Source of the DNA: Bradyrhizobium guangzhouense | GTDB taxonomy: Bacteria; Pseudomonadota; Alphaproteobacteria; Rhizobiales; Xanthobacteraceae | Length of the DNA stretch: 64,000 nt | Reading direction: 5' to 3' | Assembly (NCBI RefSeq): GCF_004114955.1 | Contig: NZ_CP030053.1 | Span: 2,294,001 to 2,358,000, forward strand | Shown: positions 1 through 64,000 of the stretch, piece after piece | How positions within the stretch are numbered: position 1 is the stretch's first letter | Layout of the letters: every line of letters starts with the position of its first letter | Position numbers and translations under genes: made by a program | Notes under the pieces: generated by a model | Database searches by the model: none | Told to the model about the DNA's origin: nothing | The model's input: only the letters and a program-made list of their open reading frames with translations

Positions 1-519
1 AAAAGCCTGTGCGACGTCGTGCGATGGATTAATCAGAATTTACCGGATCGACCGACGATACTGGTCCATGACGCTGGTTATGTCGCATACGCCGGACATG
101 TTCCGCTTGTCGACCTCGTGGGCCTCAAGACGCCGGCTGCGACCGAATTTCACAAACGGCTAACGTATCCAAGCGTTGGGAAGCTAAGGTCAAAGGCGAT
201 CGCCGACATCGCTCGATCATTCAATACGGAATATCTTCTGGCGCTTGAAGAATGGAACGAGAGATTTGATCTTGTCGATGGTCTGCGGGAAGAGGGGTGG
301 CGTGTGGAGGAAGTGTACGCGGGAATAGCCTCCGAGAATACGCCCGCTTCAGATGTCTACCACCTTTATAGGCTGAGGAAGGCAGTCTCGACTGTTGGCC
401 AGTTCGGGATAGATCGAAGGTCGGGCCGCGCTACTTTAAAAGGCACTCAGGTCTTGCCTGATCTGGATTCGCTCAAGGTAGAGGAATCTTTCGACCGACC
501 AGAGCAAGCGGGCGACTAG
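1..519 (+). CDS. C-terminal part of a membrane-type glycosyltransferase-like protein (left edge partial)
   Basis: The reading frame is open from the first base of the window to the stop at 517-519, so the gene begins outside the window. A GTG at 19 is only an internal codon. The visible 172 residues are soluble. They contain a HDAGYVAY...VDLVGLKTP stretch and a closing YHLYRL motif of the sort found at the end of integral-membrane mannosyltransferase-like (GT39/ArnT-type) proteins, where a periplasmic tail follows the transmembrane helices. No membrane segment is visible in this piece, so the family call is inference from the tail alone and the function is open. Confidence 0.45.
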   Translation, partial: KSLCDVVRWINQNLPDRPTILVHDAGYVAYAGHVPLVDLVGLKTPAATEFHKRLTYPSVGKLRSKAIADIARSFNTEYLLALEEWNERFDLVDGLREEGWRVEEVYAGIASENTPASDVYHLYRLRKAVSTVGQFGIDRRSGRATLKGTQVLPDLDSLKVEESFDRPEQAGD

Positions 520-883
520 CAAGTGTTTTCGAGTGGAAGCTCCTAGATCAACGCAGCCCTTTCGGCTTGCCGAGTGCCATCGTGATCTCCAGTCTTTCCA
601 ATCAAGCCGACTGAATCACTCCAAATCTGAGACGCAATCAATTGGCCTATGGCCGGCCTTTTCACGCCAACTATCAGTTTTTGGCGCGCGGCCGAGCTCA
701 GTGATTGCCAGACAAGCTGATGACTATTGCGTCACGATCCGCGAAGCTCCTGTCTGGGACAAGGTCCTCGGCCTCGGATCGGCGGACCCTCGCGCTGGCT
801 TTGAGGCGATCACTGCTAATCTCGTCGTTTCCTTCTATTTCGCCAAGCGAGCTTTGAGAGCGTTGCAGGGATCAAGGATGAAG
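520..883. other. No confident gene; open frame upstream of the next CDS
   Basis: I see no recognisable gene here. The frame of the following small protein stays open back to 533, and residues encoded from about 700 to 880 have an ordinary composition, so a longer N-terminus cannot be excluded. No good ribosome binding site lies in front of the far upstream start. Confidence 0.4.
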
Positions 884-1177
884 ATGCTAGACGACGACAT
901 CATGGCGATCATGGCCAAGACACTGGCCGAGCAGCAGAAGCTGCAGCAGGACCGCATCATAGCGATCGTATTGAAAGCGGTAGCGTCGGAGCTGGCTTCC
1001 TTTGGAATCGAAGATGATGATCGGAGGAAGATGAGGGCGGACTTCCAGCACCTCCGGCGGTGGCGGAAAAGCGTGGAGCAGGCGCAAAGCTTCATCCTGA
1101 AGGCCGTAATCACGGTGCTGGCCACCGGGCTGATGGGGACTGTCTGGCTGGGCGTAAAGGTCGTGCTGAGCAAGTGA
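884..1177 (+). CDS. Small membrane-anchored protein (DUF6127-like)
   Basis: A 97-residue protein. The first part is charged and helical (LAEQQKLQQDR), followed by a DDDRRKMRADFQHLRRWRK segment and one C-terminal hydrophobic helix (AVITVLATGLMGTVWLGVKV). This layout matches small phage-like or DUF6127-type proteins common in Rhizobiales; no enzymatic role is known. The ATG at 884 is preferred because AAGG lies six bases upstream; an ATG at 878 and a much longer frame from 533 are alternatives. It stands alone, so context says little. Probably an inner-membrane protein with its N-terminus in the cytoplasm (inference). Confidence 0.55.
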   Translation: MLDDDIMAIMAKTLAEQQKLQQDRIIAIVLKAVASELASFGIEDDDRRKMRADFQHLRRWRKSVEQAQSFILKAVITVLATGLMGTVWLGVKVVLSK

Positions 1178-1807
1178 GCGTCTCGTCGGCGACGTCGCCG
1201 CTCGACCGATTCCATCCGATGAATCACGTCATGTACAGAATTCGTATGCTCGACGAGTCCGATGATGACGTTGCCGACGCCCGGGCTGATTTGCATCGGC
1301 TGACTTTTTTGGCACTGCGGCGGTGTCGGAGTTCGATCTCGGAGCGTGGTGGCTTGCCTGTCAAGGCGACGATGCAATCGCCTTCACATGCGTCGTGCCG
1401 TCCATCTACGCGCCGCATTTCGGGTGTTGCTGCGGGGGTGAATTCCTGGCGCTGCATTGGGGCGGGGACCTTCATCGCAGGTTGATGCGGGCTACCGAAA
1501 TGGCACGGCAACGTTTCCGCTACGACGGACGATCTGGTTTCGGCGAATAGCTTCATCAAGGCGGGCTATCGCCCTTCTAACCCGAAGTCGGCTAGCGATA
1601 GTCGCATACGCTGTATTGGCGAAGGTCGCTTCGTTGAGCGGAATGTCTCGCGATACGGAACGCTCATTTCAGGTTTTATTTCTGCCGGGTCCCTTTTACG
1701 AACTGAAGCCTTGCGACTGAAGCACTTGCGGAGTTGGTTCTCCCGGGCTTTAAACTCGCTTGCAGTAAAACTCGGCAGGTATAAGCCGATGCAAGGGAGC
1801 CCTAGGG
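1178..1807. other. Gene-poor stretch, no supported gene
   Basis: Several short frames cross this 630-base stretch on both strands but none has a convincing start with ribosome binding site or recognisable family. The piece near 1560-1620 reads like a fragment of protein sequence (ANSFIKAGYRPSNP), which hints at a decayed gene, but I could not name it. The end of the stretch must hold the promoter of the CoA-transferase gene at 1808. Confidence 0.4.
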
Positions 1808-3076
1808 ATGTCCACCAAGCCTCAATTGCCGGAACGTCCGTCGCGGGCCGCAGGAGTACCAACCGCGCTTGATGGTCTCTTGGTCATCGATTTCACGCGC
1901 GTGGTCGCCGGCCCCGCCTGCACACAGACGCTGGCCGATTTCGGTGCGCGCGTCATCAAGATCGAGAATCCCGACGGCGGCGACGACACGCGCGCCTATG
2001 AGCATGCCGAGATCGGTGGCGAAAGCGCAGCCTATCTGAGCTTGAACCGCAACAAGCGCGGTATCGCGCTTGATCTCGCGGTTCCGGAGGGGCGCGAGAT
2101 TGCACTGGATCTGATCCGCAAGGCGGATGTGGTCGTGGAGAACTTCTCCAGCGGTGTGATGAAGAAGTTCGGTCTCGATTACGAAGCCGTGGCACCGCTC
2201 AACCCGCGACTGGTCTATTGCTCCATATCCGCTTACGGGCGCACCGGGCCCTTCGCATCGCGGCCCGGCTTCGATCCGATCACGCAGGCCGAGAGCGGCT
2301 TCATGTCGCTCAACGGATTCGCAGATGGGCCGGCAGTTCGTACCGGCCCGCCGATCGTGGACATGGCGACGGGGATGTCGGCCTGCAACGCCATTCTGCT
2401 GGCGCTGTTGGCGCGGGACCGCATCGGCCGAGGTCAGCATGTCGAGGTTGCGCTGTTCGATGTCGCCATGGGGATGACGGGCTTCTACGGCATGGCCTAT
2501 TTGATCAACGGCCAGAATCCCGGCCGGTTCGGCAATTCGCCGGCCGGATCTCCCACTGTTGGTGTCTACGAGGCTTCCGACGGTCCGCTCTACATGGCCT
2601 GCGCAAATGATCGGCTGTATCGACGGCTGGTAGTCGAGGTACTGAACCGGCCGGATCTCATCAACGCACCGCAGTTCGCCACGCGCAAAGCAAGGTCCGA
2701 GAACAAGGAGCTTCTGCGTGCGGCGATCGCGGAAGTGTTCGCGAGCGACACGCTCGAGAACTGGATGGCGAAGATGAAGCTGGCCAACATTCCGGTCGGC
2801 TATCTCCGCACCGTCGAGGAAGGGTTCAATGCCCCCGAAGCGCGCGAGCGCGCGCGTTTGAGCCGGATCCCGCATCGCACCGCGCAGTGGGTGCCGAATA
2901 TCGAACCGCCGATCAGCATGAGCTTGACGGTGGCAATTGATCCTGTGGCGGCGCCTCTGCTGGGCGAGCATACCGAGGAGGTCATGCGCGAGACGCTCGG
3001 TTACGACAAGAAGCGGATTGCGGCAATGGCCCAAAAAGGCGCATTCGGGCCGCGGGGCGCCGCGACATCGGGCTGA
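1808..3076 (+). CDS. CaiB/BaiF (class III) CoA-transferase
   Basis: A 422-residue class III CoA-transferase, normal length for the family. These enzymes move CoA between carboxylic acids through an aspartyl intermediate. The N-terminal DFTRVVAGPACTQTLADFGA block and IKIENPDGGDDTR are typical, and the likely nucleophile is Asp185 in PPIVDMATG. A start at the ATG after AAGGGAGCCCTAGG is well supported. It opens the catabolic supercluster and is followed 64 bases later by a flavin monooxygenase pair, so it probably activates or recycles an acid intermediate of that pathway. The exact donor and acceptor cannot be read from sequence. Confidence 0.9.
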   Translation: MSTKPQLPERPSRAAGVPTALDGLLVIDFTRVVAGPACTQTLADFGARVIKIENPDGGDDTRAYEHAEIGGESAAYLSLNRNKRGIALDLAVPEGREIALDLIRKADVVVENFSSGVMKKFGLDYEAVAPLNPRLVYCSISAYGRTGPFASRPGFDPITQAESGFMSLNGFADGPAVRTGPPIVDMATGMSACNAILLALLARDRIGRGQHVEVALFDVAMGMTGFYGMAYLINGQNPGRFGNSPAGSPTVGVYEASDGPLYMACANDRLYRRLVVEVLNRPDLINAPQFATRKARSENKELLRAAIAEVFASDTLENWMAKMKLANIPVGYLRTVEEGFNAPEARERARLSRIPHRTAQWVPNIEPPISMSLTVAIDPVAAPLLGEHTEEVMRETLGYDKKRIAAMAQKGAFGPRGAATSG

Positions 3077-3140
3077 GCGCAGCAACAGCTTGATTTGGCA
3101 GGGTTCCAGCCTCATAAATGGATGAGAGCGAGGGACGCGA

Positions 3141-4370
3141 ATGGTGCCTGGTCAGGACCCGAGCATGGATCAGTCGATGGCGACGGGCTCCGGCGGGCGA
3201 GCCTATGCGGCGATGATTGCCAAGGCCCGATCGCTCGTGCCGCAGTTGCGGGAACGTGCGGTCCGAACCGAGGAGCTGCGGCACCTGCCGCCGGAGACGG
3301 AGCGCGACTTGCATGAAGCCGGTCTGTTCCGGATGCTGCAGCCGAAGCGTGTCGGCGGCGCCGAGCTCGATTATGTTGCCCTTATCGATTGTGCCGAGTT
3401 GCTTGGGCGGGCCGACGCATCGGTGGCCTGGAATCTGGCCAATCTGGCAAGTCACCACTGGATGCTCGGCATGTTCGAGCAGCGTACGCAGGATCTGGTT
3501 TGGGGCCGAGATCCGGATGTGCTGATCGCATCGTCGTTCATCTTCCCTGCCGGCCGTGCCAAAAAGGTCGAAGGCGGATACCAGCTGCGCGGAAGCTGGC
3601 CGTTCTCGTCGGGCGTCGGCTCGTGCGCATGGAACATGCTTGCAAGCGTCGTTTCATCCGACGACGAGGCTGACGGGATCGAATACCGCATCTTTCTATT
3701 GCCCAAGGCCGACTACAAGATCCTCGATACGTGGAACGTTGCGGGATTGCGTGGCACCGGGTCGTCGGACGTCGAAGTCAGGGATGCCTTTGTACCCGAG
3801 GATATGACGGTCGCGGTGGGTGATCTTGCGGGCGGCGCGGCGCCCGGCAGCAAGGTGAACCCCAATCCGCTGTATGCGCTGCCGGTCTTCTCGCTGTTTC
3901 CCTACGTTCTTTCCGGCGTCGCACTCGGCAATGCACAGGCGTGCCTCGATGACTACGCTGAGGTCGCGCGTCACCGAATATCAACTTACAACCGCGCAAA
4001 GTTGAGCGACTTCCAGAGCACGCAAATCAAGATTGCGGAAGCTTCCGCCAAGATTGATGCCGCCCGCCTCATCATGCGCTCGGCTTGCACCGAGGCGATG
4101 GAGGACGCACGGCGCAACCGCACGCCTGATATGGTCACCAAGACCAGATACCGTCGCGACGGGGCGTTCTCGGTCAATCTGTGCACCGATGCCGTCTCGA
4201 TGCTGTTTGCTGCGAGCGGAGCGCGCGGTCTGTTCACGACGGGCGTGCTTCAGAGGCAGTTCCGAGACGCGCACGCGATCAATTCGCACCTCGCATTCAA
4301 TTTCGATGCGGCCGGAACCAATTATGGACGCGTCGCCCTTGGCCTGCCGTCCGAGAATCTCACCCTGTGA
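3141..4370 (+). CDS. Acyl-CoA-dehydrogenase-fold flavin-dependent monooxygenase (HsaA/HpaH type)
   Basis: A 409-residue protein of the acyl-CoA dehydrogenase fold but of the group D flavin monooxygenase branch (HsaA, C2 p-hydroxyphenylacetate hydroxylase). It shows the N-terminal LPPETERDLHEAGLFRMLQP pattern, the WPFSSGVGSC stretch and the helical C-terminal domain. Such oxygenases hydroxylate phenolic or heteroaromatic rings using FADH2 or FMNH2 delivered by a separate reductase. That partner lies nine bases downstream, which strongly supports the two-component reading over an ordinary acyl-CoA dehydrogenase. GAGGGACGCGA precedes the ATG. The substrate is not known; the ring-cleavage gene at 11348 suggests an aromatic or pyridine-type ring. 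Confidence 0.8.
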   Translation: MVPGQDPSMDQSMATGSGGRAYAAMIAKARSLVPQLRERAVRTEELRHLPPETERDLHEAGLFRMLQPKRVGGAELDYVALIDCAELLGRADASVAWNLANLASHHWMLGMFEQRTQDLVWGRDPDVLIASSFIFPAGRAKKVEGGYQLRGSWPFSSGVGSCAWNMLASVVSSDDEADGIEYRIFLLPKADYKILDTWNVAGLRGTGSSDVEVRDAFVPEDMTVAVGDLAGGAAPGSKVNPNPLYALPVFSLFPYVLSGVALGNAQACLDDYAEVARHRISTYNRAKLSDFQSTQIKIAEASAKIDAARLIMRSACTEAMEDARRNRTPDMVTKTRYRRDGAFSVNLCTDAVSMLFAASGARGLFTTGVLQRQFRDAHAINSHLAFNFDAAGTNYGRVALGLPSENLTL

Positions 4371-4379
4371 GGCCGGCCG

Positions 4380-4943
4380 ATGAATGATCAGCCAAAGCAT
4401 CCGGCCGCCGCCGATCCCGCCAACGAGTTTGCAAGCGACAACTCGCCGATCGACCCGCGTGATTTCCGCAACGCGCTCGGTACCTACGGAACGGGTGTCA
4501 CGATCATCACGGCTACGGCCGCTGATGGAAAGCCGTATGGCATCACCTGCAACTCGTTTGCCTCGGTCTCCTTGAACCCTCCTTTGGTTCTCTGGAGCCT
4601 CGGCGTTTACTCATCGAGCTTGACCGTGTTTCAGAACGCCACCCATTTCACGGTGCACGTGCTGGGCAGCTCGCAGCAGGCGCTTGCAAACAAGTTCGCC
4701 AAGTCGTCGGACGACAAGTTCGCCGGCGTGGAGTGGACACCGGGCCTCGGCAACGCGCCCGTGCTGGCCGAGAGCGTGGCGAGCTTTCAGTGCCGATCCG
4801 TCAATCGCTATTATGGCGGCGATCACGTGATCTTTCTCGGTGCCGTCGAGGCCTATGCCTACAACGCAAATGAAGCGCTGCTATTTGCGCGGGGGGCGTA
4901 CGGCCGATTTCTTGCCGATGACGAGCGCAAGAAGTTGCCGTGA
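4380..4943 (+). CDS. Flavin reductase of a two-component monooxygenase
   Basis: A 187-residue flavin reductase domain protein (HpaC/HsaB-like). It supplies reduced flavin to the oxygenase encoded just upstream. Family marks are FRNALGTYGTGVTIITA near residue 25, GITCNSFASVSLNPPLVLWSL, and a late GGDHVIFLGAVEAY. Length is close to the usual 160-190. The gene starts 9 bases after the oxygenase stop with a GAGG ribosome binding site, so the two are cotranscribed. NADH versus NADPH preference and FAD versus FMN cannot be told. Downstream the next gene is on the opposite strand, so the pair plus the CoA-transferase form the first transcription unit. Confidence 0.85.
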   Translation: MNDQPKHPAAADPANEFASDNSPIDPRDFRNALGTYGTGVTIITATAADGKPYGITCNSFASVSLNPPLVLWSLGVYSSSLTVFQNATHFTVHVLGSSQQALANKFAKSSDDKFAGVEWTPGLGNAPVLAESVASFQCRSVNRYYGGDHVIFLGAVEAYAYNANEALLFARGAYGRFLADDERKKLP

Positions 4944-4949
4944 GGCGAT

Positions 4950-5858
4950 TTAGCAGTCCGGAGCCGAGAGCTTATAGATTTCCAGTGCGTCGGCTTCTGC
5001 GCCGCGTGCAGCCTTGGCCAGCCTGAAGATCTGACCTGCGAGGGTCGCCATTGGAACCGGAGTCGACGTTGCCTGCGCGACATCGGCGACCGTGTCGAGA
5101 TCCTTCAGCATCGTTGCGACGTGCCCGAGCGGGGGCGAGTGAATGCCCCGGACCATGCGCGGCACGAAGAGCTGAAGCGGGATCGAATCCGCAAAGCCGC
5201 CCGCGAGCGCCTCCGGCAACCGGCTCGCGTCAATTCCGGCGTTCGAGGCAAGGCGCGTTGCCTCCGCAAGCACGGCCATCGCGCATCCGACGATCACCTG
5301 GTTGCAGAGTTTCGTGGTTTGGCCGGCGCCGGTCGGACCCATATGGGTGAACCTGCGCGCCATGGCCAGCACATAGGGCCGGGCCCGCTCGATGTCCGAG
5401 GCCTCTCCTCCGGCCATGATGGCAAGCGTGCCTTCTTCGGCGCCCTTGGTACCACCGGACACCGGCGCGTCGATCCAGCTTGCGCCGTTCGCAGCTTTCA
5501 ATCGCTCCGCAAGCTCGCGAGCGGCGTCGGGATGGATCGACGAAAAATCGACCACGAGCTTGCCTGCACCGGGAGCCGCGGCAAGACCCGCCCTCCCGAA
5601 GATCACCTCTTCAACCGCGGCGGCATCTGTCACGCACATGAAAACGATGTCGGAGCTCGTCAACAGCTCACACGGCGTGTTCGCGCTGACGGCGCCAGCC
5701 TGGACAAGCGGCACGACCTTGCCCTCCGATCGGTTCCAGACGCTGACGTGATAGCCGGCGTTAAGCAACCGACGGGCCATTGGCGTTCCCATCAGTCCCA
5801 GGCCAAGATAGCCGAGCCTCTCGACGCCTTGCGGGTTTGCCTTGCCTGCATCAGCCAT
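4950..5858 (-). CDS. 3-hydroxyisobutyrate-dehydrogenase-family NAD(P)-dependent oxidoreductase
   Basis: A 302-residue beta-hydroxyacid dehydrogenase. The Rossmann motif GYLGLGLMGTPMARRLL starts near residue 16, and the substrate motif DAPVSGGTKGAEEGTLAIMAGG follows near residue 120. The catalytic lysine sits in a GAGQTTKLCNQ block. These enzymes oxidise 3-hydroxy acids such as 3-hydroxyisobutyrate, tartronate semialdehyde or gulonate relatives. I place the start at the ATG preceded by AGGAGGAGACAACCT; the open frame runs on upstream but lacks family residues. It converges on the flavin reductase gene with six bases between them and diverges from the solute-binding protein gene at 6037. Confidence 0.8.
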   Translation of the reverse strand: MADAGKANPQGVERLGYLGLGLMGTPMARRLLNAGYHVSVWNRSEGKVVPLVQAGAVSANTPCELLTSSDIVFMCVTDAAAVEEVIFGRAGLAAAPGAGKLVVDFSSIHPDAARELAERLKAANGASWIDAPVSGGTKGAEEGTLAIMAGGEASDIERARPYVLAMARRFTHMGPTGAGQTTKLCNQVIVGCAMAVLAEATRLASNAGIDASRLPEALAGGFADSIPLQLFVPRMVRGIHSPPLGHVATMLKDLDTVADVAQATSTPVPMATLAGQIFRLAKAARGAEADALEIYKLSAPDC

Positions 5859-5961
5859 AGGTTGTCTCCTCCTGCCGCAGCGCAACCGTGCGCGACCGCT
5901 CCCGCACCATACATAACGGATGCCGCTGCGAAACCGGACCGGCCTGCATGGCTTGCCTGAT

Positions 5962-5979
5962 TGTTTGAACCATGAAACA
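5962..5979. promoter_or_regulatory. Imperfect inverted repeat, candidate operator
   Basis: TGTTTGA-ACCA-TGAAACA is an 18-base dyad with one mismatch per arm, placed between the divergent dehydrogenase (start 5858) and solute-binding protein (start 6037) genes. The position fits an operator controlling both. Which regulator binds is unknown; no regulator gene lies in the first 18 kb of the cluster. Confidence 0.4.
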
Positions 5980-6036
5980 TTTGGGCCGGTCGGGTTGGGT
6001 GGCGTCGGTCGGCGCCGGAGCAACGGAGTGGACACG

Positions 6037-7020
6037 ATGCGGGCAGTTTCGAGGTGGATCCTGGCGGCAGGAGCCGTGGCAGCCATGATCGCAGGCGCAA
6101 GCCCGGTGTTGGCGCAGCAGACGATCCGCGTGGGATGGACCATCCCGGCGGAGGAATCAAAATACTGGATGATGCGCAGGCCGACCGAATTTCCCGATAT
6201 CGGCAAGACCTACAACATTGAGTGGACCCAATTTCAAGGCACCGCGCCGATGACGCAGGCACTCGCGGCCGGCGCGCTGGATTGCGCGACGCAGGCGCCG
6301 CTGTCGCTCGCCAACGGCGTGGTCGGCGGCAACCTCAAAGCCTACATCGTGGCCCAGCATGTCTTCGAGAAGCCGGGTGGCTTTTCAGTCTATTGGGCCG
6401 TCAAGGATGACTCGCCGATCAAGACGATTGCAGATCTCAAGGGCAAGACCGTCGGCATTTCCGTGATCGGCGGCGGCACTCAGGGCCCGTTCAACCTGCT
6501 ATTGAAGCAGAACGGCGTCGATCCCGCCAAGGACATCAAGCTGGTCGAGGTCGGCTTTGCGGTCTCCGAGGATGCGCTGCGCCAGGGCCGGGTCGATGCG
6601 GTCAACATGAACCAGCCATTTGCGGCGCGCGCAGAGGCTAAGGGCGGTATCAGGAAGCTGTTCTCGCTGTCTCAGGCCATGCCGAACATCGTGCATATCT
6701 TGGAGGCCTGCCGCGCCGATTTCGTCGACAAGAACCCAGAGCTGGTAAAGGCCTATGTCCGCGATATCACGTCCGGTATGAAGAAAGCACTCGCGAACCG
6801 CGAGGAGACCTTGAAGGTCGTGTCCGAGGTGCTGAAGGCGCCCGTTCCTGTGCTCGATACTTACCTGCTCAAAGACAACGATTTCGGTCGTGATCCGGGT
6901 GCGGCGCCGAACTTCCCTGCGATCCAGAAGATGCTGGACATCTATGCCGACACCGGGATGCTGCCGAAATTGGATGTCGCGCAGTTCAAGCACCCGACCA
7001 TCGTAGCGCCGCTGCAATAG
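6037..7020 (+). CDS. ABC transporter periplasmic solute-binding protein (NMT1/SsuA-like)
   Basis: A 327-residue binding protein with a Sec signal peptide (MRAVSRW...AAMIAGASPVLAQQ, cleavage near residue 27). The mature part belongs to the nitrate/sulfonate/taurine/pyrimidine-precursor group: QTIRVGWTIPAEES at the start, IADLKGKTVGISVIGGGTQGPF in the hinge and DAVNMNQPFAARAEAKGG later. The start ATG at 6037 follows CGGAGTGGACACG and is the one that gives the signal peptide. The matching ATPase and two permeases lie downstream at 8915-11309, separated only by the ilvD-type gene, so it delivers the pathway substrate. A strong stem-loop follows its stop codon. Confidence 0.88.
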   Translation: MRAVSRWILAAGAVAAMIAGASPVLAQQTIRVGWTIPAEESKYWMMRRPTEFPDIGKTYNIEWTQFQGTAPMTQALAAGALDCATQAPLSLANGVVGGNLKAYIVAQHVFEKPGGFSVYWAVKDDSPIKTIADLKGKTVGISVIGGGTQGPFNLLLKQNGVDPAKDIKLVEVGFAVSEDALRQGRVDAVNMNQPFAARAEAKGGIRKLFSLSQAMPNIVHILEACRADFVDKNPELVKAYVRDITSGMKKALANREETLKVVSEVLKAPVPVLDTYLLKDNDFGRDPGAAPNFPAIQKMLDIYADTGMLPKLDVAQFKHPTIVAPLQ

Positions 7021-7055
7021 GCGATAGAGCGGCTCGCAGGATAAACGAAGTCGCG

Positions 7056-7078
7056 ATGTCCCGCCACGTGCGGGACAT
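7056..7078 (+). promoter_or_regulatory. Perfect 9-bp stem-loop after the binding-protein gene
   Basis: ATGTCCCGC and GCGGGACAT form a perfect 9-bp stem around a five-base CACGT loop. It lies between the solute-binding protein gene and the ilvD-type gene and has no T-run, so it is more likely an mRNA-stabilising or attenuating hairpin that raises binding-protein expression than a classic terminator. Confidence 0.6.
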
Positions 7079-7098
7079 TGCATGAAGATGATGCAAAC

Positions 7099-8793
7099 AT
7101 GAAGAAGTTGCGGTCACGGATCACGACTGACGGGCTCGATCGGGCGCCGCACCGCGCCTTCATGCGCGCCATGGGGCTGGACGACGCGGCCATTGCCAAG
7201 CCGATGGTGGGCATTGTCAGCATGAAGGGCGAGCAGACGCCCTGCAATATGACCCACGATTTCCAGGTGGCTGCGGCCAAGACCGGAATCGAGGAAGCCG
7301 GTGGGACGCCGCGCGAATTCTCGACCGTCTCTGTGTCAGACGGCATCAGCATGAATCACGAGGGGATGAAATTCTCCTTGTTTTCGCGTGAGCTGATCGC
7401 CGACTCCATCGAGGCCGTCGTTCATGGCCTCGCCTATGATGCGCTGATCGGATACGGCGGATGCGACAAGACGCTTCCGGGCGTGATGATGGGCATGGTT
7501 CGCTGCAACGTGCCTTCCATCTTCATTTATGGCGGCAGCTCCCTGCCGGGTCACGTGGATGGGCGGACGCTGACCGTCCTCGATTCCTACGAGGCCGTCG
7601 GCAGCTTTATGACCGGCGAGATAGACGCCGGGACGCTCGAACGTATCGAGCGCGCCTGTCTGCCGACGATCGGCGCCTGCGCCGGTCAGTTCACCGCGAA
7701 CACCATGGGGATGGTGTCGGAGGCTATGGGCCTGACCATTCCCAACGTGTCGATGGTGCCCGGCGTCTATGCCGAGCGCGCACAGATCTCGCGCCGCGCC
7801 GGGCGGCTGATCGTGCAAATGCTGGAGCGTGGCGGACCGCTGCCACGCGACATCGTGACACGGAAGTCTCTGGAAAATGGCGCAGTGATCGTTGCGGCAA
7901 CGGGCGGCTCGACCAATGCTGCATTGCATCTGCCGGCGATCGCGAACGAGGCTGGCATCGCCTTCACGATCGATGATGTCGGCGAGGTCTTTGCTCGGAC
8001 GCCGCTGATTGGAAACCTGCGACCAGGCGGCAAATACACCGCAAAGGACGTCTACGACATTGGCGGCGCTGCCGTGGTGATCCGCGAGCTGATACAGAGT
8101 GGGCATATCGATGGCAGCAGCCTGACGATCACGGGCCGCACGCTTGCAGAAGAATATGGCGCGGCCAATGCGCCCGATGGCGAAGTCATTTACGCGGCCC
8201 GCGCGCCGATCATGCCCGACGGCGGTGTTGCGGTGCTGAAGGGCAATCTTTGCCCCGATGGCGCCGTTATCAAGGTTGCAGGCCTGAAGAGTCAGCTGTT
8301 CGAGGGCGAGGCGCGCGTCTTCGAGGATGAGGAAGCTTGTGTCGCCGCGGTTCGCGACCGCAGTTACAAGGTTGGCGATGTCCTGGTCATCCGCAACGAA
8401 GGGCCGGTCGGCGGTCCCGGCATGCGCGAGATGCTCGGCGTCACCGCGCTCATCTACGGCCAGGGCATGGGCGAGAAGGTTGCCTTGATCACGGATGGGC
8501 GGTTTTCCGGTGCCACACGCGGAATGTGCATCGGTTATGTCTCGCCGGAAGCGTTTGTTGGTGGCCCGCTGGCGCTCGTCCGCGACGGCGACAAGATCCG
8601 GATTGATGCCGCTGGTCGTCGCATGGATCTGCTGGTCGATGACCAAGAACTCGCGGCGCGACGGCGTGATTGGAAGCAACGCCCGCCTCGTCATCGTGCT
8701 GGTGCGCTGGCAAAATATGCGCGACTGGTCGGTCAGGCCCCGGGCGGCGCAGTCACGCACCAAGGACCCGCGGAGTGGCCATGGTTCGATTGA
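7099..8793 (+). CDS. ilvD: Dihydroxy-acid dehydratase family protein (IlvD/Edd)
   Basis: A 564-residue IlvD/Edd dehydratase of full length. The three iron-sulfur ligand cysteines are all present: Cys49 (TPCNMTHD), Cys122 (GGCDKTLPG) and Cys194 ([10 protein letters not shown]), with Lys124 beside the second. This is the set seen in genuine dihydroxy-acid dehydratases, which remove water from 2,3-dihydroxy acids. Start: the ATG at 7099 is preferred over a TTG at 7078 that lies in the preceding stem-loop. Its place between a binding protein and its ATPase suggests a pathway-specific dehydratase, possibly of a sugar acid or a hydroxylated catabolite, and not only branched-chain amino acid synthesis. 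That role is inference. Confidence 0.88.
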
Positions 8794-8914
8794 GGCGGCG
8801 TCGCGCGCGCGAAAATGCGACTGGCTTGGCAGGTTTCTTGCTAAGCTGCGGCTGATGGAGACATTCAGTAGATCGGTCGCGTGAAGTTCGCGTGTGAGTG
8901 AAGCGAGAGGCGGG

Positions 8915-9763
8915 ATGAAGGTAGTGCCTTCGAGATCGGACGACTTGGTGAAACCGGTGACGTCACAAAACCCGGCATCTACGATCATCGAGATCGACCG
9001 CGTCTCGCAGGTCTTCCAGACCTCGGCGCGCAAGGATCATTTGGCGCTGTCGGACATCTCCTTGACGATCGAGGAGGGGGCGTTCGTCTCCATTCTTGGT
9101 CCCTCCGGCTGTGGCAAATCGACACTACTTTATATCGTCGGTGGTTTCGTTGGCCCGACCAGCGGCGCGGCCAAGATGAAGGGACAGATGATCACCGGGC
9201 CGGGACCGGATCGCGGGCCGGTGTTCCAGGAGTTCGCGTTGTTTCCTTGGAAGACGGTGCTAGGCAATGTGATGTATGGGCCGCGCCAGCAGGGTGTGCG
9301 AGCCAACGAAGCCGAAGCGCAGAGCCGCGCGCTGATAGAGATGGTTGGGCTCAAGGGCTACGAGAACTTCTACCCGAAGGAGTTGTCGGGCGGCATGAAG
9401 CAGCGCGTCGCGCTGGCGCGAACACTGGCCTACCACCCCGAAGTTCTGTTGATGGACGAGCCGTTCGGAGCGCTCGACGCTCATACCCGGACGCGCCTGC
9501 AGAACGATCTCCTGAACATTTGGGAGCGCGACCGCAAGACGGTACTGTTCGTCACCCACTCGGTCGACGAAGCGGTTTTCCTTTCAGATAAGGTCGTGAT
9601 GATGTCGAAGTCTCCCGGCCGCATCCGGGAAGTCATCGATATCGATCTGCCGCGGCCACGGCGCCGCAACGAGCTATTGCTCGATCCACGGTACCAGAAA
9701 TACGTCGTCGACATCGAGCGCATGTTCGATGAAAGCGATGATGAAGCCGGATCGCCATTATGA
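8915..9763 (+). CDS. ABC transporter ATP-binding protein (SsuB/TauB type)
   Basis: A 282-residue ATPase of the nitrate/sulfonate/taurine importer group. Walker A GPSGCGKS is near residue 72, the signature LSGGMKQR follows, then Walker B VLLMDEPFGALD and the switch histidine in VLFVTHSVDEAV. The ATG at 8915 has GAGAGGCGGG upstream; an in-frame GTG at 8894 is possible. The stop overlaps the start of the first permease gene by four bases (ATGA), a sign of translational coupling. Together with the permeases and the binding protein at 6037 it forms a complete importer. Confidence 0.93.
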   Translation: MKVVPSRSDDLVKPVTSQNPASTIIEIDRVSQVFQTSARKDHLALSDISLTIEEGAFVSILGPSGCGKSTLLYIVGGFVGPTSGAAKMKGQMITGPGPDRGPVFQEFALFPWKTVLGNVMYGPRQQGVRANEAEAQSRALIEMVGLKGYENFYPKELSGGMKQRVALARTLAYHPEVLLMDEPFGALDAHTRTRLQNDLLNIWERDRKTVLFVTHSVDEAVFLSDKVVMMSKSPGRIREVIDIDLPRPRRRNELLLDPRYQKYVVDIERMFDESDDEAGSPL

Positions 9764-10545
9764 TATCGCTGGCTGCCATGGCAAGACGTGCTGCGCCCGT
9801 GCTGGCTTGCATCGGATTGCTGGCGGTCTGGCAGGCCGCCTCCCTCGGCTTGAAGAACGACAGCTTTCCGACGGCGCTCGAGGCGATCCGCGCGATTCCG
9901 GATATCCTCGGTGACAAGGAATCTCTGGTCAATATCCTGGCTTCGCTCCGCCGCATGGCCATCGGGTTCGGCATTGCCGTGCTGGTTTCGATTCCACTAG
10001 GCCTGTTGATGGGCCGTAGTCGGGCCGTCGCCTCCTTCTTCAATCCACTCTTGATGGTGATTTATCCTGTTCCGAAGGCCGCGTTGATGCCGATCATCAT
10101 GCTGTGGCTTGGCGTTGGCGAAGCTACGAAGATTCTCGTGATCTTTCTCGGTGTCAGCCTGCCGGTGATCTATCACAGTTTTGAAGGCGCCAAGGCCGTC
10201 GAGGAGAAGATGCTGTGGTCGGGCGCAGCGATGGGGCTCTCGCCTTTGCAGCGTCTGGTCCGGATCGTGCTCCCGGCCGCGCTCCCGGAAATTCTGACCG
10301 GATGCCGGACCGGCCTGGTGCTGGCGCTGATCACCATGATCACCAGCGAGATGATCGCGCGCCAGTCGGGGGCAGGAAACATCCTCTTCAACGCGCTTGA
10401 CATGGGACAGTACGATACGGTTTACGCGATGATCATCATCGTCGGAGCGATGGGCATTTGTCTCGATGCTATTTTCGAGCGGGTTCGTGCGGGGCTTGTA
10501 CGCTGGTCCGAGCCTCAATTCGACATGCCGCTGAGCTTCTCATGA
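9760..10545 (+). CDS. ABC transporter permease (SsuC/TauC type), first subunit
   Basis: A 261-residue inner-membrane permease with about six helices. The EAA loop, which contacts the ATPase, reads EKMLWSGAAMGLSPLQRLVRIVLPAALPEIL. An ATGA overlap joins it to the ATPase gene, and another ATGA joins it to the second permease gene. Two different permease genes suggest a heterodimeric channel. Substrate is not predicted from the permease itself. Confidence 0.92.
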   Translation: MISLAAMARRAAPVLACIGLLAVWQAASLGLKNDSFPTALEAIRAIPDILGDKESLVNILASLRRMAIGFGIAVLVSIPLGLLMGRSRAVASFFNPLLMVIYPVPKAALMPIIMLWLGVGEATKILVIFLGVSLPVIYHSFEGAKAVEEKMLWSGAAMGLSPLQRLVRIVLPAALPEILTGCRTGLVLALITMITSEMIARQSGAGNILFNALDMGQYDTVYAMIIIVGAMGICLDAIFERVRAGLVRWSEPQFDMPLSFS

Positions 10546-11309
10546 TGTCACGTTTTCTCTCTGCAAACGTCATGTTAGGACTCGCGCCAATCGTGCTGGT
10601 GGTCGCGCTGTGGCAGGCTCTGGTGACGTTCGGCTTCGCTCCGGCGGTTTTGTTGCCAGCGCCGGGCTTCGTCTTCAACCGGCTGCTCCAGCAACTCGTG
10701 TCATGGACTTTTCAGCAGGAAATCGCAGCGACGTTGATCCGGCTGTTTGCCGGATTCGTGATTGCGGTCGTGCTCGGCGTCAGCATCGGCATCGCGGCTG
10801 CCGCAAGTCCCGCGATCAATGCCGTGGTTCGGCCAATCGTGCGCGTGTTGGCACCATTGCCGAAGGTCGCGCTCTACCCGGCGCTGCTGTTGCTGTTGGG
10901 CTTCGGCCACGGCTCGAAGATCAGCTTGGTTGCGGCGGACGCACTCTTCCCGATTTTGCTATCGACGTATTACGGTGCATCAACAGTCGAGCAGAAGCTG
11001 ATCTGGTCCGCCATGGCGGCGGGAACGCCGCGCTATGAAATCCTGTTCAAGGTGGTGTTGCCGGCGGCGATGCCATCGATCCTGACCGGGTGCCGAATCG
11101 GCCTTGTCATTTCGTGCATCGTGGTGTTTCTGGCCGAGATGATCACGTCGACGGACGGCTTGGGCCATGTCCTCGTGACAGCGGCCCGCACCTTCCAAGC
11201 GGTCGACATGTTCGTGCCGCTGATCACGATCTCGCTGCTCGGGCTAATCCTCAACGCCTTGCTGAGCGCCGTGCGATCGTACCTTCTACGGGGCTTCCCC
11301 GAAGCATGA
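10542..11309 (+). CDS. ABC transporter permease (SsuC/TauC type), second subunit
   Basis: A 255-residue inner-membrane permease, homologous in layout to its upstream neighbour. The EAA loop is EQKLIWSAMAAGTPRYEILFKVVLPAAMPSIL and six hydrophobic stretches can be traced. I choose the ATG at 10542 because it overlaps the previous stop by four bases; an open frame extending to 10458 has no ribosome binding site. It is followed 38 bases later by the NicX-like gene, which probably belongs to the same transcript. Confidence 0.92.
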   Translation: MMSRFLSANVMLGLAPIVLVVALWQALVTFGFAPAVLLPAPGFVFNRLLQQLVSWTFQQEIAATLIRLFAGFVIAVVLGVSIGIAAAASPAINAVVRPIVRVLAPLPKVALYPALLLLLGFGHGSKISLVAADALFPILLSTYYGASTVEQKLIWSAMAAGTPRYEILFKVVLPAAMPSILTGCRIGLVISCIVVFLAEMITSTDGLGHVLVTAARTFQAVDMFVPLITISLLGLILNALLSAVRSYLLRGFPEA

Positions 11310-11347
11310 TCTGACGAACAAGAAACCAAAAAGACCGGGAGTGAACC

Positions 11348-12394
11348 ATGCTGGCTGATCGCATCGAGGCAAAATGGATCGACGCGTTTTGCGAGATCTT
11401 TGAGCGTTGCGCCGTCAAGGCCGGCGATACCGCGGCAATCCTCTCGGAGACCCAGTCACGCGCATTGAATGTGCACCTGGCGGAACTGGCTCTGCTTCGG
11501 ATGGGAGCGAAGCCGTTTCACGTCGTTATGCCGACGCCGCGCAACCGGAACATCGTTCCGGTCCGATCGACCGGAGCGAGCGAAGCGATCCAGAGGCTGG
11601 GTCCCGTCATCAGTGCGCTTCAGCAAGCTGGTTTCGTGGTGGACTGCACCATCGAGGGCTTGATGCACGCGGTGGAGACGCCTGAAATCCTGAAGGCCGG
11701 CGCACGCATCCTGGTGATCTCCAACGAGCATCCCGAGGCTCTGGAGCGTATGGTGCCGGATCCCGCCCTGAAGAAGCGCGTTCGCGCGGCTGCGAAGATG
11801 CTGCGTGGAACCAAGCGAATGCGGGTCACCTCAAAGGCCGGCACGGCGCTCGACGTGGACATGGTGGGCGCTTCCACGGTTGGCGTTTGGGGCTGGACGG
11901 ACAAGCCAGGTACGCTGGCGCATTGGCCGGGCGGCATCGTCGTCAGTTTCCCCAAGAGCGGGACGATCAATGGCACGCTGGTGATGGCACCCGGCGATAT
12001 CAATCTCACCTTCAAGCGCTACCTGACATCGTCGGTCAAGATGATCTTGAAGGACGATTACGTCGTCGAACTGGAAGGCGAGGGCACGGATGCCGCGATG
12101 ATGCGTGCCTATCTCGCCGCTTGGGGTGATCGCGAGGCCTATGCCGTGTCGCATGTCGGCTTCGGCATGAATCCGGCCGCGCGCTACGAGGCACTCTCGA
12201 TGTACGACCAGCGTGACACAAATGGCACGGAGATCCGCGCGGTCTCCGGCAACTTCCTGTTCTCGACGGGCGCGAACGAATTCGCCGGACGTTACACTGC
12301 GGGCCATTTCGACCTGCCGATGATGGGGACGACCATCGAGCTTGACGGCGTGGCAGTTGTTCGCGAAGGTGTCCTTCAGGACGTCTTCGGCTAG
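11348..12394 (+). CDS. NicX-like (2,5-dihydroxypyridine 5,6-dioxygenase family) metalloenzyme
   Basis: A 348-residue protein of the family that holds 2,5-dihydroxypyridine dioxygenase and proteins often labelled aminopeptidase T-like. From knowledge of Pseudomonas putida NicX, iron is bound by two histidines and an aspartate at 265, 318 and 320; here His269 (SHVGFG) and His320-x-Asp322 (HFDLP) occupy equivalent places, and GNFLFSTGAN matches the NicX GNFLFSTGPN block. NicX opens the ring of 2,5-dihydroxypyridine with O2 to N-formylmaleamate. Spacing to the permease gene (38 bases, CGGGAG ribosome binding site) ties it to the importer. The ring-cleavage role is well supported, but the actual substrate is not proven. 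Confidence 0.75.
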   Translation: MLADRIEAKWIDAFCEIFERCAVKAGDTAAILSETQSRALNVHLAELALLRMGAKPFHVVMPTPRNRNIVPVRSTGASEAIQRLGPVISALQQAGFVVDCTIEGLMHAVETPEILKAGARILVISNEHPEALERMVPDPALKKRVRAAAKMLRGTKRMRVTSKAGTALDVDMVGASTVGVWGWTDKPGTLAHWPGGIVVSFPKSGTINGTLVMAPGDINLTFKRYLTSSVKMILKDDYVVELEGEGTDAAMMRAYLAAWGDREAYAVSHVGFGMNPAARYEALSMYDQRDTNGTEIRAVSGNFLFSTGANEFAGRYTAGHFDLPMMGTTIELDGVAVVREGVLQDVFG

Positions 12395-13383
12395 CTGCGG
12401 TCGAGTACCGGCGGGCGAGCCAGGTCGAAGTGCCGGAGCAGGTCGACCATGGCCTGTAACCGTTTTGCGCGATAGGCATCGACGTCCATGTCGGAATAAT
12501 CGAGGAAGCCTGCGCCGGTGCGCAGCCCGATCCTGCCTTCATGCATGTTGCGCGAAATGACGTCTGGCGCGCGATAGCGGTCGCTGCCGAGCGCGCCTTC
12601 GAGATATCGGCTGGCGTAGTACAGAATATCCCCGCCGCCCCAATCGATGAATTCGAGCAACCCGAGTACGGCATAGCGGAAGCCGAAACCGTATCGGATC
12701 GCCTTGTCGATCTCCTCGGCGCTGGCGACGCCTTCCTCGACCATGCGCGCGGCTTCGTTCATGGCTAAGGCTTGGATGCGCGGAACGATAAAGCCGGGTG
12801 TCGCTGCGCAAACCACCGGCACCTTGCCGATGCCCTCGAGCATCGTCTTGACCTCGTCGATGATGGCGGGGTCGGTGGTTTTACCGGGCGACACTTCTAC
12901 AAGCGGGATCAGATAGGCCGGATTCAGCCAGTGCACGTTGAGGAAGCGGCGCGGATTCACGACAGCGTCCGACAGATCGTCGACGAGGATGGTCGACGTC
13001 GTCGAGGCAATGATGGTGTCTGGGCCGACCTGCTTTGAAGCCGTCGCCAGCACTTCCCGCTTGAGCTCGACGACCTCGGGAACCCCTTCGAAGATGAATC
13101 CGGCCTCGGAAAGGGCCGTGCCGCTCCCGCTGGCCGGCACCACCGAGACTCGTGCGACCAACGGATCAACGTCAGCCTCGGTCAGCAGTCCCAGCTTGGA
13201 CAGGCTGGCAAACGTCTTTCTGATCTCGCCGAGTGCATCAGCCTTTAGCTTGGCGAACTCCTCCGCCGAGCGGTCCTTGATGTCGATCATCTCGACAATA
13301 TGCCCCGCATAGGCAAACGCGACGGCAATGCCGCGCCCCATGCGACCGGCTCCGAGGCAGGCAATCTTGGCGCGGTCGCTCAT
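12391..13383 (-). CDS. 3-hydroxyacyl-CoA dehydrogenase family NAD-binding protein
   Basis: A 330-residue two-domain protein: Rossmann domain beginning CLGAGRMGRGIAVAFAYAG, then SAGFIFEGVPEV-type and STTSTILVDDLSD segments, and a C-terminal helical dimerisation domain (HWLNPAYLIPLVEV, NEAARMVEEGVAS). The HxxN region and length fit the single-function 3-hydroxybutyryl-CoA/L-gulonate dehydrogenase group. It would oxidise a 3-hydroxyacyl-CoA or hydroxy acid with NAD. It overlaps the end of the NicX-like gene by four bases tail to tail, and is the last gene of a five-gene run transcribed leftwards from 18113. Confidence 0.85.
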   Translation of the reverse strand: MSDRAKIACLGAGRMGRGIAVAFAYAGHIVEMIDIKDRSAEEFAKLKADALGEIRKTFASLSKLGLLTEADVDPLVARVSVVPASGSGTALSEAGFIFEGVPEVVELKREVLATASKQVGPDTIIASTTSTILVDDLSDAVVNPRRFLNVHWLNPAYLIPLVEVSPGKTTDPAIIDEVKTMLEGIGKVPVVCAATPGFIVPRIQALAMNEAARMVEEGVASAEEIDKAIRYGFGFRYAVLGLLEFIDWGGGDILYYASRYLEGALGSDRYRAPDVISRNMHEGRIGLRTGAGFLDYSDMDVDAYRAKRLQAMVDLLRHFDLARPPVLDRS

Positions 13384-13386
13384 GGG

Positions 13387-14475
13387 TTAGAATCCCTCAC
13401 GAAGCAGGGTCTGCAATTCGGCGCGGTGAAGCTTGCCAAGCCCCAAGGACTCCAATGTTCGGCCGCCTTGCGTAAAGTCCTCGCCGTAGATGGCGCCGCC
13501 GATGGCGAGGAATGCCTTGGCAAGCGGCGTGGTCACGCTCGCTACCCCAGCCACGGACACCAGCAGCGATAGCCCCAGCCGCAAATCTTCGCGCATGTAG
13601 CGGTGCTCGGTCAGCACGATCCGTTCCCGCCAGTCGCCGGAATCGGTCAGGCGATCATGCGAGCCCCGGCCATACATCCAAATCTCGCCTTCCCTGGCGT
13701 AGTGATGGGCGAGTGGGAAATGCGGTGCTCCATATCCCAGTGCCTCGCGCACGGCGATCCGCTCGCCGTCGAGGGCGTCGGTCACGCGCCGGATCGCAGC
13801 TTGAGTACCCTCTTTGTGAATGTCCCATCGTTCGAAGTGCTCGATCGGACCCGCGTTCATGACGATCAATGGTGGATGGATGATGCAACCTGCATTCATC
13901 AGTGCGCCGGAGAGGGCATCACCGCATGGCTCGATCACGTCAGGGAAGGCGCGCCCGATCACCTCGAGCGCGTGCGAGGCCCGATCAAGCGGGAACACGC
14001 CGACCGGCAGGCGTTTGGCGCGGATAGTGATGGCGACATCGAATGGGCCATGCTTGCGGGTGAGCCAGGGCAGGGTGCCGGTTTCAGCGAAGCTCGCTTT
14101 GGCGTGATTGCCTGCGTCCCGTGCCGCCTGAGCGAAAATCATCGAGCCGAATGTCGCGGGTGGTAGGAACACCACCTGGCCGTCACGGAGGTGTGGCGCA
14201 AGGCGCCGGGCGATATCCTGCTGCGCGAAGGCGGGAGCAGGGCACACGACCAGCTCGACGCCACTGACGGCTTCGGCGATATCGGTGGTCACCAGCGCCA
14301 GCTTCACGTCGTGGCGGCCATTGTGGTCCTTCACCAGGATGCGAGATCCTGCGGCACGATGTGTCTCCACTTGATTCGCGTCACGGCGCCAGAGCCGAAC
14401 CTCGTGTCCCGACAGCGCAAAATCGCCCGCGGCCGCGAAAGAGCCGTTTCCCCCACCCAGAACCGCAATCTTCAA
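13387..14475 (-). CDS. NAD/NADP octopine/nopaline dehydrogenase family protein
   Basis: A 362-residue opine-dehydrogenase-type protein. The N-terminus is a Rossmann fold with VLGGGNGSFAAAGDFALSG, and the C-terminal half carries the helical opine dehydrogenase domain with a conserved histidine near MNAGCIIHPP. Such enzymes reductively join an amino acid to a 2-oxo acid or run the reverse. The TTG start is supported by AAGGAG eight bases upstream and a four-base overlap (TTGA) with the preceding ligase gene. An opine-type enzyme in an aromatic catabolic operon is unusual; it may cleave or form a secondary amine in a nitrogen-containing substrate (inference). Confidence 0.78.
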   Translation of the reverse strand: MKIAVLGGGNGSFAAAGDFALSGHEVRLWRRDANQVETHRAAGSRILVKDHNGRHDVKLALVTTDIAEAVSGVELVVCPAPAFAQQDIARRLAPHLRDGQVVFLPPATFGSMIFAQAARDAGNHAKASFAETGTLPWLTRKHGPFDVAITIRAKRLPVGVFPLDRASHALEVIGRAFPDVIEPCGDALSGALMNAGCIIHPPLIVMNAGPIEHFERWDIHKEGTQAAIRRVTDALDGERIAVREALGYGAPHFPLAHHYAREGEIWMYGRGSHDRLTDSGDWRERIVLTEHRYMREDLRLGLSLLVSVAGVASVTTPLAKAFLAIGGAIYGEDFTQGGRTLESLGLGKLHRAELQTLLREGF

Positions 14476-15998
14476 GATGCTTCTCCTTGCGCGCGCGACT
14501 GCGCATCGAGCTGTTTCAGCAGGAAATGCTGAACCTTGCCAAGCACCGTACGCGGCAGATCAGCGACGAAAACGATGTCGCGTGGAACCTTGTAGCGGGC
14601 AAGCTGAGTCTGAACGTGCGCTTTCAGTTCGTCTGCTTCGAGGCGGCAGCCGGATCGTCGGACGACATAAGCGATGGGCACTTCGTCCCAGCGCGGGTCC
14701 GGCCTTCCGATAACCGCGCATTCGCTGACATCGGGATGTTCGAGCAGAACACGCTCAACCTCGGCCGGATAGATGTTCTCGCCGCCGGATATGATCATAT
14801 TCTTCTTGCGGTCGCGGACCCAAAAGTAGCCGTCGGCGTCGCACAGGCCGATATCGCCGGTGCGATACCAGCCGTCCTGCAGCGCATCGCGCGTGGCCTC
14901 AGCGTTGCTCCAATATTCGAAGAACACGTTGGGTCCGCGCACAGCGATTTCACCCGGCGTACCTGCAGGCACCTCATTGCCGGCTTGATCGATCACCTTC
15001 GCGTCGCAGCAGAGGCCAGCAAGTCCGGTTGATCCCGAGCGCGACAGGTCGCCGCCGAGGCGAGTGTAGACCGCGATGGGGCAGGTTTCCGTCGAGCCGT
15101 AGACCTGCAGCACTGGCACGCCGCGCGTAACGAAGCGATCGATCAGGTGGGGCGGCACGATGGTTGATCCGGTGGCGACCGCCTTCAGCGAGGAGAGATT
15201 GGTCGTGGCCCAGGCGGGATGCTCGCTGACGGCTTGGAGGATCGTGGGTACCATGACCGTCAGGGTCGGCCGCTCCCGTTCGATGGCCGCAAGCGCCGTG
15301 TCCGGCGTGAAGCGAGCGTGGATCGTAATGGTCGCGCCAAGCTGAAGGGCCGCCGTCGTCTGGATGTTGAGTCCGCCGACATGGAAAAACGGCAGCACCG
15401 TCAGCACATGATCATCCGATGTCATGTTGTGCATGTGCTGGCTCATGACGCCGTTCCAGAACAGCGCCTCCTGACGCAGCACCGCGCCTTTCGGCCGTCC
15501 CGTCGTCCCCGAGGTGTAGACGATCAGCAGCGGACAGGAGAGATCGGTGTGCGGATTGCGTGCGCTTCCCTCGCTGTCAACCAGCAAGCCGTCGCAGGAC
15601 TTGCCGCGGGGCGGTGTGAAATCGAAACCCACGACAGCTATTCCCGGCGCGAGCTCGGGAAGAACGCCTGCAAATGCCTGCTCGAGAACCAGCACTTTGG
15701 CGCCGGAATCGGTGAGAATGAACAGCTGCTCGGCGACCGCCAACCGCCAGTTCAACGGCACCAGCATCGCGCCGAGCCGAGCACAGGCGTAGAGCAGAAC
15801 CAGGTAGTCCGGCCGATTCTGGCTCAGGATCGCGACGCGGTCTCCGCGCCCGACGCTGAACTGCTGCTTGAGGACTGTTGCGATTCGTTCGATCCGATGG
15901 GCGAACGCTGCGTAGCTCAGCCGCTGCCCCTCGAAGGCAATGGCCGTCTTGTCTGGCGCGAACGCCGCATTGCGATCGATTAGACTACAGAGATCCAC
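14472..15998 (-). CDS. Class I adenylate-forming acyl-CoA synthetase
   Basis: A 508-residue acid-CoA ligase. Motif A3 YTSGTTGRPKGAV is near residue 165, A5 VYGSTETCP near 290, the hinge motif GYFWVRDRKKNMIISGGENIYP near 405 and the terminal lysine block LPRTVLGKVQ near 490. These enzymes use ATP to make an acyl-AMP and then the CoA thioester. The gene begins with GTG three bases past the acyl-CoA dehydrogenase stop and overlaps the opine-type gene. It likely activates the carboxylic acid that the adjacent dehydrogenase then desaturates. Chain or ring specificity cannot be read reliably. Confidence 0.88.
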   Translation of the reverse strand: MDLCSLIDRNAAFAPDKTAIAFEGQRLSYAAFAHRIERIATVLKQQFSVGRGDRVAILSQNRPDYLVLLYACARLGAMLVPLNWRLAVAEQLFILTDSGAKVLVLEQAFAGVLPELAPGIAVVGFDFTPPRGKSCDGLLVDSEGSARNPHTDLSCPLLIVYTSGTTGRPKGAVLRQEALFWNGVMSQHMHNMTSDDHVLTVLPFFHVGGLNIQTTAALQLGATITIHARFTPDTALAAIERERPTLTVMVPTILQAVSEHPAWATTNLSSLKAVATGSTIVPPHLIDRFVTRGVPVLQVYGSTETCPIAVYTRLGGDLSRSGSTGLAGLCCDAKVIDQAGNEVPAGTPGEIAVRGPNVFFEYWSNAEATRDALQDGWYRTGDIGLCDADGYFWVRDRKKNMIISGGENIYPAEVERVLLEHPDVSECAVIGRPDPRWDEVPIAYVVRRSGCRLEADELKAHVQTQLARYKVPRDIVFVADLPRTVLGKVQHFLLKQLDAQSRAQGEAS

Positions 15999-16000
15999 CG

Positions 16001-17290
16001 TCAGTCGTCCGTCTCGCCAGCCTCGTACAGCGCCTCACGGCCGATCCGGTCGAGACAGAGCTCGGCCGTCCAAGGAAGCATCAGCGAGCCACAGCGGCTG
16101 TCGCGATAGATACGCTCCAGCGGCAGCGAGCGGAGCATGGCCTGTCCCCCGCAGGTGCGGATCGCGAGCGCCGCGAGTTCATTGGCGCCTTCCATCACCG
16201 AATATTGCGCGGCATAGGCGCGCAGCACCTGCTCCTTGCCCGGATTGGCACGCGCTTCCGTTACGGCCTGGAACCAAATTCCCTTGATTTGCTCCAGCTT
16301 GATCTGCATTTGCGCGACCGCAATCTGCTTGGTCGGGTACATCCGGCGCTTGACCGGTGGCATGCCTGCCACTTCGCCGCGCAGATAGCGCACGGTGAAA
16401 TCGTAGGAGGCTTGCGCGAGGCCCATATAGGTGGGCGAGAGGGTCAAGAACATGTGCGGCCAACGCATTGCCGCCTGGAAATAGACGCCGCGCGGCATCA
16501 GCGCGGACTCCTCGGGAACGAAGACATCCTTGAACAGAAGTGTTCGCGAGACCGTGCCCCGCATGCCGAGGGGATCCCAATCGCCAACCACGGAAACGCC
16601 ATGCGACTTAGCTGATATCGCGAGGTAAAGAGTATTGCGGCGCGATGCTTTCTCGCCTTCCTCAATCTCCGTGCAGAGCACCCCGTAATAGTCGGCGTGA
16701 CCCGAGAGCGATGCAAAGATCTTCTTGCCGTTGACGATCCAGCCACCTGCAACGGGCCTTGCTTCTGTGCCGAACGCGACGCCGCCGGCGGCTGCCGCGC
16801 CGCCCTCCGAGAAGGGTTGTGAATAGATCGCGCCGTCTTCGACGATGCGCTTGTAGTGAACCGCCCGTCGGCGCTCGTGTTCCGCACGGGTCTCCGCGTC
16901 CATGTCGAGATCATCGGCCAAAGGCCCGGACCACAGCGTCGAACAGACATGCATGTTCCAGGTCAGCGCGGTCGCGCCGCAATAGCGGCCAATCTCGGCA
17001 GCCGCCAGCGCGTAAGTCTGGTAGTTCGCCCCCAGGCCACCGTGCTTCTTAGGTACGGCGATGCCGAGCAGACCGACGCGATGCAGGTCGCGATAATTCT
17101 CGATCGGGAAAGTTGCTTCGCGATCGTAGGCCGCGGCGCGGCCGGCGAACACGCTCTGGCCGATCTCGCGCGCCCGGGTGATGATGCTAGCCTGCTCGTC
17201 GCCAAGGCGGAACGCCACGGGATCGAAGATCGGTGCATCCGGCGCAACCTTGTCGGTTGCGCCGATCGTCCTGCTGACTGGCACGGTCAT
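16001..17290 (-). CDS. Acyl-CoA dehydrogenase family protein
   Basis: A 429-residue flavoprotein of the acyl-CoA dehydrogenase family. It has the N-terminal helical domain (FPIENYRDLHRVGLLGIAVPKKHGG), the middle beta domain (GGWIVNGKKIFASLSG, GDWDPLGMRGTVSRT) and the C-terminal helical bundle ending LMLPWTAELCLDRIG. It probably makes a 2,3-enoyl-CoA, though monooxygenase relatives share this fold. I use the ATG at 17290 because it gives a family-like N-terminus and sits seven bases after the hydrolase stop; a longer frame to 17404 exists. The neighbour ligase would provide its CoA ester. Confidence 0.85.
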   Translation of the reverse strand: MTVPVSRTIGATDKVAPDAPIFDPVAFRLGDEQASIITRAREIGQSVFAGRAAAYDREATFPIENYRDLHRVGLLGIAVPKKHGGLGANYQTYALAAAEIGRYCGATALTWNMHVCSTLWSGPLADDLDMDAETRAEHERRRAVHYKRIVEDGAIYSQPFSEGGAAAAGGVAFGTEARPVAGGWIVNGKKIFASLSGHADYYGVLCTEIEEGEKASRRNTLYLAISAKSHGVSVVGDWDPLGMRGTVSRTLLFKDVFVPEESALMPRGVYFQAAMRWPHMFLTLSPTYMGLAQASYDFTVRYLRGEVAGMPPVKRRMYPTKQIAVAQMQIKLEQIKGIWFQAVTEARANPGKEQVLRAYAAQYSVMEGANELAALAIRTCGGQAMLRSLPLERIYRDSRCGSLMLPWTAELCLDRIGREALYEAGETDD

Positions 17291-17297
17291 GGCGCAA

Positions 17298-18113
17298 TCA
17301 CCCGTGTTTTGCCACGACGGAATCGACGAAGCTGCCGAGAGCCTCGTCGAAGGCGTCGGGACGTTCGAGGTTGGCGAGGTGGCCAACGCCGGAGAGCTCG
17401 ACATATTCGGCCGCGGGGATGTTGGTGGCCATTTTCGCCATCATAGGCGCTGGTGCGTTGCCATCCTTCGAACCAGAAATCAGCAGTGTTGGGACGCATA
17501 TATCTTTGAGCGTACTGCGCTGATCGAAGCCGACTAACGCCAACATCATGGTGCGATAGCTCGCCTCCGGCACGCTTTCCATGCACTCGCGCGCAAGCTC
17601 CATGCCCCTGGAATCGGGATCGTCGCCGACGAGCTCCTTCACCAGTGAAGGTGCCAGCGATTTCATTGTCTCGCCCCGATCAAGCGGGCCGAGCCGTGCC
17701 GCGATGAATGATTTTTGCCAGTCGCCGTCGGCCTTGCCGAAGGCCGGGCTTGTCTGTGCCAGAACCACCGCGCGCGCCAGATTTGGCGATTGGACCAGCC
17801 ATTTCTGGACGATCATGCCGCCGATCGAATGGCCGACCAGAATGGGCTTTGTCGCGCCGAGCTGCTCGATGAATTGCTGAAGCGCTTCGGCCAGGGCAGC
17901 GATGCTGACGCTGGCGAGCGGCGGCGATCCGCCATAGCCCGGCATGTCCCACGCGATCGTACGAAAACGATCACCGAATGTCGCAAGCTGCCGTCGCCAG
18001 GCTCGCGCCGCACCGCCGATGCCATGGAGAAAAATCAGGGGTGTTGCGCCCGGATCACCAGCGGCTTCATAGGCGAAGCGTCCATCCTTGGTTATCATTG
18101 AAGGCTGCGACAC
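17298..18113 (-). CDS. Alpha/beta-fold hydrolase
   Basis: A 271-residue hydrolase. The oxyanion segment IFLHGIGGAARAW is near residue 30, the nucleophile elbow GHSIGG puts the serine near residue 94, an acidic residue follows in ISGSKDGNAP and the histidine is in SGVGHLANLE near the end. This is the enol-lactonase / ring-fission hydrolase group; the nicotinate-pathway deformylase NicD is of the same fold, which is notable beside a NicX-like gene. GTG at 18113 is chosen for its AAAGGA ribosome binding site seven bases upstream; an internal ATG at 18098 is an alternative. It is the first gene of the leftward operon. Confidence 0.83.
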   Translation of the reverse strand: MSQPSMITKDGRFAYEAAGDPGATPLIFLHGIGGAARAWRRQLATFGDRFRTIAWDMPGYGGSPPLASVSIAALAEALQQFIEQLGATKPILVGHSIGGMIVQKWLVQSPNLARAVVLAQTSPAFGKADGDWQKSFIAARLGPLDRGETMKSLAPSLVKELVGDDPDSRGMELARECMESVPEASYRTMMLALVGFDQRSTLKDICVPTLLISGSKDGNAPAPMMAKMATNIPAAEYVELSGVGHLANLERPDAFDEALGSFVDSVVAKHG

Positions 18114-18252
18114 CCGACGTCCTTTGGCTTGACCGCGCGATGCTAACAGGCCTGTGGGGGATGGGAAGCGATAATTTTATACTTAAAGCAATTTTCAGGC
18201 CGCTCTCCGGCGCCACGGCATGCCGTATCAGTCGGCGCTTTCGTTGCAAAAA

Positions 18253-18265
18253 TTTGAAGGTTAAA
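18253..18265. promoter_or_regulatory. MarR-type operator candidate (TTTGAAGGTTAAA)
   Basis: This AT-rich site lies between the divergent hydrolase (18113) and SDR (18307) genes. It matches the two elements in front of marR at 23155 and 23224 and the one in front of the ligase gene at 23866: a TTTGA arm, an AAG core and a nearly mirrored TAAA arm. Repetition in front of linked genes supports a shared operator, most likely for the MarR protein encoded at 23254. Confidence 0.6.
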
Positions 18266-18306
18266 ATATATCGGAGAAACGATGAGCAGATCCTAGGGAG
18301 CAAGCT

Positions 18307-19068
18307 ATGTCCGGATTGCCGCATTCGCCGCACGCGTTGGTGACCGGTGGCGGTCGCGGCATCGGCCGGGCAATTGCGGGGGCTCTTGTGGGCGCCGGCG
18401 CCACGGTGACCGTGCTTGGCAGGAATACTGCTTCTCTCGAGGAAGCGATCAACGCGGGGGCCGCGCACCATGCCGCCGTTGCCGACGTCTCGGACGAAGC
18501 TGCGCTGAGGGCCGCCGTCGTCGTAGCGCAAGCGCGAAAGCCGATCGATATCCTGATCGCGAATGCCGGCAGCGCCGAATCCGCGCCGTTCTCGAAATCG
18601 GACAGTGCCCTTTTTGCGCGCATGATGGATGTTAATTTCATGGGCGTTGTCCACGCGATCGGTGCGGTGTTGCCTGACATGAAGGATCGCCCGTATGGAC
18701 GCATCGTGGCGATTGCATCGACGGCCGGCCTCAAGGGCTATGCATATGTGAGCGCGTACACGGCGGCAAAGCACGCTGTGGTCGGCCTTGTACGCTCGCT
18801 CGCGCTGGAGATCGCTGGCAGCAACGTGACCGTGAATGCCGTGTGCCCTGGCTTCACCGACACGGATCTCGTCGCTGGAAGCATCGACAATATCATGAAG
18901 AAGACCGGACGAACCCGCGAGCAGGCAATCGCCGAGCTCGCGAAGCACAATCCGCAAGGGCGTCTGATCACGCCACAGGAAGTCGCGAATGCCGTGCTGT
19001 GGTTATGCAGCGAGAACGCCAGCGCGATCACCGGGCAGGCGATTGCGGTCGCCGGCGGCGAAATCTAG
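18307..19068 (+). CDS. SDR family NAD(P)-dependent oxidoreductase
   Basis: A 253-residue short-chain dehydrogenase. The cofactor motif TGGGRGIGRAIAGAL starts near residue 13, NAG follows at ILIANAGSAE, and the catalytic serine and Tyr-x3-Lys are in IASTAGLKG and YTAAKHA. The C-terminal SAITGQAIAVAGGEI closes the fold. Probably oxidises a 3-hydroxyacyl-CoA or alicyclic alcohol. GGGAG precedes the ATG. An enoyl-CoA hydratase gene follows after 42 bases, so the two act in neighbouring beta-oxidation-like steps. A putative MarR operator lies 42 bases upstream. Confidence 0.88.
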   Translation: MSGLPHSPHALVTGGGRGIGRAIAGALVGAGATVTVLGRNTASLEEAINAGAAHHAAVADVSDEAALRAAVVVAQARKPIDILIANAGSAESAPFSKSDSALFARMMDVNFMGVVHAIGAVLPDMKDRPYGRIVAIASTAGLKGYAYVSAYTAAKHAVVGLVRSLALEIAGSNVTVNAVCPGFTDTDLVAGSIDNIMKKTGRTREQAIAELAKHNPQGRLITPQEVANAVLWLCSENASAITGQAIAVAGGEI

Positions 19069-19110
19069 CGTCGTGGCGCAGGTGAGGAACACGGAAGCCA
19101 AGGAGATCGC

Positions 19111-19947
19111 ATGAGCAGACCAGCCAATCCCGTCACCGTGCCACTCGCGGACTATTCGCCGCAACATTTCCTGCTGGCCGTTGTCGAGGGCGTTGCCACC
19201 GTGACGCTCAACCGCCCGGAGCGGAAGAATCCGCTGACATTCGAGAGTTATCGTGAGCTGACGGATTTCTTCCGCGCGTGCGCCTTCGACGACGCGGTCA
19301 AGTGTATCGTCGTCACCGGTGCCGGCGGCAATTTCTCGTCTGGCGGCGACGTGTTCGAGATCATCGGCCCGCTCGTCAAGATGGATACCAGGGGTCTGAC
19401 CGCCTTCACCCGAATGACCGGCGATCTGGTCAAAGCGATGCGGGCCTGCCCGCAACCGATTGTGGCCGCGGTCGAAGGCATCTGCGCCGGCGCCGGTGCA
19501 ATCATCGCCATGGCGTCGGATATGCGGCTCGCTGCGAGTGGAGCCAAGGTGGCGTTCCTGTTCAACAAGGTCGGCCTTGCAGGCTGTGACATGGGCGCCT
19601 GTGCGATCCTGCCGCGGATCATCGGGCAAGCTCGCGCCTCCGAGCTGCTCTACACCGGCCGCTTCATGACCGCGGAGGAGGGTGAACGGTGGGGCTTTTT
19701 CAGCCGCATCGTGACGCCGGAGCAGGTGCTGCCCCAGGCCCGGCTGCTGGCCACGCAGATTGCGGAAGGGCCGACGTTCGGCAACACGATGACCAAGCGC
19801 ATGCTGGCGATGGAATGGGCGATGTCGGTAGAGGAGGCGATCGAAGCGGAGGCCATTGCCCAGGCTCTGTGCATGACGACGGCCGATTTCGAACGCGCCT
19901 TTCAGGCCTTCGCCAACAAGGTCAAACCGGTCTTCAGGGGCGACTGA
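19111..19947 (+). CDS. Enoyl-CoA hydratase/isomerase family protein
   Basis: A 278-residue crotonase-fold protein. The first oxyanion segment is [11 protein letters not shown] near residue 72 and the second is [16 protein letters not shown] near residue 128; acidic residues expected of a hydratase are only partly recognisable, so isomerase or hydrolase activity is possible. The C-terminal [14 protein letters not shown] helix is typical. CAAGGAGATCGC gives a strong ribosome binding site. It lies between the SDR and an FAD monooxygenase gene and most likely hydrates a ring-derived or ring-opened enoyl-CoA. Confidence 0.88.
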
Positions 19948-20089
19948 GCGGCGGTTTCGGCCGCAAAATTAAGCCTAAGCCCAAGAGCGTGGCCGAGGGC
20001 GGGGTGGAGGCGACAAAGCCGCTTGCGGCGGGGGGACCGACCGTGCGACGTTCGCCCCGTTGCCTGTGTATCGAGTGGAGTTGAGGGCG

Positions 20090-21340
20090 ATGAAGGCGAT
20101 TATCGTCGGTGGCGGTATCGGTGGTCTCACCACGGCTTTGATGCTGCGGGCTCGCGGCATTGGATGCGAGATTTTCGAGCAATCCGATACGATCCGCGAA
20201 CTCGGCGTCGGCATCAACACGCTGCCGCACGCCATGCGAGAGCTCGCCGGCCTGGGCCTACTGCAGAAGCTAGACGACGTCGCGATCCGTACTGACCAGC
20301 TCTACTACCTCAACCGCCACGGCCAGGAAGTCTGGCGCGAGGCCCGTGGCATCGACGCCGGCCACGACGTGCCGCAATTCTCGATCCATCGCGGCCGCCT
20401 CCAGGGCGTCATCCACCGCGCCGTCGAGGAGAGGCTCGGACCCGAAGCGATCCACACCGGCTGTCGGCTCGGCGCCTTCACCCAGGACGAGGGCGGTGTT
20501 ACCGCATATTTCTTCGATCGCGCCGGTGCGCACATCCGCACCGTGCGCGGCGATATCCTGATTGGTGCCGACGGCATCCATTCGCGCGTGCGCGACACCC
20601 TGTTTCCGAACGAGGGACCGCCGTGCTGGAACGGTCTGATGCTTTGGCGCGGTGCGCGCGATTGGCCGCTGTTCCTCACCGGAAAATCGATGATCGTGGC
20701 CGGTGGCCTCAATGCCAAGGTGGTCGTCTATCCAATCGCCGAGGGATCGAGCCCGGCGAGCCGTCTCACCAACTGGGCGGTGCTAGTGAAGGTGGGCGAA
20801 GGCAATGCGCCGCCCCCGCGGAAGGAAGATTGGTCACGGCCGGGCCGGCGCGAGGAGTTGATGCCGCATGTCGCGCGCTTCTCGGTGCCTTACATCGACG
20901 TAAAGAGCCTAATTTCGGCGACGCCGGAGTTCTATGAATATCCGACTTGCGACCGTGATCCCTTGCCCTGTTGGTCGTCCGGACGCGTCACGCTGCTCGG
21001 CGATGCCGCGCATCCCATGTATCCGGTCGGCTCCAACGGCGCCTCGCAGGCGATCCTTGATGCGCGCTGCCTCGCCGACGCGCTTGTTCGTGCCGAGCAT
21101 CCACGCCAGGCGTTGATTGAGTATGAGAAGAAGCGCCTGCCGATGACGGCGGAAATCGTGCGCTCCAATCGCCGTGGCGGGCCCGAGGGTGTGATTGACG
21201 CCGTCGAGCAGCTTGCGCCCGACGGTTTTGACAATGTCGATAACGTGCTGAGCTATTCCCAGCGCGAGGCGATCGTGCGGGGTTATGCCAGCAAGGCGGG
21301 CTTCGCCGCGGTCCCGGGACTTGCGGCGGTGCGCGCCTAA
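20090..21340 (+). CDS. FAD-dependent aromatic monooxygenase (class A flavoprotein)
   Basis: A 416-residue single-component flavin hydroxylase. The dinucleotide motif GGGIGGLTTALMLRARG is at the N-terminus, the DG motif is LIGADGIHSRVR and the second FAD motif is LLGDAAHPMYPVGSNGASQAI near residue 300. This is the salicylate / 3-hydroxybenzoate hydroxylase group, which hydroxylates phenolic or aminobenzoate rings with NAD(P)H. The ATG at 20090 follows TTGAGGGCG; a frame open to 20060 adds no family residues. The neighbouring enzymes act on CoA esters, so the substrate could be an aryl-CoA. A weak match to the MarR element (19967-19979) sits upstream. Confidence 0.85.
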   Translation: MKAIIVGGGIGGLTTALMLRARGIGCEIFEQSDTIRELGVGINTLPHAMRELAGLGLLQKLDDVAIRTDQLYYLNRHGQEVWREARGIDAGHDVPQFSIHRGRLQGVIHRAVEERLGPEAIHTGCRLGAFTQDEGGVTAYFFDRAGAHIRTVRGDILIGADGIHSRVRDTLFPNEGPPCWNGLMLWRGARDWPLFLTGKSMIVAGGLNAKVVVYPIAEGSSPASRLTNWAVLVKVGEGNAPPPRKEDWSRPGRREELMPHVARFSVPYIDVKSLISATPEFYEYPTCDRDPLPCWSSGRVTLLGDAAHPMYPVGSNGASQAILDARCLADALVRAEHPRQALIEYEKKRLPMTAEIVRSNRRGGPEGVIDAVEQLAPDGFDNVDNVLSYSQREAIVRGYASKAGFAAVPGLAAVRA

Positions 21341-21349
21341 ACCGCGCTC

Positions 21350-21808
21350 TTAGCCGGCGCCGGGAGGCGGCGGCAAGAAGTGGATGTTGAACTCGGCGGC
21401 CATCGCTACCACGTCCTCCGGCTTCTGTTCCTTCATGTTGTGAAGGCCCCAGAACAGGTCGAACAGCTTTTTGGTCGGCGACACCCAGAACAGTACTTTT
21501 GCGGTTTGGTCCGACTTGTTGAAGATGCCGTGTGGCACGCCCATGCCGAGCCGGATCAAGTCGCCGGGCGTTGCCTGCGCCTCTGAATTGCCGAGCACGA
21601 AGTCGAGCTTGCCCTCCAGCATGTAGAGATATTCGTCCTGATCAGGATGAATGTGTGGCGGCACGAATGTGCCCGGCGGCAATGTCGCGTGCCAGGAGAA
21701 GCTGTTCTCGCTGTTGCTCTTCGGCACATAGGTCTGGCCCAGGATGTTCCAGGAAATGCCCTGGATGCCCTCATTGGCCCGCGTGATGCCGGTGATTTCG
21801 CTCTTCAT
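21350..21808 (-). CDS. Cupin-domain protein
   Basis: A 152-residue single-domain cupin. The metal motif is read from PPHIHPDQDEYLYMLEG (two histidines and a glutamate) near residue 58, and the second motif has the histidine of GMGVPHGIFNKS near residue 95. Small cupins beside aromatic genes can be dioxygenases, isomerases or binding proteins, so I assign no reaction. It lies directly upstream of, and in the opposite direction order to, the FAD monooxygenase (tail to tail), and shares a strand with the solute-binding protein gene behind it. Confidence 0.8.
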   Translation of the reverse strand: MKSEITGITRANEGIQGISWNILGQTYVPKSNSENSFSWHATLPPGTFVPPHIHPDQDEYLYMLEGKLDFVLGNSEAQATPGDLIRLGMGVPHGIFNKSDQTAKVLFWVSPTKKLFDLFWGLHNMKEQKPEDVVAMAAEFNIHFLPPPPGAG

Positions 21809-21838
21809 GGTATTCCTCCCTTAACGCGACGCGCGGCC

Positions 21839-23014
21839 TTAGTTTGCCGCCTTGCAATCCTTGGCGTAACGGTCGCCGTAGTTCTCAAAGACCTTCTGGA
21901 CGATCTCGGTCTGGAACTTGCCGTCCGGACGCTTGGCAACCTTGGTCAGGTAAAAGTCCTGGATCGGATAGCCGTTGGTGTTGAATTTGAACGAACCGCG
22001 CAACGACGTGAAGTCCGCCTTCTTCAAGGCAGTCCCGACGGCATCCTTGTTGGAGAGGTCGCCCTTCACTCCCTTGACCGCGCTGTCGATCAGCATCGCT
22101 GCGTCATATCCCTGCATGGCATAGGTACCCGGCACGCTGTTATAGGCGGCCTCGTAGGCCGCGACGAACTTCTTGTTCTGGGGATTGTCGAGATTGGGCG
22201 CCCAGTTCGCGCCGCCAAACATGCCAACAGCCGCGTCCTGCTGCGCGGGCAGTGTCGATTCATCGACGGTGAAAGCTGAAAGCACCGGAACGCTGTCAGC
22301 AAGGCCGGCCTGCTTGTACTGCTTGACCAGATTGACGCCGAGGCCACCTGGCATGAACGTGAAGAGAGCATCGGGCTTCTGCGCCGAGATCTTGGAAAGC
22401 TCGGGCTGGAAGTCCAGCGTGTTGAGCGGCATGTAGGATTCTTCGACAATCTCGCCCTTGTAGGCGAGCTTGAAGCCGGCGACCGAGTCCTTACCGGCCT
22501 GATAATTCGGCACCATCAGATACATGCGCTTGTAGCCGCGATCCTGCGCGACCTTGCCCAGGACCTCGTGGACCTGGTCGTTCTGATAGGACGTCACATA
22601 GAAGAACGGGTTGCAGTCCTTGCCAGCGAATGTCGACGGACCCGCATTCGGGCTGATCAGGAAGGTCTTGGATTCCGTGACCGGACGGTGGATCGCCTGA
22701 AGGATGTTGGAGAAGATCGGTCCGACCACGAAGTCGACCTTGTCACGCTCCAGCAGGCCCTTGACCTTGGTCACAGCCGCATCCGGCTTGAGCTCATCGT
22801 CCACCACGATCACTTCGACATCACGGCCCCCCATCTTGCTGCCGAGATCCTTCACCGCGAGGGCAAAGCCGTCACGAACCTGCTGACCGAGCGCGGCAGC
22901 CGGTCCGGAGAGGGTCACGATCACGCCCAGCTTGATCTTCTCTTGTGCGAGGGCAGGGCTCATCGCGGTGCCGAGGACAAGTGCGGCTGCGGCCAAGGTC
23001 AGTTGCGTCTTCAT
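21839..23014 (-). CDS. Branched-chain amino acid / aromatic acid type ABC solute-binding protein
   Basis: A 391-residue LivK-type periplasmic binding protein. A signal peptide (MKTQLTLAAAALVLGTAMSPALAQE) is followed by KIKLGVIVTLSGPAAALGQQ, the usual first strand, and by the DVEVIVVDDELKPDAAVTKVKGLLERDKVD segment. In alphaproteobacteria such proteins often bind benzoate- or coumarate-like acids. The ATG at 23014 is chosen because it yields the signal peptide. Permease and ATPase genes are absent here, so the partner importer must be elsewhere. The gene is divergent from marR, with two operator-like sites between. Confidence 0.88.
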   Translation of the reverse strand: MKTQLTLAAAALVLGTAMSPALAQEKIKLGVIVTLSGPAAALGQQVRDGFALAVKDLGSKMGGRDVEVIVVDDELKPDAAVTKVKGLLERDKVDFVVGPIFSNILQAIHRPVTESKTFLISPNAGPSTFAGKDCNPFFYVTSYQNDQVHEVLGKVAQDRGYKRMYLMVPNYQAGKDSVAGFKLAYKGEIVEESYMPLNTLDFQPELSKISAQKPDALFTFMPGGLGVNLVKQYKQAGLADSVPVLSAFTVDESTLPAQQDAAVGMFGGANWAPNLDNPQNKKFVAAYEAAYNSVPGTYAMQGYDAAMLIDSAVKGVKGDLSNKDAVGTALKKADFTSLRGSFKFNTNGYPIQDFYLTKVAKRPDGKFQTEIVQKVFENYGDRYAKDCKAAN

Positions 23015-23154
23015 GATCAATCCCCCGATTGCGCCTGCACTGCAAGCTGCGTACTCCGTGCCAAGCTTATGCCGATGATGGCGTTCGCGGCAAGCCAAGC
23101 TCAAGGTCGCCGTCGTCGTGCGGGGAGCGGCGCATGCAAGCGGCGCGCCAATTA

Positions 23155-23167
23155 TTTGAAGCCTAAA
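23155..23167. promoter_or_regulatory. MarR-type operator candidate (TTTGAAGCCTAAA)
   Basis: First of two elements in the region between the solute-binding protein gene (start 23014) and marR (start 23254). It is the same 13-base pattern as at 18253 and 23866. Confidence 0.65.
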
Positions 23168-23223
23168 GAAATCCGCGCTCGGTCGATTGTTGTAGCTTTG
23201 GGCTTGCGGCCGGCGTCGATTTA

Positions 23224-23236
23224 TTTGAAGCTCAAA
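23224..23236. promoter_or_regulatory. MarR-type operator candidate (TTTGAAGCTCAAA)
   Basis: The most symmetric copy: TTTGA and TCAAA are perfect inverted arms around AGC. It lies 18 bases before the marR GTG, so binding would block transcription or translation start of marR itself, which suggests autoregulation. Confidence 0.7.
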
Positions 23237-23253
23237 ACGTTGGGGAATCCTGG

Positions 23254-23781
23254 GTGGCGCAAATGCCGACCGTGAGTGATTGCATCGAAATGCTCGATTC
23301 CGAGACCAAGGCCGTCGAAACGCCGGAGGATCATGCCGAAGAGCTCCGGCTGTGGTTGCGTCTGCTCACCTGCACGACCCTGATCGAAGGCGAGGTTCGC
23401 GGCCGGCTGCGGCAGCGCTTCGACGTCACGCTGCCGCGTTTCGATCTGATGGCGCAGCTCGATAAGGCGCCCGACGGCATGACGCTGTCTGACGTCTCCA
23501 AGCGCATGATGGTGTCCAACGGCAACGTCACCGGTCTCGTCGAACGCCTCGTGGAATCCGGCCATCTCGACCGGCGCACCTCGGAGACCGACCGCCGCGT
23601 TCAGGTCATCCGCCTGACGAAGCTCGGTCGTGCCGAGTTTCGCAGGATGGCTGCAGAACATGAGACCTGGATCGCCGATCTCTTTGCCGACCTGACGCCC
23701 AAGGATGTGCGGGAGCTGATGCGGCTGCTGGCCAAGACCAAGGCGTCGGCGCAGAAATCTGCCGCGCGTCGCAAGCCCTGA
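23254..23781 (+). CDS. MarR family transcriptional regulator
   Basis: A 175-residue winged-helix regulator. The DNA-binding part reads MTLSDVSKRMMVSNGNVTGLVERLVESGHLDRR followed by the wing ETDRRVQVIRLTKLGRAEF, and outer helices supply dimerisation. MarR proteins near aryl-CoA ligase genes commonly act as repressors released by a CoA thioester or free acid. GTG at 23254 has GGGGA upstream; an ATG at 23263 is nearly as good. It is flanked by repeated TTTGAAGCCTAAA-like elements and probably controls the divergent solute-binding protein gene, itself, the ligase gene at 23930 and the SDR operon at 18307. Confidence 0.9.
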   Translation: MAQMPTVSDCIEMLDSETKAVETPEDHAEELRLWLRLLTCTTLIEGEVRGRLRQRFDVTLPRFDLMAQLDKAPDGMTLSDVSKRMMVSNGNVTGLVERLVESGHLDRRTSETDRRVQVIRLTKLGRAEFRRMAAEHETWIADLFADLTPKDVRELMRLLAKTKASAQKSAARRKP

Positions 23782-23865
23782 ATCCAAGGGCCGAGGCGCC
23801 TCCAATCCCCACCTTGCCGTAGGAAAATGCATGGGATCCCCAAAATCCGCTATTGCGCAAAATTG

Positions 23866-23878
23866 TTTTAAGCCTAAA
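23866..23878. promoter_or_regulatory. MarR-type operator candidate (TTTTAAGCCTAAA)
   Basis: Sits between the marR stop and the ligase gene, 51 bases before its ATG. It shares AAGCCTAAA with the copy at 23155 and differs at one base of the left arm. Confidence 0.6.
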
Positions 23879-23929
23879 ATGTTTTCTGTGAGTGCTGCCG
23901 GGTGCTTTCCATGCGCAAAGGAGCGTGCG

Positions 23930-25621
23930 ATGGCCAACGCTGCCAAGGTTCATGTCTCGGGCTTGCCTGGCGGCGACGCCGCAAGCGCCCATGTCGATAC
24001 ATTCGCGCGGCAGCATCTGCCGCCGCCTGACCTTTGGCCGGAATTCATCTACACGCGACCGGAGCTGCGCTATCCGGCGCGATTGAATTGCGTAAGCTAT
24101 TTCCTCGATCGCTGGGTCGAGCAGGGGCACGGCGATGCGCCCTGCGTCATCAGTCCCGCCGTCAGCTACACTTATCGCGAATTGCAGGAGCTGGTGAACC
24201 GCATCGCCAATGTGCTGGTCGGCAAGCTCGGACTCGTCACTGGTGGCCGCGTGCTGCTGCGCTCCGCCAACAGCCCGATGATGGTCGCGGCCTATCTCGC
24301 GGTGATCAAGGCCGGCGGCATCTGCGTGGCGACGATGCCATTGTTGCGCGCCAAGGAGCTATCCTATCCGATCCAGAAGGCGGAGATCACGCTCGCGCTC
24401 TGCGACGGGAAGCTCTCCGACGAGATGGAGAAGGCAAAGCTGGCCGCGCCCGGACTCAAACAGGTGGTCTATTGGGGCAACGGTGCTTCCGACTCGCTCG
24501 AGGCGCTGATCGCGGATGCGGGCCCTGAGTTTACGGCGGTTGATACCGCCTCTGACGATATCTGCCTGATTGCATTCACGTCGGGTACAACAGGCGATCC
24601 CAAGGGCACCATGCATTTCCATCGCGACATGCTGGCAGTGTGTGACGGCTATGCACGGAACATCTTGCGGGCCGGGCAGAAGGACCGCTTCGTCGGCTCG
24701 GCGCCGCTTGCATTCACCTTCGGTTTCGGAGGCGTACTGTTCCCGATGCATATCGGTGCTTCGTTTGTCGTACTGGAGAAGACGACGCCCGATGACATCC
24801 TCTCGGCGATCGAACAGTACAAGACGACAATCTGCTTTACGGCGCCGACAGCTTACCGCGCTATGATCGGCAAGCTTCCGGGTCGCAACATTTCTTCGCT
24901 TCGAAAGTGTGTCTCCGCCGGAGAGACGCTTCCCAAGCCGACATTCGATGCATGGCTGAAGGCCACTGGTATCAAGCTGATGGACGGCATCGGTTCGACC
25001 GAGCTGCTACACATCTTCATCAGCGCGACTGAGGACGAAATCCGCCCCGGTGCGACCGGCAAGCCTGTTCCCGGCTATGAGGCGAAGATCGTCGATGATG
25101 ACGGCAACGATTTGCCGCCGGGTACGATGGGGAAGCTCGCTGTGCGCGGGCCGACCGGCTGCCGTTATCTCGCCGACGAGCGGCAGCGCAAATACGTCCA
25201 GAACGGCTGGAACATCACCGGCGACACCTATCTGATGGATGGCGACGGCTACTTCTGGTACCAATCGCGCTCCGACGACATGATCGTGTCAGCCGGTTAC
25301 AATATCGCTGGTACGGATGTGGAAGCTGCGTTGCTCACGCATCCTGCTGTCGCCGAGTGCGGTGTCGTCGGTGCGCCGGACGAGGCGCGCGGGATGATCG
25401 TGAAGGCCTATGTCGTAGCGGCATCCGGTGTGACGCCGGATACAAAGCTCGCGTCCGAGTTGCAGGAGCATGTCAAACGCGAGATCGCGCCGTACAAGTA
25501 CCCGCGCGCGATCGAGTTCGTGACACAGCTGCCGAAGACCGAGACCGGCAAACTGAAGCGCTTCGCCTTGCGACAACTGGCGCAGGCGGCCGAGACATCC
25601 TCAGGAGTCGCGGCAGAATGA
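23930..25621 (+). CDS. Benzoate/2-aminobenzoate-CoA ligase type AMP-dependent synthetase
   Basis: A 563-residue adenylate-forming ligase of the aryl-CoA ligase branch. It has the N-terminal WPEFIYTRPELRYPARLNC block seen in 2-aminobenzoate-CoA ligase relatives, A3 FTSGTTGDPKGTMHFH, A5 MDGIGSTELLHIF, the hinge region SDDMIVSAGYNIAG and terminal LPKTETGKLKRF. It would convert an aromatic acid to its CoA ester. AAAGGAGCGTGCG supports the ATG at 23930. Linkage to marR, an FAD monooxygenase and a RidA gene fits a pathway for benzoate-like or aminobenzoate-like acids; which acid is inference. Confidence 0.85.
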   Translation: MANAAKVHVSGLPGGDAASAHVDTFARQHLPPPDLWPEFIYTRPELRYPARLNCVSYFLDRWVEQGHGDAPCVISPAVSYTYRELQELVNRIANVLVGKLGLVTGGRVLLRSANSPMMVAAYLAVIKAGGICVATMPLLRAKELSYPIQKAEITLALCDGKLSDEMEKAKLAAPGLKQVVYWGNGASDSLEALIADAGPEFTAVDTASDDICLIAFTSGTTGDPKGTMHFHRDMLAVCDGYARNILRAGQKDRFVGSAPLAFTFGFGGVLFPMHIGASFVVLEKTTPDDILSAIEQYKTTICFTAPTAYRAMIGKLPGRNISSLRKCVSAGETLPKPTFDAWLKATGIKLMDGIGSTELLHIFISATEDEIRPGATGKPVPGYEAKIVDDDGNDLPPGTMGKLAVRGPTGCRYLADERQRKYVQNGWNITGDTYLMDGDGYFWYQSRSDDMIVSAGYNIAGTDVEAALLTHPAVAECGVVGAPDEARGMIVKAYVVAASGVTPDTKLASELQEHVKREIAPYKYPRAIEFVTQLPKTETGKLKRFALRQLAQAAETSSGVAAE

Positions 25622-25643
25622 GACGAGGAATCAGGAATTGTCC

Positions 25644-26102
25644 GTGACAACGCCGAAAGGCCCGCAGCTCGCGGTACTGCCGAGCGCCGCCGAAGATGCC
25701 GCGAGCCCGAGGGCTCAGGTGCTCCAGCCTTCCGGCTGGCCGATGCCGAAGGGCTATGCCAACGGCATGGCGGCCGAGGGACGCATCGTCGTCACGGGTG
25801 GTGTGATCGGCTGGGACGCGCAGGAGCGGCTCGTCGACGGCTTCGTCGCGCAGGTGCGCCAGACCCTGAGCAACATCGCCGAGATCCTGGCCGAGGCCGG
25901 CGCGCGGCCCGAGCATCTGGTGCGTTTGACCTGGTACGTGGTCGACATGGAGGAATACCTGACAAGCCTGAAGGAACTCGGCAAGATCTATCGCGCCGCA
26001 TTCGGTACGCACTATCCCGCGATGGCGCTGGTCCAAGTCGTGCGTCTGGTCGAGAAGGCGGCGCGCGTCGAGATCGAGGCCACCGCGGTCATTCCTCGCT
26101 GA
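25644..26102 (+). CDS. RidA family (YjgF/YER057c/UK114) protein
   Basis: A 152-residue RidA-superfamily protein, slightly long because of an extended N-terminus. The core reads VTGGVIGWD, QTLSNIAEILAEAGA, and a closing RLVEKAARVEIEATAVI; the arginine that marks deaminating RidA members is not seen at the end, so this may be a non-deaminating subfamily. RidA enzymes hydrolyse reactive enamines or imines. GTG at 25644 is used (AGGA seven bases upstream); TTG at 25638 is possible. It follows the ligase gene by 22 bases and may protect against nitrogen-containing intermediates of the pathway. Confidence 0.82.
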   Translation: MTTPKGPQLAVLPSAAEDAASPRAQVLQPSGWPMPKGYANGMAAEGRIVVTGGVIGWDAQERLVDGFVAQVRQTLSNIAEILAEAGARPEHLVRLTWYVVDMEEYLTSLKELGKIYRAAFGTHYPAMALVQVVRLVEKAARVEIEATAVIPR

Positions 26103-26128
26103 GTTGGTTCTCGCTCAGGCTTGCCATA

Positions 26129-26857
26129 TCAGCTTGCTTTGGCGAGATCGTCATCCTCGGGCGAGTTCAGATAGACGCCCGACATGGTGTCGACCCAGCA
26201 GAGATGGTCGTGCACCTTTTTGACGCCCTCGACGTTCTCGGCGGCGACGACTGCAGCCTGTCGTGACCGCTCCTCGGTGATGACGCCGCTCAAGTGGACG
26301 ATGCCGTCGCGCACGATGACGTTCAGCCCGAACGGGCACCAATCGTTCTTCTCCATGGCATCGATGATGCGGCCGCGGATGTGATCGTCGTCGGCGGTCG
26401 GGTCCGGCACCTCGCGCGCGAGCCCAGCGACGGCCTGCAACAGGTTGGCGCGCGAAACGATACCCACGACCTTGTCCCCGCGAACCACCGGCAGGCGCTT
26501 CACGTTGTTTCGTTCCATCAGGTCAACGATCTCGGCAAGCGCCGTATCCTCGGTGATGGTTAGGGGCGATGCAGTCATCACCTCGGAAACCTTGCGGCCG
26601 TGCTCGTGGACGAAGTCGCTGGCCGATTTGCCGGGCCCGAGGATGAACCGCAGCCACCTTCCGCGCTTGCGCCCGGTACCAATCTCGCTGCGCCGGATGA
26701 AGTCGCCTTCCGAGACCACACCGACCAGCTTGCCGCCGTCGTCGACTACAGTGAGGCCGCTGACATGGCGCTTCAACATGATGTTGGCCGCTTCGACGAT
26801 GCTGGTGTCCGGCGTGACTGAAATAACCGACCGGGTCATAATCTGGTGGGCGCGCAT
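26129..26857 (-). CDS. CBS-pair and BON domain protein
   Basis: A 242-residue protein with two CBS motifs (residues about 1-60 and 92-145: MTRSVISVTPDTSIVEAA and VMTASPLTITEDTALAEI) and a C-terminal BON domain (about 155-225, GIVHLSGVITEERSRQAA). CBS pairs sense adenosyl nucleotides and BON domains bind membranes or lipids, so a stress or energy sensor is likely; the regulated partner is unknown. A TTGA-N6-TCAA box lies 66 bases upstream of its ATG, in the region shared with the divergent PHA synthase gene, which suggests induction at low oxygen. Confidence 0.87.
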   Translation of the reverse strand: MRAHQIMTRSVISVTPDTSIVEAANIMLKRHVSGLTVVDDGGKLVGVVSEGDFIRRSEIGTGRKRGRWLRFILGPGKSASDFVHEHGRKVSEVMTASPLTITEDTALAEIVDLMERNNVKRLPVVRGDKVVGIVSRANLLQAVAGLAREVPDPTADDDHIRGRIIDAMEKNDWCPFGLNVIVRDGIVHLSGVITEERSRQAAVVAAENVEGVKKVHDHLCWVDTMSGVYLNSPEDDDLAKAS

Positions 26858-26922
26858 GGGGTACTCCGCTAGCTTGTCAAATTTTGATAGCGCAAACCTA
26901 GATCGCGTCCGGCGGTATGGTT

Positions 26923-26936
26923 TTGACGCATGTCAA
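26923..26936. promoter_or_regulatory. FixK/FNR box TTGACGCATGTCAA
   Basis: A perfect TTGA-N6-TCAA dyad (TTGAC-GCAT-GTCAA) between the divergent CBS-BON (26857) and PHA synthase (27066) genes, closer to the former. Confidence 0.75.
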
Positions 26937-26986
26937 GCGATGAGCTCGGTTCGTGCCGGTTGAGCCAATGTGATCAATCTCTGCAA

Positions 26987-27000
26987 TTGATGCAGCTCAA
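26987..27000. promoter_or_regulatory. FixK/FNR box TTGATGCAGCTCAA
   Basis: A second perfect TTGA-N6-TCAA site in the same intergenic region, 65 bases upstream of the PHA synthase ATG. Having one box near each divergent start suggests separate activation of each gene. Confidence 0.65.
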
Positions 27001-27065
27001 CGATTCGCGGGCGAGAGGCCATATCCTGCTACAGAAAGACCAGAAGCACATGAGAATCGTTGGCC

Positions 27066-28910
27066 ATGAGCGTTGTTCAGATCCTTCCTCGGACCGAAGA
27101 GCCGGTGTTGCCAGCGTCATCCGTTGAGTCGGTTGTCGGTGTCCCCCCGTCTGCGACCAATACCCAGCTACCCGCCGAGATGTCGGCCGCGGAGCCTGCG
27201 TCTGACCGTTATCTTTTAGACCGCATGTTCCATGCGGCGCTGGCGCGTTACACGGGCGGAATTTCGCCGACGGCCCTGATGCTTGCCTGGCTCGATTGGA
27301 GTTCCCATCTCGCGTGGGCGCCGCAGCGGCGGCTGGAGATCGCCAATAACGTCGTTCGTGATAGCGGCCGGTTGCTGGAAGCGGCCATGCACGTGACGTC
27401 AGCGGGGCTAGAGCCCTGGTCCGCGATCCGGCCGGAGAAACGGGACCGCCGTTTCAAGGAGCCGCAATGGGAGACGCCGCCCTTCAATCTTCTCGCACAG
27501 GCGTTTCTGCTTTGCGAGCGCTGGTGGCACGATGCCACGACCGGTGTGCGAGGCGTCTCGCGTGCGAACGAAGCCATCGTCGAATTCTCGATGCGGCAGA
27601 TCCTAGATATGCTTGCGCCGTCGAACTTCGCAGCAACAAACCCGGAAGTGCTGGAAAAGGCGTTTCAAAGCGGCGGAGAGAATTTCGTCTTTGGCTGGCA
27701 GAATTGGTACGGCGATTTCATGCGGATGCTCTTGGCCGCAAAGCCTGTCGGGAACGATCAGTTTGTCGTCGGCCGGACAGTTGCGGCGTCGCCTGGCAAG
27801 GTCGTCTATCGCAATGCTCTGATCGAACTGATCCAGTATTTTCCAACAACCGCAAAAGTGCGCCCCGAGCCGATCCTGATCGTGCCGGCCTGGATCATGA
27901 AATACTATATCCTCGATCTGTCACCGCAGAATTCGCTGGTCAAATTTCTCACCGATCAGGGCTTTACCGTGTTTGCGATTTCCTGGCGCAATCCCGATGC
28001 CAGGGATCGGAATGTTGCGTTCGACGACTATCGCAAGCTGGGGGTGATGGCCGCGCTGGATGAGATCGGCCGAATCCTGCCCGGGCAGAAGGTCCATGCG
28101 CTTGGCTATTGCCTTGGTGGCACATTGCTGTCTATCGCCGCCGCAGCAATGGCGCGCGATGGCGATGACCGTATCGGCACCGTCACGCTCCTGGCTGCAC
28201 AGACCGACTTCACCGAGGCCGGCGAGCTGACGCTTTTCATCAACGAGAGCCAGGTCGCCTTCCTTGAAGATATGATGTCGCAGCGGGGCTATCTGGATAC
28301 GGCACAGATGGCCAGCGCGTTCGCGCTGCTGCGTTCAAACGACCTGATCTGGTCGCGGCTGTTGCACGACTACCTGATGGGCGACGCGGCGCCGCCGAGC
28401 GAACTGATGGCTTGGAACGCGGATGCAACGCGATTGCCCTATCGCATGCATTCGGAATATCTGCGTAAGCTGTTCCTTGATAATGACCTCGCCGAAGGAC
28501 GTTACCTTGTGGGAGGTCGGGGCATCTCGCTGTCCGACATACATGCGCCGATGTTCGTGGTCGGTACGATCACCGATCACGTGGCGCCGTGGCGATCCGT
28601 GCACAAGCTCCACTATCAGGTCGATGCTGACCTGACCTTCCTGTTGACAAGTGGTGGCCACAATGCCGGCGTCGTCGCACCGCCCGATGAGCCCGGTCAC
28701 AGCTATCAGGTGATGACCAAGGCTGCGGACGCGCCCTATGTCGGCCCGGACGAATGGCTGAAGCTGGCCCCTCATGTCGAGGGATCCTGGTGGCCGGAGT
28801 GGACCCGCTGGCTCGTCGCGAGGTCCGGCGCGCTCTGTGATCCGCCGCAGACCGGATATGGAGACGTCAGCGGCCTGCCGAACGCCCCCGGCGACTACGT
28901 GCGCACCTAA
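27066..28910 (+). CDS. phaC: Poly(3-hydroxyalkanoate) synthase family protein
   Basis: A 614-residue PHA polymerase of class I size. The N-terminal PhaC domain (NPEVLEKAFQSGGENFVFGW) precedes an alpha/beta-hydrolase catalytic domain. The triad can be placed: Cys349 in the lipase-like box GYCLGG, Asp504 in VVGTITDHVAPW and His532 in SGGHNAG. It polymerises hydroxyacyl-CoA into storage granules in the cytoplasm. ATG at 27066 is used; a TTG six bases earlier is less likely. Two FixK/FNR boxes precede it, and the convergent neighbour is a CHAD protein of a family reported on storage granules. Confidence 0.9.
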   Translation: MSVVQILPRTEEPVLPASSVESVVGVPPSATNTQLPAEMSAAEPASDRYLLDRMFHAALARYTGGISPTALMLAWLDWSSHLAWAPQRRLEIANNVVRDSGRLLEAAMHVTSAGLEPWSAIRPEKRDRRFKEPQWETPPFNLLAQAFLLCERWWHDATTGVRGVSRANEAIVEFSMRQILDMLAPSNFAATNPEVLEKAFQSGGENFVFGWQNWYGDFMRMLLAAKPVGNDQFVVGRTVAASPGKVVYRNALIELIQYFPTTAKVRPEPILIVPAWIMKYYILDLSPQNSLVKFLTDQGFTVFAISWRNPDARDRNVAFDDYRKLGVMAALDEIGRILPGQKVHALGYCLGGTLLSIAAAAMARDGDDRIGTVTLLAAQTDFTEAGELTLFINESQVAFLEDMMSQRGYLDTAQMASAFALLRSNDLIWSRLLHDYLMGDAAPPSELMAWNADATRLPYRMHSEYLRKLFLDNDLAEGRYLVGGRGISLSDIHAPMFVVGTITDHVAPWRSVHKLHYQVDADLTFLLTSGGHNAGVVAPPDEPGHSYQVMTKAADAPYVGPDEWLKLAPHVEGSWWPEWTRWLVARSGALCDPPQTGYGDVSGLPNAPGDYVRT

Positions 28911-29896
28911 TCCTCCGGCTCCGCATCCGGCGTTAGATCGGAGGAGCGGAACGGCTCGGCTCTGTTCAGCTTGCGGTACGCGGTCGATGCGGTCTGCAAC
29001 AGCTTCCTTTCCCGCTTGCGGTCGAGAAAGCGAATGCCGGCTTCGGCAAGCGCCTCGTCCAACGAGGCGGCCAGCGTCTGGCCGCGCGCATCATCGTTCA
29101 ACTGTCCGAGGGACTTCTGCGCCTTGCGCAATTGCTTGAGGATCGATTTCTGCTTCGCCAGCGACCTGTCGGCGAACAGATCCTCCAGCGATTCGATCGA
29201 ATAGGTCAGCCGCTTGTTGAGAATCCGCAGCTTGTGCCGCTTCTCGACGTCAAGCTTGCGCAGCTTTTTGGCCTTCCTGAGTAGCGTCTTTTCCCATTCC
29301 GCCAGCTGTGCCGTTGCATGGTCGGCGAGCGGGCAGCGGCGTAGCCTGATGGCCACTTTGCTACGGCGCGTCGACCAGGGGCCGCCCTCGATCCAGCTCG
29401 AGGTCTGTTCAACCAGCCGACGATATCGTGCCGATTGCAGCGCACGCGCCAGCAGGCGATGGCTCTCGGCGCGCTTCTCGTCCCAGTGCTGGAGCTCGGC
29501 GATCACGGCGAGCTCGCCGCCGGTCTCGGCCACGATGCGTTCGATGGCGACGTCGAGGTCACGCACCATGCCGAGCTGGCTATTCAGCCATTTCAATTCT
29601 GCCCAGACTTTAGGGCGTAGCGCATCGTCGACCATGGGTGAAAAGAAGCGAATTGCAGTCCGCAAATGCGTCAGCGCGATTCGGATCTCGTGCAGCGCGT
29701 CCGGATCGCCACGGCAGGTGCCCTCATGCTGGGCAAGCACGGCCGCGAGGTGGCGGCGTGCGATGATACGGAAGGCCGTATCGCAAGCCATGCCGGGGCT
29801 CAGGCGGCCGGGCAGAGCGTTCCGACGCGCTGCCGCCTTCGTATCGGCCGTTGCCTTCGAACTCCTGGTAAGTCGCACCATCCTAGCCCGCGCCAA
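28907..29896 (-). CDS. CHAD domain protein
   Basis: A 329-residue alpha-helical CHAD protein. The family's conserved histidines and basic residues are visible in DALHEIRIALTHLRTAIRFF near residue 70 and in RKLDVEKRHKLRILNKRLTYSIE near residue 235. CHAD domains bind polyphosphate and have been found on polyphosphate granules in a PHA-producing bacterium. The TTG at 29896 has TAAGG eight bases upstream; an ATG at 29881 lacks one. Its 3-prime end overlaps the PHA synthase end by four bases, tail to tail. It follows the kinase-like gene by ten bases in one transcript. Confidence 0.88.
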   Translation of the reverse strand: MARARMVRLTRSSKATADTKAAARRNALPGRLSPGMACDTAFRIIARRHLAAVLAQHEGTCRGDPDALHEIRIALTHLRTAIRFFSPMVDDALRPKVWAELKWLNSQLGMVRDLDVAIERIVAETGGELAVIAELQHWDEKRAESHRLLARALQSARYRRLVEQTSSWIEGGPWSTRRSKVAIRLRRCPLADHATAQLAEWEKTLLRKAKKLRKLDVEKRHKLRILNKRLTYSIESLEDLFADRSLAKQKSILKQLRKAQKSLGQLNDDARGQTLAASLDEALAEAGIRFLDRKRERKLLQTASTAYRKLNRAEPFRSSDLTPDAEPED

Positions 29897-29906
29897 TCAG
29901 ATTGCC

Positions 29907-31442
29907 TTACCAGCCCTTAGCGATCGCGTCCCGGCAGTTCTGGAGCGTTTGCGCTTGCGTTCCGGATGCGTCGATGGTCGCCCAACCGATCTGGCCGATA
30001 TTATATTGCTCTTGCAACGCGGCAACCTCTTGCGTGGCATCCGATGCATCGTTGCGGCGGCCGCCGATTCGGGCTTGCCGGGTCGCAAGATCCGTGACCA
30101 GGAAAAGGCCGGTGAAAAGCACGCTGCAATCCCGGGCCAGCTTGACGCACGCGTCTCGTTCGAAATCCCGGGCGAACACGCCGTCGACGATCACCGAATG
30201 GCCCTGAATCAATACACGGCGGGCGCGCTCGGCCAAGGTCGCGTAAACCCGCTCGGCAAGCTCGGGCGTGTAGGCGGATGGTGGCAGCCGGTCCGTGTCT
30301 GCGACCCCGAATAGCTGCTTGCGTATGACATCGCTGCGCAACACGACGGCGCCCGGCTGCGGCGCTACGGTCGGCGCGAGTGCGTGCGCCAGAACCGTTT
30401 TGCCGGTGCCGGACAGTCCACCCACAGCGACCAAACGGGGAGCAGAAGGCCGGATCAGCGTCCGGGCCAGGTCGAAATAGCGGCGTGCCTCGTCAAGAAT
30501 GCCGGCATCGTCGGGGTGCGACGGTGTCAGCCGCGCCAGCGCCACCTGGGCGCGAATTGCCGCGCGAATGGACATGAACAGCGGCAGCGCGCCGAGCGCG
30601 TCGAGATTTTCGGACGGAGTGGCGGCAAGATACCGGTTCAGGACGACGTTGGCTGCCAGAGGCTGATCATGGTGCAACAGATCCATGAGTGCGAATGCGA
30701 GATCGTAGAGCACGTCGACGGTCGCCATCTTCTCGTCGAACTCGATCGCGTCGAACAGCACAGGCTGTTGTTCGATCAACACGATATTCGCAAGATGCAG
30801 GTCGCCGTGGCAACGGCGGACGAAACCCTGGCGTGCGCGTTGTTCGAGAAGTGGACGAATACGCTGGAACGTTCTGTGCGAGTCAGTTGCAAGCTGCTCG
30901 ATCTCCGCGGCTGGGGCATGATCGCCGCTGCGCAGGCCGTTGCTGTTTCCGTCGATCAGCTCCGGGATTGAGGAAACCCATGCCTCACCCTGAGCGGAAG
31001 TCACTGCCGCATGCGATGCCGCGATCGCATCGGCGATGGACGATGCAAGGCTCGCATCGAACTGTCCGGCTTTCGCCAAATGGTCCAGCGTGCGGTTCTC
31101 GTCGAAACGTGACATGTGGACGGCATACTCGATCGGCCGGCCGCGGCCGTCGACTTTCACCGAACCGTCCGGTTCTTCTGTGATGGCCACGACGCGATGA
31201 TAGATCTGTGGCGCATGCGGCCGATTGATCCGGAGTTCCTCTTCGCAGGCCGCTTTGCGTTTTTCGAGTGTTGAATAGTCGAGGAACGGAAACTTGACCG
31301 CCCGCTTGATTTTCAGCGCGCGGGACCCATCGAGGAAGACCGAAGCAGCATGCGTGTCGATCCGCTTCGCACCAGCATGCGCGGTCAGTGCCGAGAAAAT
31401 CCGCTCCTGGGTCGCAGAATAGTCTGTCATTCCTGCCGGCAT
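29907..31442 (-). CDS. Aminoglycoside-phosphotransferase-like / P-loop kinase fusion
   Basis: A 511-residue two-domain protein. Residues about 1-330 resemble an APH/choline-kinase-like phosphotransferase with the catalytic RRCHGDLHLANIVLI block and a later DAIEFDEKMATVDVLYDLAF metal-binding stretch. Residues about 340-510 are an AAA_33-type nucleoside/gluconate-kinase-like P-loop domain with Walker A GGLSGTGKT. The pairing is a known architecture of unknown substrate in proteobacteria. The ATG at 31442 is used; another at 31430 is possible. A FixK/FNR box 73 bases upstream and the linked CHAD gene suggest a stress or storage role. Confidence 0.8.
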   Translation of the reverse strand: MPAGMTDYSATQERIFSALTAHAGAKRIDTHAASVFLDGSRALKIKRAVKFPFLDYSTLEKRKAACEEELRINRPHAPQIYHRVVAITEEPDGSVKVDGRGRPIEYAVHMSRFDENRTLDHLAKAGQFDASLASSIADAIAASHAAVTSAQGEAWVSSIPELIDGNSNGLRSGDHAPAAEIEQLATDSHRTFQRIRPLLEQRARQGFVRRCHGDLHLANIVLIEQQPVLFDAIEFDEKMATVDVLYDLAFALMDLLHHDQPLAANVVLNRYLAATPSENLDALGALPLFMSIRAAIRAQVALARLTPSHPDDAGILDEARRYFDLARTLIRPSAPRLVAVGGLSGTGKTVLAHALAPTVAPQPGAVVLRSDVIRKQLFGVADTDRLPPSAYTPELAERVYATLAERARRVLIQGHSVIVDGVFARDFERDACVKLARDCSVLFTGLFLVTDLATRQARIGGRRNDASDATQEVAALQEQYNIGQIGWATIDASGTQAQTLQNCRDAIAKGW

Positions 31443-31507
31443 CTTGCTGATGGGCGTCCCAAGCGGTCCGGCCGCAAACCAACGTAACTCTTAACCGGGG
31501 AGTGCGA

Positions 31508-31535
31508 CCAGTCCTTGACTTCCGTCAAGGACTGG
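31508..31535. promoter_or_regulatory. FixK/FNR box embedded in a 28-bp perfect palindrome
   Basis: The box TTGACTTCCGTCAA (31515-31528) is the centre of a longer dyad: arms CCAGTCCTTGAC and GTCAAGGACTGG are perfect complements around TTCC. It lies between the divergent kinase-like (31442) and universal stress (31626) genes. It may act both as protein binding site and, when transcribed, as a hairpin. Confidence 0.75.
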
Positions 31536-31625
31536 CGTCGGCTGGCAGAGCCGAGTTTTCCCGGCTTGAGGAGGATCAAGCGACCGGAGCAAGGGCGGCC
31601 TATCCTGAGCGGCAAGGAGAATTCG

Positions 31626-32458
31626 ATGCCCATCAAGGACGTCTTTCTGCCGCTGTTTGGCGAGCCGCGCGATCCTACGCTTGCCGCGATCGAGAAGTGC
31701 GTCGCCGTTGCTGCCGATCTCGGCGCCAGGATCACCGCGCTCGCGCTCGAAGACGATGCCTTCGTGCGGCCGAAGGTGGTGTTCCCCGATGATCCCGGGC
31801 CCGTGGAACGCGCGCGCGAAGCGAGCAACATGCAGCAGCTTCTGAACGCGTTCACCAATGCAGCTTCGCGTGCCGGCATTCGCGCCCAAAGCCGATCGGC
31901 CGGCGTGTCGGCCGACCAGATCGCGTTGACCTTGGCCGCGCAAGCGCGCTTCAGCGACCTCACCTTGATCCCTGTGAAGCCGCATGACAGCCGAACCGAA
32001 AACATCGTCGAAACGTTCCTGTTCCAATCTGGCCGACCCCTGTTGCTCTGTCCGGAGCAACATGTGGAGACGCTGCGGCCGGAGTTTGAGAGCGTCATGA
32101 TCGCTTGGGACCATTCGGCGCGAGCTGCGCGCGCGGTCGGCGACGCATTGCCGATCCTGCAAGCCGCCGCTTTAGTGCGTGTGATCACCGTAGCGGATAT
32201 GAGGCCGCAGCGATCACGCAATCTGGCCACAGTCTCGTCCATCATCTCCGGGAACACGGCATTTATGCATCCTTCGAAACGGTGCAGGAGGGCGGGAGCT
32301 CGATCGGCAAGGTGCTGGGGAGCTGGGCGCAATCCCATGCCGTCGACGCCATCGTCATGGGCGCCTATCACCATTCGCGCCTGAACGAGACCGTCTGGGG
32401 CGGCGTGACCAAGACGGTCATCGGCCAGCCACCATGCTGGGTGATGATGTCGCACTAG
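31626..32458 (+). pseudogene. Universal stress protein (UspA family), frameshifted
   Basis: The first part (from ATG 31626, AAGGAGAATTCG upstream) encodes MPIKDVFLPLFGEPRDPTLA through VRVITVADM, a standard first UspA domain. Near 32198-32200 the frame breaks: the continuation SGHSLVHHLREHG...VDAIVMGAYHHSRLNETVWGG is in the next frame and ends at 32458 with the usual USP C-terminus. A single missing base would restore the 277-residue protein. It may be a genuine recent mutation or a sequencing error. A FixK/FNR box lies 98 bases upstream and an acyl-CoA synthetase gene follows. Confidence 0.8.
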
Positions 32459-32529
32459 CTGCGTTTCAACCCATATCCGGGGTAGCATCCTAGCTGTCGG
32501 ACCCGTTGCCCGATCGGACAATTGTGATC

Positions 32530-35220
32530 ATGTCGACTTACCGCCTGAAGAATCTGCTGTCGCCCCAGTCTGTCGCGCTGGTCGGTGCAAGCTCCCGTCC
32601 GGTTTCCGTCGGGCGCGCGGTCCTGCAGAACATTCGCAAGGCGGAGTTCAAGGGGCCGTTCGGCCTGGTGAACCCGCGCCACGCGGCGATCGACGGCATG
32701 GCCGCGGTGAGCAGCCTGGCGCAACTGTCCTTCGTACCTGAACTCATCGTCGTCACCGCGCCGGCAGGCGCGATTCCCGACATCATCGATCAGGCCGGCC
32801 GTCTTGGCTCGGCCGGCGCCCTGATCGTTTCAGCGGGGCTCGGCCACGGACCGGGATCGCTTGAGGCGGCCTCCATCGCCGCCGCTCGCAGATACGGCAT
32901 GCGGTTGATCGGCCCCAACTGTCTCGGCATCATGATGCCCGGCACAAGCCTCAATGCGAGCTTCGCGGCTCATATGCCGGCGGCAGGCAACCTTGCGCTG
33001 ATCTCGCAATCGGGCGCGATCGCGGCCGGCATGGTGGACTGGGCCACGCAACGTGGCGTGGGCTTCTCGGGCATCGTCACGATCGGCGATCAGGTCGACG
33101 TCGACATCGCGGATCTGCTCGATTATTTCGCGATGGACCACAAGACGCGGGCGATCCTGCTCTACATCGAGTCCATCAAGGACGCGCGAAAATTCATGTC
33201 GGCGGCGCGTGCCGCCGCGCGCGTGAAGCCGGTCGTTGTCGTCAAGTCCGGCCGCCTGGCGCAGGGGGCGAAAGCGGCGGCCACACATACAGGTGCGCTC
33301 GCTGGCGCCGACGCGGTCTATGATGCGGCCTTCCGCCGCGCCGGCGTCCTTCGGGTATCCGATCTACGCGAGCTGTTCGATTGTGCCGAGACCCTGGGCC
33401 GGGTCGGGTCGCCCGCGGGAAAGCGCCTTGCGATTCTGACGAATGGGGGCGGCATCGGCGTTCTCGCGGTTGATCGGCTCGCGGACCTCGGCGGAATTCC
33501 TGCGCCGATGACAGCGGAGACGCGCCGACGGCTCGACGCGGTGCTGCCGCCGGCCTGGTCAGGCGCAAATCCCGTCGACATCGTCGGCGACGCGGATGCG
33601 CCGCGTTACGCGGCAGCGCTCGAAGTGCTACTCGAAGATCCCGGCAATGATGCGGTCCTGGTGCTCAACGTGCAGACTGCGATCGCATCGGCCGCTCAGA
33701 TCGCGACGACCGTGACCGAGCTCATCGGAAAATATCGCGAGAAGCACCGCAGTTGGGCCAAGCCCGTGCTTGCGGCCTGGGTCGGGGCTGATCAGGAGAT
33801 CACCGCGACGCTGTCCGCCGCCGGCATTCCGAACTATCCGACTGAAGATGATGCGGTGCGCGGCTTCATGCACATGGTCCGGCATCGCGAGGTGGTCGAC
33901 GAGTTGAGTCAGGTTCCCCCGGCGATGCCCGACTCATTCGTGCCCGACATCGCCGCTGCGAAGCAGATCGTCACGACGGCCATCTCTGACGGACGCAAAT
34001 GGCTGGAGCCCGTCGAGATCAAGCACCTGCTTGGCTGTTATGACATCGCCATGGTGCCGACCTATGCGGCTGAAAATGTCGAGGAGGCGATCGGATATGC
34101 GGAAGGGATATTCGCGCGAGGCGCCACCGTCGTGCTCAAAGTTATGTCGCGCGACATCCTGCACAAGTCCGACGTCGGCGGTGTCGTTCTTAATCTAACA
34201 ACGACGGAAGCAGTACGCGCGGCCGCCGTCGATATTATCGCGCGGGCGAAGACATTGCGGCCCGAAGCCCGCATTGATGGCATCATTGTGCAGGCGATGG
34301 TCGTCAAGGCCAAGGCGCGTGAGCTGATCTTGGGTCTCGCCGATGATCCAACTTTCGGCGCCGTCGTCGTGTTCGGCCGCGGTGGGACGGCGGTAGAGAT
34401 CATCAATGACAAGGCTCTTGCGCTGCCGCCGCTTGATTTACAGCTTGCCCGTGATCTGATTGAGCACACACGGGTGTCGCGATTGCTGCGTGCCTACCGG
34501 GACGTGCCGGCCGTCAAGCAGGACGCCGTCGCTCTGGTCCTGGTCAAGCTGGCGCAGATGGTGGCAGATGTTCCCGAGATCCATGAGCTCGATATCAACC
34601 CGCTTCTCGCTGATGAGTCCGGCGTGACGGCCGTCGATGCGCGCGTGGCCGTGGGGCCGCCGCAACGGAAATTCGCGGGCTCGGGGCCTGCGAATTTTGC
34701 CGTCCGCGCCTATCCGTCGCAATGGGAGCGTCGCCTTACGCTCAAGGACGGCTGGCACATCTCGGTGCGGCCCTTGCGTCCCGAGGACGAGCCGACCATT
34801 CACAAATTCCTGCGCCACGTCACGCCTCACGATCTTCGCTTGCGATTCTTCGCGCCGATGAAGGAGTTTACCCATGAGTTCATCGCGCGGCTGACCCAGC
34901 TCGACTATGCGCGGGCCATGGCGTTCATTGCTTTCGATGACAGCAACGAGATGGTCGGAGTGGTGCGATTGCACTCGGACTCGATCTACGAGAGAGGCGA
35001 ATACGCGATACTGCTGCGGTCCGACCTCAAGGGCAGGGGTCTCGGCTGGGCTTTGATGCAGCTGATCATCGACTATGCCAAATCGGAAGGCCTCAAGAGC
35101 ATCTCGGGTGACGTGCTCAAGGAGAACGTCGTTATGCTCGAGATGTGCCGTCAGCTCGGCTTCGAGATCAAGCCCGATCCGACCGAGCCTGATATCTGCG
35201 ACGTACGGCTGAATCTCTAA
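32530..35220 (+). CDS. ADP-forming acyl-CoA synthetase fused to GNAT acetyltransferase
   Basis: An 896-residue fusion. Domain order is CoA-binding (about 1-140, SVALVGASSRPVSVGRAVL), succinyl-CoA-ligase-like (about 150-460, ISQSGAIAAGMVDWA), ATP-grasp (about 490-700, HKSDVGGVVLNL) and a C-terminal GNAT domain (about 740-890, RSDLKGRGLGWALMQLIIDYA). The same architecture is seen in Pat-type protein lysine acetyltransferases, where the first part is often a sensor, and in ADP-forming acetyl-CoA synthetases. ATG at 32530 begins the conserved MSTYRLKNLLSP. It may share the upstream FixK/FNR promoter with the stress protein gene and link acetyl-CoA state to protein acetylation. Confidence 0.87.
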   Translation: MSTYRLKNLLSPQSVALVGASSRPVSVGRAVLQNIRKAEFKGPFGLVNPRHAAIDGMAAVSSLAQLSFVPELIVVTAPAGAIPDIIDQAGRLGSAGALIVSAGLGHGPGSLEAASIAAARRYGMRLIGPNCLGIMMPGTSLNASFAAHMPAAGNLALISQSGAIAAGMVDWATQRGVGFSGIVTIGDQVDVDIADLLDYFAMDHKTRAILLYIESIKDARKFMSAARAAARVKPVVVVKSGRLAQGAKAAATHTGALAGADAVYDAAFRRAGVLRVSDLRELFDCAETLGRVGSPAGKRLAILTNGGGIGVLAVDRLADLGGIPAPMTAETRRRLDAVLPPAWSGANPVDIVGDADAPRYAAALEVLLEDPGNDAVLVLNVQTAIASAAQIATTVTELIGKYREKHRSWAKPVLAAWVGADQEITATLSAAGIPNYPTEDDAVRGFMHMVRHREVVDELSQVPPAMPDSFVPDIAAAKQIVTTAISDGRKWLEPVEIKHLLGCYDIAMVPTYAAENVEEAIGYAEGIFARGATVVLKVMSRDILHKSDVGGVVLNLTTTEAVRAAAVDIIARAKTLRPEARIDGIIVQAMVVKAKARELILGLADDPTFGAVVVFGRGGTAVEIINDKALALPPLDLQLARDLIEHTRVSRLLRAYRDVPAVKQDAVALVLVKLAQMVADVPEIHELDINPLLADESGVTAVDARVAVGPPQRKFAGSGPANFAVRAYPSQWERRLTLKDGWHISVRPLRPEDEPTIHKFLRHVTPHDLRLRFFAPMKEFTHEFIARLTQLDYARAMAFIAFDDSNEMVGVVRLHSDSIYERGEYAILLRSDLKGRGLGWALMQLIIDYAKSEGLKSISGDVLKENVVMLEMCRQLGFEIKPDPTEPDICDVRLNL

Positions 35221-35229
35221 GGCGCGTCG

Positions 35230-35718
35230 CTACGAACGCGCATCGGACGTTACGTCTGCTGCACTCTCTTTGGCGGTCTTCCGCATGTTCTTGACGATGA
35301 TCGCGATGAGCGGCACCAGCACCGGCACGATCGTGTTGAGCGGATGATGGACCGCGCCCGTCAATTGGGTCTGAAACGCCCGGGCTTCGACTTGAAGGGC
35401 CTCGATCGATGTGTCGTGGATTTCATTGGCAAGCTCGATGTCGCGGCCTGACGGCGGGCGCCCGGCGAAGATGAACAGGACCGCAGCGATGGCGAAATTG
35501 ATCGCTCCGAGGATGGCCGCCGCGGCGATCGCACTCCAGATCTGGACAAGGGCGAAGTAGGCCGACAACTCCAGCATCAGCAGACCAAATGCGGCGATCA
35601 GTGCCGCGAAGGCCCGCATCCCAAGCCCGACCAGCAGGTGTCGCAGTCGGATATCCGCGATGATCCTGTCGGTGCGCCACAAGGCGCGCAGATGCTTGAC
35701 CACATTCTCGGTATTCAC
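35230..35718 (-). CDS. YqjE / phage-holin-III-like membrane protein
   Basis: A 162-residue protein with two adjacent transmembrane helices (residues about 30-50 and 60-85) in a FGLLMLELSAYFALVQIWSA / ILGAINFAIAAVLFIFAG arrangement, followed by a helical cytoplasmic part and another hydrophobic stretch (TIVPVLVPLIAIIVKNM). It starts immediately after the stop of the DUF883-like gene. The pair resembles yqjD-yqjE, inner-membrane proteins of stationary phase and stress. No enzymatic function is expected. Confidence 0.75.
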   Translation of the reverse strand: MNTENVVKHLRALWRTDRIIADIRLRHLLVGLGMRAFAALIAAFGLLMLELSAYFALVQIWSAIAAAAILGAINFAIAAVLFIFAGRPPSGRDIELANEIHDTSIEALQVEARAFQTQLTGAVHHPLNTIVPVLVPLIAIIVKNMRKTAKESAADVTSDARS

Positions 35719-35994
35719 TTAATGCCTCCTCAGCATGAAGCCGACCACGACGCCGAGCGCAAAGGCGGAAGCGAGTGAGGCGACCGGGCGCTCCGTGATC
35801 AAGTCATGGAGCTGCTCCTGCTCCTCGCTGACGGTTTCGCCGAGTTCGGCCAGCGCCGCCTTGATCTGATCAGCGAGGATCTCCGCACGGTCCTTCGAAC
35901 TCTCGAACATCTGCTCGCCAGCCGTGCTCAGCAGCCGGGCGACGTCCACCTTCAACGTTCGCAGTTCTTCGCTCATCCTGTCGCTGTCGAACAT
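35719..35994 (-). CDS. DUF883/YqjD/ElaB-type membrane-anchored protein
   Basis: A 91-residue protein: an amphipathic helical N-terminal part (ELRTLKVDVARLLSTAGEQMFE ... IKAALAEL) and a C-terminal anchor helix VASLASAFALGVVVGFMLRR. YqjD homologues are tail-anchored proteins that associate with ribosomes in stationary phase. A FixK/FNR box begins 57 bases upstream. It is transcribed ahead of the YqjE-like gene with no gap. Confidence 0.82.
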   Translation of the reverse strand: MFDSDRMSEELRTLKVDVARLLSTAGEQMFESSKDRAEILADQIKAALAELGETVSEEQEQLHDLITERPVASLASAFALGVVVGFMLRRH

Positions 35995-36050
35995 GGATTT
36001 GATGTCTCCATTGAATGAAATGAGCCTAAGTCGCGCCGGTGTGGACGCGC

Positions 36051-36064
36051 TTGATTTGCGTCAA
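36051..36064. promoter_or_regulatory. FixK/FNR box TTGATTTGCGTCAA
   Basis: Perfect TTGA-N6-TCAA dyad, nearer to the leftward YqjD-like gene (start 35994) of the divergent pair. Confidence 0.7.
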
Positions 36065-36079
36065 GCGGCGCGCGTGGTC

Positions 36080-36093
36080 TTGAGACAGGTCAA
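36080..36093. promoter_or_regulatory. FixK/FNR box TTGAGACAGGTCAA
   Basis: Second TTGA-N6-TCAA site, 29 bases from the first and 69 bases before the GTG of the Mla permease gene at 36163. The inner bases are less symmetric than in the other copies. Confidence 0.6.
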
Positions 36094-36162
36094 ATCCTCC
36101 GTCACATGCTGGCATAGAAACAACAGCTGAATGGGACCAGATTGTCCCGATGAGGTGGAAGC

Positions 36163-37299
36163 GTGAACCCGGAACCGCTGTTGCTGGCGACGCCGTCTGG
36201 CGACGTTCTAAGATTGCGCCCGGAAGGGCCCTGGACGGCGGCGAATGTGACGACGCTCGAGACATTGTCCCGCTCGGTCGGCGCAGAGGTCGATCGATCC
36301 AGAGCCGTGACGCTGGACATGTCGGGCATCACGGCCCTCGATACGCTCGGTGCCTGGATCCTGGAGAAGATGTCGCGCAGGGTTGCGTCCTCCGGCAGGC
36401 CAGCCGAGATCGTGGGTGTGGCCGATCATTTCAGCGGGCTGCTGGAGGAAGTGCGGCAGGTCAATCATCACACGGCGCCGCCAGCGGCCGCCTCCAACCC
36501 CGTCCTGCTAAGGCTGAACGACCTCGGCAAGGCCACGATCGGTGCCCGCGAAGATATCGCGGTCTTTCTGCAAATGCTGGGCGCCCTGTTCGTGGCAGTG
36601 GTCGGCGTCTTACGGCGGCCCCGCTCGCTGCGTCTGACGTCGCTGGTCTACCAGCTCAACCGGATCGGGTTGCAGGCGATTCCAATCGTCGTCCTGATCA
36701 CCTTCCTGATCGGCGCGATCATCGCCCAGCAGGGATTCTTTCATTTCCGCAGGTTCGGCGCGGAGTCCTACACAGTCGACATGGTCGGCATCCTTGTCTT
36801 GCGCGAGCTCGGCGTACTGATCGTCGCCATCATGGTCGCCGGACGATCGGGAAGCGCCTATACCGCCGAGCTCGGCTCGATGAAAATGCGTGAAGAAATC
36901 GACGCGCTGGCGACCATGGGACTCGATCCCGTCGACGTCCTGATCTTGCCGCGCGTGGCTGCTCTGGTCATCGCACTGCCCATTCTCGCCTTCATCGGAT
37001 CAATGGCCGCGCTCTATGGCGGCGGTCTGGTTGCACAATTCTACGGCGACATGGGGCCGGCGATCTTCATCGCGCGGCTGCATGAGGCCATTTCCGTGAC
37101 CCATTTCGAGGTGGGGATCCTGAAGGCGCCGTTCATGGCGCTGGTGATCGGGATCGTCGCCTGCAGCGAAGGATTGCGCGTCAAGGGGAGCGCGGAATCG
37201 CTTGGTCGGCAGACGACGACATCGGTGGTCAAGTCGATCTTCCTGGTGATCGTACTGGACGGCCTGTTTGCGATCTTCTTCGCGTCGATTGGAATGTGA
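36163..37299 (+). CDS. mlaE: MlaE-type phospholipid ABC permease with N-terminal STAS domain
   Basis: A 378-residue fusion. Residues about 1-110 are a STAS/MlaB-like domain (SRAVTLDMSGITALDTLGAWILEKM) and residues about 130-378 are the MlaE permease with five or so helices (FLIGAIIAQQGFFHFRRFG, RSGSAYTAELGSMKMREEIDAL). MlaE forms the inner-membrane core of a lipid transporter between the inner and outer membranes. GTG at 36163 follows GAGGTGGAA. The ATPase gene starts two bases after its stop and the MCE gene follows, so this is an mlaEFD operon. Putative FixK/FNR boxes upstream are unusual for Mla systems. Confidence 0.88.
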   Translation: MNPEPLLLATPSGDVLRLRPEGPWTAANVTTLETLSRSVGAEVDRSRAVTLDMSGITALDTLGAWILEKMSRRVASSGRPAEIVGVADHFSGLLEEVRQVNHHTAPPAAASNPVLLRLNDLGKATIGAREDIAVFLQMLGALFVAVVGVLRRPRSLRLTSLVYQLNRIGLQAIPIVVLITFLIGAIIAQQGFFHFRRFGAESYTVDMVGILVLRELGVLIVAIMVAGRSGSAYTAELGSMKMREEIDALATMGLDPVDVLILPRVAALVIALPILAFIGSMAALYGGGLVAQFYGDMGPAIFIARLHEAISVTHFEVGILKAPFMALVIGIVACSEGLRVKGSAESLGRQTTTSVVKSIFLVIVLDGLFAIFFASIGM

Positions 37300-37301
37300 C
37301 G

Positions 37302-38072
37302 ATGTCCGAGCCGCAAGCGGAGTTCGCGATCCGGGTCCACGATCTCGTGGTTGGTTTCGGCCGTCAGACCGTGCTCGACCATCTCTCGCTCGATGTCCGC
37401 CGCGGCGAGATTCTTGGGCTGGTGGGCGCATCTGGCGGCGGCAAGTCGGTGCTGATGCGTACCATTATCGGTCTTATCCCGCGTCGCAGCGGCACCATCG
37501 AAGTCATGGGACAGCCGATCGGCGGCCCGCATGATCGCAGCCGCGCAGCGACATGGGGCATCCTTTTCCAGCAGGGCGCGCTGTTCTCCTCGCTGACCGT
37601 CAGGCAGAACGTGCAATTTCCGCTTCGCGAAAATCTCGTGTTGTCACAGGAGCTGATGGACGAGATCGCGATCGCCAAGCTCGAGATGGTTGGGTTGCGC
37701 GCCCAGGATGGCGACAAATATCCGTCCGAACTGTCGGGCGGAATGACCAAGCGCGTGGCGCTGGCGCGTGCGCTCGCGCTCGATCCACCGATCCTCTTCC
37801 TCGACGAGCCGACCTCCGGTCTCGATCCGATCGCCGCGGGCGATTTCGATGCGTTGATCCGGACGTTGCAAAAGACTCTCGGGCTCACCGTCTTCATGGT
37901 GACCCATGATCTCGCAAGCCTCACCACGGTTTGCGACCGTGTCGCCGCGCTTGCCGATGGCAGGATCGTGGCGATCGGCCCGATGCGCGACCTGCTGCAA
38001 TCCGAGCATCCCTGGGTGCGGGCCTATTTCCACGGCAAGCGCTCGCAGATGCTGCAACCACAGATGAGATGA
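37302..38072 (+). CDS. mlaF: MlaF-type ABC ATPase
   Basis: A 256-residue ATPase. Walker A GASGGGKS is near residue 44, the signature LSGGMTKR near residue 145, Walker B ILFLDEPTSGLD follows and the switch histidine is in FMVTHDLASLTTVCDR. It powers the MlaE permease. The ATG at 37302 is used; an in-frame GTG at 37296 overlaps the previous stop and is possible. The MCE-domain gene begins three bases after its stop. Confidence 0.92.
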   Translation: MSEPQAEFAIRVHDLVVGFGRQTVLDHLSLDVRRGEILGLVGASGGGKSVLMRTIIGLIPRRSGTIEVMGQPIGGPHDRSRAATWGILFQQGALFSSLTVRQNVQFPLRENLVLSQELMDEIAIAKLEMVGLRAQDGDKYPSELSGGMTKRVALARALALDPPILFLDEPTSGLDPIAAGDFDALIRTLQKTLGLTVFMVTHDLASLTTVCDRVAALADGRIVAIGPMRDLLQSEHPWVRAYFHGKRSQMLQPQMR

Positions 38073-38075
38073 GAC

Positions 38076-39179
38076 ATGGAAACCCGCGCTCCCTACGTGT
38101 TGATCGGCACCTTCGTGCTGGCCGCGATCCTCGCGGTTTTCGGCTTCGTCTATTGGCTGAACAACAGCGGTGGGATTGGCCCGCGCACCAGTTACCATGT
38201 GCAATTCCAGGGGCCGGTGCCGGGTCTTCTGGTCGGTGCCGGCGTGCTGTTCAACGGCATCCGCGTCGGGGAGGTGGCCCAGCTTGGCCTTGCGCCCGAC
38301 AATCCGCGCTTCGTCAACGCGACGATCTCGGTCGCTTCGGCAACGCCGGTGCGCGCCGACACCAAGGTCGGGCTTGATTTCCAGGGGCTCACGGGCGTGC
38401 CGGTCGTGACGCTGGAGGGCGGCATGATCCTCGCGAAGTCTGGCGAGCCCCTGACTTTGATCGCCGAGGCTGGCGCGGGCCAGAGCATGACGCAGGCGGC
38501 GCGCGGCGCGCTGCGGCGCGTTGATTCCGTGCTTGAGGACAATTCCGGCCCACTTAAGGACACCATCGCCAATTTCAGGACGTTTTCGGACGGCCTTGCG
38601 CGCAACGCAGGTAAGATCGACGGCATCCTGGCGGGCCTCGAAAAAATGACCGGCGGCGGCGCGCCTGCACAGAAGATCACCTATGATCTCCGCACGCCGC
38701 AAGATCTCGGACAGGTCGGAAAGACACTCTCGGCATCGCTGGCCATTCCCGAACCGACCGCGGTGGCGATGCTTCAGACGCAGCGCATGCTGTTCTCGCC
38801 GGTTGGCGACATCAAAGGCTTCGCTGACTTCCTGTGGGCCGACAGCATTCCAAAGCTGGTGCAGGCGCGGCTGATCGATGGCTTCGAGAATTACGATATC
38901 GCGCATGCTCCGTTGCGGACGGCGGACTTAGGGCAGGCGGAATATCAGCTTCTAATCGACATTAGGCGTTTCCGCATTGCCACCGAGGGGGAGCCGCGGG
39001 TCGAAATCGGGCTGTCGGCACGGATTGTCGACAAGAATGGCAAGGCGATCGCATCCCGCCTGGTCGAGACCAGCGAGAAGCTGGACAAGGTTGAGCCAGC
39101 TGCCGCGGTTACGGCGTTCGACGCAGCTTTCGCACGGATCGCAAGAGAGCTGATCGGCTGGACGGTGCAGGCGGTGTGA
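38076..39179 (+). CDS. mlaD: MlaD (MCE) protein fused to a PqiC/ABC-auxiliary-lipoprotein-like domain
   Basis: A 367-residue protein. A single N-terminal membrane helix (YVLIGTFVLAAILAVFGFVYWL) is followed by the MCE domain (about 35-120, VQFQGPVPGLLVGAGVLFNGIRVGEV) that forms the periplasmic lipid tunnel. A coiled-coil-like linker then leads to a C-terminal domain (about 195-367, YDLRTPQD ... QRMLFSPVGDIKGFADFLWADSIPKLVQ) that resembles the ABC-transport auxiliary component usually encoded as a separate lipoprotein. Normal MlaD ends near residue 180, so this is a fusion. It is the last gene of the operon. Confidence 0.85.
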   Translation: METRAPYVLIGTFVLAAILAVFGFVYWLNNSGGIGPRTSYHVQFQGPVPGLLVGAGVLFNGIRVGEVAQLGLAPDNPRFVNATISVASATPVRADTKVGLDFQGLTGVPVVTLEGGMILAKSGEPLTLIAEAGAGQSMTQAARGALRRVDSVLEDNSGPLKDTIANFRTFSDGLARNAGKIDGILAGLEKMTGGGAPAQKITYDLRTPQDLGQVGKTLSASLAIPEPTAVAMLQTQRMLFSPVGDIKGFADFLWADSIPKLVQARLIDGFENYDIAHAPLRTADLGQAEYQLLIDIRRFRIATEGEPRVEIGLSARIVDKNGKAIASRLVETSEKLDKVEPAAAVTAFDAAFARIARELIGWTVQAV

Positions 39180-39190
39180 TGCTTCCGGAG

Positions 39191-39523
39191 CTACTCGAGC
39201 GTCTTGAGATAGGACAGCAGGTCATGGATCTGCTCAGGCTCGAGCTCGAAGGCGGGCATGTCGGCGTGACCGGTATAGATACCTTCGGCGAGCGCTTCCT
39301 CGAGGGAATCGATCGCGTAGCGCTGGTGCAAGGTCCTGAACGGCGGAGCGATCTTGAGCGGGCTTTCCGAGCGACGGTCGATCGCGTGGCAGCGCGCGCA
39401 ATTGGCGCGCGCGTAGGCCTTGCCGCGCTGTTCGGCGGTCGGCGCGGCGAGCGCGGGAGTGATCAGGAACAGCCCAATCAGGCCGTGGCGCAGCGCGGTC
39501 TGCAGCATGGAAATCGGTCCCAT
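39191..39523 (-). CDS. Small c-type cytochrome
   Basis: A 110-residue exported cytochrome c. A signal peptide (TALRHGLIGLFLITPALA) is followed by the haem motif CARCH, and an axial methionine is offered by GHADMPAFEL with the family end LLSYLKTLE. It carries electrons in the periplasm. The start may be ATG 39523 or 39508. It converges on the mlaD gene and is divergent from the fnr-type gene with a TTGA-N6-TCAA box between them, which fits control by low oxygen. Confidence 0.85.
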   Translation of the reverse strand: MGPISMLQTALRHGLIGLFLITPALAAPTAEQRGKAYARANCARCHAIDRRSESPLKIAPPFRTLHQRYAIDSLEEALAEGIYTGHADMPAFELEPEQIHDLLSYLKTLE

Positions 39524-39564
39524 TGAACTCTCAAGGCAGAATAGGGCTGGGTTGGGCGTCAAAT

Positions 39565-39578
39565 TTGATCTGGGTCAA
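39565..39578. promoter_or_regulatory. FixK/FNR box TTGATCTGGGTCAA
   Basis: Perfect TTGA-N6-TCAA site between the divergent cytochrome c (39523) and FNR-type (39664) genes. It could serve both and would allow autoregulation of the FNR-type gene. Confidence 0.75.
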
Positions 39579-39663
39579 TCGGCTCTGGCCGGTTGCAGTA
39601 AAATGCAGTCAGCGCGGTGGACCTCTGTCAGGTTCGGAGACTCGGAGACGCCTGGAGCGGTGG

Positions 39664-40377
39664 ATGAAGGCTTCCATGACGATGATTGAGCCAAACGGTC
39701 ATTTTTGCAGCGACTGCGCGGTCCGCGGCATCGCGGTTTGTGCGTCACTGGACCCGGCTGAACTCAAGGAATTCGAGCATCTCGGGCGCCGCGTTCATTT
39801 CGGGGCGGGAGAGACAGTGTTTTCCGAGGAGGATATCACGACCTCATTCTACAACCTTCTCGAAGGGGTGATGCGGCTATACAAGCTGCTGCCTGACGGT
39901 CGCCGGCAGATCGTGGGCTTTGCGTTGCCCGGCGATTTCCTGGGGATGAATACCTCCGGGCGCCACAATTTTTCGGCCGATGCGATCGGTGCCGTGACCG
40001 TGTGCCAATTCGCCAAGGCACCGTTCGGCCGCTTCATGGAAGGCCGCCCGCATCTGCTGAAGCGAATCAACGAGCTGGCGATTCGCGAGCTGAGCCAGGC
40101 GCGCGACCACATGGTTCTGCTCGGTCGTCGCTCGGCGGATGAAAAGGTCGCGACCTTTCTGCTCGGCTGGCGGGAGCGACTGGTCTCGCTCAAGGGCTCG
40201 TCGAATACGGTCCCTTTGCCGATGAGCCGGCAGGACATTGCGGATTATCTTGGTCTGACCATCGAAACCGTCAGCCGTACCTTCACTAAGCTGGAACGAC
40301 ACGGGGCGATCGAGATCATCCATGGCGGAATCAGTTTGCGCGACCCCGCTCGGGTCGAGGCCTTGGCCGCGGCGTGA
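39664..40377 (+). CDS. FNR-type regulator with four candidate cluster cysteines (FnrN/FixK1 class)
   Basis: A 237-residue Crp/Fnr protein. Cys15, Cys18 and Cys26 form an FNR-like cluster (FCSDCAVRG...VC) and Cys114 sits where FNR has its fourth ligand, so it probably binds an oxygen-labile [4Fe-4S] cluster. The cyclic-nucleotide-like barrel follows, and the helix-turn-helix MSRQDIADYLGLTIETVSRTF has the ETVSR recognition pattern that reads TTGAT half sites. ATG at 39664 is preceded by GGAGCGGTGG. Boxes of that type occur upstream of it and in front of six more promoters nearby. Confidence 0.88.
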   Translation: MKASMTMIEPNGHFCSDCAVRGIAVCASLDPAELKEFEHLGRRVHFGAGETVFSEEDITTSFYNLLEGVMRLYKLLPDGRRQIVGFALPGDFLGMNTSGRHNFSADAIGAVTVCQFAKAPFGRFMEGRPHLLKRINELAIRELSQARDHMVLLGRRSADEKVATFLLGWRERLVSLKGSSNTVPLPMSRQDIADYLGLTIETVSRTFTKLERHGAIEIIHGGISLRDPARVEALAAA

Positions 40378-40409
40378 ATCCCGCCCGTGCCGGGGGCCCT
40401 CGCTGATTT

Positions 40410-40423
40410 TTGATCCGGATCAA
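40410..40423. promoter_or_regulatory. Canonical FNR box TTGATCCGGATCAA
   Basis: Fully symmetric TTGAT-CCGG-ATCAA between the FNR-type gene (stop 40377) and a 41-codon gene (start 40478). It is the best match to the FNR consensus in the window. Confidence 0.8.
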
Positions 40424-40477
40424 TGACGTCATTCGCGCCTCGCCAATAATGCCCCAAACAAAGTCCGGGAGGGCATA

Positions 40478-40603
40478 ATGCCGACTGACGCGCTGCTGGT
40501 GACCATGGCCGTTGTGGCCGTCTTTGTCGCATTTGCTTGGGCGCTGGCCTGGGCGGACCGACAGACCAGTGCTGGCGGGCACAGTTCGGATACCAAGCGC
40601 TGA
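40478..40603 (+). CDS. 41-residue single-helix membrane peptide under an FNR box
   Basis: ATG at 40478 follows GGGAGGGCATA and encodes MPTDALLVTMAVVAVFVAFA, continuing WALAWADRQTSAGGHSSDTKR. One hydrophobic helix spans about residues 5-24, with a short polar tail. I do not recognise the family. A perfect FNR box lies 55 bases before the start. Small membrane peptides of this size often belong to terminal oxidase or cytochrome complexes, but that is speculation. Confidence 0.65.
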   Translation: MPTDALLVTMAVVAVFVAFAWALAWADRQTSAGGHSSDTKR

Positions 40604-40862
40604 AGTTCCCGAGATCATTTGGATGCGCCTCCCACGGTGGCGGTCGTCCTGCTCCGCCGTGCTCGCGCTCTATGGTGATCTGCCGTCTCTGCAACTTTGC
40701 ATGGTCTGAAGCGCGCCGGCGCACCCTGCAGGTGCGAATTAGTGGTGCCACCGCGGCATTTTAAGGGCAGTTGCATCAAACTGTCCCGTGCTTTCCGGTT
40801 GAAAAGACCGGCAACACTGACTACGCAGGAACTCCAGCGCTCGCAGTCTCAGGAGTCCCGGC

Positions 40863-41591
40863 GTGCCTCAGGACAAGACCGGCGACCCCCGGCAGTCGTC
40901 GGGTAACAAACTGTTGGTCCTGCGCAAGCATCCGATCTTTGCGGATCTGGAGCCGGACGCGCTCGATCAACTCTGCCGCTATGCCAAGCATACCACGGTC
41001 AAGCGCGGAGCGACGATCGCCGCCAAGGGCGACCCCGGAAACAATCTGTTCGCTGTGATCACTGGAACGGTGAAAATTTCCTCCTCGTCGCCCGATGGTC
41101 GCAACGCCATTCTCAATTTGATCGGTCCCGGAGAGATCTTCGGCGAGATCGCGGTGCTCGATGGTGCGCCACGGTCGGCCGATGCGACTGCCAACACCAA
41201 TTGCGAGCTCTACATCATCGACCGCCGCGACTTTCTCCCGTTTGTGAAGAGTCAGCCGGCGCTGGCGATGAAATTCATCGAATTGCTCTGCGCACGGCTG
41301 CGCTGGACCAGCCAGCAGGTCGAGCAAGTGATCTTGCAGAATCTGCCGGGCCGGCTCGCGAGCGCATTGCTTGGCCTCACCGAGGAGCGCAAGTTCGATT
41401 CCGGCAGCGGCACCCTCGCGATCACCCAGCAGGAGATCAGCGAAATGGTGGGGATGACACGAGAGAGCATCAACAAGCAATTGCGTGCGTGGGCCGGCCG
41501 TAACTGGGTGCGCCTCGAGCACGGTGCCATCGTCGTGCTCGACACCGATGCGCTGCGCGAGTTAGCCGAGAGCGGCCTCGACGGCGAGTGA
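40863..41591 (+). CDS. Crp/Fnr family regulator without cluster cysteines
   Basis: A 242-residue regulator. The sensory barrel (IFADLEPDALDQLCRYAK, GNNLFAVITGTVKISSSSPDGR, GEIFGEIAVLDGAPRSADA) is followed by a winged helix with TQQEISEMVGMTRESINKQLRAW. The recognition helix differs from the FNR type at the ETVSR position, and the N-terminus has no cysteine cluster, so it is CRP-like and probably reads another site. GTG at 40863 has AGGAG eight bases upstream. It stands as a single gene, convergent with the TRAP transporter operon. Confidence 0.85.
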   Translation: MPQDKTGDPRQSSGNKLLVLRKHPIFADLEPDALDQLCRYAKHTTVKRGATIAAKGDPGNNLFAVITGTVKISSSSPDGRNAILNLIGPGEIFGEIAVLDGAPRSADATANTNCELYIIDRRDFLPFVKSQPALAMKFIELLCARLRWTSQQVEQVILQNLPGRLASALLGLTEERKFDSGSGTLAITQQEISEMVGMTRESINKQLRAWAGRNWVRLEHGAIVVLDTDALRELAESGLDGE

Positions 41592-41628
41592 CTTTCCCGC
41601 CGTCAAGTGACGCACCGGCGCGATCAGC

Positions 41629-42918
41629 TCAGTGCAGGATGTGACGCGGCAGCCAGAGCGAGATCTCGGGCAGGTAGGTGACGAGCATCAGCACGAACAG
41701 CATGACGCCGTAGAACGGCCAGATCTTGCGCATGACCTCTTCCAGCGAGACCTTGCCGACGGCGCAGCCGACGAACAGGATCGCGCCGACGGGCGGATGG
41801 CACAGGCCGATGCCGAGATTGAGCAGCATGATCATGCCGAAGTGCACGGGATCGACGCCGAAATTCTGCATCACTGGCAGCAGGATCGGCGTGGCGATGA
41901 GGATCGACGGCGCCATGTCGAGCAATGTGCCAAGCAGCAGCAAGAGGACGTTGAGCAGCAACAGGATGACGTATTTGTTGCTGGAGATCGACAGGAAGAA
42001 CGCCGTCATCTTCGCCGGCATCTGTGTCAGCGCCATGATGTAGCCGACGGCGGAAGCGCAGGCGATCAGCGTCATCACCATCGCGACGGTACGCAAGGTC
42101 CGATGCAGCAGCACCGGCAGGTCGCGCCATTTGTAGTCGCGGTAGACGAACATGGTGACGAAGAACGCCCAGATGCAGGCGACCGCGCCGGCTTCGATCG
42201 CCGTGAAGATGCCGCCCAGAATGCCGCCGAGGATGATGACGAGCGTGATCAGGCCCCAGGCCGCATCGATCGTGATCTTGATGGCATCCTTGGCCGGCAC
42301 GGTGCGGCCCTGCGGATGACCTTCACGATAGGCGATCACCAGGCACAGCATGATCAGCGAGAAGCCGATCAGCAGTCCTGGGAAGACGCCCGCCATGAAC
42401 AGTGCGCTGATCGAGATCGTGCCGCCGGTGGCAAGCGAATAGAGCACCGCATTGTGGCTTGGCGGCACCAGCAGCGCCTGTACCGAGGAGGAGATGGTGA
42501 GGTTGGTGGCGAACACGCGCGGATAGCCGTTCTTTTCCATCTGCGGGATCATCACCGAGCCGATCGCCGACGTATCGGCCACGGCCGAGCCGGAGATGCC
42601 GCTGAGGAAGGTCGTCGCCAGCACGTTGACGATCGACAGTCCGCCGCGCAGGCGGGTCAAGCCGACCAGCACGTCGGCAAAGGCAACCAGTCGCCGCGCC
42701 ATGCCGCCTTCGGCCATGATGGCGCCGGCGAGCACGAAGAACGGGATTGTCAGCATCGCCACTTTGCTGACGCCGTCCGAGATCTTCAGCATCAAGGCTT
42801 CCAGCGGAATGCCGACCGACAGCGCGCCGGCGATTGCTGCCATCGCCAGCGAATAGGCGATCGGCATGCCGATCAGGAAGCACACGATCATCGTGCCGAG
42901 GAGGATGAAGATGTCCAT
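41629..42918 (-). CDS. dctM: TRAP transporter large permease (DctM)
   Basis: A 429-residue membrane protein with about twelve hydrophobic helices. The N-terminus MDIFILLGTMIVCFLIGMPI and the conserved SGSAVADTSAIGSVMIPQM and CHPPVGAILFVG blocks are those of DctM. It is the ion-coupled channel of a TRAP importer for carboxylates. Its start lies 16 bases after the DctQ stop. It is the last gene of dctPQM. Confidence 0.92.
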   Translation of the reverse strand: MDIFILLGTMIVCFLIGMPIAYSLAMAAIAGALSVGIPLEALMLKISDGVSKVAMLTIPFFVLAGAIMAEGGMARRLVAFADVLVGLTRLRGGLSIVNVLATTFLSGISGSAVADTSAIGSVMIPQMEKNGYPRVFATNLTISSSVQALLVPPSHNAVLYSLATGGTISISALFMAGVFPGLLIGFSLIMLCLVIAYREGHPQGRTVPAKDAIKITIDAAWGLITLVIILGGILGGIFTAIEAGAVACIWAFFVTMFVYRDYKWRDLPVLLHRTLRTVAMVMTLIACASAVGYIMALTQMPAKMTAFFLSISSNKYVILLLLNVLLLLLGTLLDMAPSILIATPILLPVMQNFGVDPVHFGMIMLLNLGIGLCHPPVGAILFVGCAVGKVSLEEVMRKIWPFYGVMLFVLMLVTYLPEISLWLPRHILH

Positions 42919-42934
42919 TGCGGTGACTCCCGGC

Positions 42935-43450
42935 TCACTCGAAGGGGGCGGTTTCGGAATGCTTGCCGATCGGGTCGGGCGGCGCGCCGAGGAAAATCCG
43001 TTCGATCACGAACAGGAGCAGACAGAGGCCGCCGATCGGAATCGGCAGATAGGTGACACCGACCGAGAGCGAGGGGAAGTCGGCAATGCTGTTGTGCCAG
43101 GTGACCTCGACCAGTCGCTCGCCCCAGATCACCATGAACAGAGCGATCAGCGCCATCAGCAGCTGGACCAGAATGTCCGTCGCCCGTTGCAGCAGCGGAG
43201 GCAGCTTCTTGGCGAAATAGCCGACGCTCATATGCAGGTTAAGCCGATAGCCGGCGGCTGCACCGATGAAGGTCAAAACGATCGTCAGCAGCACCGCCAT
43301 TGGCTCCGGCCACGAAGCCGCGCTGTTGAGTACGTACCGCGTGAACACCGCCCACGGGATCACCGCGGAGATCAACACCAGTGCGATGCAGCCGACGATC
43401 ACGCACAACAGGTAGAGAAAGTCCATCGCTCGGCGAAACAGTGCGGCCAT
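42935..43450 (-). CDS. dctQ: TRAP transporter small permease (DctQ)
   Basis: A 171-residue protein with four transmembrane helices (FLYLLCVIVGCIALVLISAV, WPEPMAVLLTIVLTFIGAAAGYRL, LVQLLMALIALFMVIWGERLV and a last one near LPIPIGGLCLLLFVIE). It binds DctM in the inner membrane. A 12-bp stem-loop precedes it, between dctP and dctQ. Confidence 0.88.
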   Translation of the reverse strand: MAALFRRAMDFLYLLCVIVGCIALVLISAVIPWAVFTRYVLNSAASWPEPMAVLLTIVLTFIGAAAGYRLNLHMSVGYFAKKLPPLLQRATDILVQLLMALIALFMVIWGERLVEVTWHNSIADFPSLSVGVTYLPIPIGGLCLLLFVIERIFLGAPPDPIGKHSETAPFE

Positions 43451-43485
43451 CCTCGTTTCCTGCTCTGGTGGTTCGAATTGTGAAG

Positions 43486-43519
43486 GCCAAAGCGCGATGA
43501 GTGATCGTCGCGCTTTGGC
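43486..43519 (-). promoter_or_regulatory. 12-bp perfect stem-loop between dctP and dctQ
   Basis: GCCAAAGCGCGA and TCGCGCTTTGGC form a perfect stem with a ten-base loop. No T-run follows in the direction of transcription, so it probably protects the dctP message or lowers read-through, giving more binding protein than permease. Confidence 0.65.
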
Positions 43520-43534
43520 TCTGTTTGAGAAAGC

Positions 43535-44539
43535 TCAGAGCGCCTGGATGCGCTGGATCATCGCCTGGTATTTCGGGCCATACTTGTCCCAGACCGGCTT
43601 GACCGCATCCTGGAATGGCTTCTTGTCGGCGATCTCCACGATCTCGCAGCCGGCGGCCTTGGCTTTCTCCATCGCCGTCGTCTCATACTTCTTCCAGAGC
43701 TCACGCTCCTCGAGCTGGGCTTCGCGGGCGAACTTCTTGATCAGCGCCTGGTCGTCGGCGGACAGCGCGGTCCAGGACCGCTTGGAGAAGCACAGGATCT
43801 CGGGAATGATCAGGTGCTCGGTCAGCGAGTAGTATTTCGCCGCGGTGTAGTGGTTGCTGAACACGTAGCTCGGCGGGTTGTTCTCGGCGCCATCGATCAC
43901 GCCAGTCTGGAGCGATGAGAACACCTGGTCGTAGCCCATCGCGATGCCGTTGCCGCCAAGCGCGTTGACCATGTCGATGAAGATCGGGTTGCCGATCACG
44001 CGAAGCTTCAGGCCGTGAATGTCGGCGATCGATTTGATCGGGTGTTTGGTGTTGTAGAAGCTGCGCGCACCGGAATCCATCCAGCACAAACCGACCAGAT
44101 TGGCGTTCGGGCTGGCCGTAATCTTGTCGAGCAGTTCCTGGCCGATCTCGCCGTCCATCATCTTCCAGGATTGGGCCACGTTCTTGAACAGGAACGGCAT
44201 GTTGACGACGTTGATGTCGTCGACGATCGGGCCGACCGCGCCGGCGCTGACGCGCAGCATCTGAATCGCGCCGATCTGGGTCTGCTCGATCGTCTCCTTT
44301 TCGGCGCCGAGTTGCGCGGAGGGATAGGTCTGGATCGAGAGGCGCCCCTGCGTCGCCTCGGCGAGCTTCTTGCCCATGCTTTCGACGGCGGCAACCGTCG
44401 GATAGCCGACCGGCTGCACGTCGGCAGCCTTGAACACGGCCTTGGTCTGGGCGCGGGCCGGAGAGATCGGAGCAAGCGAGGCTGCTCCAAGGCCTGCACC
44501 TAGTCCTGCACTCAGTTTGATGAAATCACGGCGTCTCAT
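43535..44539 (-). CDS. dctP: TRAP transporter solute-binding protein (DctP)
   Basis: A 334-residue periplasmic binding protein. It starts with a twin-arginine-like signal (MRRRDFIKLSAGLGAGLGAA) and has an expected cleavage near PARAQ. The DctP core includes KAAGCEIVEIADKKPFQDAV at the end and the carboxylate-binding arginine region RSFYNTKHPIKSIADIHGLKLRVIGNP. A Tat signal implies export after folding. The gene begins the dctPQM operon; the GntR gene lies 55 bases upstream on the same strand. Likely ligand is an organic or aromatic acid. Confidence 0.9.
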   Translation of the reverse strand: MRRRDFIKLSAGLGAGLGAASLAPISPARAQTKAVFKAADVQPVGYPTVAAVESMGKKLAEATQGRLSIQTYPSAQLGAEKETIEQTQIGAIQMLRVSAGAVGPIVDDINVVNMPFLFKNVAQSWKMMDGEIGQELLDKITASPNANLVGLCWMDSGARSFYNTKHPIKSIADIHGLKLRVIGNPIFIDMVNALGGNGIAMGYDQVFSSLQTGVIDGAENNPPSYVFSNHYTAAKYYSLTEHLIIPEILCFSKRSWTALSADDQALIKKFAREAQLEERELWKKYETTAMEKAKAAGCEIVEIADKKPFQDAVKPVWDKYGPKYQAMIQRIQAL

Positions 44540-44594
44540 GGTAGTCCTCCCTCATTGCTTCTTCGGTGTGTGTCGTCGTCGACCGGAGATACGG

Positions 44595-45335
44595 TCATTC
44601 CGTGCTCGCGAAAAACTCCGGATTGGTATGTTGCGTCTCCGAGATGTCGCGGAGCAGCCGGTCGAGATGCCGCTCCATCGCAATCCCCGCACGTTGCGGA
44701 TCGCGCGCCTCGATCGCCGCGAGGATCGGCTCGTGCTCGGCAATTACCTGCGTCATGCGTCCGGTGACCGGCAGCGTCAGTTGGCGATAGCGATCGACAT
44801 GCACCTTCACATGCAGGATCAGCGTCCAGATTCCGGGGTGTCTGGCGACGTCGGCGATGGTGGCGTGGAAAAGCTCGTCGGCCTGGTGAAATGCAACCCG
44901 GTCCCCGGCCTCATCCGCCTCGCGCTGACGTTCCACGATCGAGCGCAATTGCAGAACCTGGCTTGTCGTCGCGCGTTCGGCCGCGAGCCGCGCCGTCGTC
45001 TCTTCCAGGGCCTTGCGGATGATGATGGCCTCAGGCAGGGCGGCGAGCGGGATGCGGGAAACAAAGATTCCTGATTGCGGGAAAACGTCCAGCAGGCCCT
45101 CGTCGGAGAGCTTCAGGATCGCTTCGCGCACGGGCGTGCGGCTGACGCCATAGCTGAGCGCGATCTCCGATTCCGAAACCACTTCGCCGGGCCTGCGCCG
45201 CATTGTCACCAATTCGCTGCGCAGCTCACTGTAGATGCGCGACGAAGCCGTCGCCCGCTGCGGTGGCCTGCCGCGGCGAGGACTGGTCATGGCTGAAGCC
45301 GAGGCCTCAGTTTTCTTCGTCGAGCGGACGGGCAT
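44595..45335 (-). CDS. GntR family regulator with FCD domain
   Basis: A 246-residue FadR-type regulator. The N-terminal winged helix has SRIYSELRSELVTMRRRPGEVVSESEIALSYGVSRTPVREAILKL, and the C-terminal FCD domain carries the metal-binding aspartate and histidines in DRVAFHQADELFHATIADV and MERHLDRLL. These proteins sense carboxylic acids or sugar acids. It precedes dctPQM in the same direction and probably controls it and the divergent SDR. The ATG at 45335 is used; 45290 is an alternative. Confidence 0.88.
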   Translation of the reverse strand: MPVRSTKKTEASASAMTSPRRGRPPQRATASSRIYSELRSELVTMRRRPGEVVSESEIALSYGVSRTPVREAILKLSDEGLLDVFPQSGIFVSRIPLAALPEAIIIRKALEETTARLAAERATTSQVLQLRSIVERQREADEAGDRVAFHQADELFHATIADVARHPGIWTLILHVKVHVDRYRQLTLPVTGRMTQVIAEHEPILAAIEARDPQRAGIAMERHLDRLLRDISETQHTNPEFFASTE

Positions 45336-45706
45336 GCGTGCTCAGTAAATTGATATATTAGTATACGAGGCGAACGTCGCGAAGATCAACTAGGAGATTA
45401 GGAGGGGGTGTCTCTGCTGCATTGCAGCAGGAAGCGGCCTTCTCGAGCCGAAAGCCGCGCGCGAGATTTCTCTGGCGACCATGATGGATCTGTCCGCGCT
45501 CAAGCGCCCCTCCTTGAATCCATTTCCCCGTTGGCCTTCGTAAGGGCGCGCGGAGTGGGGAGTCCAAGTTGAAGCGAGCATCGATCGATGCCGTTTTTGG
45601 ATTGATGCGTCTGCTGTCGGGTGTACGAACGAACCCCGACCTCTCGTATCCCGACCATTTGGTGCGCAACGAGCAGCTAGGCTGCAAACAAGAAAAGGAC
45701 GTGACC
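45336..45706. other. Regulatory region between gntR and the SDR gene, with a perfect palindrome
   Basis: No gene is seen in this 371-base stretch. An AT-rich segment with a GTATAC core at 45361 lies just before gntR and may be its promoter or operator. A perfect 17-base dyad CTGCTGCA-T-TGCAGCAG lies at 45414-45430. Both are candidates for GntR binding. A longer open frame runs into the SDR from 45569 but has no convincing start signals. Confidence 0.5.
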
Positions 45707-46513
45707 GTGACTGACTATCGCAAGCTCTTCGATCTCACCGGCAAGACCGCCGTGGTGCTCGGCGCCGCATCGGGCATCGGCAAATCGTCCGCCGAGGCGC
45801 TGGCGGGGCTCGGTGCCCGCGTCGTCTGCGCCGATCGTGCGTTGGACGCGGCCGAGGCGACCGCTGCTGGCATTCGCGACAAGAGCGGCTGGGCCGAGGC
45901 GGCAAGTTGCGATGCTTCGAGCGCTGCAGACGTCAATGCGCTGGCCAAGATCGTGATGCAGAAGTTTTCGCGGCTCGACGTCGCGGTGACGACGCCCGGG
46001 CTCAACATTCGCAAGACGATCCTCGACTACACCGAGGAGGATCTCGACCGCGTCCTGAACCTCAACGTCAAGGGCACGGTCTGGTTCTTCCAGGCGTTCG
46101 GCCGCATCATGGTCGAGCAGAAGGGCGGCAGCATCATCGCCTGTTCCTCGGTGCGCGCGGTGACTATCGAGCCGGGCCTCGGAATCTACGGCTCGACCAA
46201 GGCGGCGATCGGTTTGCTGGTGAAGGGCTTTGCCTCCGAGGTCGGCCATGCCGGCGTGCGCGTCAACGCGATCGCGCCGAGCATCGTCGAGACGGCGCTG
46301 ACCAGCCCATTCAAGCAGCGGCCCGACATCTACAAGCTCTATGCCGGCCACACCGTGTTCAACCGCTGGAGCAGCGCCGACGAAGTCGCCACGGCCGTTG
46401 CCTATCTCGCCTCGGATGCCGCAAGCTATGTCAGCGGCAGCACGCTGTTCGTCGACGGCGGCTGGACCGGAGTTGATGGCCCGCCGACCGGTCTCACCCA
46501 ATTGCACAAATAG
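45707..46513 (+). CDS. SDR family oxidoreductase
   Basis: A 268-residue short-chain dehydrogenase. The cofactor loop is VVLGAASGIGKSSAEALAG, the catalytic serine lies in IIACSSVRAVTIE and Tyr-x3-Lys in YGSTKAAIG, and the fold ends YVSGSTLFVDGGWTGVDG. It belongs to the broad group with gluconate and sugar-acid dehydrogenases. GTG at 45707 is preferred since AAAAGGA lies seven bases upstream; the frame extends further but without family residues. It is divergent from gntR-dctPQM, so it may process the imported acid. It converges on the molybdenum hydroxylase operon. Confidence 0.85.
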   Translation: MTDYRKLFDLTGKTAVVLGAASGIGKSSAEALAGLGARVVCADRALDAAEATAAGIRDKSGWAEAASCDASSAADVNALAKIVMQKFSRLDVAVTTPGLNIRKTILDYTEEDLDRVLNLNVKGTVWFFQAFGRIMVEQKGGSIIACSSVRAVTIEPGLGIYGSTKAAIGLLVKGFASEVGHAGVRVNAIAPSIVETALTSPFKQRPDIYKLYAGHTVFNRWSSADEVATAVAYLASDAASYVSGSTLFVDGGWTGVDGPPTGLTQLHK

Positions 46514-46522
46514 GATTCGGAT

Positions 46523-47221
46523 CTAACCGGCAAAACCCATGCGCTGGCGCAGGTCTCTCTGGTCTGCACCGGTCAGCAGCGCGATCAGCGCCGCCGCTTC
46601 CTTAGGGTGCACCGCCCGCGTGGCGATGCCGGCTGTGTACGTCGTCACCAGCTCGCATCCCGGCGGCAGCGCACCCGATAGCGCAATGCCGCCGGTCGCG
46701 ATGATCTCGGTCGCCTGGGTGCATCCGATCGGCCGCATTGCCGTGGACGTCGCCAGCTCGCGCATCGCTGTGGCACCGTTCGGAAATATCCTCAAGCGCG
46801 ACGCGACCTCGTAGGCGATGCCGAGTTGATCCAGCACCTTTGCAACGTGCTGGCCGGCAGTCGAGGCCTTGGTGTCAGGAACGTAAATGGCATCCGCCGA
46901 GCGCAGGACGTCGCGGAGATCAACCTCCGTCTTCACGGTCACTTTGGGATCGCGGCTGCGGACGGCGAGGGCGGTCTCCACGCGGCCGATATCCGCGACT
47001 GAGGAGGGGAAGACAAGTTTCTCGGCGGCAAGCTTGCCAAGAAGGGTCTGCGTCAGGATCACGAGATCCGCCGGCGCGCTTGCGCGCAGCTTGTCCGCCA
47101 TCATGCCGACAGCGCCGAATTCGCCGTCGATGCCGAAGCCGGTCTGAGCCTTGAAGGCCTCGGCAAGGCCGCGCACCAGGCCTTGCGCCGCACCGCCGCT
47201 CAAAATGTTCACTGTCGTCAC
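46523..47221 (-). CDS. ModA-like substrate-binding domain protein without signal peptide
   Basis: A 232-residue type-II periplasmic-binding-protein fold of the molybdate-binding (ModA) sort: VNILSGGAAQGLVRGLAEAF, GAVGMMADKLRASAPADLVILTQ and MRPIGCTQATEI. The GTG start at 47221 overlaps the stop of the molybdopterin subunit gene (GTGA), which fixes it, and the resulting N-terminus has no signal peptide. It would therefore be cytoplasmic. Being coupled to a molybdenum hydroxylase it could help deliver or insert the metal cofactor, or sense the substrate; this is inference. The longer frame to 47293 would not add a signal peptide. Confidence 0.72.
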   Translation of the reverse strand: MTTVNILSGGAAQGLVRGLAEAFKAQTGFGIDGEFGAVGMMADKLRASAPADLVILTQTLLGKLAAEKLVFPSSVADIGRVETALAVRSRDPKVTVKTEVDLRDVLRSADAIYVPDTKASTAGQHVAKVLDQLGIAYEVASRLRIFPNGATAMRELATSTAMRPIGCTQATEIIATGGIALSGALPPGCELVTTYTAGIATRAVHPKEAAALIALLTGADQRDLRQRMGFAG

Positions 47222-49347
47222 GATGCAAGCTCCATGGCTGCGATGATCCTGTCCCGCGTGATCGGCAGGTCGCGGATGCGCAGGCCGAGACAATCATGAA
47301 CCGCATTCGCGATCGCTGCCGTCACCGGGCCGTGCGCAGCCTCGCCCGCGCCGACCGGCTCGATCTCCGGTCGCTGGATGATCTCGACATCCACCGTCGG
47401 GACCTCGCTGAAGGTCAGGATCGGGTAGTCCGTCCACGAGGTGGTGGTGATGTGCGTGCGATCGAAGCGGACGCGCTCCTTCAGCACCCAGCTCGTCGCC
47501 TGGATCGCGCCACCTTCGATCTGGTTCATGACGCCATCCGGATTGATGGCTTCGCCCACGTCGACCGCAAGCGTCAGCCGCGCCACGCGGATGTCGTCGG
47601 CGCCTTCGACCTCGGCGATCGCGGCGCAATAGGCGCCGGTGTTCTTGTAGCGGGCAAAGCCGACGCCGTGGCCGATGCCGGATCGTCTTTCAGGCTTCCA
47701 TCCCGCGCGTCGTGCCACGGCACGGATCACATCCGTCGCTCGCTCGTCGCGGAGATGTCGCAGGCGGAATGCGATCGGGTCTTCACCGCGTAAACCCGCG
47801 ATCTCGTCGATCAGGGATTCGATCGCGAACACGTTTCCTTGCGCACCGAGGGTCCGCAGCGCCGAGGTGCGCACCGGCATGGTCAGGAGGCGATGGCTGG
47901 TGATGGTCCAGGCCGGGAGATCGTAGAGCGGAACGGCGTTGCGGTCGCTGCCGCCACCATTGGCGGGCGGCGGATTCGTCGAGATCATGCGCGGATAGGG
48001 ATTAGCAATTTCGCTTGCGGCCAACAGTGCGGGCTGGGCCGCGCGCCCAGGCCGTGCCGTATGACCATTGCTCCAGATCGCATGACGCCAGCCGACGATT
48101 TCGTTGTCAGCATCGAGATCGGCCTCGATCTCGATGGCCATCGCGGCACCAAACGGCGCGTGGGACATCTCGTCGTGGCGCGACCACTGCACCCGCACCG
48201 GACGGCCGCCGGCGGCCTTCGCCAGCAGCGCGGCATCGAGTGCGACGTCATCGGCGGCATTGTGTCCGTAGCAGCCGGCGCCTTCCATGTGCTCGACGAC
48301 GATGTTCTCGGCCGGCAGTTTGAGCACGATTGCGAGATCCGCGCGGAGCAGATAGATGCCCTGGCTGTGCGTCCAGACATGGATAAGGTTGTCATCCCAC
48401 TGCGCCATCGCGCAGGACGGCGCGATCGAGGCATGTGCGATGTAGGGGCGGGTGTATTGCCGCCGGAGCGTACGCGTAGCATTTATGGTGACTGCTGCCC
48501 TGGTGTCGATGACGGTGGTCTCGACCGGCTGGCCTCGCAGGAAGCCCGCCAGATCGTTCTCATCCGGCAGCGGCTCCCCCGACGACCAAGTCGCGCCCTT
48601 GCGCAGGGCTTTCAGCGCGGCTTCAGCCGCAGCCTCGCTGTCGGCAACGACGCCGGCAAAGTCGCTGTCGCGGACGATCGCGATGAGCCCGGAAACGCTG
48701 CGCGCGAGCGCCTCGTCGAGGGCGATCAGTCGCGCACGCGAGACGTCAGGCCGCAGCACACGCCCATGCGCCAGCCCGGGCAGCGCATGATCATGAATGA
48801 AGCGCGGCCGCGCGAACACCTTGTCGGGAATGTCGACGCGCTGGATGGAACGCCCGGCGACGCTGCGTGTGGCGGCGGACTTGGCGATTGTGCCAGGCGT
48901 TGCATCGTGATCGAGCGAGACGTCTCCCGCGAGCTCCCAATAGCTGGTCGTGACATTGCCGGGGCCGGAGATCATGCCATCCTCGACACCGAGCAGGGCT
49001 GGATCGACGCCAAGCCGTTCCGATGCCGCTGCGAGAAAACGCTGGCGGACCTCGGCACAGGCGTGGCGCAGCGCGCGGCCGGATTGCTGGATCGACAGGC
49101 TGCCCGAGGTGACGCCTTCGTTCGGGCTCACCGCCGTCGAGGCGCGGATCATCTCGATGCGGCCGATCTCGACGTCGAGCTCGTCCGCGGCGATCTGCGC
49201 CAGCGCCGTGACGACGCCTTGGCCGATCTCGACCTTGCCGGGCAAGATTGCGACGCGGCCATCGGTGGTGAACCGTACCCAAGACGACAGTCTTGGGTTG
49301 GCGATCAGGCTGTGCGGCAGTTTCGGACCAGGAGGCGGCGCGCTCAT
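47218..49347 (-). CDS. Molybdenum hydroxylase large subunit (xanthine dehydrogenase / IorB family)
   Basis: A 709-residue molybdopterin-binding subunit of the type that hydroxylates N-heteroaromatic or aldehyde substrates. It begins with GKVEIGQGVVTALAQIAADEL, has ARPRFIHDHALPGLAHGRVLRP and ends with the active-site glutamate in VGAGEAAHGPV. It lacks an FAD domain and C-terminal haem domains, like isoquinoline 1-oxidoreductase. It overlaps the 2Fe-2S subunit gene upstream and the ModA-like gene downstream by four bases each. The substrate is not predicted, but a nicotinate- or isoquinoline-like ring is likely. Confidence 0.87.
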   Translation of the reverse strand: MSAPPPGPKLPHSLIANPRLSSWVRFTTDGRVAILPGKVEIGQGVVTALAQIAADELDVEIGRIEMIRASTAVSPNEGVTSGSLSIQQSGRALRHACAEVRQRFLAAASERLGVDPALLGVEDGMISGPGNVTTSYWELAGDVSLDHDATPGTIAKSAATRSVAGRSIQRVDIPDKVFARPRFIHDHALPGLAHGRVLRPDVSRARLIALDEALARSVSGLIAIVRDSDFAGVVADSEAAAEAALKALRKGATWSSGEPLPDENDLAGFLRGQPVETTVIDTRAAVTINATRTLRRQYTRPYIAHASIAPSCAMAQWDDNLIHVWTHSQGIYLLRADLAIVLKLPAENIVVEHMEGAGCYGHNAADDVALDAALLAKAAGGRPVRVQWSRHDEMSHAPFGAAMAIEIEADLDADNEIVGWRHAIWSNGHTARPGRAAQPALLAASEIANPYPRMISTNPPPANGGGSDRNAVPLYDLPAWTITSHRLLTMPVRTSALRTLGAQGNVFAIESLIDEIAGLRGEDPIAFRLRHLRDERATDVIRAVARRAGWKPERRSGIGHGVGFARYKNTGAYCAAIAEVEGADDIRVARLTLAVDVGEAINPDGVMNQIEGGAIQATSWVLKERVRFDRTHITTTSWTDYPILTFSEVPTVDVEIIQRPEIEPVGAGEAAHGPVTAAIANAVHDCLGLRIRDLPITRDRIIAAMELAS

Positions 49348-49829
49348 GACGTTGCGATCTCCGATGCCGCGCGCAGCACGGCGCGGACCATGCGGTTATG
49401 CGACCCGCAGCGACACAGATTGCGATCGAGCGCCGCTCTGACCTCCGCCTCCGTCGGCGACGGATTGCGCTTCAGCAGCGCTGCCGCGCTGATCAGGATG
49501 CCCGAGACGCAATAGCCGCATTGCATCGCCTGGTTCGAGATGAAAGCGCGTTGCAGCGGATGCGGTTGCTCGACCGTCCCGAGACCCTCAAGTGTAACGA
49601 CGGCCTTGTCCGCCACCGACCACATCGGCCTATCGCAAGACGCCGTTGCCTGGCCGTCGACCATCACGCAACAGGCTCCGCATTCGCCGGCGCCGCAGCC
49701 AAAATGCGCAGCTGTGATGCCGAGCCGGCCACGCAGCACGTCGAGCAGCGTCTGGTCCGGATCGGTATCCACGGACACCGCAGCGCCGTTGAGCTGGAAT
49801 TGAATGGTGGGCATGACCCGCGAAAGCAT
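49344..49829 (-). CDS. 2Fe-2S subunit of the molybdenum hydroxylase (IorA/NicA-like)
   Basis: A 161-residue electron-transfer subunit. The plant-type cluster is FGCGAGECGACCV near residue 45 and the second cluster is carried by MQCGYCVSGIL and CRCGSH near residues 105 and 140. It passes electrons from the molybdenum centre. An ATG at 49829 overlaps the stop of the binding-protein gene by four bases (ATGA), so I use it; an internal ATG at 49814 is the alternative. Its stop overlaps the start of the large subunit gene. Confidence 0.9.
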   Translation of the reverse strand: MLSRVMPTIQFQLNGAAVSVDTDPDQTLLDVLRGRLGITAAHFGCGAGECGACCVMVDGQATASCDRPMWSVADKAVVTLEGLGTVEQPHPLQRAFISNQAMQCGYCVSGILISAAALLKRNPSPTEAEVRAALDRNLCRCGSHNRMVRAVLRAASEIATS

Positions 49830-50803
49830 CAGGACTTGTTGAACTTCTTGACGACGTCGGCCCATTTCGCGATGTCGCCGCGCAGGAATTTGTCAAACTC
49901 CTCCGATGTCATCGACATCGGCACGGCACCTTGCTCCGTCCAGAGCTTGACGATGTCGGGCCGCTTCACCATCGCGTTGACGGCCGAGTTGAGCTTGTCG
50001 ATGACCGGCTTCGGCGTGCCTGCTGGCGCCATCAGGCCGAGCCAGATCGTCGCCTCGTAGCCGGGAACGCCGGCCTCGCCGGCGGTCGGCACGTTCGGCA
50101 GCACCGTGGAGCGTTGCTGGCCGGTGGTCGCGAGCGCGCGGACCTGGTTCTCGCCGATGTTCGGCGCCATCGCCGGCACCGCATCGATCATCATCTGCAC
50201 CTGCCCCCCGATCACGCCGCTGCGGGCCTCGCCGCTGTTGCGGTAAGGGACGTGGACGACATCGATGCCAGCCATCGCTTTGAACAGCTCGCCGGCCATG
50301 TGATAGGGCGTACCCTGGCCTGATGAAGCGTAGTTCAACTTGCCGGGCTGCGCCTTGGCGAGTGCGATGAACTCGGCAAGCGTCTTCGCCGGGACTTGCG
50401 GGGTTACCACGATGACGAGATCGGAATAGTTCACCGGCGCGATCGGCGCGAGGTCGCGCATCAGATCGTATTTGCGCTGCTCTGGCGTCAGCAGCGATTC
50501 ATTCGCGGTCTGGGTGTTGGACATCATCAGCAAGGTGTAGCCGTCGGCCGGCGATTTCGCCGCCTCGACGGTGCCGATGACGCCGCCGGCGCCGGTGCGG
50601 TTCTCGACCACGAAGGGCTGGCCAAAGCGCTCCTGGAGCGCCTGGCCGATGAGCCGTGCTGCGACGTCGGCGGGCCCGCCGGCACCGAACGGCACGACGA
50701 TGCGGACGGCGTGCGCGGGATAATCCTGCGCCGGGGATGAGCTTGCGGAGAATGCAGCGAGCAGGCCGGCGGCTAGCGCCAGCGAAATGTGTCGGGCCGT
50801 CAC
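49829..50803 (-). CDS. Bug-type tripartite tricarboxylate transporter binding protein
   Basis: A 324-residue periplasmic TctC/Bug protein. A signal peptide (ISLALAAGLLAAFSASSSPAQ) precedes DYPAHAVRIVVPFGAGGPADVAARLIGQ and PFVVENRTGAGGVIG. Bug proteins capture carboxylates and aromatic acids and often lack linked permeases, as here. The GTG at 50803 follows GGGGAGGTTG. It heads the molybdenum hydroxylase operon with an ATGA overlap, so it likely captures the compound that the hydroxylase oxidises. Confidence 0.9.
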   Translation of the reverse strand: MTARHISLALAAGLLAAFSASSSPAQDYPAHAVRIVVPFGAGGPADVAARLIGQALQERFGQPFVVENRTGAGGVIGTVEAAKSPADGYTLLMMSNTQTANESLLTPEQRKYDLMRDLAPIAPVNYSDLVIVVTPQVPAKTLAEFIALAKAQPGKLNYASSGQGTPYHMAGELFKAMAGIDVVHVPYRNSGEARSGVIGGQVQMMIDAVPAMAPNIGENQVRALATTGQQRSTVLPNVPTAGEAGVPGYEATIWLGLMAPAGTPKPVIDKLNSAVNAMVKRPDIVKLWTEQGAVPMSMTSEEFDKFLRGDIAKWADVVKKFNKS

Positions 50804-51037
50804 ACCAACCTCCCCAAATTCGTTTTTGTTTGATGGCACTGTAGAGGGAGTGGAGGCGGACTGTCGACGCCTCACAAGGTCGATTTGATCAGGAATATCG
50901 GCCCGCTTCCGGTGTGTCAGCCCGGCATTTCGCGGTCGCGGGAGGAACAGGCGGCGCGCGTGGTTTGAGCATTTTGCATGGGCATTGCCGGATAAATGCC
51001 CTCGGCGCGCGGGTCTTTTGATGTTACGAAATTGGCC

Positions 51038-53128
51038 ATGAACCAGCACGCAAAGATCGAGATCCGCCACTCCACCTGTCCGCATGATTGCCCGTCGGCC
51101 TGCGCGCTCGATGTCGAGGTGGTCGAGGGCCGCAGCATCGGCCGCGTTCGTGGTTCGAAGAAGCAGACTTATACGGCCGGCGTGGTCTGCGCCAAGGTCG
51201 CCCGCTATGCCGAGCGCATCCATCATCCCGAAAGGGTGATGTACCCGATGCGCCGCACTGGACCGAAGGGCTCCGGCCAGTTCGCGCGGATTTCCTGGGA
51301 TGAGGCGCTCGACGAGATCGCCGATCGCTTCAATCAGGCCGAGCGCGCATTCGGCGCGGAGTCGGTCTGGCCCTACTACTACGCCGGCACGATGGGCCTG
51401 GTGATGCGCGACGGCCTCAACCGCCTCACCCACGTGAAAAAATATTCGCGCTTCTACCAGACCATCTGCGCCAATGTCGGGCGCATCGGCTTTGCAATCG
51501 GCACCGGCAAGATCGCGGGCGTCGATCCGCGCGAGATGGCCCTGTCCGACCTCGTCGTGATCTGGGGCACCAACCCCGTCAACACGCAGGTCAACGTGAT
51601 GACGCATGCCGCGCGTGCGCGCAAGGAGCGCGGCGCGCGGATCGCCGCCGTCGACATCTACGACAACGAGACCATGAAGCAGGCCGATATCAAGATCCTG
51701 CTGCGGCCTGGCACCGATGGCGCGTTTGCCTGCGGCGTGATGCATGTGCTGTTCCGCGACGGCTATGCCGACCGCGCCTATTTGGACAAGTACACCGACT
51801 GTCCTGCCGAGCTCGAAGCGCATCTGAAGACGCGCAACCCCGAATGGGCGTCGGCAATCTGCGGCGTGCCGGTCGCGGAGATCGAGGCCTTTGCCAAGGC
51901 TGTCGGCGAGACCAAACGTACTTTCTTCCGCCTCGGTTACGGCTTCACCCGTTCACGCAACGGCGCGACGCAGATGCATGCCGCGAACTGCATTCCCGCG
52001 GTGACCGGCGCCTGGCAGTACGAAGGCGGCGGCGCCTTCTTCAACAATTACGCGCTGTGGCACTTCAACGAATCCGTCATCGAAGGTCATGATGCGCTCG
52101 ACAAGACGGTCCGCGCGCTCGACCAGTCGCAGGTCGGCCGCATCCTCACCGGCGATCCCGAAGCCCTGCTCGGCAAGGGGCCGGTGAAGGCGATGCTGAT
52201 CCAGAACACCAATCCAATGACGGTGGCGCCGGAGCAGGCGCTGGTCCGAAAGGGCTTCGCGCGCGAGGACCTGTTCGTCGCGGTGCATGAGCAGTTCATG
52301 ACCGAGACCGCTGAGATGGCCGACATCGTCCTGCCGGCGACCATGTTCATGGAGCATGACGACCTCTACTACGGCGGCGGCCATCAGCACATCTCGGTCG
52401 GCCCCAAGCTGATCGACCCGCCCGGCGAGTGCCGCTCCAACCATGAGGTGCTGCAGGCGCTGGCGCCGCGGCTTGGTGCGAAGCATCCGGGCTTCGAGAT
52501 GACGCCGCGCGAGTTGATCGATACGACGCTGAAGCTGAGCGATCATGGCGACATCGCCGGTCTCGAGGCCGATCTCTGGCGCGATCTGCAGCCCGACTTC
52601 CGCACCTCGCATTATCTCGATGGCTTTGCGCATCCGGACAAGAAATTCCACTTCAAGGCCGATTGGGCGCATCCGCCGTTCGGCCAGACCATGGGCGATT
52701 CCGACAAGATGCCCTCGCTTCCGGATCATTGGGCAGTCATCGAGCACAGCGATCAGACTCATCCGTTCCGGCTCGCGACCAGCCCCTCGCGCAGCTTCCT
52801 CAACACAACCTTCAACGAGACCCCGTCCTCGCAGGCGCGCGAAGGCAAGGCGAGCGTGATGATCCATCCGCTGGATGCCGCGGCGCTCGACATCGCCGAT
52901 GGCGACGCGGTGACGCTGGGGAATACCCGCGGCGAGACCACGCTGATCGCTACGCTGTTCGAGGGCGTGCGGCGCGGCGTGCTGATCGCGGAATCCGTGC
53001 ATCCGAACAAGGATCATATCGGCGGCCGCGGCATCAACGTGCTGACCGGCGCTGATACGATCGCGCCGATCGGCGGCGCTGCGTTCCACGACAACAAGGT
53101 CTGGATCCGGAAAGCGGTCGCCGCCTGA
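51038..53128 (+). CDS. Molybdopterin-dependent oxidoreductase (DMSO reductase family)
   Basis: A 696-residue enzyme of the formate dehydrogenase / DMSO reductase superfamily. A [4Fe-4S] site is formed by Cys14, Cys18, Cys22 (CPHDCPSAC) and a cysteine in GVVCAKV near residue 50. The molybdopterin domains follow, with WGTNPVNTQVN and MLIQNTNPMTVAPEQ and a C-terminal MopB-like domain (GDAVTLGNTRGETTLIA). No Tat signal is seen, so it is cytoplasmic. It is divergent from the molybdenum hydroxylase operon. Electron partner genes are absent, and the substrate is unknown. Confidence 0.86.
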   Translation: MNQHAKIEIRHSTCPHDCPSACALDVEVVEGRSIGRVRGSKKQTYTAGVVCAKVARYAERIHHPERVMYPMRRTGPKGSGQFARISWDEALDEIADRFNQAERAFGAESVWPYYYAGTMGLVMRDGLNRLTHVKKYSRFYQTICANVGRIGFAIGTGKIAGVDPREMALSDLVVIWGTNPVNTQVNVMTHAARARKERGARIAAVDIYDNETMKQADIKILLRPGTDGAFACGVMHVLFRDGYADRAYLDKYTDCPAELEAHLKTRNPEWASAICGVPVAEIEAFAKAVGETKRTFFRLGYGFTRSRNGATQMHAANCIPAVTGAWQYEGGGAFFNNYALWHFNESVIEGHDALDKTVRALDQSQVGRILTGDPEALLGKGPVKAMLIQNTNPMTVAPEQALVRKGFAREDLFVAVHEQFMTETAEMADIVLPATMFMEHDDLYYGGGHQHISVGPKLIDPPGECRSNHEVLQALAPRLGAKHPGFEMTPRELIDTTLKLSDHGDIAGLEADLWRDLQPDFRTSHYLDGFAHPDKKFHFKADWAHPPFGQTMGDSDKMPSLPDHWAVIEHSDQTHPFRLATSPSRSFLNTTFNETPSSQAREGKASVMIHPLDAAALDIADGDAVTLGNTRGETTLIATLFEGVRRGVLIAESVHPNKDHIGGRGINVLTGADTIAPIGGAAFHDNKVWIRKAVAA

Positions 53129-53258
53129 GCCGCGCTCGCACCGTGATCTTCCGCAGATTTGCGTCGAGGCGCTAAAGCGCGCCTTCAGGCAGATTGCCCT
53201 TGCACCTGGCGCCCTAGCTGCCGCAAATGGCTGCAAACCGGAGCAAGGATTTTGCGTC

Positions 53259-54041
53259 ATGACCGACACCGCAGGCGTCATCACCGAGAAGCGCGGGCAG
53301 GCGTTCTGGATCACCATCAACCGGCCGGAGAAGCGCAACGCGCTGAACGGCGATGTGATCGCCGGCATCACCAAGGGCTATCGCGATGCGCACGACGATA
53401 AGGACGTTCGCGTCATCGTGCTGACCGGCGCCGGCGACAAGGCGTTCTGCGCGGGTGCGGACTTGCAGAATTCCGGTGCGGCCTTCGCGATGGATCATTC
53501 CCGGCCGAATGTCGACTATGCCGATCTCTTGCGCCTGTCGCAGAACGCGACCAAGCCCGCGATCGCGCGCGTCGGCGGCGTCTGCATGGCGGGCGGCATG
53601 GGCCTCTTGTGCATGACCGACATGGCGGTTGCGGCCGACCATGTCATCTTCGGCCTGCCGGAGGTGAAGGTCGGGGTGTTTCCGATGCAGGTGCTGAGCC
53701 TGTTGCAGGAGATCGCACCGCGACGCCTCGTCAACGAATGGGCGCTGACCGGCGAGCCATTCGACGCGAAAGCCGCGAAGGACGCTGGCTTGCTCAATTA
53801 CGTCGTGCCCACGGCCGAGCTCGACGCCAAGGTCGACTGGCTGATCGGCCGCATCGTCGACAAATCTCCGACCGCGATTCGACGCGGCAAATACGCCATG
53901 CGCGCCATCGCGTCGATGTCGTTCGACGAGAGCATCGCCTACACCGAAAGCCAGATCGCACTGCTGGCGATGACCGAAGACGCCAAGGAGGGGCTGAAGG
54001 CGTTCAGCGAGAAGCGCAAGCCGTCATGGCCGGGGAAGTAA
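53259..54041 (+). CDS. Enoyl-CoA hydratase/isomerase family protein
   Basis: A 260-residue crotonase-fold enzyme. The oxyanion segments are AFCAGADLQN near residue 66 and GGVCMAGGMGLLCMTDMA near residue 105, with VKVGVFPMQVLSLLQ after them. The expected second catalytic acid position is not obvious, so hydratase versus isomerase is open. The ATG follows AAGGATTTTGCGTC. Its end lies 27 bases before the IS4-family element, and a decayed copy of its middle part lies beyond that element at 56231. Confidence 0.88.
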   Translation: MTDTAGVITEKRGQAFWITINRPEKRNALNGDVIAGITKGYRDAHDDKDVRVIVLTGAGDKAFCAGADLQNSGAAFAMDHSRPNVDYADLLRLSQNATKPAIARVGGVCMAGGMGLLCMTDMAVAADHVIFGLPEVKVGVFPMQVLSLLQEIAPRRLVNEWALTGEPFDAKAAKDAGLLNYVVPTAELDAKVDWLIGRIVDKSPTAIRRGKYAMRAIASMSFDESIAYTESQIALLAMTEDAKEGLKAFSEKRKPSWPGK

Positions 54042-54050
54042 TTACTAGCC

Positions 54051-54068
54051 GTCGTCCCGGCGAACGCC
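54051..54068. repeat. Left half of a palindromic repeat with 10-bp target duplication
   Basis: Joined to the right half at 55534 this restores CCCGGCGAACGCCGGG, a 7-2-7 palindrome typical of Bradyrhizobium-type dispersed repeats. The last ten bases (GGCGAACGCC, 54059-54068) are duplicated after the insertion sequence. Confidence 0.85.
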
Positions 54069-55424
54069 CTAGGGCATGCACGCATCTCTGAGTCTCCATC
54101 CCGCTGCGACGGCCTGGAAGTATTCGAGGCCGTTTTTGAAGGCGATCGGGCCCGGCGGCTTGGACGATGGGTAGCCATCCCAGCCCCCGGACGTCCGATG
54201 ATCCAGGCGGCCCATGCGAGGCTGTCGGGCGGATGCGGGTTCTTTAGTCGCTTGCTCTTGGCTTCGAGTTGCTTGTTGAGAGCAGCAAGCGCGCCGATTT
54301 CGCCGTCGTTGAAGGCAACGTGATAGAGCTGCTGACCGCCGACGCGCGCTTGGAGAAGCTGCATGGTGATGACAGCTGCCTTCGCGGCGATAGCGACCAA
54401 CTTGAGAAGCCGATCGGCGGTTGCGACCTGGCTGTCTTCGAGCTTGAGACCTTGCGTCTTGAGGACGCGGAAGAACTGCTCGATGATCCAGCGCTGCTTG
54501 TACCATTGGACGATACGCCAGGCGTCCTCGACGCCGGTGACCTTGTGAGATGCGAGAAGACGCCAGTGCAGCAGCTCTACGTCGGTCTCAGTATTGATCT
54601 CGCGCACATCGACCACCGCCAATGGCAAGCTTTTCGGTAGATGGCGCAGGAACTTACTGTGCGGGCGACTCGATTGCGCCAAAGCGAAGCTCAAGATGGG
54701 CCAAGCCGGCCGGTCGCAACACGCGCGCAGGCAGTTGGATCGCACGCCGATCCACCGCAGCCATGGCATCGCTGACCTCATACAAGCCGTTGCTGTCGGC
54801 GAGCTTGCGATTATGCATGCTGCGCGCGATGACGTGGAAGTGCTGCTCGGCCGAACGGGCATAAAGGGCAAAAATATCGCTTTCGCGATCCCCGTCACCG
54901 CTGCAGCCTTGGTGAGCAGCGGCCTTGCCGTAACGACACTGGATATCCAGCACTGCAATTCCTTAGCTGATAGCTCACGCTCGTCGTGCGAGGTGGTGCG
55001 ACGGCCCTGGCGCGTCCAGACCTGCCCGCTCAAAAGTCCAAGACAGGGCCATCATTGGCATCCACCGCCAGCAGCGGATGCAGCAGCACGCCGTGGTTAT
55101 TGCCTTTGCCGATTTCTCCGAGCCCGCGCCGGCGCTCCGGCGTCGTATTCAAGTGGATCTCGCTGGTGTCCTGGATCGCCAGCACATGGCGGCCTTCTAC
55201 CGCCGCAATCGTGCTTGTGCCCCAGCTTGCGACGATTCGTTCCGCTGTTACCTTGCCGTGGCCGAGAAAGCGGTTCAACCGGACCTCCAGAGCGCGATTA
55301 CGCCGGGAAAGTCGTCGCAGGCAGACCGTTTTGCCCGCAACCACGCGTTCGACGAGCGCCGCCCCCCTTTATCGAGACGACGATCCCCGAACCGGCCTAA
55401 GGTCCAATCGATACCTAACAGCAT
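54069..55424 (-). pseudogene. IS4-family transposase, multiple frameshifts
   Basis: Read in steps through at least four frames: MLLGIDWTLGRFGDRRLDKGG, then VAGKTVCLRRLSRRNRALEV and AIQDTSEIHLNT, then DRESDIFALYARSAE and MHNRKLADSNGLYEV, then AVVDVREINTETDVELLHWRLL. The IS4 signature Tyr-x2-Arg-x3-Glu-x6-Lys is intact in YKQRWIIEQFFRVLKTQG. The end GWRLRDACMP reaches the left terminal repeat. The full-length product would be about 450 residues; as it stands it cannot be made in one frame. Confidence 0.85.
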
Positions 55425-55523
55425 GCCAACACCTCCGCCAAAGCCGAAGTGTCGCAATAGGAATCACACAAAGCACCGATTCGGGAATCCCCTCCGCAGA
55501 AACCAGGTGTGTGCATGCCCTAG
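54069..55523 (-). mobile_element. Decayed IS4-family insertion sequence, 1455 bp
   Basis: The ends CTAGGGCATGCAC (left) and GTGCATGCCCTAG (right) are perfect inverted repeats. Both flanks carry the duplicated GGCGAACGCC, so the element entered the palindromic repeat and made a 10-bp target duplication. One transposase gene on the minus strand fills the element but is broken by frameshifts. The intact ends and target duplication suggest that it has not rearranged since insertion. Confidence 0.9.
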
Positions 55524-55540
55524 GGCGAACGCCGGGACCC
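55524..55540. repeat. Right half of the palindromic repeat with target duplication
   Basis: GGCGAACGCC (55524-55533) repeats the ten bases at 54059-54068, then GGGACCC completes the palindromic repeat that the insertion interrupted. Confidence 0.85.
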
Positions 55541-56230
55541 ATATGTGGACGGCCCCCGTGGCACAAGAGCTTCGTGGGGACTGATCGGATAGCTTGCATC
55601 CATACGTGCTGCCTGTTGGGTGCGGCTTTGGCCGCTGGCCAAGATGGTTTCCGTAACACGAATTCCAATCACCGCAGCTTCGCGTCTCGGGTCGACCGAT
55701 CACTCCATCTCCTCTGCTCTTGCAGCTCTGGTTCAGACGGACGAATTCGCCGGCCGGCCGATCTCTCGACTAAGTGGCAACAGCCATTTGGGCATCGATC
55801 TGCGCACGATCGTAGCTTTCTCCTGTGGTCATCAGCTTCCGGGGGATGCGAGCCATTTTGTTGGCCGGCGCCACTGCGGCAGGGCAGCTGCGACCGGGGC
55901 GAGTTTGACCGCCTCTGGGCGATGCCCATGAAGACAAGGATGTCGCGTTTCGACGTCAAAAGTCGGCTCCAATTCCGTCAATCTCGGTCGTGGCGGTGCG
56001 GCAGTTCGTCATCTTGGGCCAACTCACACCAGGGCTGAGCTTAAAGAGATTGAGCCTTTGTCATCCTCTGCGTTGAGCCGGTCCCCACTGGCCGGACTCG
56101 GGGCTGGGGCCATTTTTTTGACGGGATCTCTATGTCAGCGTGATTTCTGGGTGGTCTCGCGCACAGCGCCAAGTGCCGTTTTGTACTCTGTTGCCGACGC
56201 GATCCGTTACGCCGGCCGGCAGGGTCCGTT
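55534..56230. other. Gene-poor stretch, no supported gene
   Basis: Short frames occur on both strands, but none has a start signal or recognisable domain. The stretch lies between the insertion sequence and the hydratase relic and is probably decayed sequence. Confidence 0.4.
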
Positions 56231-56373
56231 CTGCATGAACGATATGGCGGCGCTGCCGCCGGTCAAGGGGTCTTCAGCCTGCCCGGGGTCAAGGTCGGCG
56301 TATGCCGATGCCGGTGCTGATACTGTTGTAGTCGTAACGCCTGAGCACCTCGCCAACGAGTGGTCGCTGACCG
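56231..56373 (+). pseudogene. Relic of an enoyl-CoA hydratase gene
   Basis: The 143 bases align colinearly with 53608-53751 of the intact hydratase gene with about one base net loss and many substitutions. Fragments TCTGCATGAACGATATGGCG, CTGCCCGGGGTCAAGGTCGG and CCAACGAGTGGTCGCTGACCG match it. In protein terms CMNDMA, SLPGVKVGV and LANEWSLTA are recoverable only by changing frame. It is a decayed second copy or the remains of a duplication. Confidence 0.7.
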
Positions 56374-56447
56374 CATTTTGGCCTCGCGGCTTGCCGCTAT
56401 TTGGTATGGAGTAGGTCCCCTATACGTTGGAATTGCGAGACCACGGC

Positions 56448-58163
56448 ATGACCAGTTGTCCACCTCACATCCAGCTGGGTGTCGTCCAGCTGCGCTACGG
56501 CAATTCCGCGCCCGGCCGTCTGGCGTACCAAATGTGCACCGCCTTCAACGACGGACACCGTCGGGAAGACTTCACCCCGTTCAAAGATCAGCATCTCGGC
56601 GGGTTGGTCTTGCTGCCCGAAGGTGCTCCCGCTGAATTTGCAGACGAGAGCACTTTCATTACGGCGATTGCTTCTCGGGAAAAGAGGGTGGACGCGCAGG
56701 CGGGACGGACGCTGGACGTTTCATTGCCCAGGGGGGTCCCTAAGGAACTCCTGATCCCCATGGCGGCGTTTGTGGTCGCCCCGTTCGTCGCACAGGGCAT
56801 GGCGATCCGGTTGGACGTAGAATGCCCAGCGGCCTCCGATGGCGGCACCAATCCGCATGCACATGGGTTTCTCTCGCAGCGTGCCTTGGAGGAGAATGGC
56901 TTCGGTAAGAAGTATCGACCGTGGAACGAGTTGTTCCTGCGCAATATGGGACGCCATGTCCGTGCTCTGGTCGCGGGGCGTGTGACTTTGGCATCGGCGT
57001 TGGTGGGCGTCGGCGCCTATATGGATCCTCGCCGCAACGAGATTGCGGGACTTCCAGAACCGGAAGTCCGGGTACCCCGGCAACAATTTCGCCGGCACGA
57101 GCGAGGAGAATTCGTCGCTTCGATCGAAAACCTGAAGGTTGCCCGTCGGCACAAGAAGGCGACCGAGAGCACTCTGGCGGCCGCAGAGTCGTCCGTCGTG
57201 ACGAATGCTGTTACCAGGTACCGGTCCATGAGCATCGAGCAACGTCAACTGAACATGAATTTCGTAGTGCAGCTCGCTTCGGACGCGGGAGCGGAGACGT
57301 TCCACTCGGACGAAGACGTAACCTTGTCTACGCGCGACGGTTCGACCACCTTCGATGGCGAGAAGTTTACAAGTTCAAGTATCATCGGCCCCGCGCAGGC
57401 CCGGCTGATCGTGATCCTCGCACAGGCGTTCGATTGGCCGGCGATGGTGGTCGAGGGCAATGCCGGATCGGCCGATGAACTCATTATCGCTGGCGTCCCG
57501 ATCGGCCTCACCGCCATCAATCGCTGCGCCAGCCCCCGCGCCATTCTCCTTATTCGAAGGAAATACGGTCACTTGCTCGCCGACACGATCCGGCCGCTCG
57601 ATCCCCTCGCGGTCGCTATGGAGGTGCTGGAAGTTGCGGATGTCGTCGAAGCAGGAAATGCAGAGGTCAGGTCAGAAAGTGACGTACCCGAAGAGTTGCG
57701 GCCGGCATCTGTTTTCGGCCGACCCGGCTCGCCGGGAACGACCATAGCGAATCTCGTGGTGGACGACCGAGGCGGTCGGTTGCCGCTCACTCCGCTCGCC
57801 CGGGGCCTGGAAGCGCTTCGCGATCGCCATCCTGATGACGTTGGTGGCCAGCATCGCAAAGAGACGGCGCCTTCTGAGCCCAAACAAAAGTCATCGAAAA
57901 ACATCTTCGACGACGAGTTCGACTTCCCAGAACCGCCCAAGCCCACGATCCTCGAAGACGAATTCCATCGACAGCTGAGTGCCGACATCTGGAAGAATTA
58001 TGCCGATCGAGTTTTCGAAGCCTTGCCTTTGGGTTCGAACCGGGCGGCTCGCGAAACTCGCCCCCCGTCGACGCGTCTTGAATCCTGTCCCTTCATGTTG
58101 CCGCCGATTGAGATCCGTCGTCCGACGATGATGTCGAAAAAATCGCCTTTCTCCACCAAGTAG
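56448..58163 (+). CDS. MobA/MobL-like relaxase with LPD7-like region
   Basis: A 571-residue protein. The N-terminal third follows the MobA/MobL relaxase pattern: a YQM..AFNDG segment, an LPEGAP stretch, DVSLPRGVPKELLIPM and the metal-binding NPHAHGFLSQR near residue 140. A middle helical linker (residues about 230-290) leads to a region (about 290-395, ARLIVILAQAFDWPAMVVEG) resembling the LPD7-type domain found next to relaxases. The C-terminus is acidic and low in complexity (IFDDEFDFPEPPKPTILEDEF). It would nick the transfer origin of a mobilisable element. ATG at 56448 is chosen over an upstream TTG. No oriT or partner is identified. Confidence 0.6.
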   Translation: MTSCPPHIQLGVVQLRYGNSAPGRLAYQMCTAFNDGHRREDFTPFKDQHLGGLVLLPEGAPAEFADESTFITAIASREKRVDAQAGRTLDVSLPRGVPKELLIPMAAFVVAPFVAQGMAIRLDVECPAASDGGTNPHAHGFLSQRALEENGFGKKYRPWNELFLRNMGRHVRALVAGRVTLASALVGVGAYMDPRRNEIAGLPEPEVRVPRQQFRRHERGEFVASIENLKVARRHKKATESTLAAAESSVVTNAVTRYRSMSIEQRQLNMNFVVQLASDAGAETFHSDEDVTLSTRDGSTTFDGEKFTSSSIIGPAQARLIVILAQAFDWPAMVVEGNAGSADELIIAGVPIGLTAINRCASPRAILLIRRKYGHLLADTIRPLDPLAVAMEVLEVADVVEAGNAEVRSESDVPEELRPASVFGRPGSPGTTIANLVVDDRGGRLPLTPLARGLEALRDRHPDDVGGQHRKETAPSEPKQKSSKNIFDDEFDFPEPPKPTILEDEFHRQLSADIWKNYADRVFEALPLGSNRAARETRPPSTRLESCPFMLPPIEIRRPTMMSKKSPFSTK

Positions 58164-58260
58164 CCAGCGCGGCTCGACTGTGATTGCCCCGCGTGAGGAC
58201 TTGTGCCGACGTTTCGGACAGGCTGAGCAGGTGTCGACGACCTATGAAAATCTCACGCGA

Positions 58261-59902
58261 TCAGTTTCGGGGGAGATTCGCGTCGCGATCTCGCATGATG
58301 ACCTCGACGAGCTGGCGCAGCCTGCGAACCGAGCCGCCGCGCCAGGCCGATGCGATGGCCCCGCGCTCATCATGATCGAGCGGAGTTACCCAGCGCGCAT
58401 CGAGACCACGATCGCGAGCGAGATCCCCTAGGACGGCCGGTAACAAGGCATCGAGATGGTGGCTCGAGGGGAGGGGCATGTCGACGACCCACAAACGGTC
58501 GAGCAGGGGACGGGGGCAGACCGGCTATGTCGTTTGCCGTAGTCAGGTAGCAAATTTCGCTGAGGTCCACGAAATTTTGGGGCAAGGGATCAGGTAAAGT
58601 TGGCTCGACTCACCTTCCAGCATGCCGAGAAGACAATGCCATAGAGACGGGACCGGTTTAGAGCGGCCGATAGCCGTGACAGCGTAAGCAATCACCCCTC
58701 CGCATTTGTCAATCTCGTCGAGTAACACCAAAGGATTGGCGTGATTGGCACGAGCGATTGCGAGAAAAGGATGACAGGGCTCCGCGGAGTTCCAGCGGCG
58801 GTCCGTACCTGCAAATACCGAATCTGCTCTGGCGCAGTCCGTTCGCCAGCAATGTATCCGGAGCTTCTCCGCCCATCCGGCGAGCCAAGAGGGTCTTCCC
58901 GCCACCAGGTTTTCCCGAGATCAGGGTTGGGCGGATAAAGATGGTCGTCTGCCGACCAGATCGCCGAGTATCGTGTCGGGACATTCTGCGCTTGCGGGAA
59001 TTCGAACAGAAGTGCATCGCGGACCTCCGCAAGAGGCGGGGTGTCACCAAAGAAATTGCTTTGTTGATGACGTGCGCGATCAGCGGAAGCAGTTCCTTGA
59101 ACCTCTTGTCCTTCATCTCCGTCTGCGAAACCGTGGCGACGATGCGCTGATGCTCTCCAGGTTCCGGTGGCTCGATGACCCGTTCTTTGATTCTATCGCT
59201 CGTTTCGCCTTCGTCCGCTCGTCGGACGACGCGCGCTTCGACCGCAATCTGGATGGCGTCCTCGGCGGCTTGCATCCGGCGCACCGCGGTCAGTTCGCCA
59301 AGAGCACTGGTTTCGGCGGCGGCCGGCTGGTAAGGACGCCGGTACCCCAGCAAGCGGTACCTTAGCGCCGGCAGCATCGACCAGCCGATGATGTTTCGAT
59401 TTCGGCGCCAAGCCGCAAATCGATATCCTCCGGCAGCTGTGCAAGCGCGGTCAGAAGTGTTCGCGTCACCCGTCGGTAATCTTCGGAGGCATGCAGAGCC
59501 TGCTGCAGCGGCAAGCTGATCAGGCGGAGACAGTCTGCAATGTGGCGGAGTTCGGGAACATCGTCGGCCACGGCGAGCCGGTCGAGCGCTTTGCCAGCGT
59601 CAGCGCCGCTTCGGCACTGCCCTGCTCGGCGAAGGCCGCGGTCTCGCATAATCCAGGGGGCAGCGTTACGATGTCCGATACCAGCCGGTCATGGATATCT
59701 GCGCCTCGCCGGTTGATGAGGAGGCCATCCGTATAATTCTTGGCAGGCTCTTGAGCTCCTCCTCAAGGTCCACGGCGGCGGCGGCGCCGGTCAATATGGT
59801 ATATTCGTCGACTATCAGCAGATCGGAGCCATCGACGACATCGCCACCGGAGACTTTCGGCTCGGAGTTGCTCGTCTTGACGTGTCCCGCATCGCCGTTC
59901 AT
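58261..59902 (-). pseudogene. AAA+ ATPase (Lon-like), decayed
   Basis: Read from the ATG at 59902, which overlaps the upstream stop by four bases, the protein is spread over at least five frames: LIVDEYTILTG and LPPGLCETAAFAEQG, then YRRVTRTLLTALAQLPEDIDL, then MLPALRYRLLGYRRPY and MQAAEDAIQIAVEARVV, Walker A SGKPGGGKTLLARRMG, FAGTDRRWNSAEPCHPFLA, Walker B VLLDEIDK, ICYLTTAND and finally HLDALLPAVLGDLARDRGLDARWV. This is the Lon-type AAA+ ATPase layout seen in rhizobial genomes. The many frameshifts make it non-functional here. Confidence 0.75.
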
Positions 59903-60520
59903 TCGTCGGGTTCTCCTGAAACCGAGTGATGGAGCCATTGGTCAGCGGCGTCGCCATGCCGCTCCCGGAACGCCGTCGGCAGAACGGCCTTTGCCTGGTA
60001 TAATTTCGCCGGCTCGTGCGAATGGCCATGAGCGAGCCAGGACGCCGCAAGCGGCAGCGCGAACGAATGATCGAGTGCGGTCAGACCAAGCACTTGCGCC
60101 ATGACGAGCACCGACGTGGCGTTGCCGCACAGCGCCGAGTGTAGAACCGCCGTCATCACGATGTCCGTTTGCAGCGTGATCTCGCTGATCGGCCTTCTGG
60201 CAACGGCGGCGTCGATCGCGGCATCCGCATCGCCTTGCAATGCTGCGGTCAGCCCGCTGTCGTTGCCCAGTACGGTTTCGCCTGAATACGAGCGGCAGAA
60301 ATTCGCGATCCGAAGTGCCGATCGAGTCAGGTGGCAACATTCGCCACCACGCCAATATGGAATGGTCTTCAGCCTTGAAGGGCCAGGGGCGCGATGGGGC
60401 CACACGACGGTGCTTGGCGCAGGAGATGGCTGAACTCTCCCGGTCGATGGCCGCAGTGCCGCTATCTACTTGGGAACCCGGCGTGTCGTGGAGCAAGGTC
60501 AATCCGAGAACGTTGGTCAT
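59899..60520 (-). pseudogene. Hypothetical protein gene upstream of the AAA+ ATPase, frameshifted
   Basis: The first frame gives MTNVLGLTLLHDTPGSQVDS to FKAEDHSILAWW; near 60350 the sequence continues in another frame with GLTAALQGDADAAIDAAVARR and ends HGDAADQWLHHSVSGEPDE. ATG at 60520 has AAGGG upstream. The stop overlaps the start of the AAA+ gene (ATGA), so the pair was an operon. I do not recognise the family. Confidence 0.6.
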
Positions 60521-60537
60521 GCGTGCCCTTCAAACGG

Positions 60538-61473
60538 TTAAACGGTGGGAGTGGGCGGGGAAAAGCGCAGCGGCATCCACTTGCCGCCATCGCGCGAGCC
60601 GCAGACCAACTTGGCGGCCGAGGATGCCGAGCCGAACTCCACCGCGACGACGAGCCGCTCCCGGTCTTCCAAACCGGCGATCGGCACCAGCACCCCTTCG
60701 GCCCTGAGCTGAGCGCGATCGTCCCTGATCCAGCCCCACGCGCTCTCGTTGACCGAATAACGGACTTCCGAACCCGCCATGACCACGAACCGACCTTCAT
60801 TGGGGAATCCGCGCGCCCACAGATCGCCATAGATGAGTTCGAGTTCGGTGCCGGGGAGAGGCGTGGCCGTGACGCCGATCCGCATCGGCCCGGCCGGATC
60901 CGATCCGAGGAGCTCTGCGTCGGCAGTAACGCGTCGCTGGCTGCCGTTGTTCGAGCAGAACACTCTGCACCCCGCGTCGAACAACAAGCGCAGGCTGTGC
61001 CGCACGACTCCCTCGAGCATCGCCCGCCGGTCCTTGCTCAGGTCGGGGATGCGCGGGTTGACCCCTTTGATGACGTCCACCAGGGAGCCTTGCTCGGCGA
61101 GGTCGGTCAACCTGAACTGCAGGAATTCGGCCGTACTTGAATCAGACCACAACTCGCTTGAGCGGCCCGTGCCGCCGATGATGTAGGCTTCGCGTGCGAA
61201 ATTCTTGCCGGGATCCCGAGCGTGTTCGTTCAGCCGGCGCCTGATGTCGGCGGTTTCGCCGAAATAGACGCAAGACTGGTCGACGAGTAGGTAGCAGGCG
61301 GGCGCGGCAGCAGCGATCGACACTTCCTTCAGCGTTGGCCACGCGAACGACGACACCACCACATCCGTGATGCCGTCGAAGACCTCACGATAGCCTTCGA
61401 TACCGCCCTCGGGGCGGTAGATGATGGTGGTGGTGGCCGGTGGCAACTGGCCATTAGTTGGAGCGAGCGTCAT
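60538..61473 (-). CDS. GIY-YIG-like nuclease with C-terminal DUF4357-like domain
   Basis: A 311-residue intact protein. Residues about 60-150 look like a GIY-YIG domain: CYLLVDQSCVYFGETADIRRRL holds the GIY- and YIG-like motifs with the arginine helix following. Residues about 205-311 resemble DUF4357 (FPNEGRFVVMAGSEVRYSVN, RAQLRAEGVLVPIAGLEDRE, SSAAKLVCGSRDGGKW), a domain often attached to nucleases or helicases. It would cut DNA; target unknown. AGAGAGAC precedes the ATG. The hypothetical and AAA+ genes follow after 17 bases, forming a three-gene module of which only this member is intact. Confidence 0.7.
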   Translation of the reverse strand: MTLAPTNGQLPPATTTIIYRPEGGIEGYREVFDGITDVVVSSFAWPTLKEVSIAAAAPACYLLVDQSCVYFGETADIRRRLNEHARDPGKNFAREAYIIGGTGRSSELWSDSSTAEFLQFRLTDLAEQGSLVDVIKGVNPRIPDLSKDRRAMLEGVVRHSLRLLFDAGCRVFCSNNGSQRRVTADAELLGSDPAGPMRIGVTATPLPGTELELIYGDLWARGFPNEGRFVVMAGSEVRYSVNESAWGWIRDDRAQLRAEGVLVPIAGLEDRERLVVAVEFGSASSAAKLVCGSRDGGKWMPLRFSPPTPTV

Positions 61474-61694
61474 GATAGTCTCTCTTTCTGTTTGAGTGAG
61501 AGATCGCGAAGCCCGGAAACCCGCACGTATGGAGTCATCTAACTATCCGATTGAAAGGCATCCGGCCGACCGCACTTTGTCCTTTCCGTGGACGTCAGGA
61601 GTGCGAACCATTTCGCGATGGAGCGCGGACGACGGAGTGGAGCGAAGTGAGCCAGAGGCGATCGCGGGCCACTCGTGTCGAGCTTCGCGATGTT

Positions 61695-61955
61695 CTAGGC
61701 GATGGAGGTCGGGATGAGCGAAGCGGCCTTGCCGGAGACCGCGCTCTGCTCCATCCGTCGGCACAGGCAGGGGGTGCGGCCGAAATAGCAGCGCGGGCTG
61801 TCGACGAGAACGTAGACCGGAGGCGCCTGATTACTCGTGACCGCGGCCTGGATGCCAGCGGTTTCGACGGGCATTTGAATGCTCTTTGCGGGCACGAGGG
61901 AACGCAAGGACGGGCGGGGCAGGGGCGAATCTGCGCTATTGTGGCAGTCAGCCAT
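61695..61955 (-). CDS. Truncated GIY-YIG-like protein
   Basis: An 86-residue frame with a strong start (TTTAGGAGAAGTCCGTC before ATG). The segment VYVLVDSPRCYFGRTPCLCRRM is parallel to CYLLVDQSCVYFGETADIRRR of the downstream nuclease, but the protein stops soon after, so the catalytic glutamate part is lost. It looks like a shortened paralogue of the intact gene. It may be a pseudogene or produce only an N-terminal fragment. Confidence 0.5.
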   Translation of the reverse strand: MADCHNSADSPLPRPSLRSLVPAKSIQMPVETAGIQAAVTSNQAPPVYVLVDSPRCYFGRTPCLCRRMEQSAVSGKAASLIPTSIA

Positions 61956-62176
61956 GACGGACTTCTCCTAAAGTTCGTTGCGGTTAGGCCGTTGCCGGTG
62001 TGTCAGCACCGGCAGCGGCCGCTTCCTTTATGCAGCTGTTCCGGGCAAATTGCAACTTTGTTCTTGTTTGGTTCGTGATTCCATGCTCGGCCAGCGCCAG
62101 CGAGTCCACCTCTGGTCATGGGTGGCGGCCAGGATGGGCTGCACCAGACAGAAGCGAAGAATTTCACGTTTTTTGC

Positions 62177-62218
62177 CCGGCCAAGTTGCCAACATTGGTC
62201 CGGCCAAGTTGCCATCAT
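62177..62218. repeat. Two 19-bp direct repeats CCGGCCAAGTTGCCA-A/T-CAT
   Basis: Copies at 62177-62195 and 62200-62218 differ at one base and are 23 bases apart in phase. They precede the promoter of the 62283 gene. Possible readings are iteron-like binding sites, an operator, or the end of an insertion sequence. Confidence 0.65.
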
Positions 62219-62228
62219 ATTGTATTTA

Positions 62229-62256
62229 TTGACGTTTTATTGATTCCGAGTATATT
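62229..62256 (+). promoter_or_regulatory. Sigma-70-like promoter TTGACG-N16-TATATT
   Basis: The -35 hexamer is at 62229-62234 and the -10 at 62251-62256, 27 bases before the ATG at 62283. The spacing of 16 bases and good hexamers stand out in this GC-rich DNA. Confidence 0.6.
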
Positions 62257-62278
62257 GGTCTGGAACAACCTCGGAATC
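62242..62278. promoter_or_regulatory. 9-bp inverted repeat flanking the -10 region
   Basis: GATTCCGAG (62242-62250) and CTCGGAATC (62270-62278) are perfect complements around 19 bases that contain the -10 box and probable transcription start. It is a likely operator, perhaps for an autoregulated gene. Confidence 0.6.
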
Positions 62279-62282
62279 CACC

Positions 62283-62915
62283 ATGGGCAAGAAGTTTGAT
62301 TACCGCGGGCTGCCGGAAGAGCAACAGGCGAAGTTGCGCGGTCTTTGCAGCAGTATCCACAGCGCCGGATGCCGGAACACCGCCGGGGCAGCCGAAATGG
62401 GCAATGCTTTCAACGAGGCGAAGATCGGGCTCGACCACGGCCAGTTCACCAGCTGGTGCTATTCAGAAGCTGGGTACGAGATCCGCCAAGTCCAGAATAT
62501 GATGAATTTGGCGAATTTCGCGGGAAAGGAACCGGACATTCTCCTTGTGCCTATGTCTGCCGGGTTCTTGCTCGCAGCGCCCTCGGCTCCCAAGCTCGTT
62601 GTCGAAAAGGTGCTAAAAGTCGCGCGCGAAGGCGGACGCGTGAGGGTTACGTGGGTGAAACAACTTCTGAAGCCGGAACGCGAAAAGGAACCCGCACCGG
62701 AGCGAAGCACCGCGAGCGAGGCTGCCAAGATCGCTAAACTTATCGCCGGTGTGCTTCACCCGGGGGAAGCCGTCTCCTTGCGGCAACTCCTTGAAGCCGC
62801 AGACGCATCCCTGATCCAGCGGTTCGTTTCCGATCTGCAGGAAAATTTGCGGGCTGCGCTGCCGGGCGCAGTTTCCTCCGATAATTCGGCACATCGGCCG
62901 AGTATTGGATACTGA
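62283..62915 (+). CDS. DUF3102-like accessory protein
   Basis: A 210-residue protein. The part around residues 35-85 (EMGNAFNEAKIGLDHGQFTSWCYSEAGYEIRQVQNMMNLANFA) follows the DUF3102 pattern of plasmid and phage proteins, in which an organism-borne helix-turn-helix-like region follows LxEAKxxxxHGxF. The C-terminal part is helical. No catalytic motif is seen. It has its own promoter with an inverted repeat. Being near a relaxase and transposases it probably belongs to a mobile element, possibly in maintenance or regulation. Confidence 0.6.
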   Translation: MGKKFDYRGLPEEQQAKLRGLCSSIHSAGCRNTAGAAEMGNAFNEAKIGLDHGQFTSWCYSEAGYEIRQVQNMMNLANFAGKEPDILLVPMSAGFLLAAPSAPKLVVEKVLKVAREGGRVRVTWVKQLLKPEREKEPAPERSTASEAAKIAKLIAGVLHPGEAVSLRQLLEAADASLIQRFVSDLQENLRAALPGAVSSDNSAHRPSIGY

Positions 62916-62921
62916 TCTGGG

Positions 62922-63070
62922 TTAGGCCGCAGCGACGCTGCGAACCTCCCGAGGTCCGGACGGCAAGGTGTCGATCAGGGCGAGTCGGCTAAAGAAGACG
63001 TGCTGCGCCGAAAGCTCGCGAGCGAAGAGCGCTGTGATCTGGTCTACGTGCCCGCAAAAGCGATGACTTC
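62922..63070 (-). pseudogene. C-terminal fragment of an unidentified protein
   Basis: The minus strand has a good-looking open piece ending at 62922 (CGHVDQITALFARELSAQHV, then FFSRLALIDTLPSGPREVRSVAAA) with no start codon and with stops upstream. It looks like the tail of a gene cut by later insertions. Family not recognised. Confidence 0.35.
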
Positions 63071-63292
63071 CTATATCTAATCTACATCGTGTGGCTGAGC
63101 GACGCGGGCCACGCCCAGGGCATTGTCACGCCTGCCGGGTCGTGTGCCAGGGAGTGGTGTAGCTGATAGCAAAGCCGCTCGGACGCGCGCCCCACATAGC
63201 GCCGTAGCGGGCGGGCGGCTTTGCGGGTGGTCACCGATGGTTCGTCGGTAAGGTTTGGATTGCGACAGCCAACCTGATTCGAGGATCCACCG
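63071..63292. other. Probable left part of the IS256-type element
   Basis: No gene is seen. A terminal inverted repeat of the transposase element should lie here (GGGAGTGGTGTAGCTGATAG near 63150 is a candidate), but the other end is outside the window, so it cannot be tested. Confidence 0.3.
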
Positions 63293-64000
63293 ATGACCGA
63301 CGACATGATGAACCTGCGCACGCTCGTAGAGAAGACCCCTGATGCCGATCTGTTGCGCGAGATGATCGGCTTTGCGGCCCAGCGGCTGATGGAACTGGAA
63401 GTCGAGAGCCAGACCGGGGCGGGCTACGGCGAGAAAAGCCCCGAGCGTCTGGCCCAGCGCAATGGCTACCGCGACCGGATCTGGGAGACCCGGGCCGGCG
63501 CGGTCGAGCTGCGCATCCCCAAATTGCGCAAGGGCTCCTACTTCCCCGGCTTCCTGGAGCCGCGCCGGATGGCCGAGAAGGCACTGACCGCCGTGGTGCA
63601 GGAAGCCTACGTGCAGGGCGTCTCGACCCGCTCGGTCGACGATCTGGTGCAGGCGATGGGGATGAGCGGCATCTCCAAGAGCCAGGTGAGCCGGCTCTGC
63701 GCCGAGATCGACGACAAGGTGAAGGCGTTCCTCGGCCGCCCGATCGAAGGCGACTGGCCGTATCTGTAGATCGACGCCACCTACGTGAAGGTGCGCCAGA
63801 ATGGGCGGAACGTCTCGGTCGCGGTGATCATCGCGGTCGGCGTCAACGGCGACGGCCGGCGCGAGGTGCTCGGCATGGACGTCGGCCCTTCCGAAGCCGA
63901 GACGTTCTGGACGGCGTTCCTGCGCAAGCTCGCCCGCCGCGGCCTGCGGGGCGTCAAGCTGGTCGTCTCCGACGCCCATGAAGGCATCAAGGCGACGGTG
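63293..64000 (+). pseudogene. IS256-family transposase with in-frame amber codon, right-edge partial
   Basis: The ATG at 63293 opens a mutator-type transposase: [61 protein letters not shown] and [24 protein letters not shown] at 63767-63769 interrupts it where relatives have tryptophan (YLW-IDATYVKVR); the same frame then continues IDATYVKVRQNGRNVSVAVI and VSDAHEGIKA to the window edge, including the first catalytic aspartate in IDATY. A single base change would restore it. Without suppression the product is only 158 residues. Confidence 0.85.

Follow-up and report, generated by a model that had tools for sequence, protein, structure and literature searches.

Related pathways

Azoarcus evansii degrades anthranilate aerobically via 2-aminobenzoyl-CoA (Schuhle 2001, via review PMC4539516). 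As far as the review describes it, this pathway has in common with our locus an anthranilate-CoA ligase, beta-oxidation-type enzymes and the key enzyme of the route, 2-aminobenzoyl-CoA monooxygenase/reductase (ABMR). ABMR is reported to yield 5-hydroxyanthraniloyl-CoA under limiting NADH (PMC3534580). In the Cupriavidus indole system, a 2-aminobenzoyl-CoA cluster handles the anthranilate that is formed (PMC6221969). The iif/ind clusters of Acinetobacter and Cupriavidus share with our locus a two-component flavin oxygenase with reductase (putative in our locus) and an SDR dehydrogenase, but the description of their upper part that we compared names no NicX-like dioxygenase or CoA ligase (PMC6221969). 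The indole-3-acetate (iad) locus of Variovorax and Bradyrhizobium is under MarR control, as the cluster studied here probably is, and the anthranilate that it finally yields could feed the right half of this cluster; in contrast to our cluster, it is described as dependent on the Rieske oxygenase IadCDE (PMC9613470, PMC12633357). Pfam scans revealed no Rieske domain in 22 of the 23 cluster proteins, the 23rd being the SDR dehydrogenase, and for lack of a Rieske oxygenase the iad/iac auxin loci were rejected as the identity of the cluster. The ring-cleaving NicX of Pseudomonas putida KT2440, as described, uses Glu177 to bind N1/O1 of 2,5-dihydroxypyridine (PMC7910607).

Two neighboring modules

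The 24-kb cluster (Table 1) lies at 1808–26102 of the window, i.e., of the whole stretch of 64,000 nt that was analyzed. The initial annotation interpreted it as one undescribed pathway for a nitrogen-containing aromatic acid. Every gene type listed there was recovered in place by Pfam, NCBIfam or PDB matches. The stretch consists, however, of two neighboring modules meeting at 18113/18307, and not of one new pathway. The right gene set, which corresponds to a described anthranilate route, is found on its own in two genomes of the genus (L220 and L221; loci are numbered L, genomes G), while the left core occurs in other genomes without the right half nearby. What remains of the single-unit claim is that the halves appear linked, by shared MarR-type palindromes and by co-occurrence across genomes.

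The left module (1808–18113) is a Bradyrhizobium-type build-up around a core of four proteins: a NicX-like Fe dioxygenase, an alpha/beta-hydrolase, an acyl-CoA-dehydrogenase-fold flavoprotein and a CoA ligase. This core is present in alpha- and betaproteobacteria. It is an uncharacterized ring-opening set that often lies near anthranilate genes in other bacteria. A codon-usage gene caller, also applied to the fetched genomes, placed the likely starts of SBP1 (6037), the anthranilate-CoA-ligase-like gene BzCoAlig (23930), FMO (20090) and RidA (25743) later.

Table 1. Features of the cluster, with positions in the window.
Feature	Position	Strand	Evidence
Class III CoA-transferase (CoAT3)	1808..3076	+	PF02515, 411.6 bits; 77/80 loci (best 80 of 388)
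HsaA/p-hydroxyphenylacetate-hydroxylase-type oxygenase	3141..4370	+	HsaA model 335.6 bits (below cut-off 450); PDB 2rfq
Flavin reductase (FlavRed)	4380..4943	+	41–48% to reductases of 10 other loci with the NicX module
3-Hydroxyisobutyrate-dehydrogenase-type reductase	4950..5858	-	PF03446, PF14833; tartronate semialdehyde reductase model 223 bits, below cut-off
Palindrome TGTTTGAACCATGAAACA, second, different putative operator upstream of SBP1	5962..5979	.	conserved in 15 aligned sequences
SBP1, NMT1/SsuA-type solute-binding protein	6037..7020	+	PF09084
IlvD-type dehydratase	7099..8793	+	NF002068, 786 bits, above cut-off
ABC ATPase (8894–9763) and permeases (9760–10545, 10541–11309)	8894..11309	+	profile matches
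NicX-like Fe(II) ring-cleavage dioxygenase, altered pocket (left core)	11348..12394	+	PDB 7cn3, E 2e-48
HAD3, 3-hydroxyacyl-CoA dehydrogenase family (PRK08269)	12391..13383	-	534.7 bits, cut-off 427
OpDH, octopine/nopaline-dehydrogenase type	13387..14475	-	PF02317
Acyl/aryl-CoA ligase (left core)	14472..15998	-	best PDB feruloyl-CoA synthetase/fatty-acyl-CoA synthase 8wev/8weu
Acyl-CoA-dehydrogenase-fold flavoprotein (left core)	16001..17290	-	no usual catalytic Glu; AlphaFold ACAD fold
Alpha/beta-fold hydrolase (left core)	17298..18113	-	PF00561
Divergent promoter with two MarR-type palindromes (18175, 18253)	18175..18266	.	palindrome search
SDR dehydrogenase	18307..19068	+	together with ABMR in L127, L223, L230, L235–L237
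Enoyl-CoA hydratase (ECH), PRK08258	19111..19947	+	464 bits, cut-off 330
Probable ABMR C-terminal stub (residues 761–779)	19965..20021	+	blastx vs five proteins, E 1e-4, 12/19 identical
PRK07538-type flavin monooxygenase (FMO)	20090..21340	+	578 bits, cut-off 400; PDB relatives 2rgj/3c96
Small cupin	21350..21808	-	PF07883
SBP2, HAAT-type binding protein	21839..23014	-	PF13458
Two MarR-type palindromes between SBP2 and MarR (23155, 23224)	23155..23237	.	palindrome search
MarR-family regulator	23254..23781	+	PF12802, PF01047
MarR-type palindrome TTTTAAGCCTAAAA, no mismatch, upstream of ligase	23866..23879	.	palindrome search
Anthranilate-CoA-ligase-like enzyme	23930..25621	+	best PDB 4wv3; benzoate-CoA-ligase family model over cut-off
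RidA-family enamine/imine deaminase	25743..26102	+	PF01042

The anthranilate module and the apparent loss of ABMR

Judged by its genes, the right module (18307–26102) is an aerobic 2-aminobenzoyl-CoA route for anthranilate of the described type. Among solved structures its ligase is closest to the anthranilate-CoA ligase 4wv3 (346 bits, versus 277 for the next, a benzoate-CoA ligase), and it is predicted to be the anthranilate-CoA ligase by which the pathway is recognized. RidA genes lie near ABMR in L145, L194, L197 and L199. There are no permease genes beside SBP2 in the window; in G613 (L210), SBP2 is followed by two membrane-protein-sized ORFs, judged by eye to be permeases, and two ABC ATPase-like ORFs. 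In contrast to Azoarcus evansii, ABMR is encoded in trans, the in-cluster copy having apparently been lost, and the set is joined to a NicX-type module. FMO, cupin, RidA and MarR also belong to the set here; these four lie outside the comparison with Azoarcus evansii.

ABMR is absent from this cluster except for a probable stub. Matches to the ABMR C-terminus were found in the same gap of all 17 other FMO-only loci, and L028 shows a large internal deletion in ABMR. The score of the window stub only equals the best of 200 base shuffles (54 and 54); what supports the stub is its position, its strand and the loci taken together. Stub scores of L013, L036 and L085 exceed the best shuffle by 1–4, that of L083 is below it, and the remaining 13 FMO-only loci score clearly higher. 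Hence, the in-cluster ABMR appears to have been removed by deletion in this genome.

Orthologues of the L009 ABMR, which scores over the PRK08255 cut-off, lie downstream of SDR/ECH in 61 of the 79 classifiable loci (best 80 of 388; L053 was not classifiable). The present genome carries a full-length paralog (~51%) at G000:C1:4583433 (PRK08255, 1339.6 bits; cut-off 1078). Among 68 cluster-bearing genomes, 49 have only the in-cluster ABMR (49 of the 61 loci had their genome searched, i.e., 48 plus L084) and 19, including this one, have only the ~51% paralog elsewhere, in G941 as a partial match of 538 residues. None has both or neither at E 1e-120 to 1e-140, limits below which weaker second copies may exist. 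This either/or pattern suggests that a genome with the cluster requires one, and only one, such enzyme. The idea that FMO was added to replace ABMR was rejected, because the two coexist in L084, L174, L220 and L221.

The NicX-like protein and the flavoprotein

No Pfam or NCBIfam model matched the NicX-like protein, which was identified via the solved structure of NicX. Its resemblance to P. putida NicX, as far as that enzyme is described (PMC7910607), comprises all Fe ligands (H265, S302, H318, D320) and H105, H189 and R293. It differs in that the substrate-binding E177 is V, that a CoA ligase and an acyl-CoA-dehydrogenase-fold flavoprotein lie in the operon, and that anthranilate genes are near. 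E177 is absent from all 41 NicX-like rows at ≥48.8% identity, and also from 9 of 11 more distant rows, so that this position varies across NicX-like proteins generally. We therefore rejected NicX proper as the identity of this protein, and 2,5-dihydroxypyridine is a doubtful substrate because Glu177 is not kept, though the iron ligands are. The AlphaFold model has low confidence (pLDDT 46.9; alignment sequences 85–91% identical). As with NicD beside NicX, the left core has an alpha/beta-hydrolase beside the NicX-like gene.

The flavoprotein at 16001–17290 had been listed as a dehydrogenase. The fold was confirmed by AlphaFold (pLDDT 79.6) and a structure search, which revealed nothing beyond the fold, whereas the usual catalytic Glu (YEGT position) is missing in 35 of 35 aligned family members. 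At the base position of isovaleryl-CoA dehydrogenase the protein presumably has Met. An ordinary acyl-CoA dehydrogenase role was therefore rejected, and a role as flavin monooxygenase is probable. A flavin reductase match was found in 14 of 35 related loci, in 10 of these at ≥41%; in the window the reductase adjoins the HsaA gene, 11 kb from the flavoprotein. Database names for proteins of this module are often ‘peptidase M29’ and ‘acyl-CoA dehydrogenase’.

Regulation

MarR-type palindromes mark the promoters of the right module as well as the divergent promoter that also serves the left operon, and a palindrome lies between the alpha/beta-hydrolase and SDR genes in 79 of 79 loci (best 80 of 388). 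One match in the window falls outside the cluster (43479, one mismatch). In G613, a palindrome lies 173 bp upstream of a left-type ABC ATPase gene (L174:19482). Both modules are thus probably under one MarR repressor. The MarR gene was missing from the gene list of the initial annotation. Even with up to 3 mismatches allowed, the window contains the palindrome that precedes SBP1 only once.

Conservation and co-occurrence

Among the best 80 of 388 loci, the genes from CoAT3 through ECH each recur in 77–80, at ≥60% identity and in one order, which is kept far beyond chance (L084 lacks ECH; L087 lacks CoAT3, HsaA and FlavRed despite a complete flank). The co-occurrence of NicX-like, HsaA-like, opine-type and ligase genes across Bradyrhizobium, proposed as a check of the cluster, was indeed conserved. 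FMO, cupin and SBP2 fall within the 10-kb flank in only 18–19 of these 80 loci, because ABMR precedes them in most. Not all members of the genus have the cluster: the flavoprotein was found in 7 of 10 genomes of the genus, this one among them. OpDH was found in 8 other genomes (240 searched), and HAD3 adjoins it in 6 of 8 distant OpDH loci.

In a hand-chosen sample, ABMR was present in 32 of 37 module-positive versus 15 of 43 module-negative genomes (Fisher p 3e-6). It lay within 20 kb of the module in 9 of the 32, where 0.3 would be expected assuming 40 kb in 4.5 Mb. The positives were hand-picked from 41 outside the genus (G127, G287, G524 and G704 were left out); G001, G044, G122, G194 and G286 have a NicX-like gene but no flavoprotein in the fetched stretch, and G290 was counted ABMR-positive on a partial match. 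The negatives, of at least about 3.3 Mb, came from listed non-hits or weak NicX hits, and the three same-genus genomes among them are all ABMR-positive. Some ABMR neighborhoods lack the companion gene set. Sixteen of the 18 loci found through the flavoprotein also carry a NicX-like gene, while in L125–L144 NicX is present by construction, because these loci were chosen by NicX.

L177 carries kynB, kynU and kynA next to the module, each scoring above its cut-off, and L126 has a tryptophan 2,3-dioxygenase relative (308 bits to 4hka, below the bacterial NCBIfam cut-off). Co-occurrence of kynureninase with the module is weak in the same 37 and 43 genomes. Among the matches listed from the open-licence literature, no title or abstract joined a NicX-like gene, this type of flavoprotein and anthranilate.

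Possible roles of the left module

Both modules are best understood as serving the catabolism of anthranilate-linked aromatics, the left one with an as yet unproven substrate. We consider it fairly probable that two adjacent MarR-controlled modules combine anthranilate degradation on the right with ring opening on the left. In the right module, SBP2 would take in anthranilate or a related acid and the ligase would make 2-aminobenzoyl-CoA. Since the in-cluster ABMR has apparently been lost, the ~51% paralog would supply the monooxygenase/reductase step in trans. SDR and the hydratase would degrade the dearomatized product in beta-oxidation-like steps, and RidA would contribute enamine hydrolysis. 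In the left module, an acid would be taken up by the ABC importer, and the ring would be opened by a two-component flavin monooxygenase (the flavoprotein plus a flavin reductase), the NicX-kind Fe(II) dioxygenase, the alpha/beta-hydrolase and the CoA ligase. Most likely, this would feed or share the pool of anthranilate or 2-aminobenzoyl-CoA. Possibly, though this version is speculative, the left module represents a new aerobic ring-opening route from an N-heteroaromatic of the indole or quinolone type. The flavin oxygenase would hydroxylate the carbon next to N-CH, the altered-pocket dioxygenase would cleave the N-CH=C(OH) bond in the manner of NicX, the hydrolase would remove the N-formyl group, and the resulting anthranilate would pass to the neighboring module.

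Alternatively, the left module might provide another way to degrade anthranilate itself or 5-hydroxyanthraniloyl-CoA, the by-product of ABMR, with hydroxylation, NicX-type aminophenol ring cleavage, hydrolysis and CoA activation of the fragment. This is conceivable, if rather doubtful: it is consistent with the module's association with ABMR, with its association with kyn genes in a single locus, with the loss of the pyridine-binding Glu and with the reported ABMR product, but it leaves the separate transporter and CoA ligase unexplained, and 5 of the 37 module-positive genomes lack ABMR. That the modules are mere neighbors in Bradyrhizobium, the left one degrading a plant phenolic or other N-free aromatic acid, seems unlikely to us. 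They do occur separately in other genomes, and the HsaA-like oxygenase, IlvD and feruloyl-CoA-synthetase-like ligase would fit a phenolic acid; however, the genome-wide co-occurrence with ABMR, the repeated closeness to ABMR in other families and the palindrome that precedes the left-type ABC operon of G613 argue for a connection. The initial idea that the whole cluster is a single pathway degrading a pyridine acid of the nicotinate, picolinate or hydroxypyridine type, with NicX-like dihydroxypyridine cleavage, is distinctly unlikely. In its favor are the complete iron ligands, the general variability of E177, xanthine-dehydrogenase-family genes near the module (L128, L149, L178, L179) and amidases: an AS-family amidase beside NicX in L134, a BLAST relative near ABC genes in L211, and, by eye, amidase-like proteins adjoining OpDH in L215 and L218. 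Yet, E177 is lost throughout the closer relatives, the right half is an anthranilate module, and neither maleamate amidohydrolase nor maleate isomerase is among the family names of the cluster proteins. Hence, the nitrogen-containing aromatic acid proposed earlier is supported for the right half, whereas a pyridine substrate, suggested through NicX, is weakened.

Biological significance

The NicX-type module makes a good candidate for a ring-cleavage chemistry whose substrate has yet to be assigned. Both tryptophan breakdown and bacterial auxin breakdown yield anthranilate, and therefore a cluster for it that is widely conserved in Bradyrhizobium bears on plant–microbe signaling.

Gene content and conservation

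The initial annotation had listed the genes of 1808–26102 by family, and families match for 22 genes; a MarR gene missing from its list also lies inside. The window, G000:C1:2294001–2358000, comes from an 8.14-Mb genome. A NicX search limited to one genome for each species found 388 relatives, and the closest fetched are nearly all named Bradyrhizobium. The proposed check for conserved co-occurrence came out in its favour: in the best 80 of the 388, fetched as loci, every gene from the CoA-transferase through the enoyl-CoA hydratase (ECH) was present in 77–80 of the 80 at no less than 60% identity, with uniform order and orientation. Contig ends account for misses in L030, L053 and L070; in L087 the first three genes are absent, and in L084 the hydratase.

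Features of the window and of comparison loci
Feature	Position	Remark
Left module	1808–18113	
HIBADH/SBP1 palindrome	5962–5979	TGTTTGAACCATGAAACA; conserved
NicX-like gene	11348–12394	
CoA ligase CoAlig1	14472–15998	
Flavoprotein	16001–17290	acyl-CoA-dehydrogenase fold
abHyd	17298–18113	alpha/beta-hydrolase
Right module	18307–26102	
TTTTARGCYTAAAA matches	18175, 18253, 23155, 23224, 23866	at most 3 mismatches; only matches in window; abHyd/SDR, SBP2/MarR and ligase promoters
Genes adjoining the cluster	26129–35220	CBS/BON, PHA-synthase-like, CHAD, AAA-kinase, CoA-ligase/GNAT
ABMR remnant, L028	18718–19045	residues 23–109 and 752–779
ABMR paralog locus, L145	G000:C1:4575000–4594999	RidA, acyl-CoA dehydrogenase, MarR and PRK06155-type ligase genes nearby
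Ferredoxin-domain protein, L196	6429–7460	double 4Fe-4S; inside operon, flanked by flavin reductase and NicX-like gene

Two modules rather than one pathway

The right module is the 2-aminobenzoyl-CoA route reviewed in PMC4539516, which as outlined there leads from a ligase through 2-aminobenzoyl-CoA monooxygenase/reductase (ABMR) to beta-oxidation-like steps. The closest solved structure to the right-module ligase of the window is an anthranilate-CoA ligase. Of the 79 loci that could be classified, 61 have an ABMR gene downstream of SDR/ECH; that of L009 scores 1137.6 bits against the curated model PRK08255 (cut-off 1078), and that of L068 is visible for its first 285 residues, where the flank ends. 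Among 18 ABMR neighbourhoods fetched, a set of RidA, ligase, acyl-CoA dehydrogenase, ECH and SDR genes, often with MarR, recurs near ABMR in L223, L230, L235 and L237, is partial in L224, L226, L229 and L236, and was not seen in L222, L225, L227, L228 and L231–L234.

The initial annotation inferred from the 24-kb cluster a single pathway, of a kind not known to it, for an aromatic or N-heteroaromatic acid; this reading is not supported. Two genomes of the same genus (G543, G611) carry SDR, ECH, ABMR, FMO, cupin, SBP2, MarR and ligase (55–58%) without the left block; the left flavoprotein was not found in either at E 1e-60, and of their two loci, L220 and L221, RidA was seen in L221. In other families the left core occurs with the right module not nearby. 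ABMR is nevertheless present in 32 of 37 genomes with a NicX-type module versus 15 of 43 without (Fisher p 3e-6). In nine of the 32 (G087, G613, G702, G831, G752, G713, G867, G872, G557), four of them from one family, it is no more than 20 kb from the module, with a chance expectation of ~0.3 assuming 40 kb per 4.5 Mb. Kynureninase is weakly enriched (24 of 37 module genomes versus 17 of 43, p 0.027). In L177, kynB, kynU and kynA, each over its cut-off, border the module, and in L126 a TRAP transporter and a protein related to animal-type tryptophan 2,3-dioxygenases come after it.

The opine-type dehydrogenase (OpDH) occurs in eight other genomes of 240 searched, six with a NicX-like gene at 49% identity or more, one with a weak and one with a fragmentary match. 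It adjoins a 3HCDH-family gene in six of the eight loci. In distant alphaproteobacteria (L212, L214–L217, L219) OpDH and 3HCDH-family neighbours lie away from the NicX module; the pair in L214 is accompanied by a CoA ligase matching CoAlig1 at 46% and by genes that look hydantoinase-like by eye.

Probable loss of the in-cluster ABMR

The window lacks an ABMR gene. Its 142-bp ECH–FMO gap holds a stretch matching ABMR residues 761–779 (12 of 19 identical; blastx E 1e-4, five proteins), a score by itself not above shuffles. In all 17 other FMO-only loci the best match of this gap is the ABMR C-terminus, in 13 clearly above shuffles. In its ABMR remnant, L028 shows the same loss as the window at an intermediate stage.

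The window's own genome has one full-length ABMR outside the cluster, 51% identical, and its locus, L145, is a second anthranilate-type locus. Likewise, all 18 genomes searched whose in-cluster ABMR is not intact have one such paralog, a partial match in one case, and lack a second copy. All 48 searched genomes with an in-cluster ABMR, plus L084, gave a single match, 49–52% to the paralog or itself of the in-cluster type. The one-or-other pattern is strict: 49 of 68 genomes (own included) have only the in-cluster type versus 19 with only the paralog, and none has both or neither at the E limits used. The exclusion gives a Fisher value of 3e-17, which is not a probability because the genomes are related.

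The left core and its active sites

Outside the genus, the recurring unit comprises the NicX-like gene, alpha/beta-hydrolase, flavoprotein and CoA ligase, with flavin reductase and MarR genes facing it at several loci. The window aside, 35 loci have the flavoprotein at ≥45%; their partner matches were NicX-like (33), hydrolase (31), CoA ligase (26; 23 at ≥40%), flavin reductase (14; 10 at ≥41%) and MarR (11). Fifteen loci were picked via NicX itself, 18 via the flavoprotein (NicX-like present in 16), and the other two, which are plasmids, came up by both routes. A variant (L170, L171, L180, L181, L182), found on plasmids of Ensifer and Aminobacter and in three genomes, has a glutamine-synthetase-family gene in place of the left-core-type CoA ligase, with an APC permease in four of the five, and suggests an amine-type substrate. 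One flavoprotein-family member lies on a Dolichospermum (cyanobacterial MAG) plasmid, L172, away from any module partner.

At the YEGT position, none of the 35 aligned flavoprotein members, the window's included, has the Glu, which is retained in three of five reference rows. Its predicted model has an ACAD fold (pLDDT 79.6), which does not settle its role. By alignment, the NicX-like protein retains H265, S302, H318, D320, H105 and H189, the last being Tyr in three of 41 rows at ≥48.8% identity. In NicX, E177 binds N1 and O1 of dihydroxypyridine, as described in PMC7910607. This position is V, G, T or N in all 41 rows, and we therefore rejected filing the window protein as NicX. Of eleven more distant rows, two have E there and the others Q, S or A.

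Putative operators

Shuffling gave a mean of 0.82 TTTTARGCYTAAAA matches (largest 4, 100 shuffles) against the five in the window. A looser form occurs in the abHyd/SDR gap of all 79 loci and in 59 of 60 ECH/ABMR gaps; the rest of the sequence to the left, 1.30 Mb, has three sites. G613 has one such site 173 bp upstream of its left-type ABC ATPase gene. We infer that MarR binds these palindromes; CouR offers a precedent, in outline, for a MarR response to an aromatic CoA ester. TGTTTGAACCATGAAACA is unlike the MarR-type site and is probably the operator of a second regulator.

Proposed chemistry

In the best-supported scheme, the right module would convert anthranilate to 2-aminobenzoyl-CoA, which would be degraded with ABMR acting in trans. 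For the left module we propose that an aromatic acid yielding or sharing anthranilate would be hydroxylated, cleaved and hydrolysed. NicX cuts dihydroxypyridine between C5 and C6 (described in PMC7910607); by analogy, such cleavage of an indoxyl ring might give N-formylanthranilate. As outlined in PMC6221969, two-component flavin oxygenases of iif/ind clusters begin indole breakdown to anthranilate, which in Cupriavidus is followed by a 2-aminobenzoyl-CoA cluster. The lower pathway is already known, here with an unusual swap to an ABMR paralog and joined to an uncharacterised ring-cleavage module.
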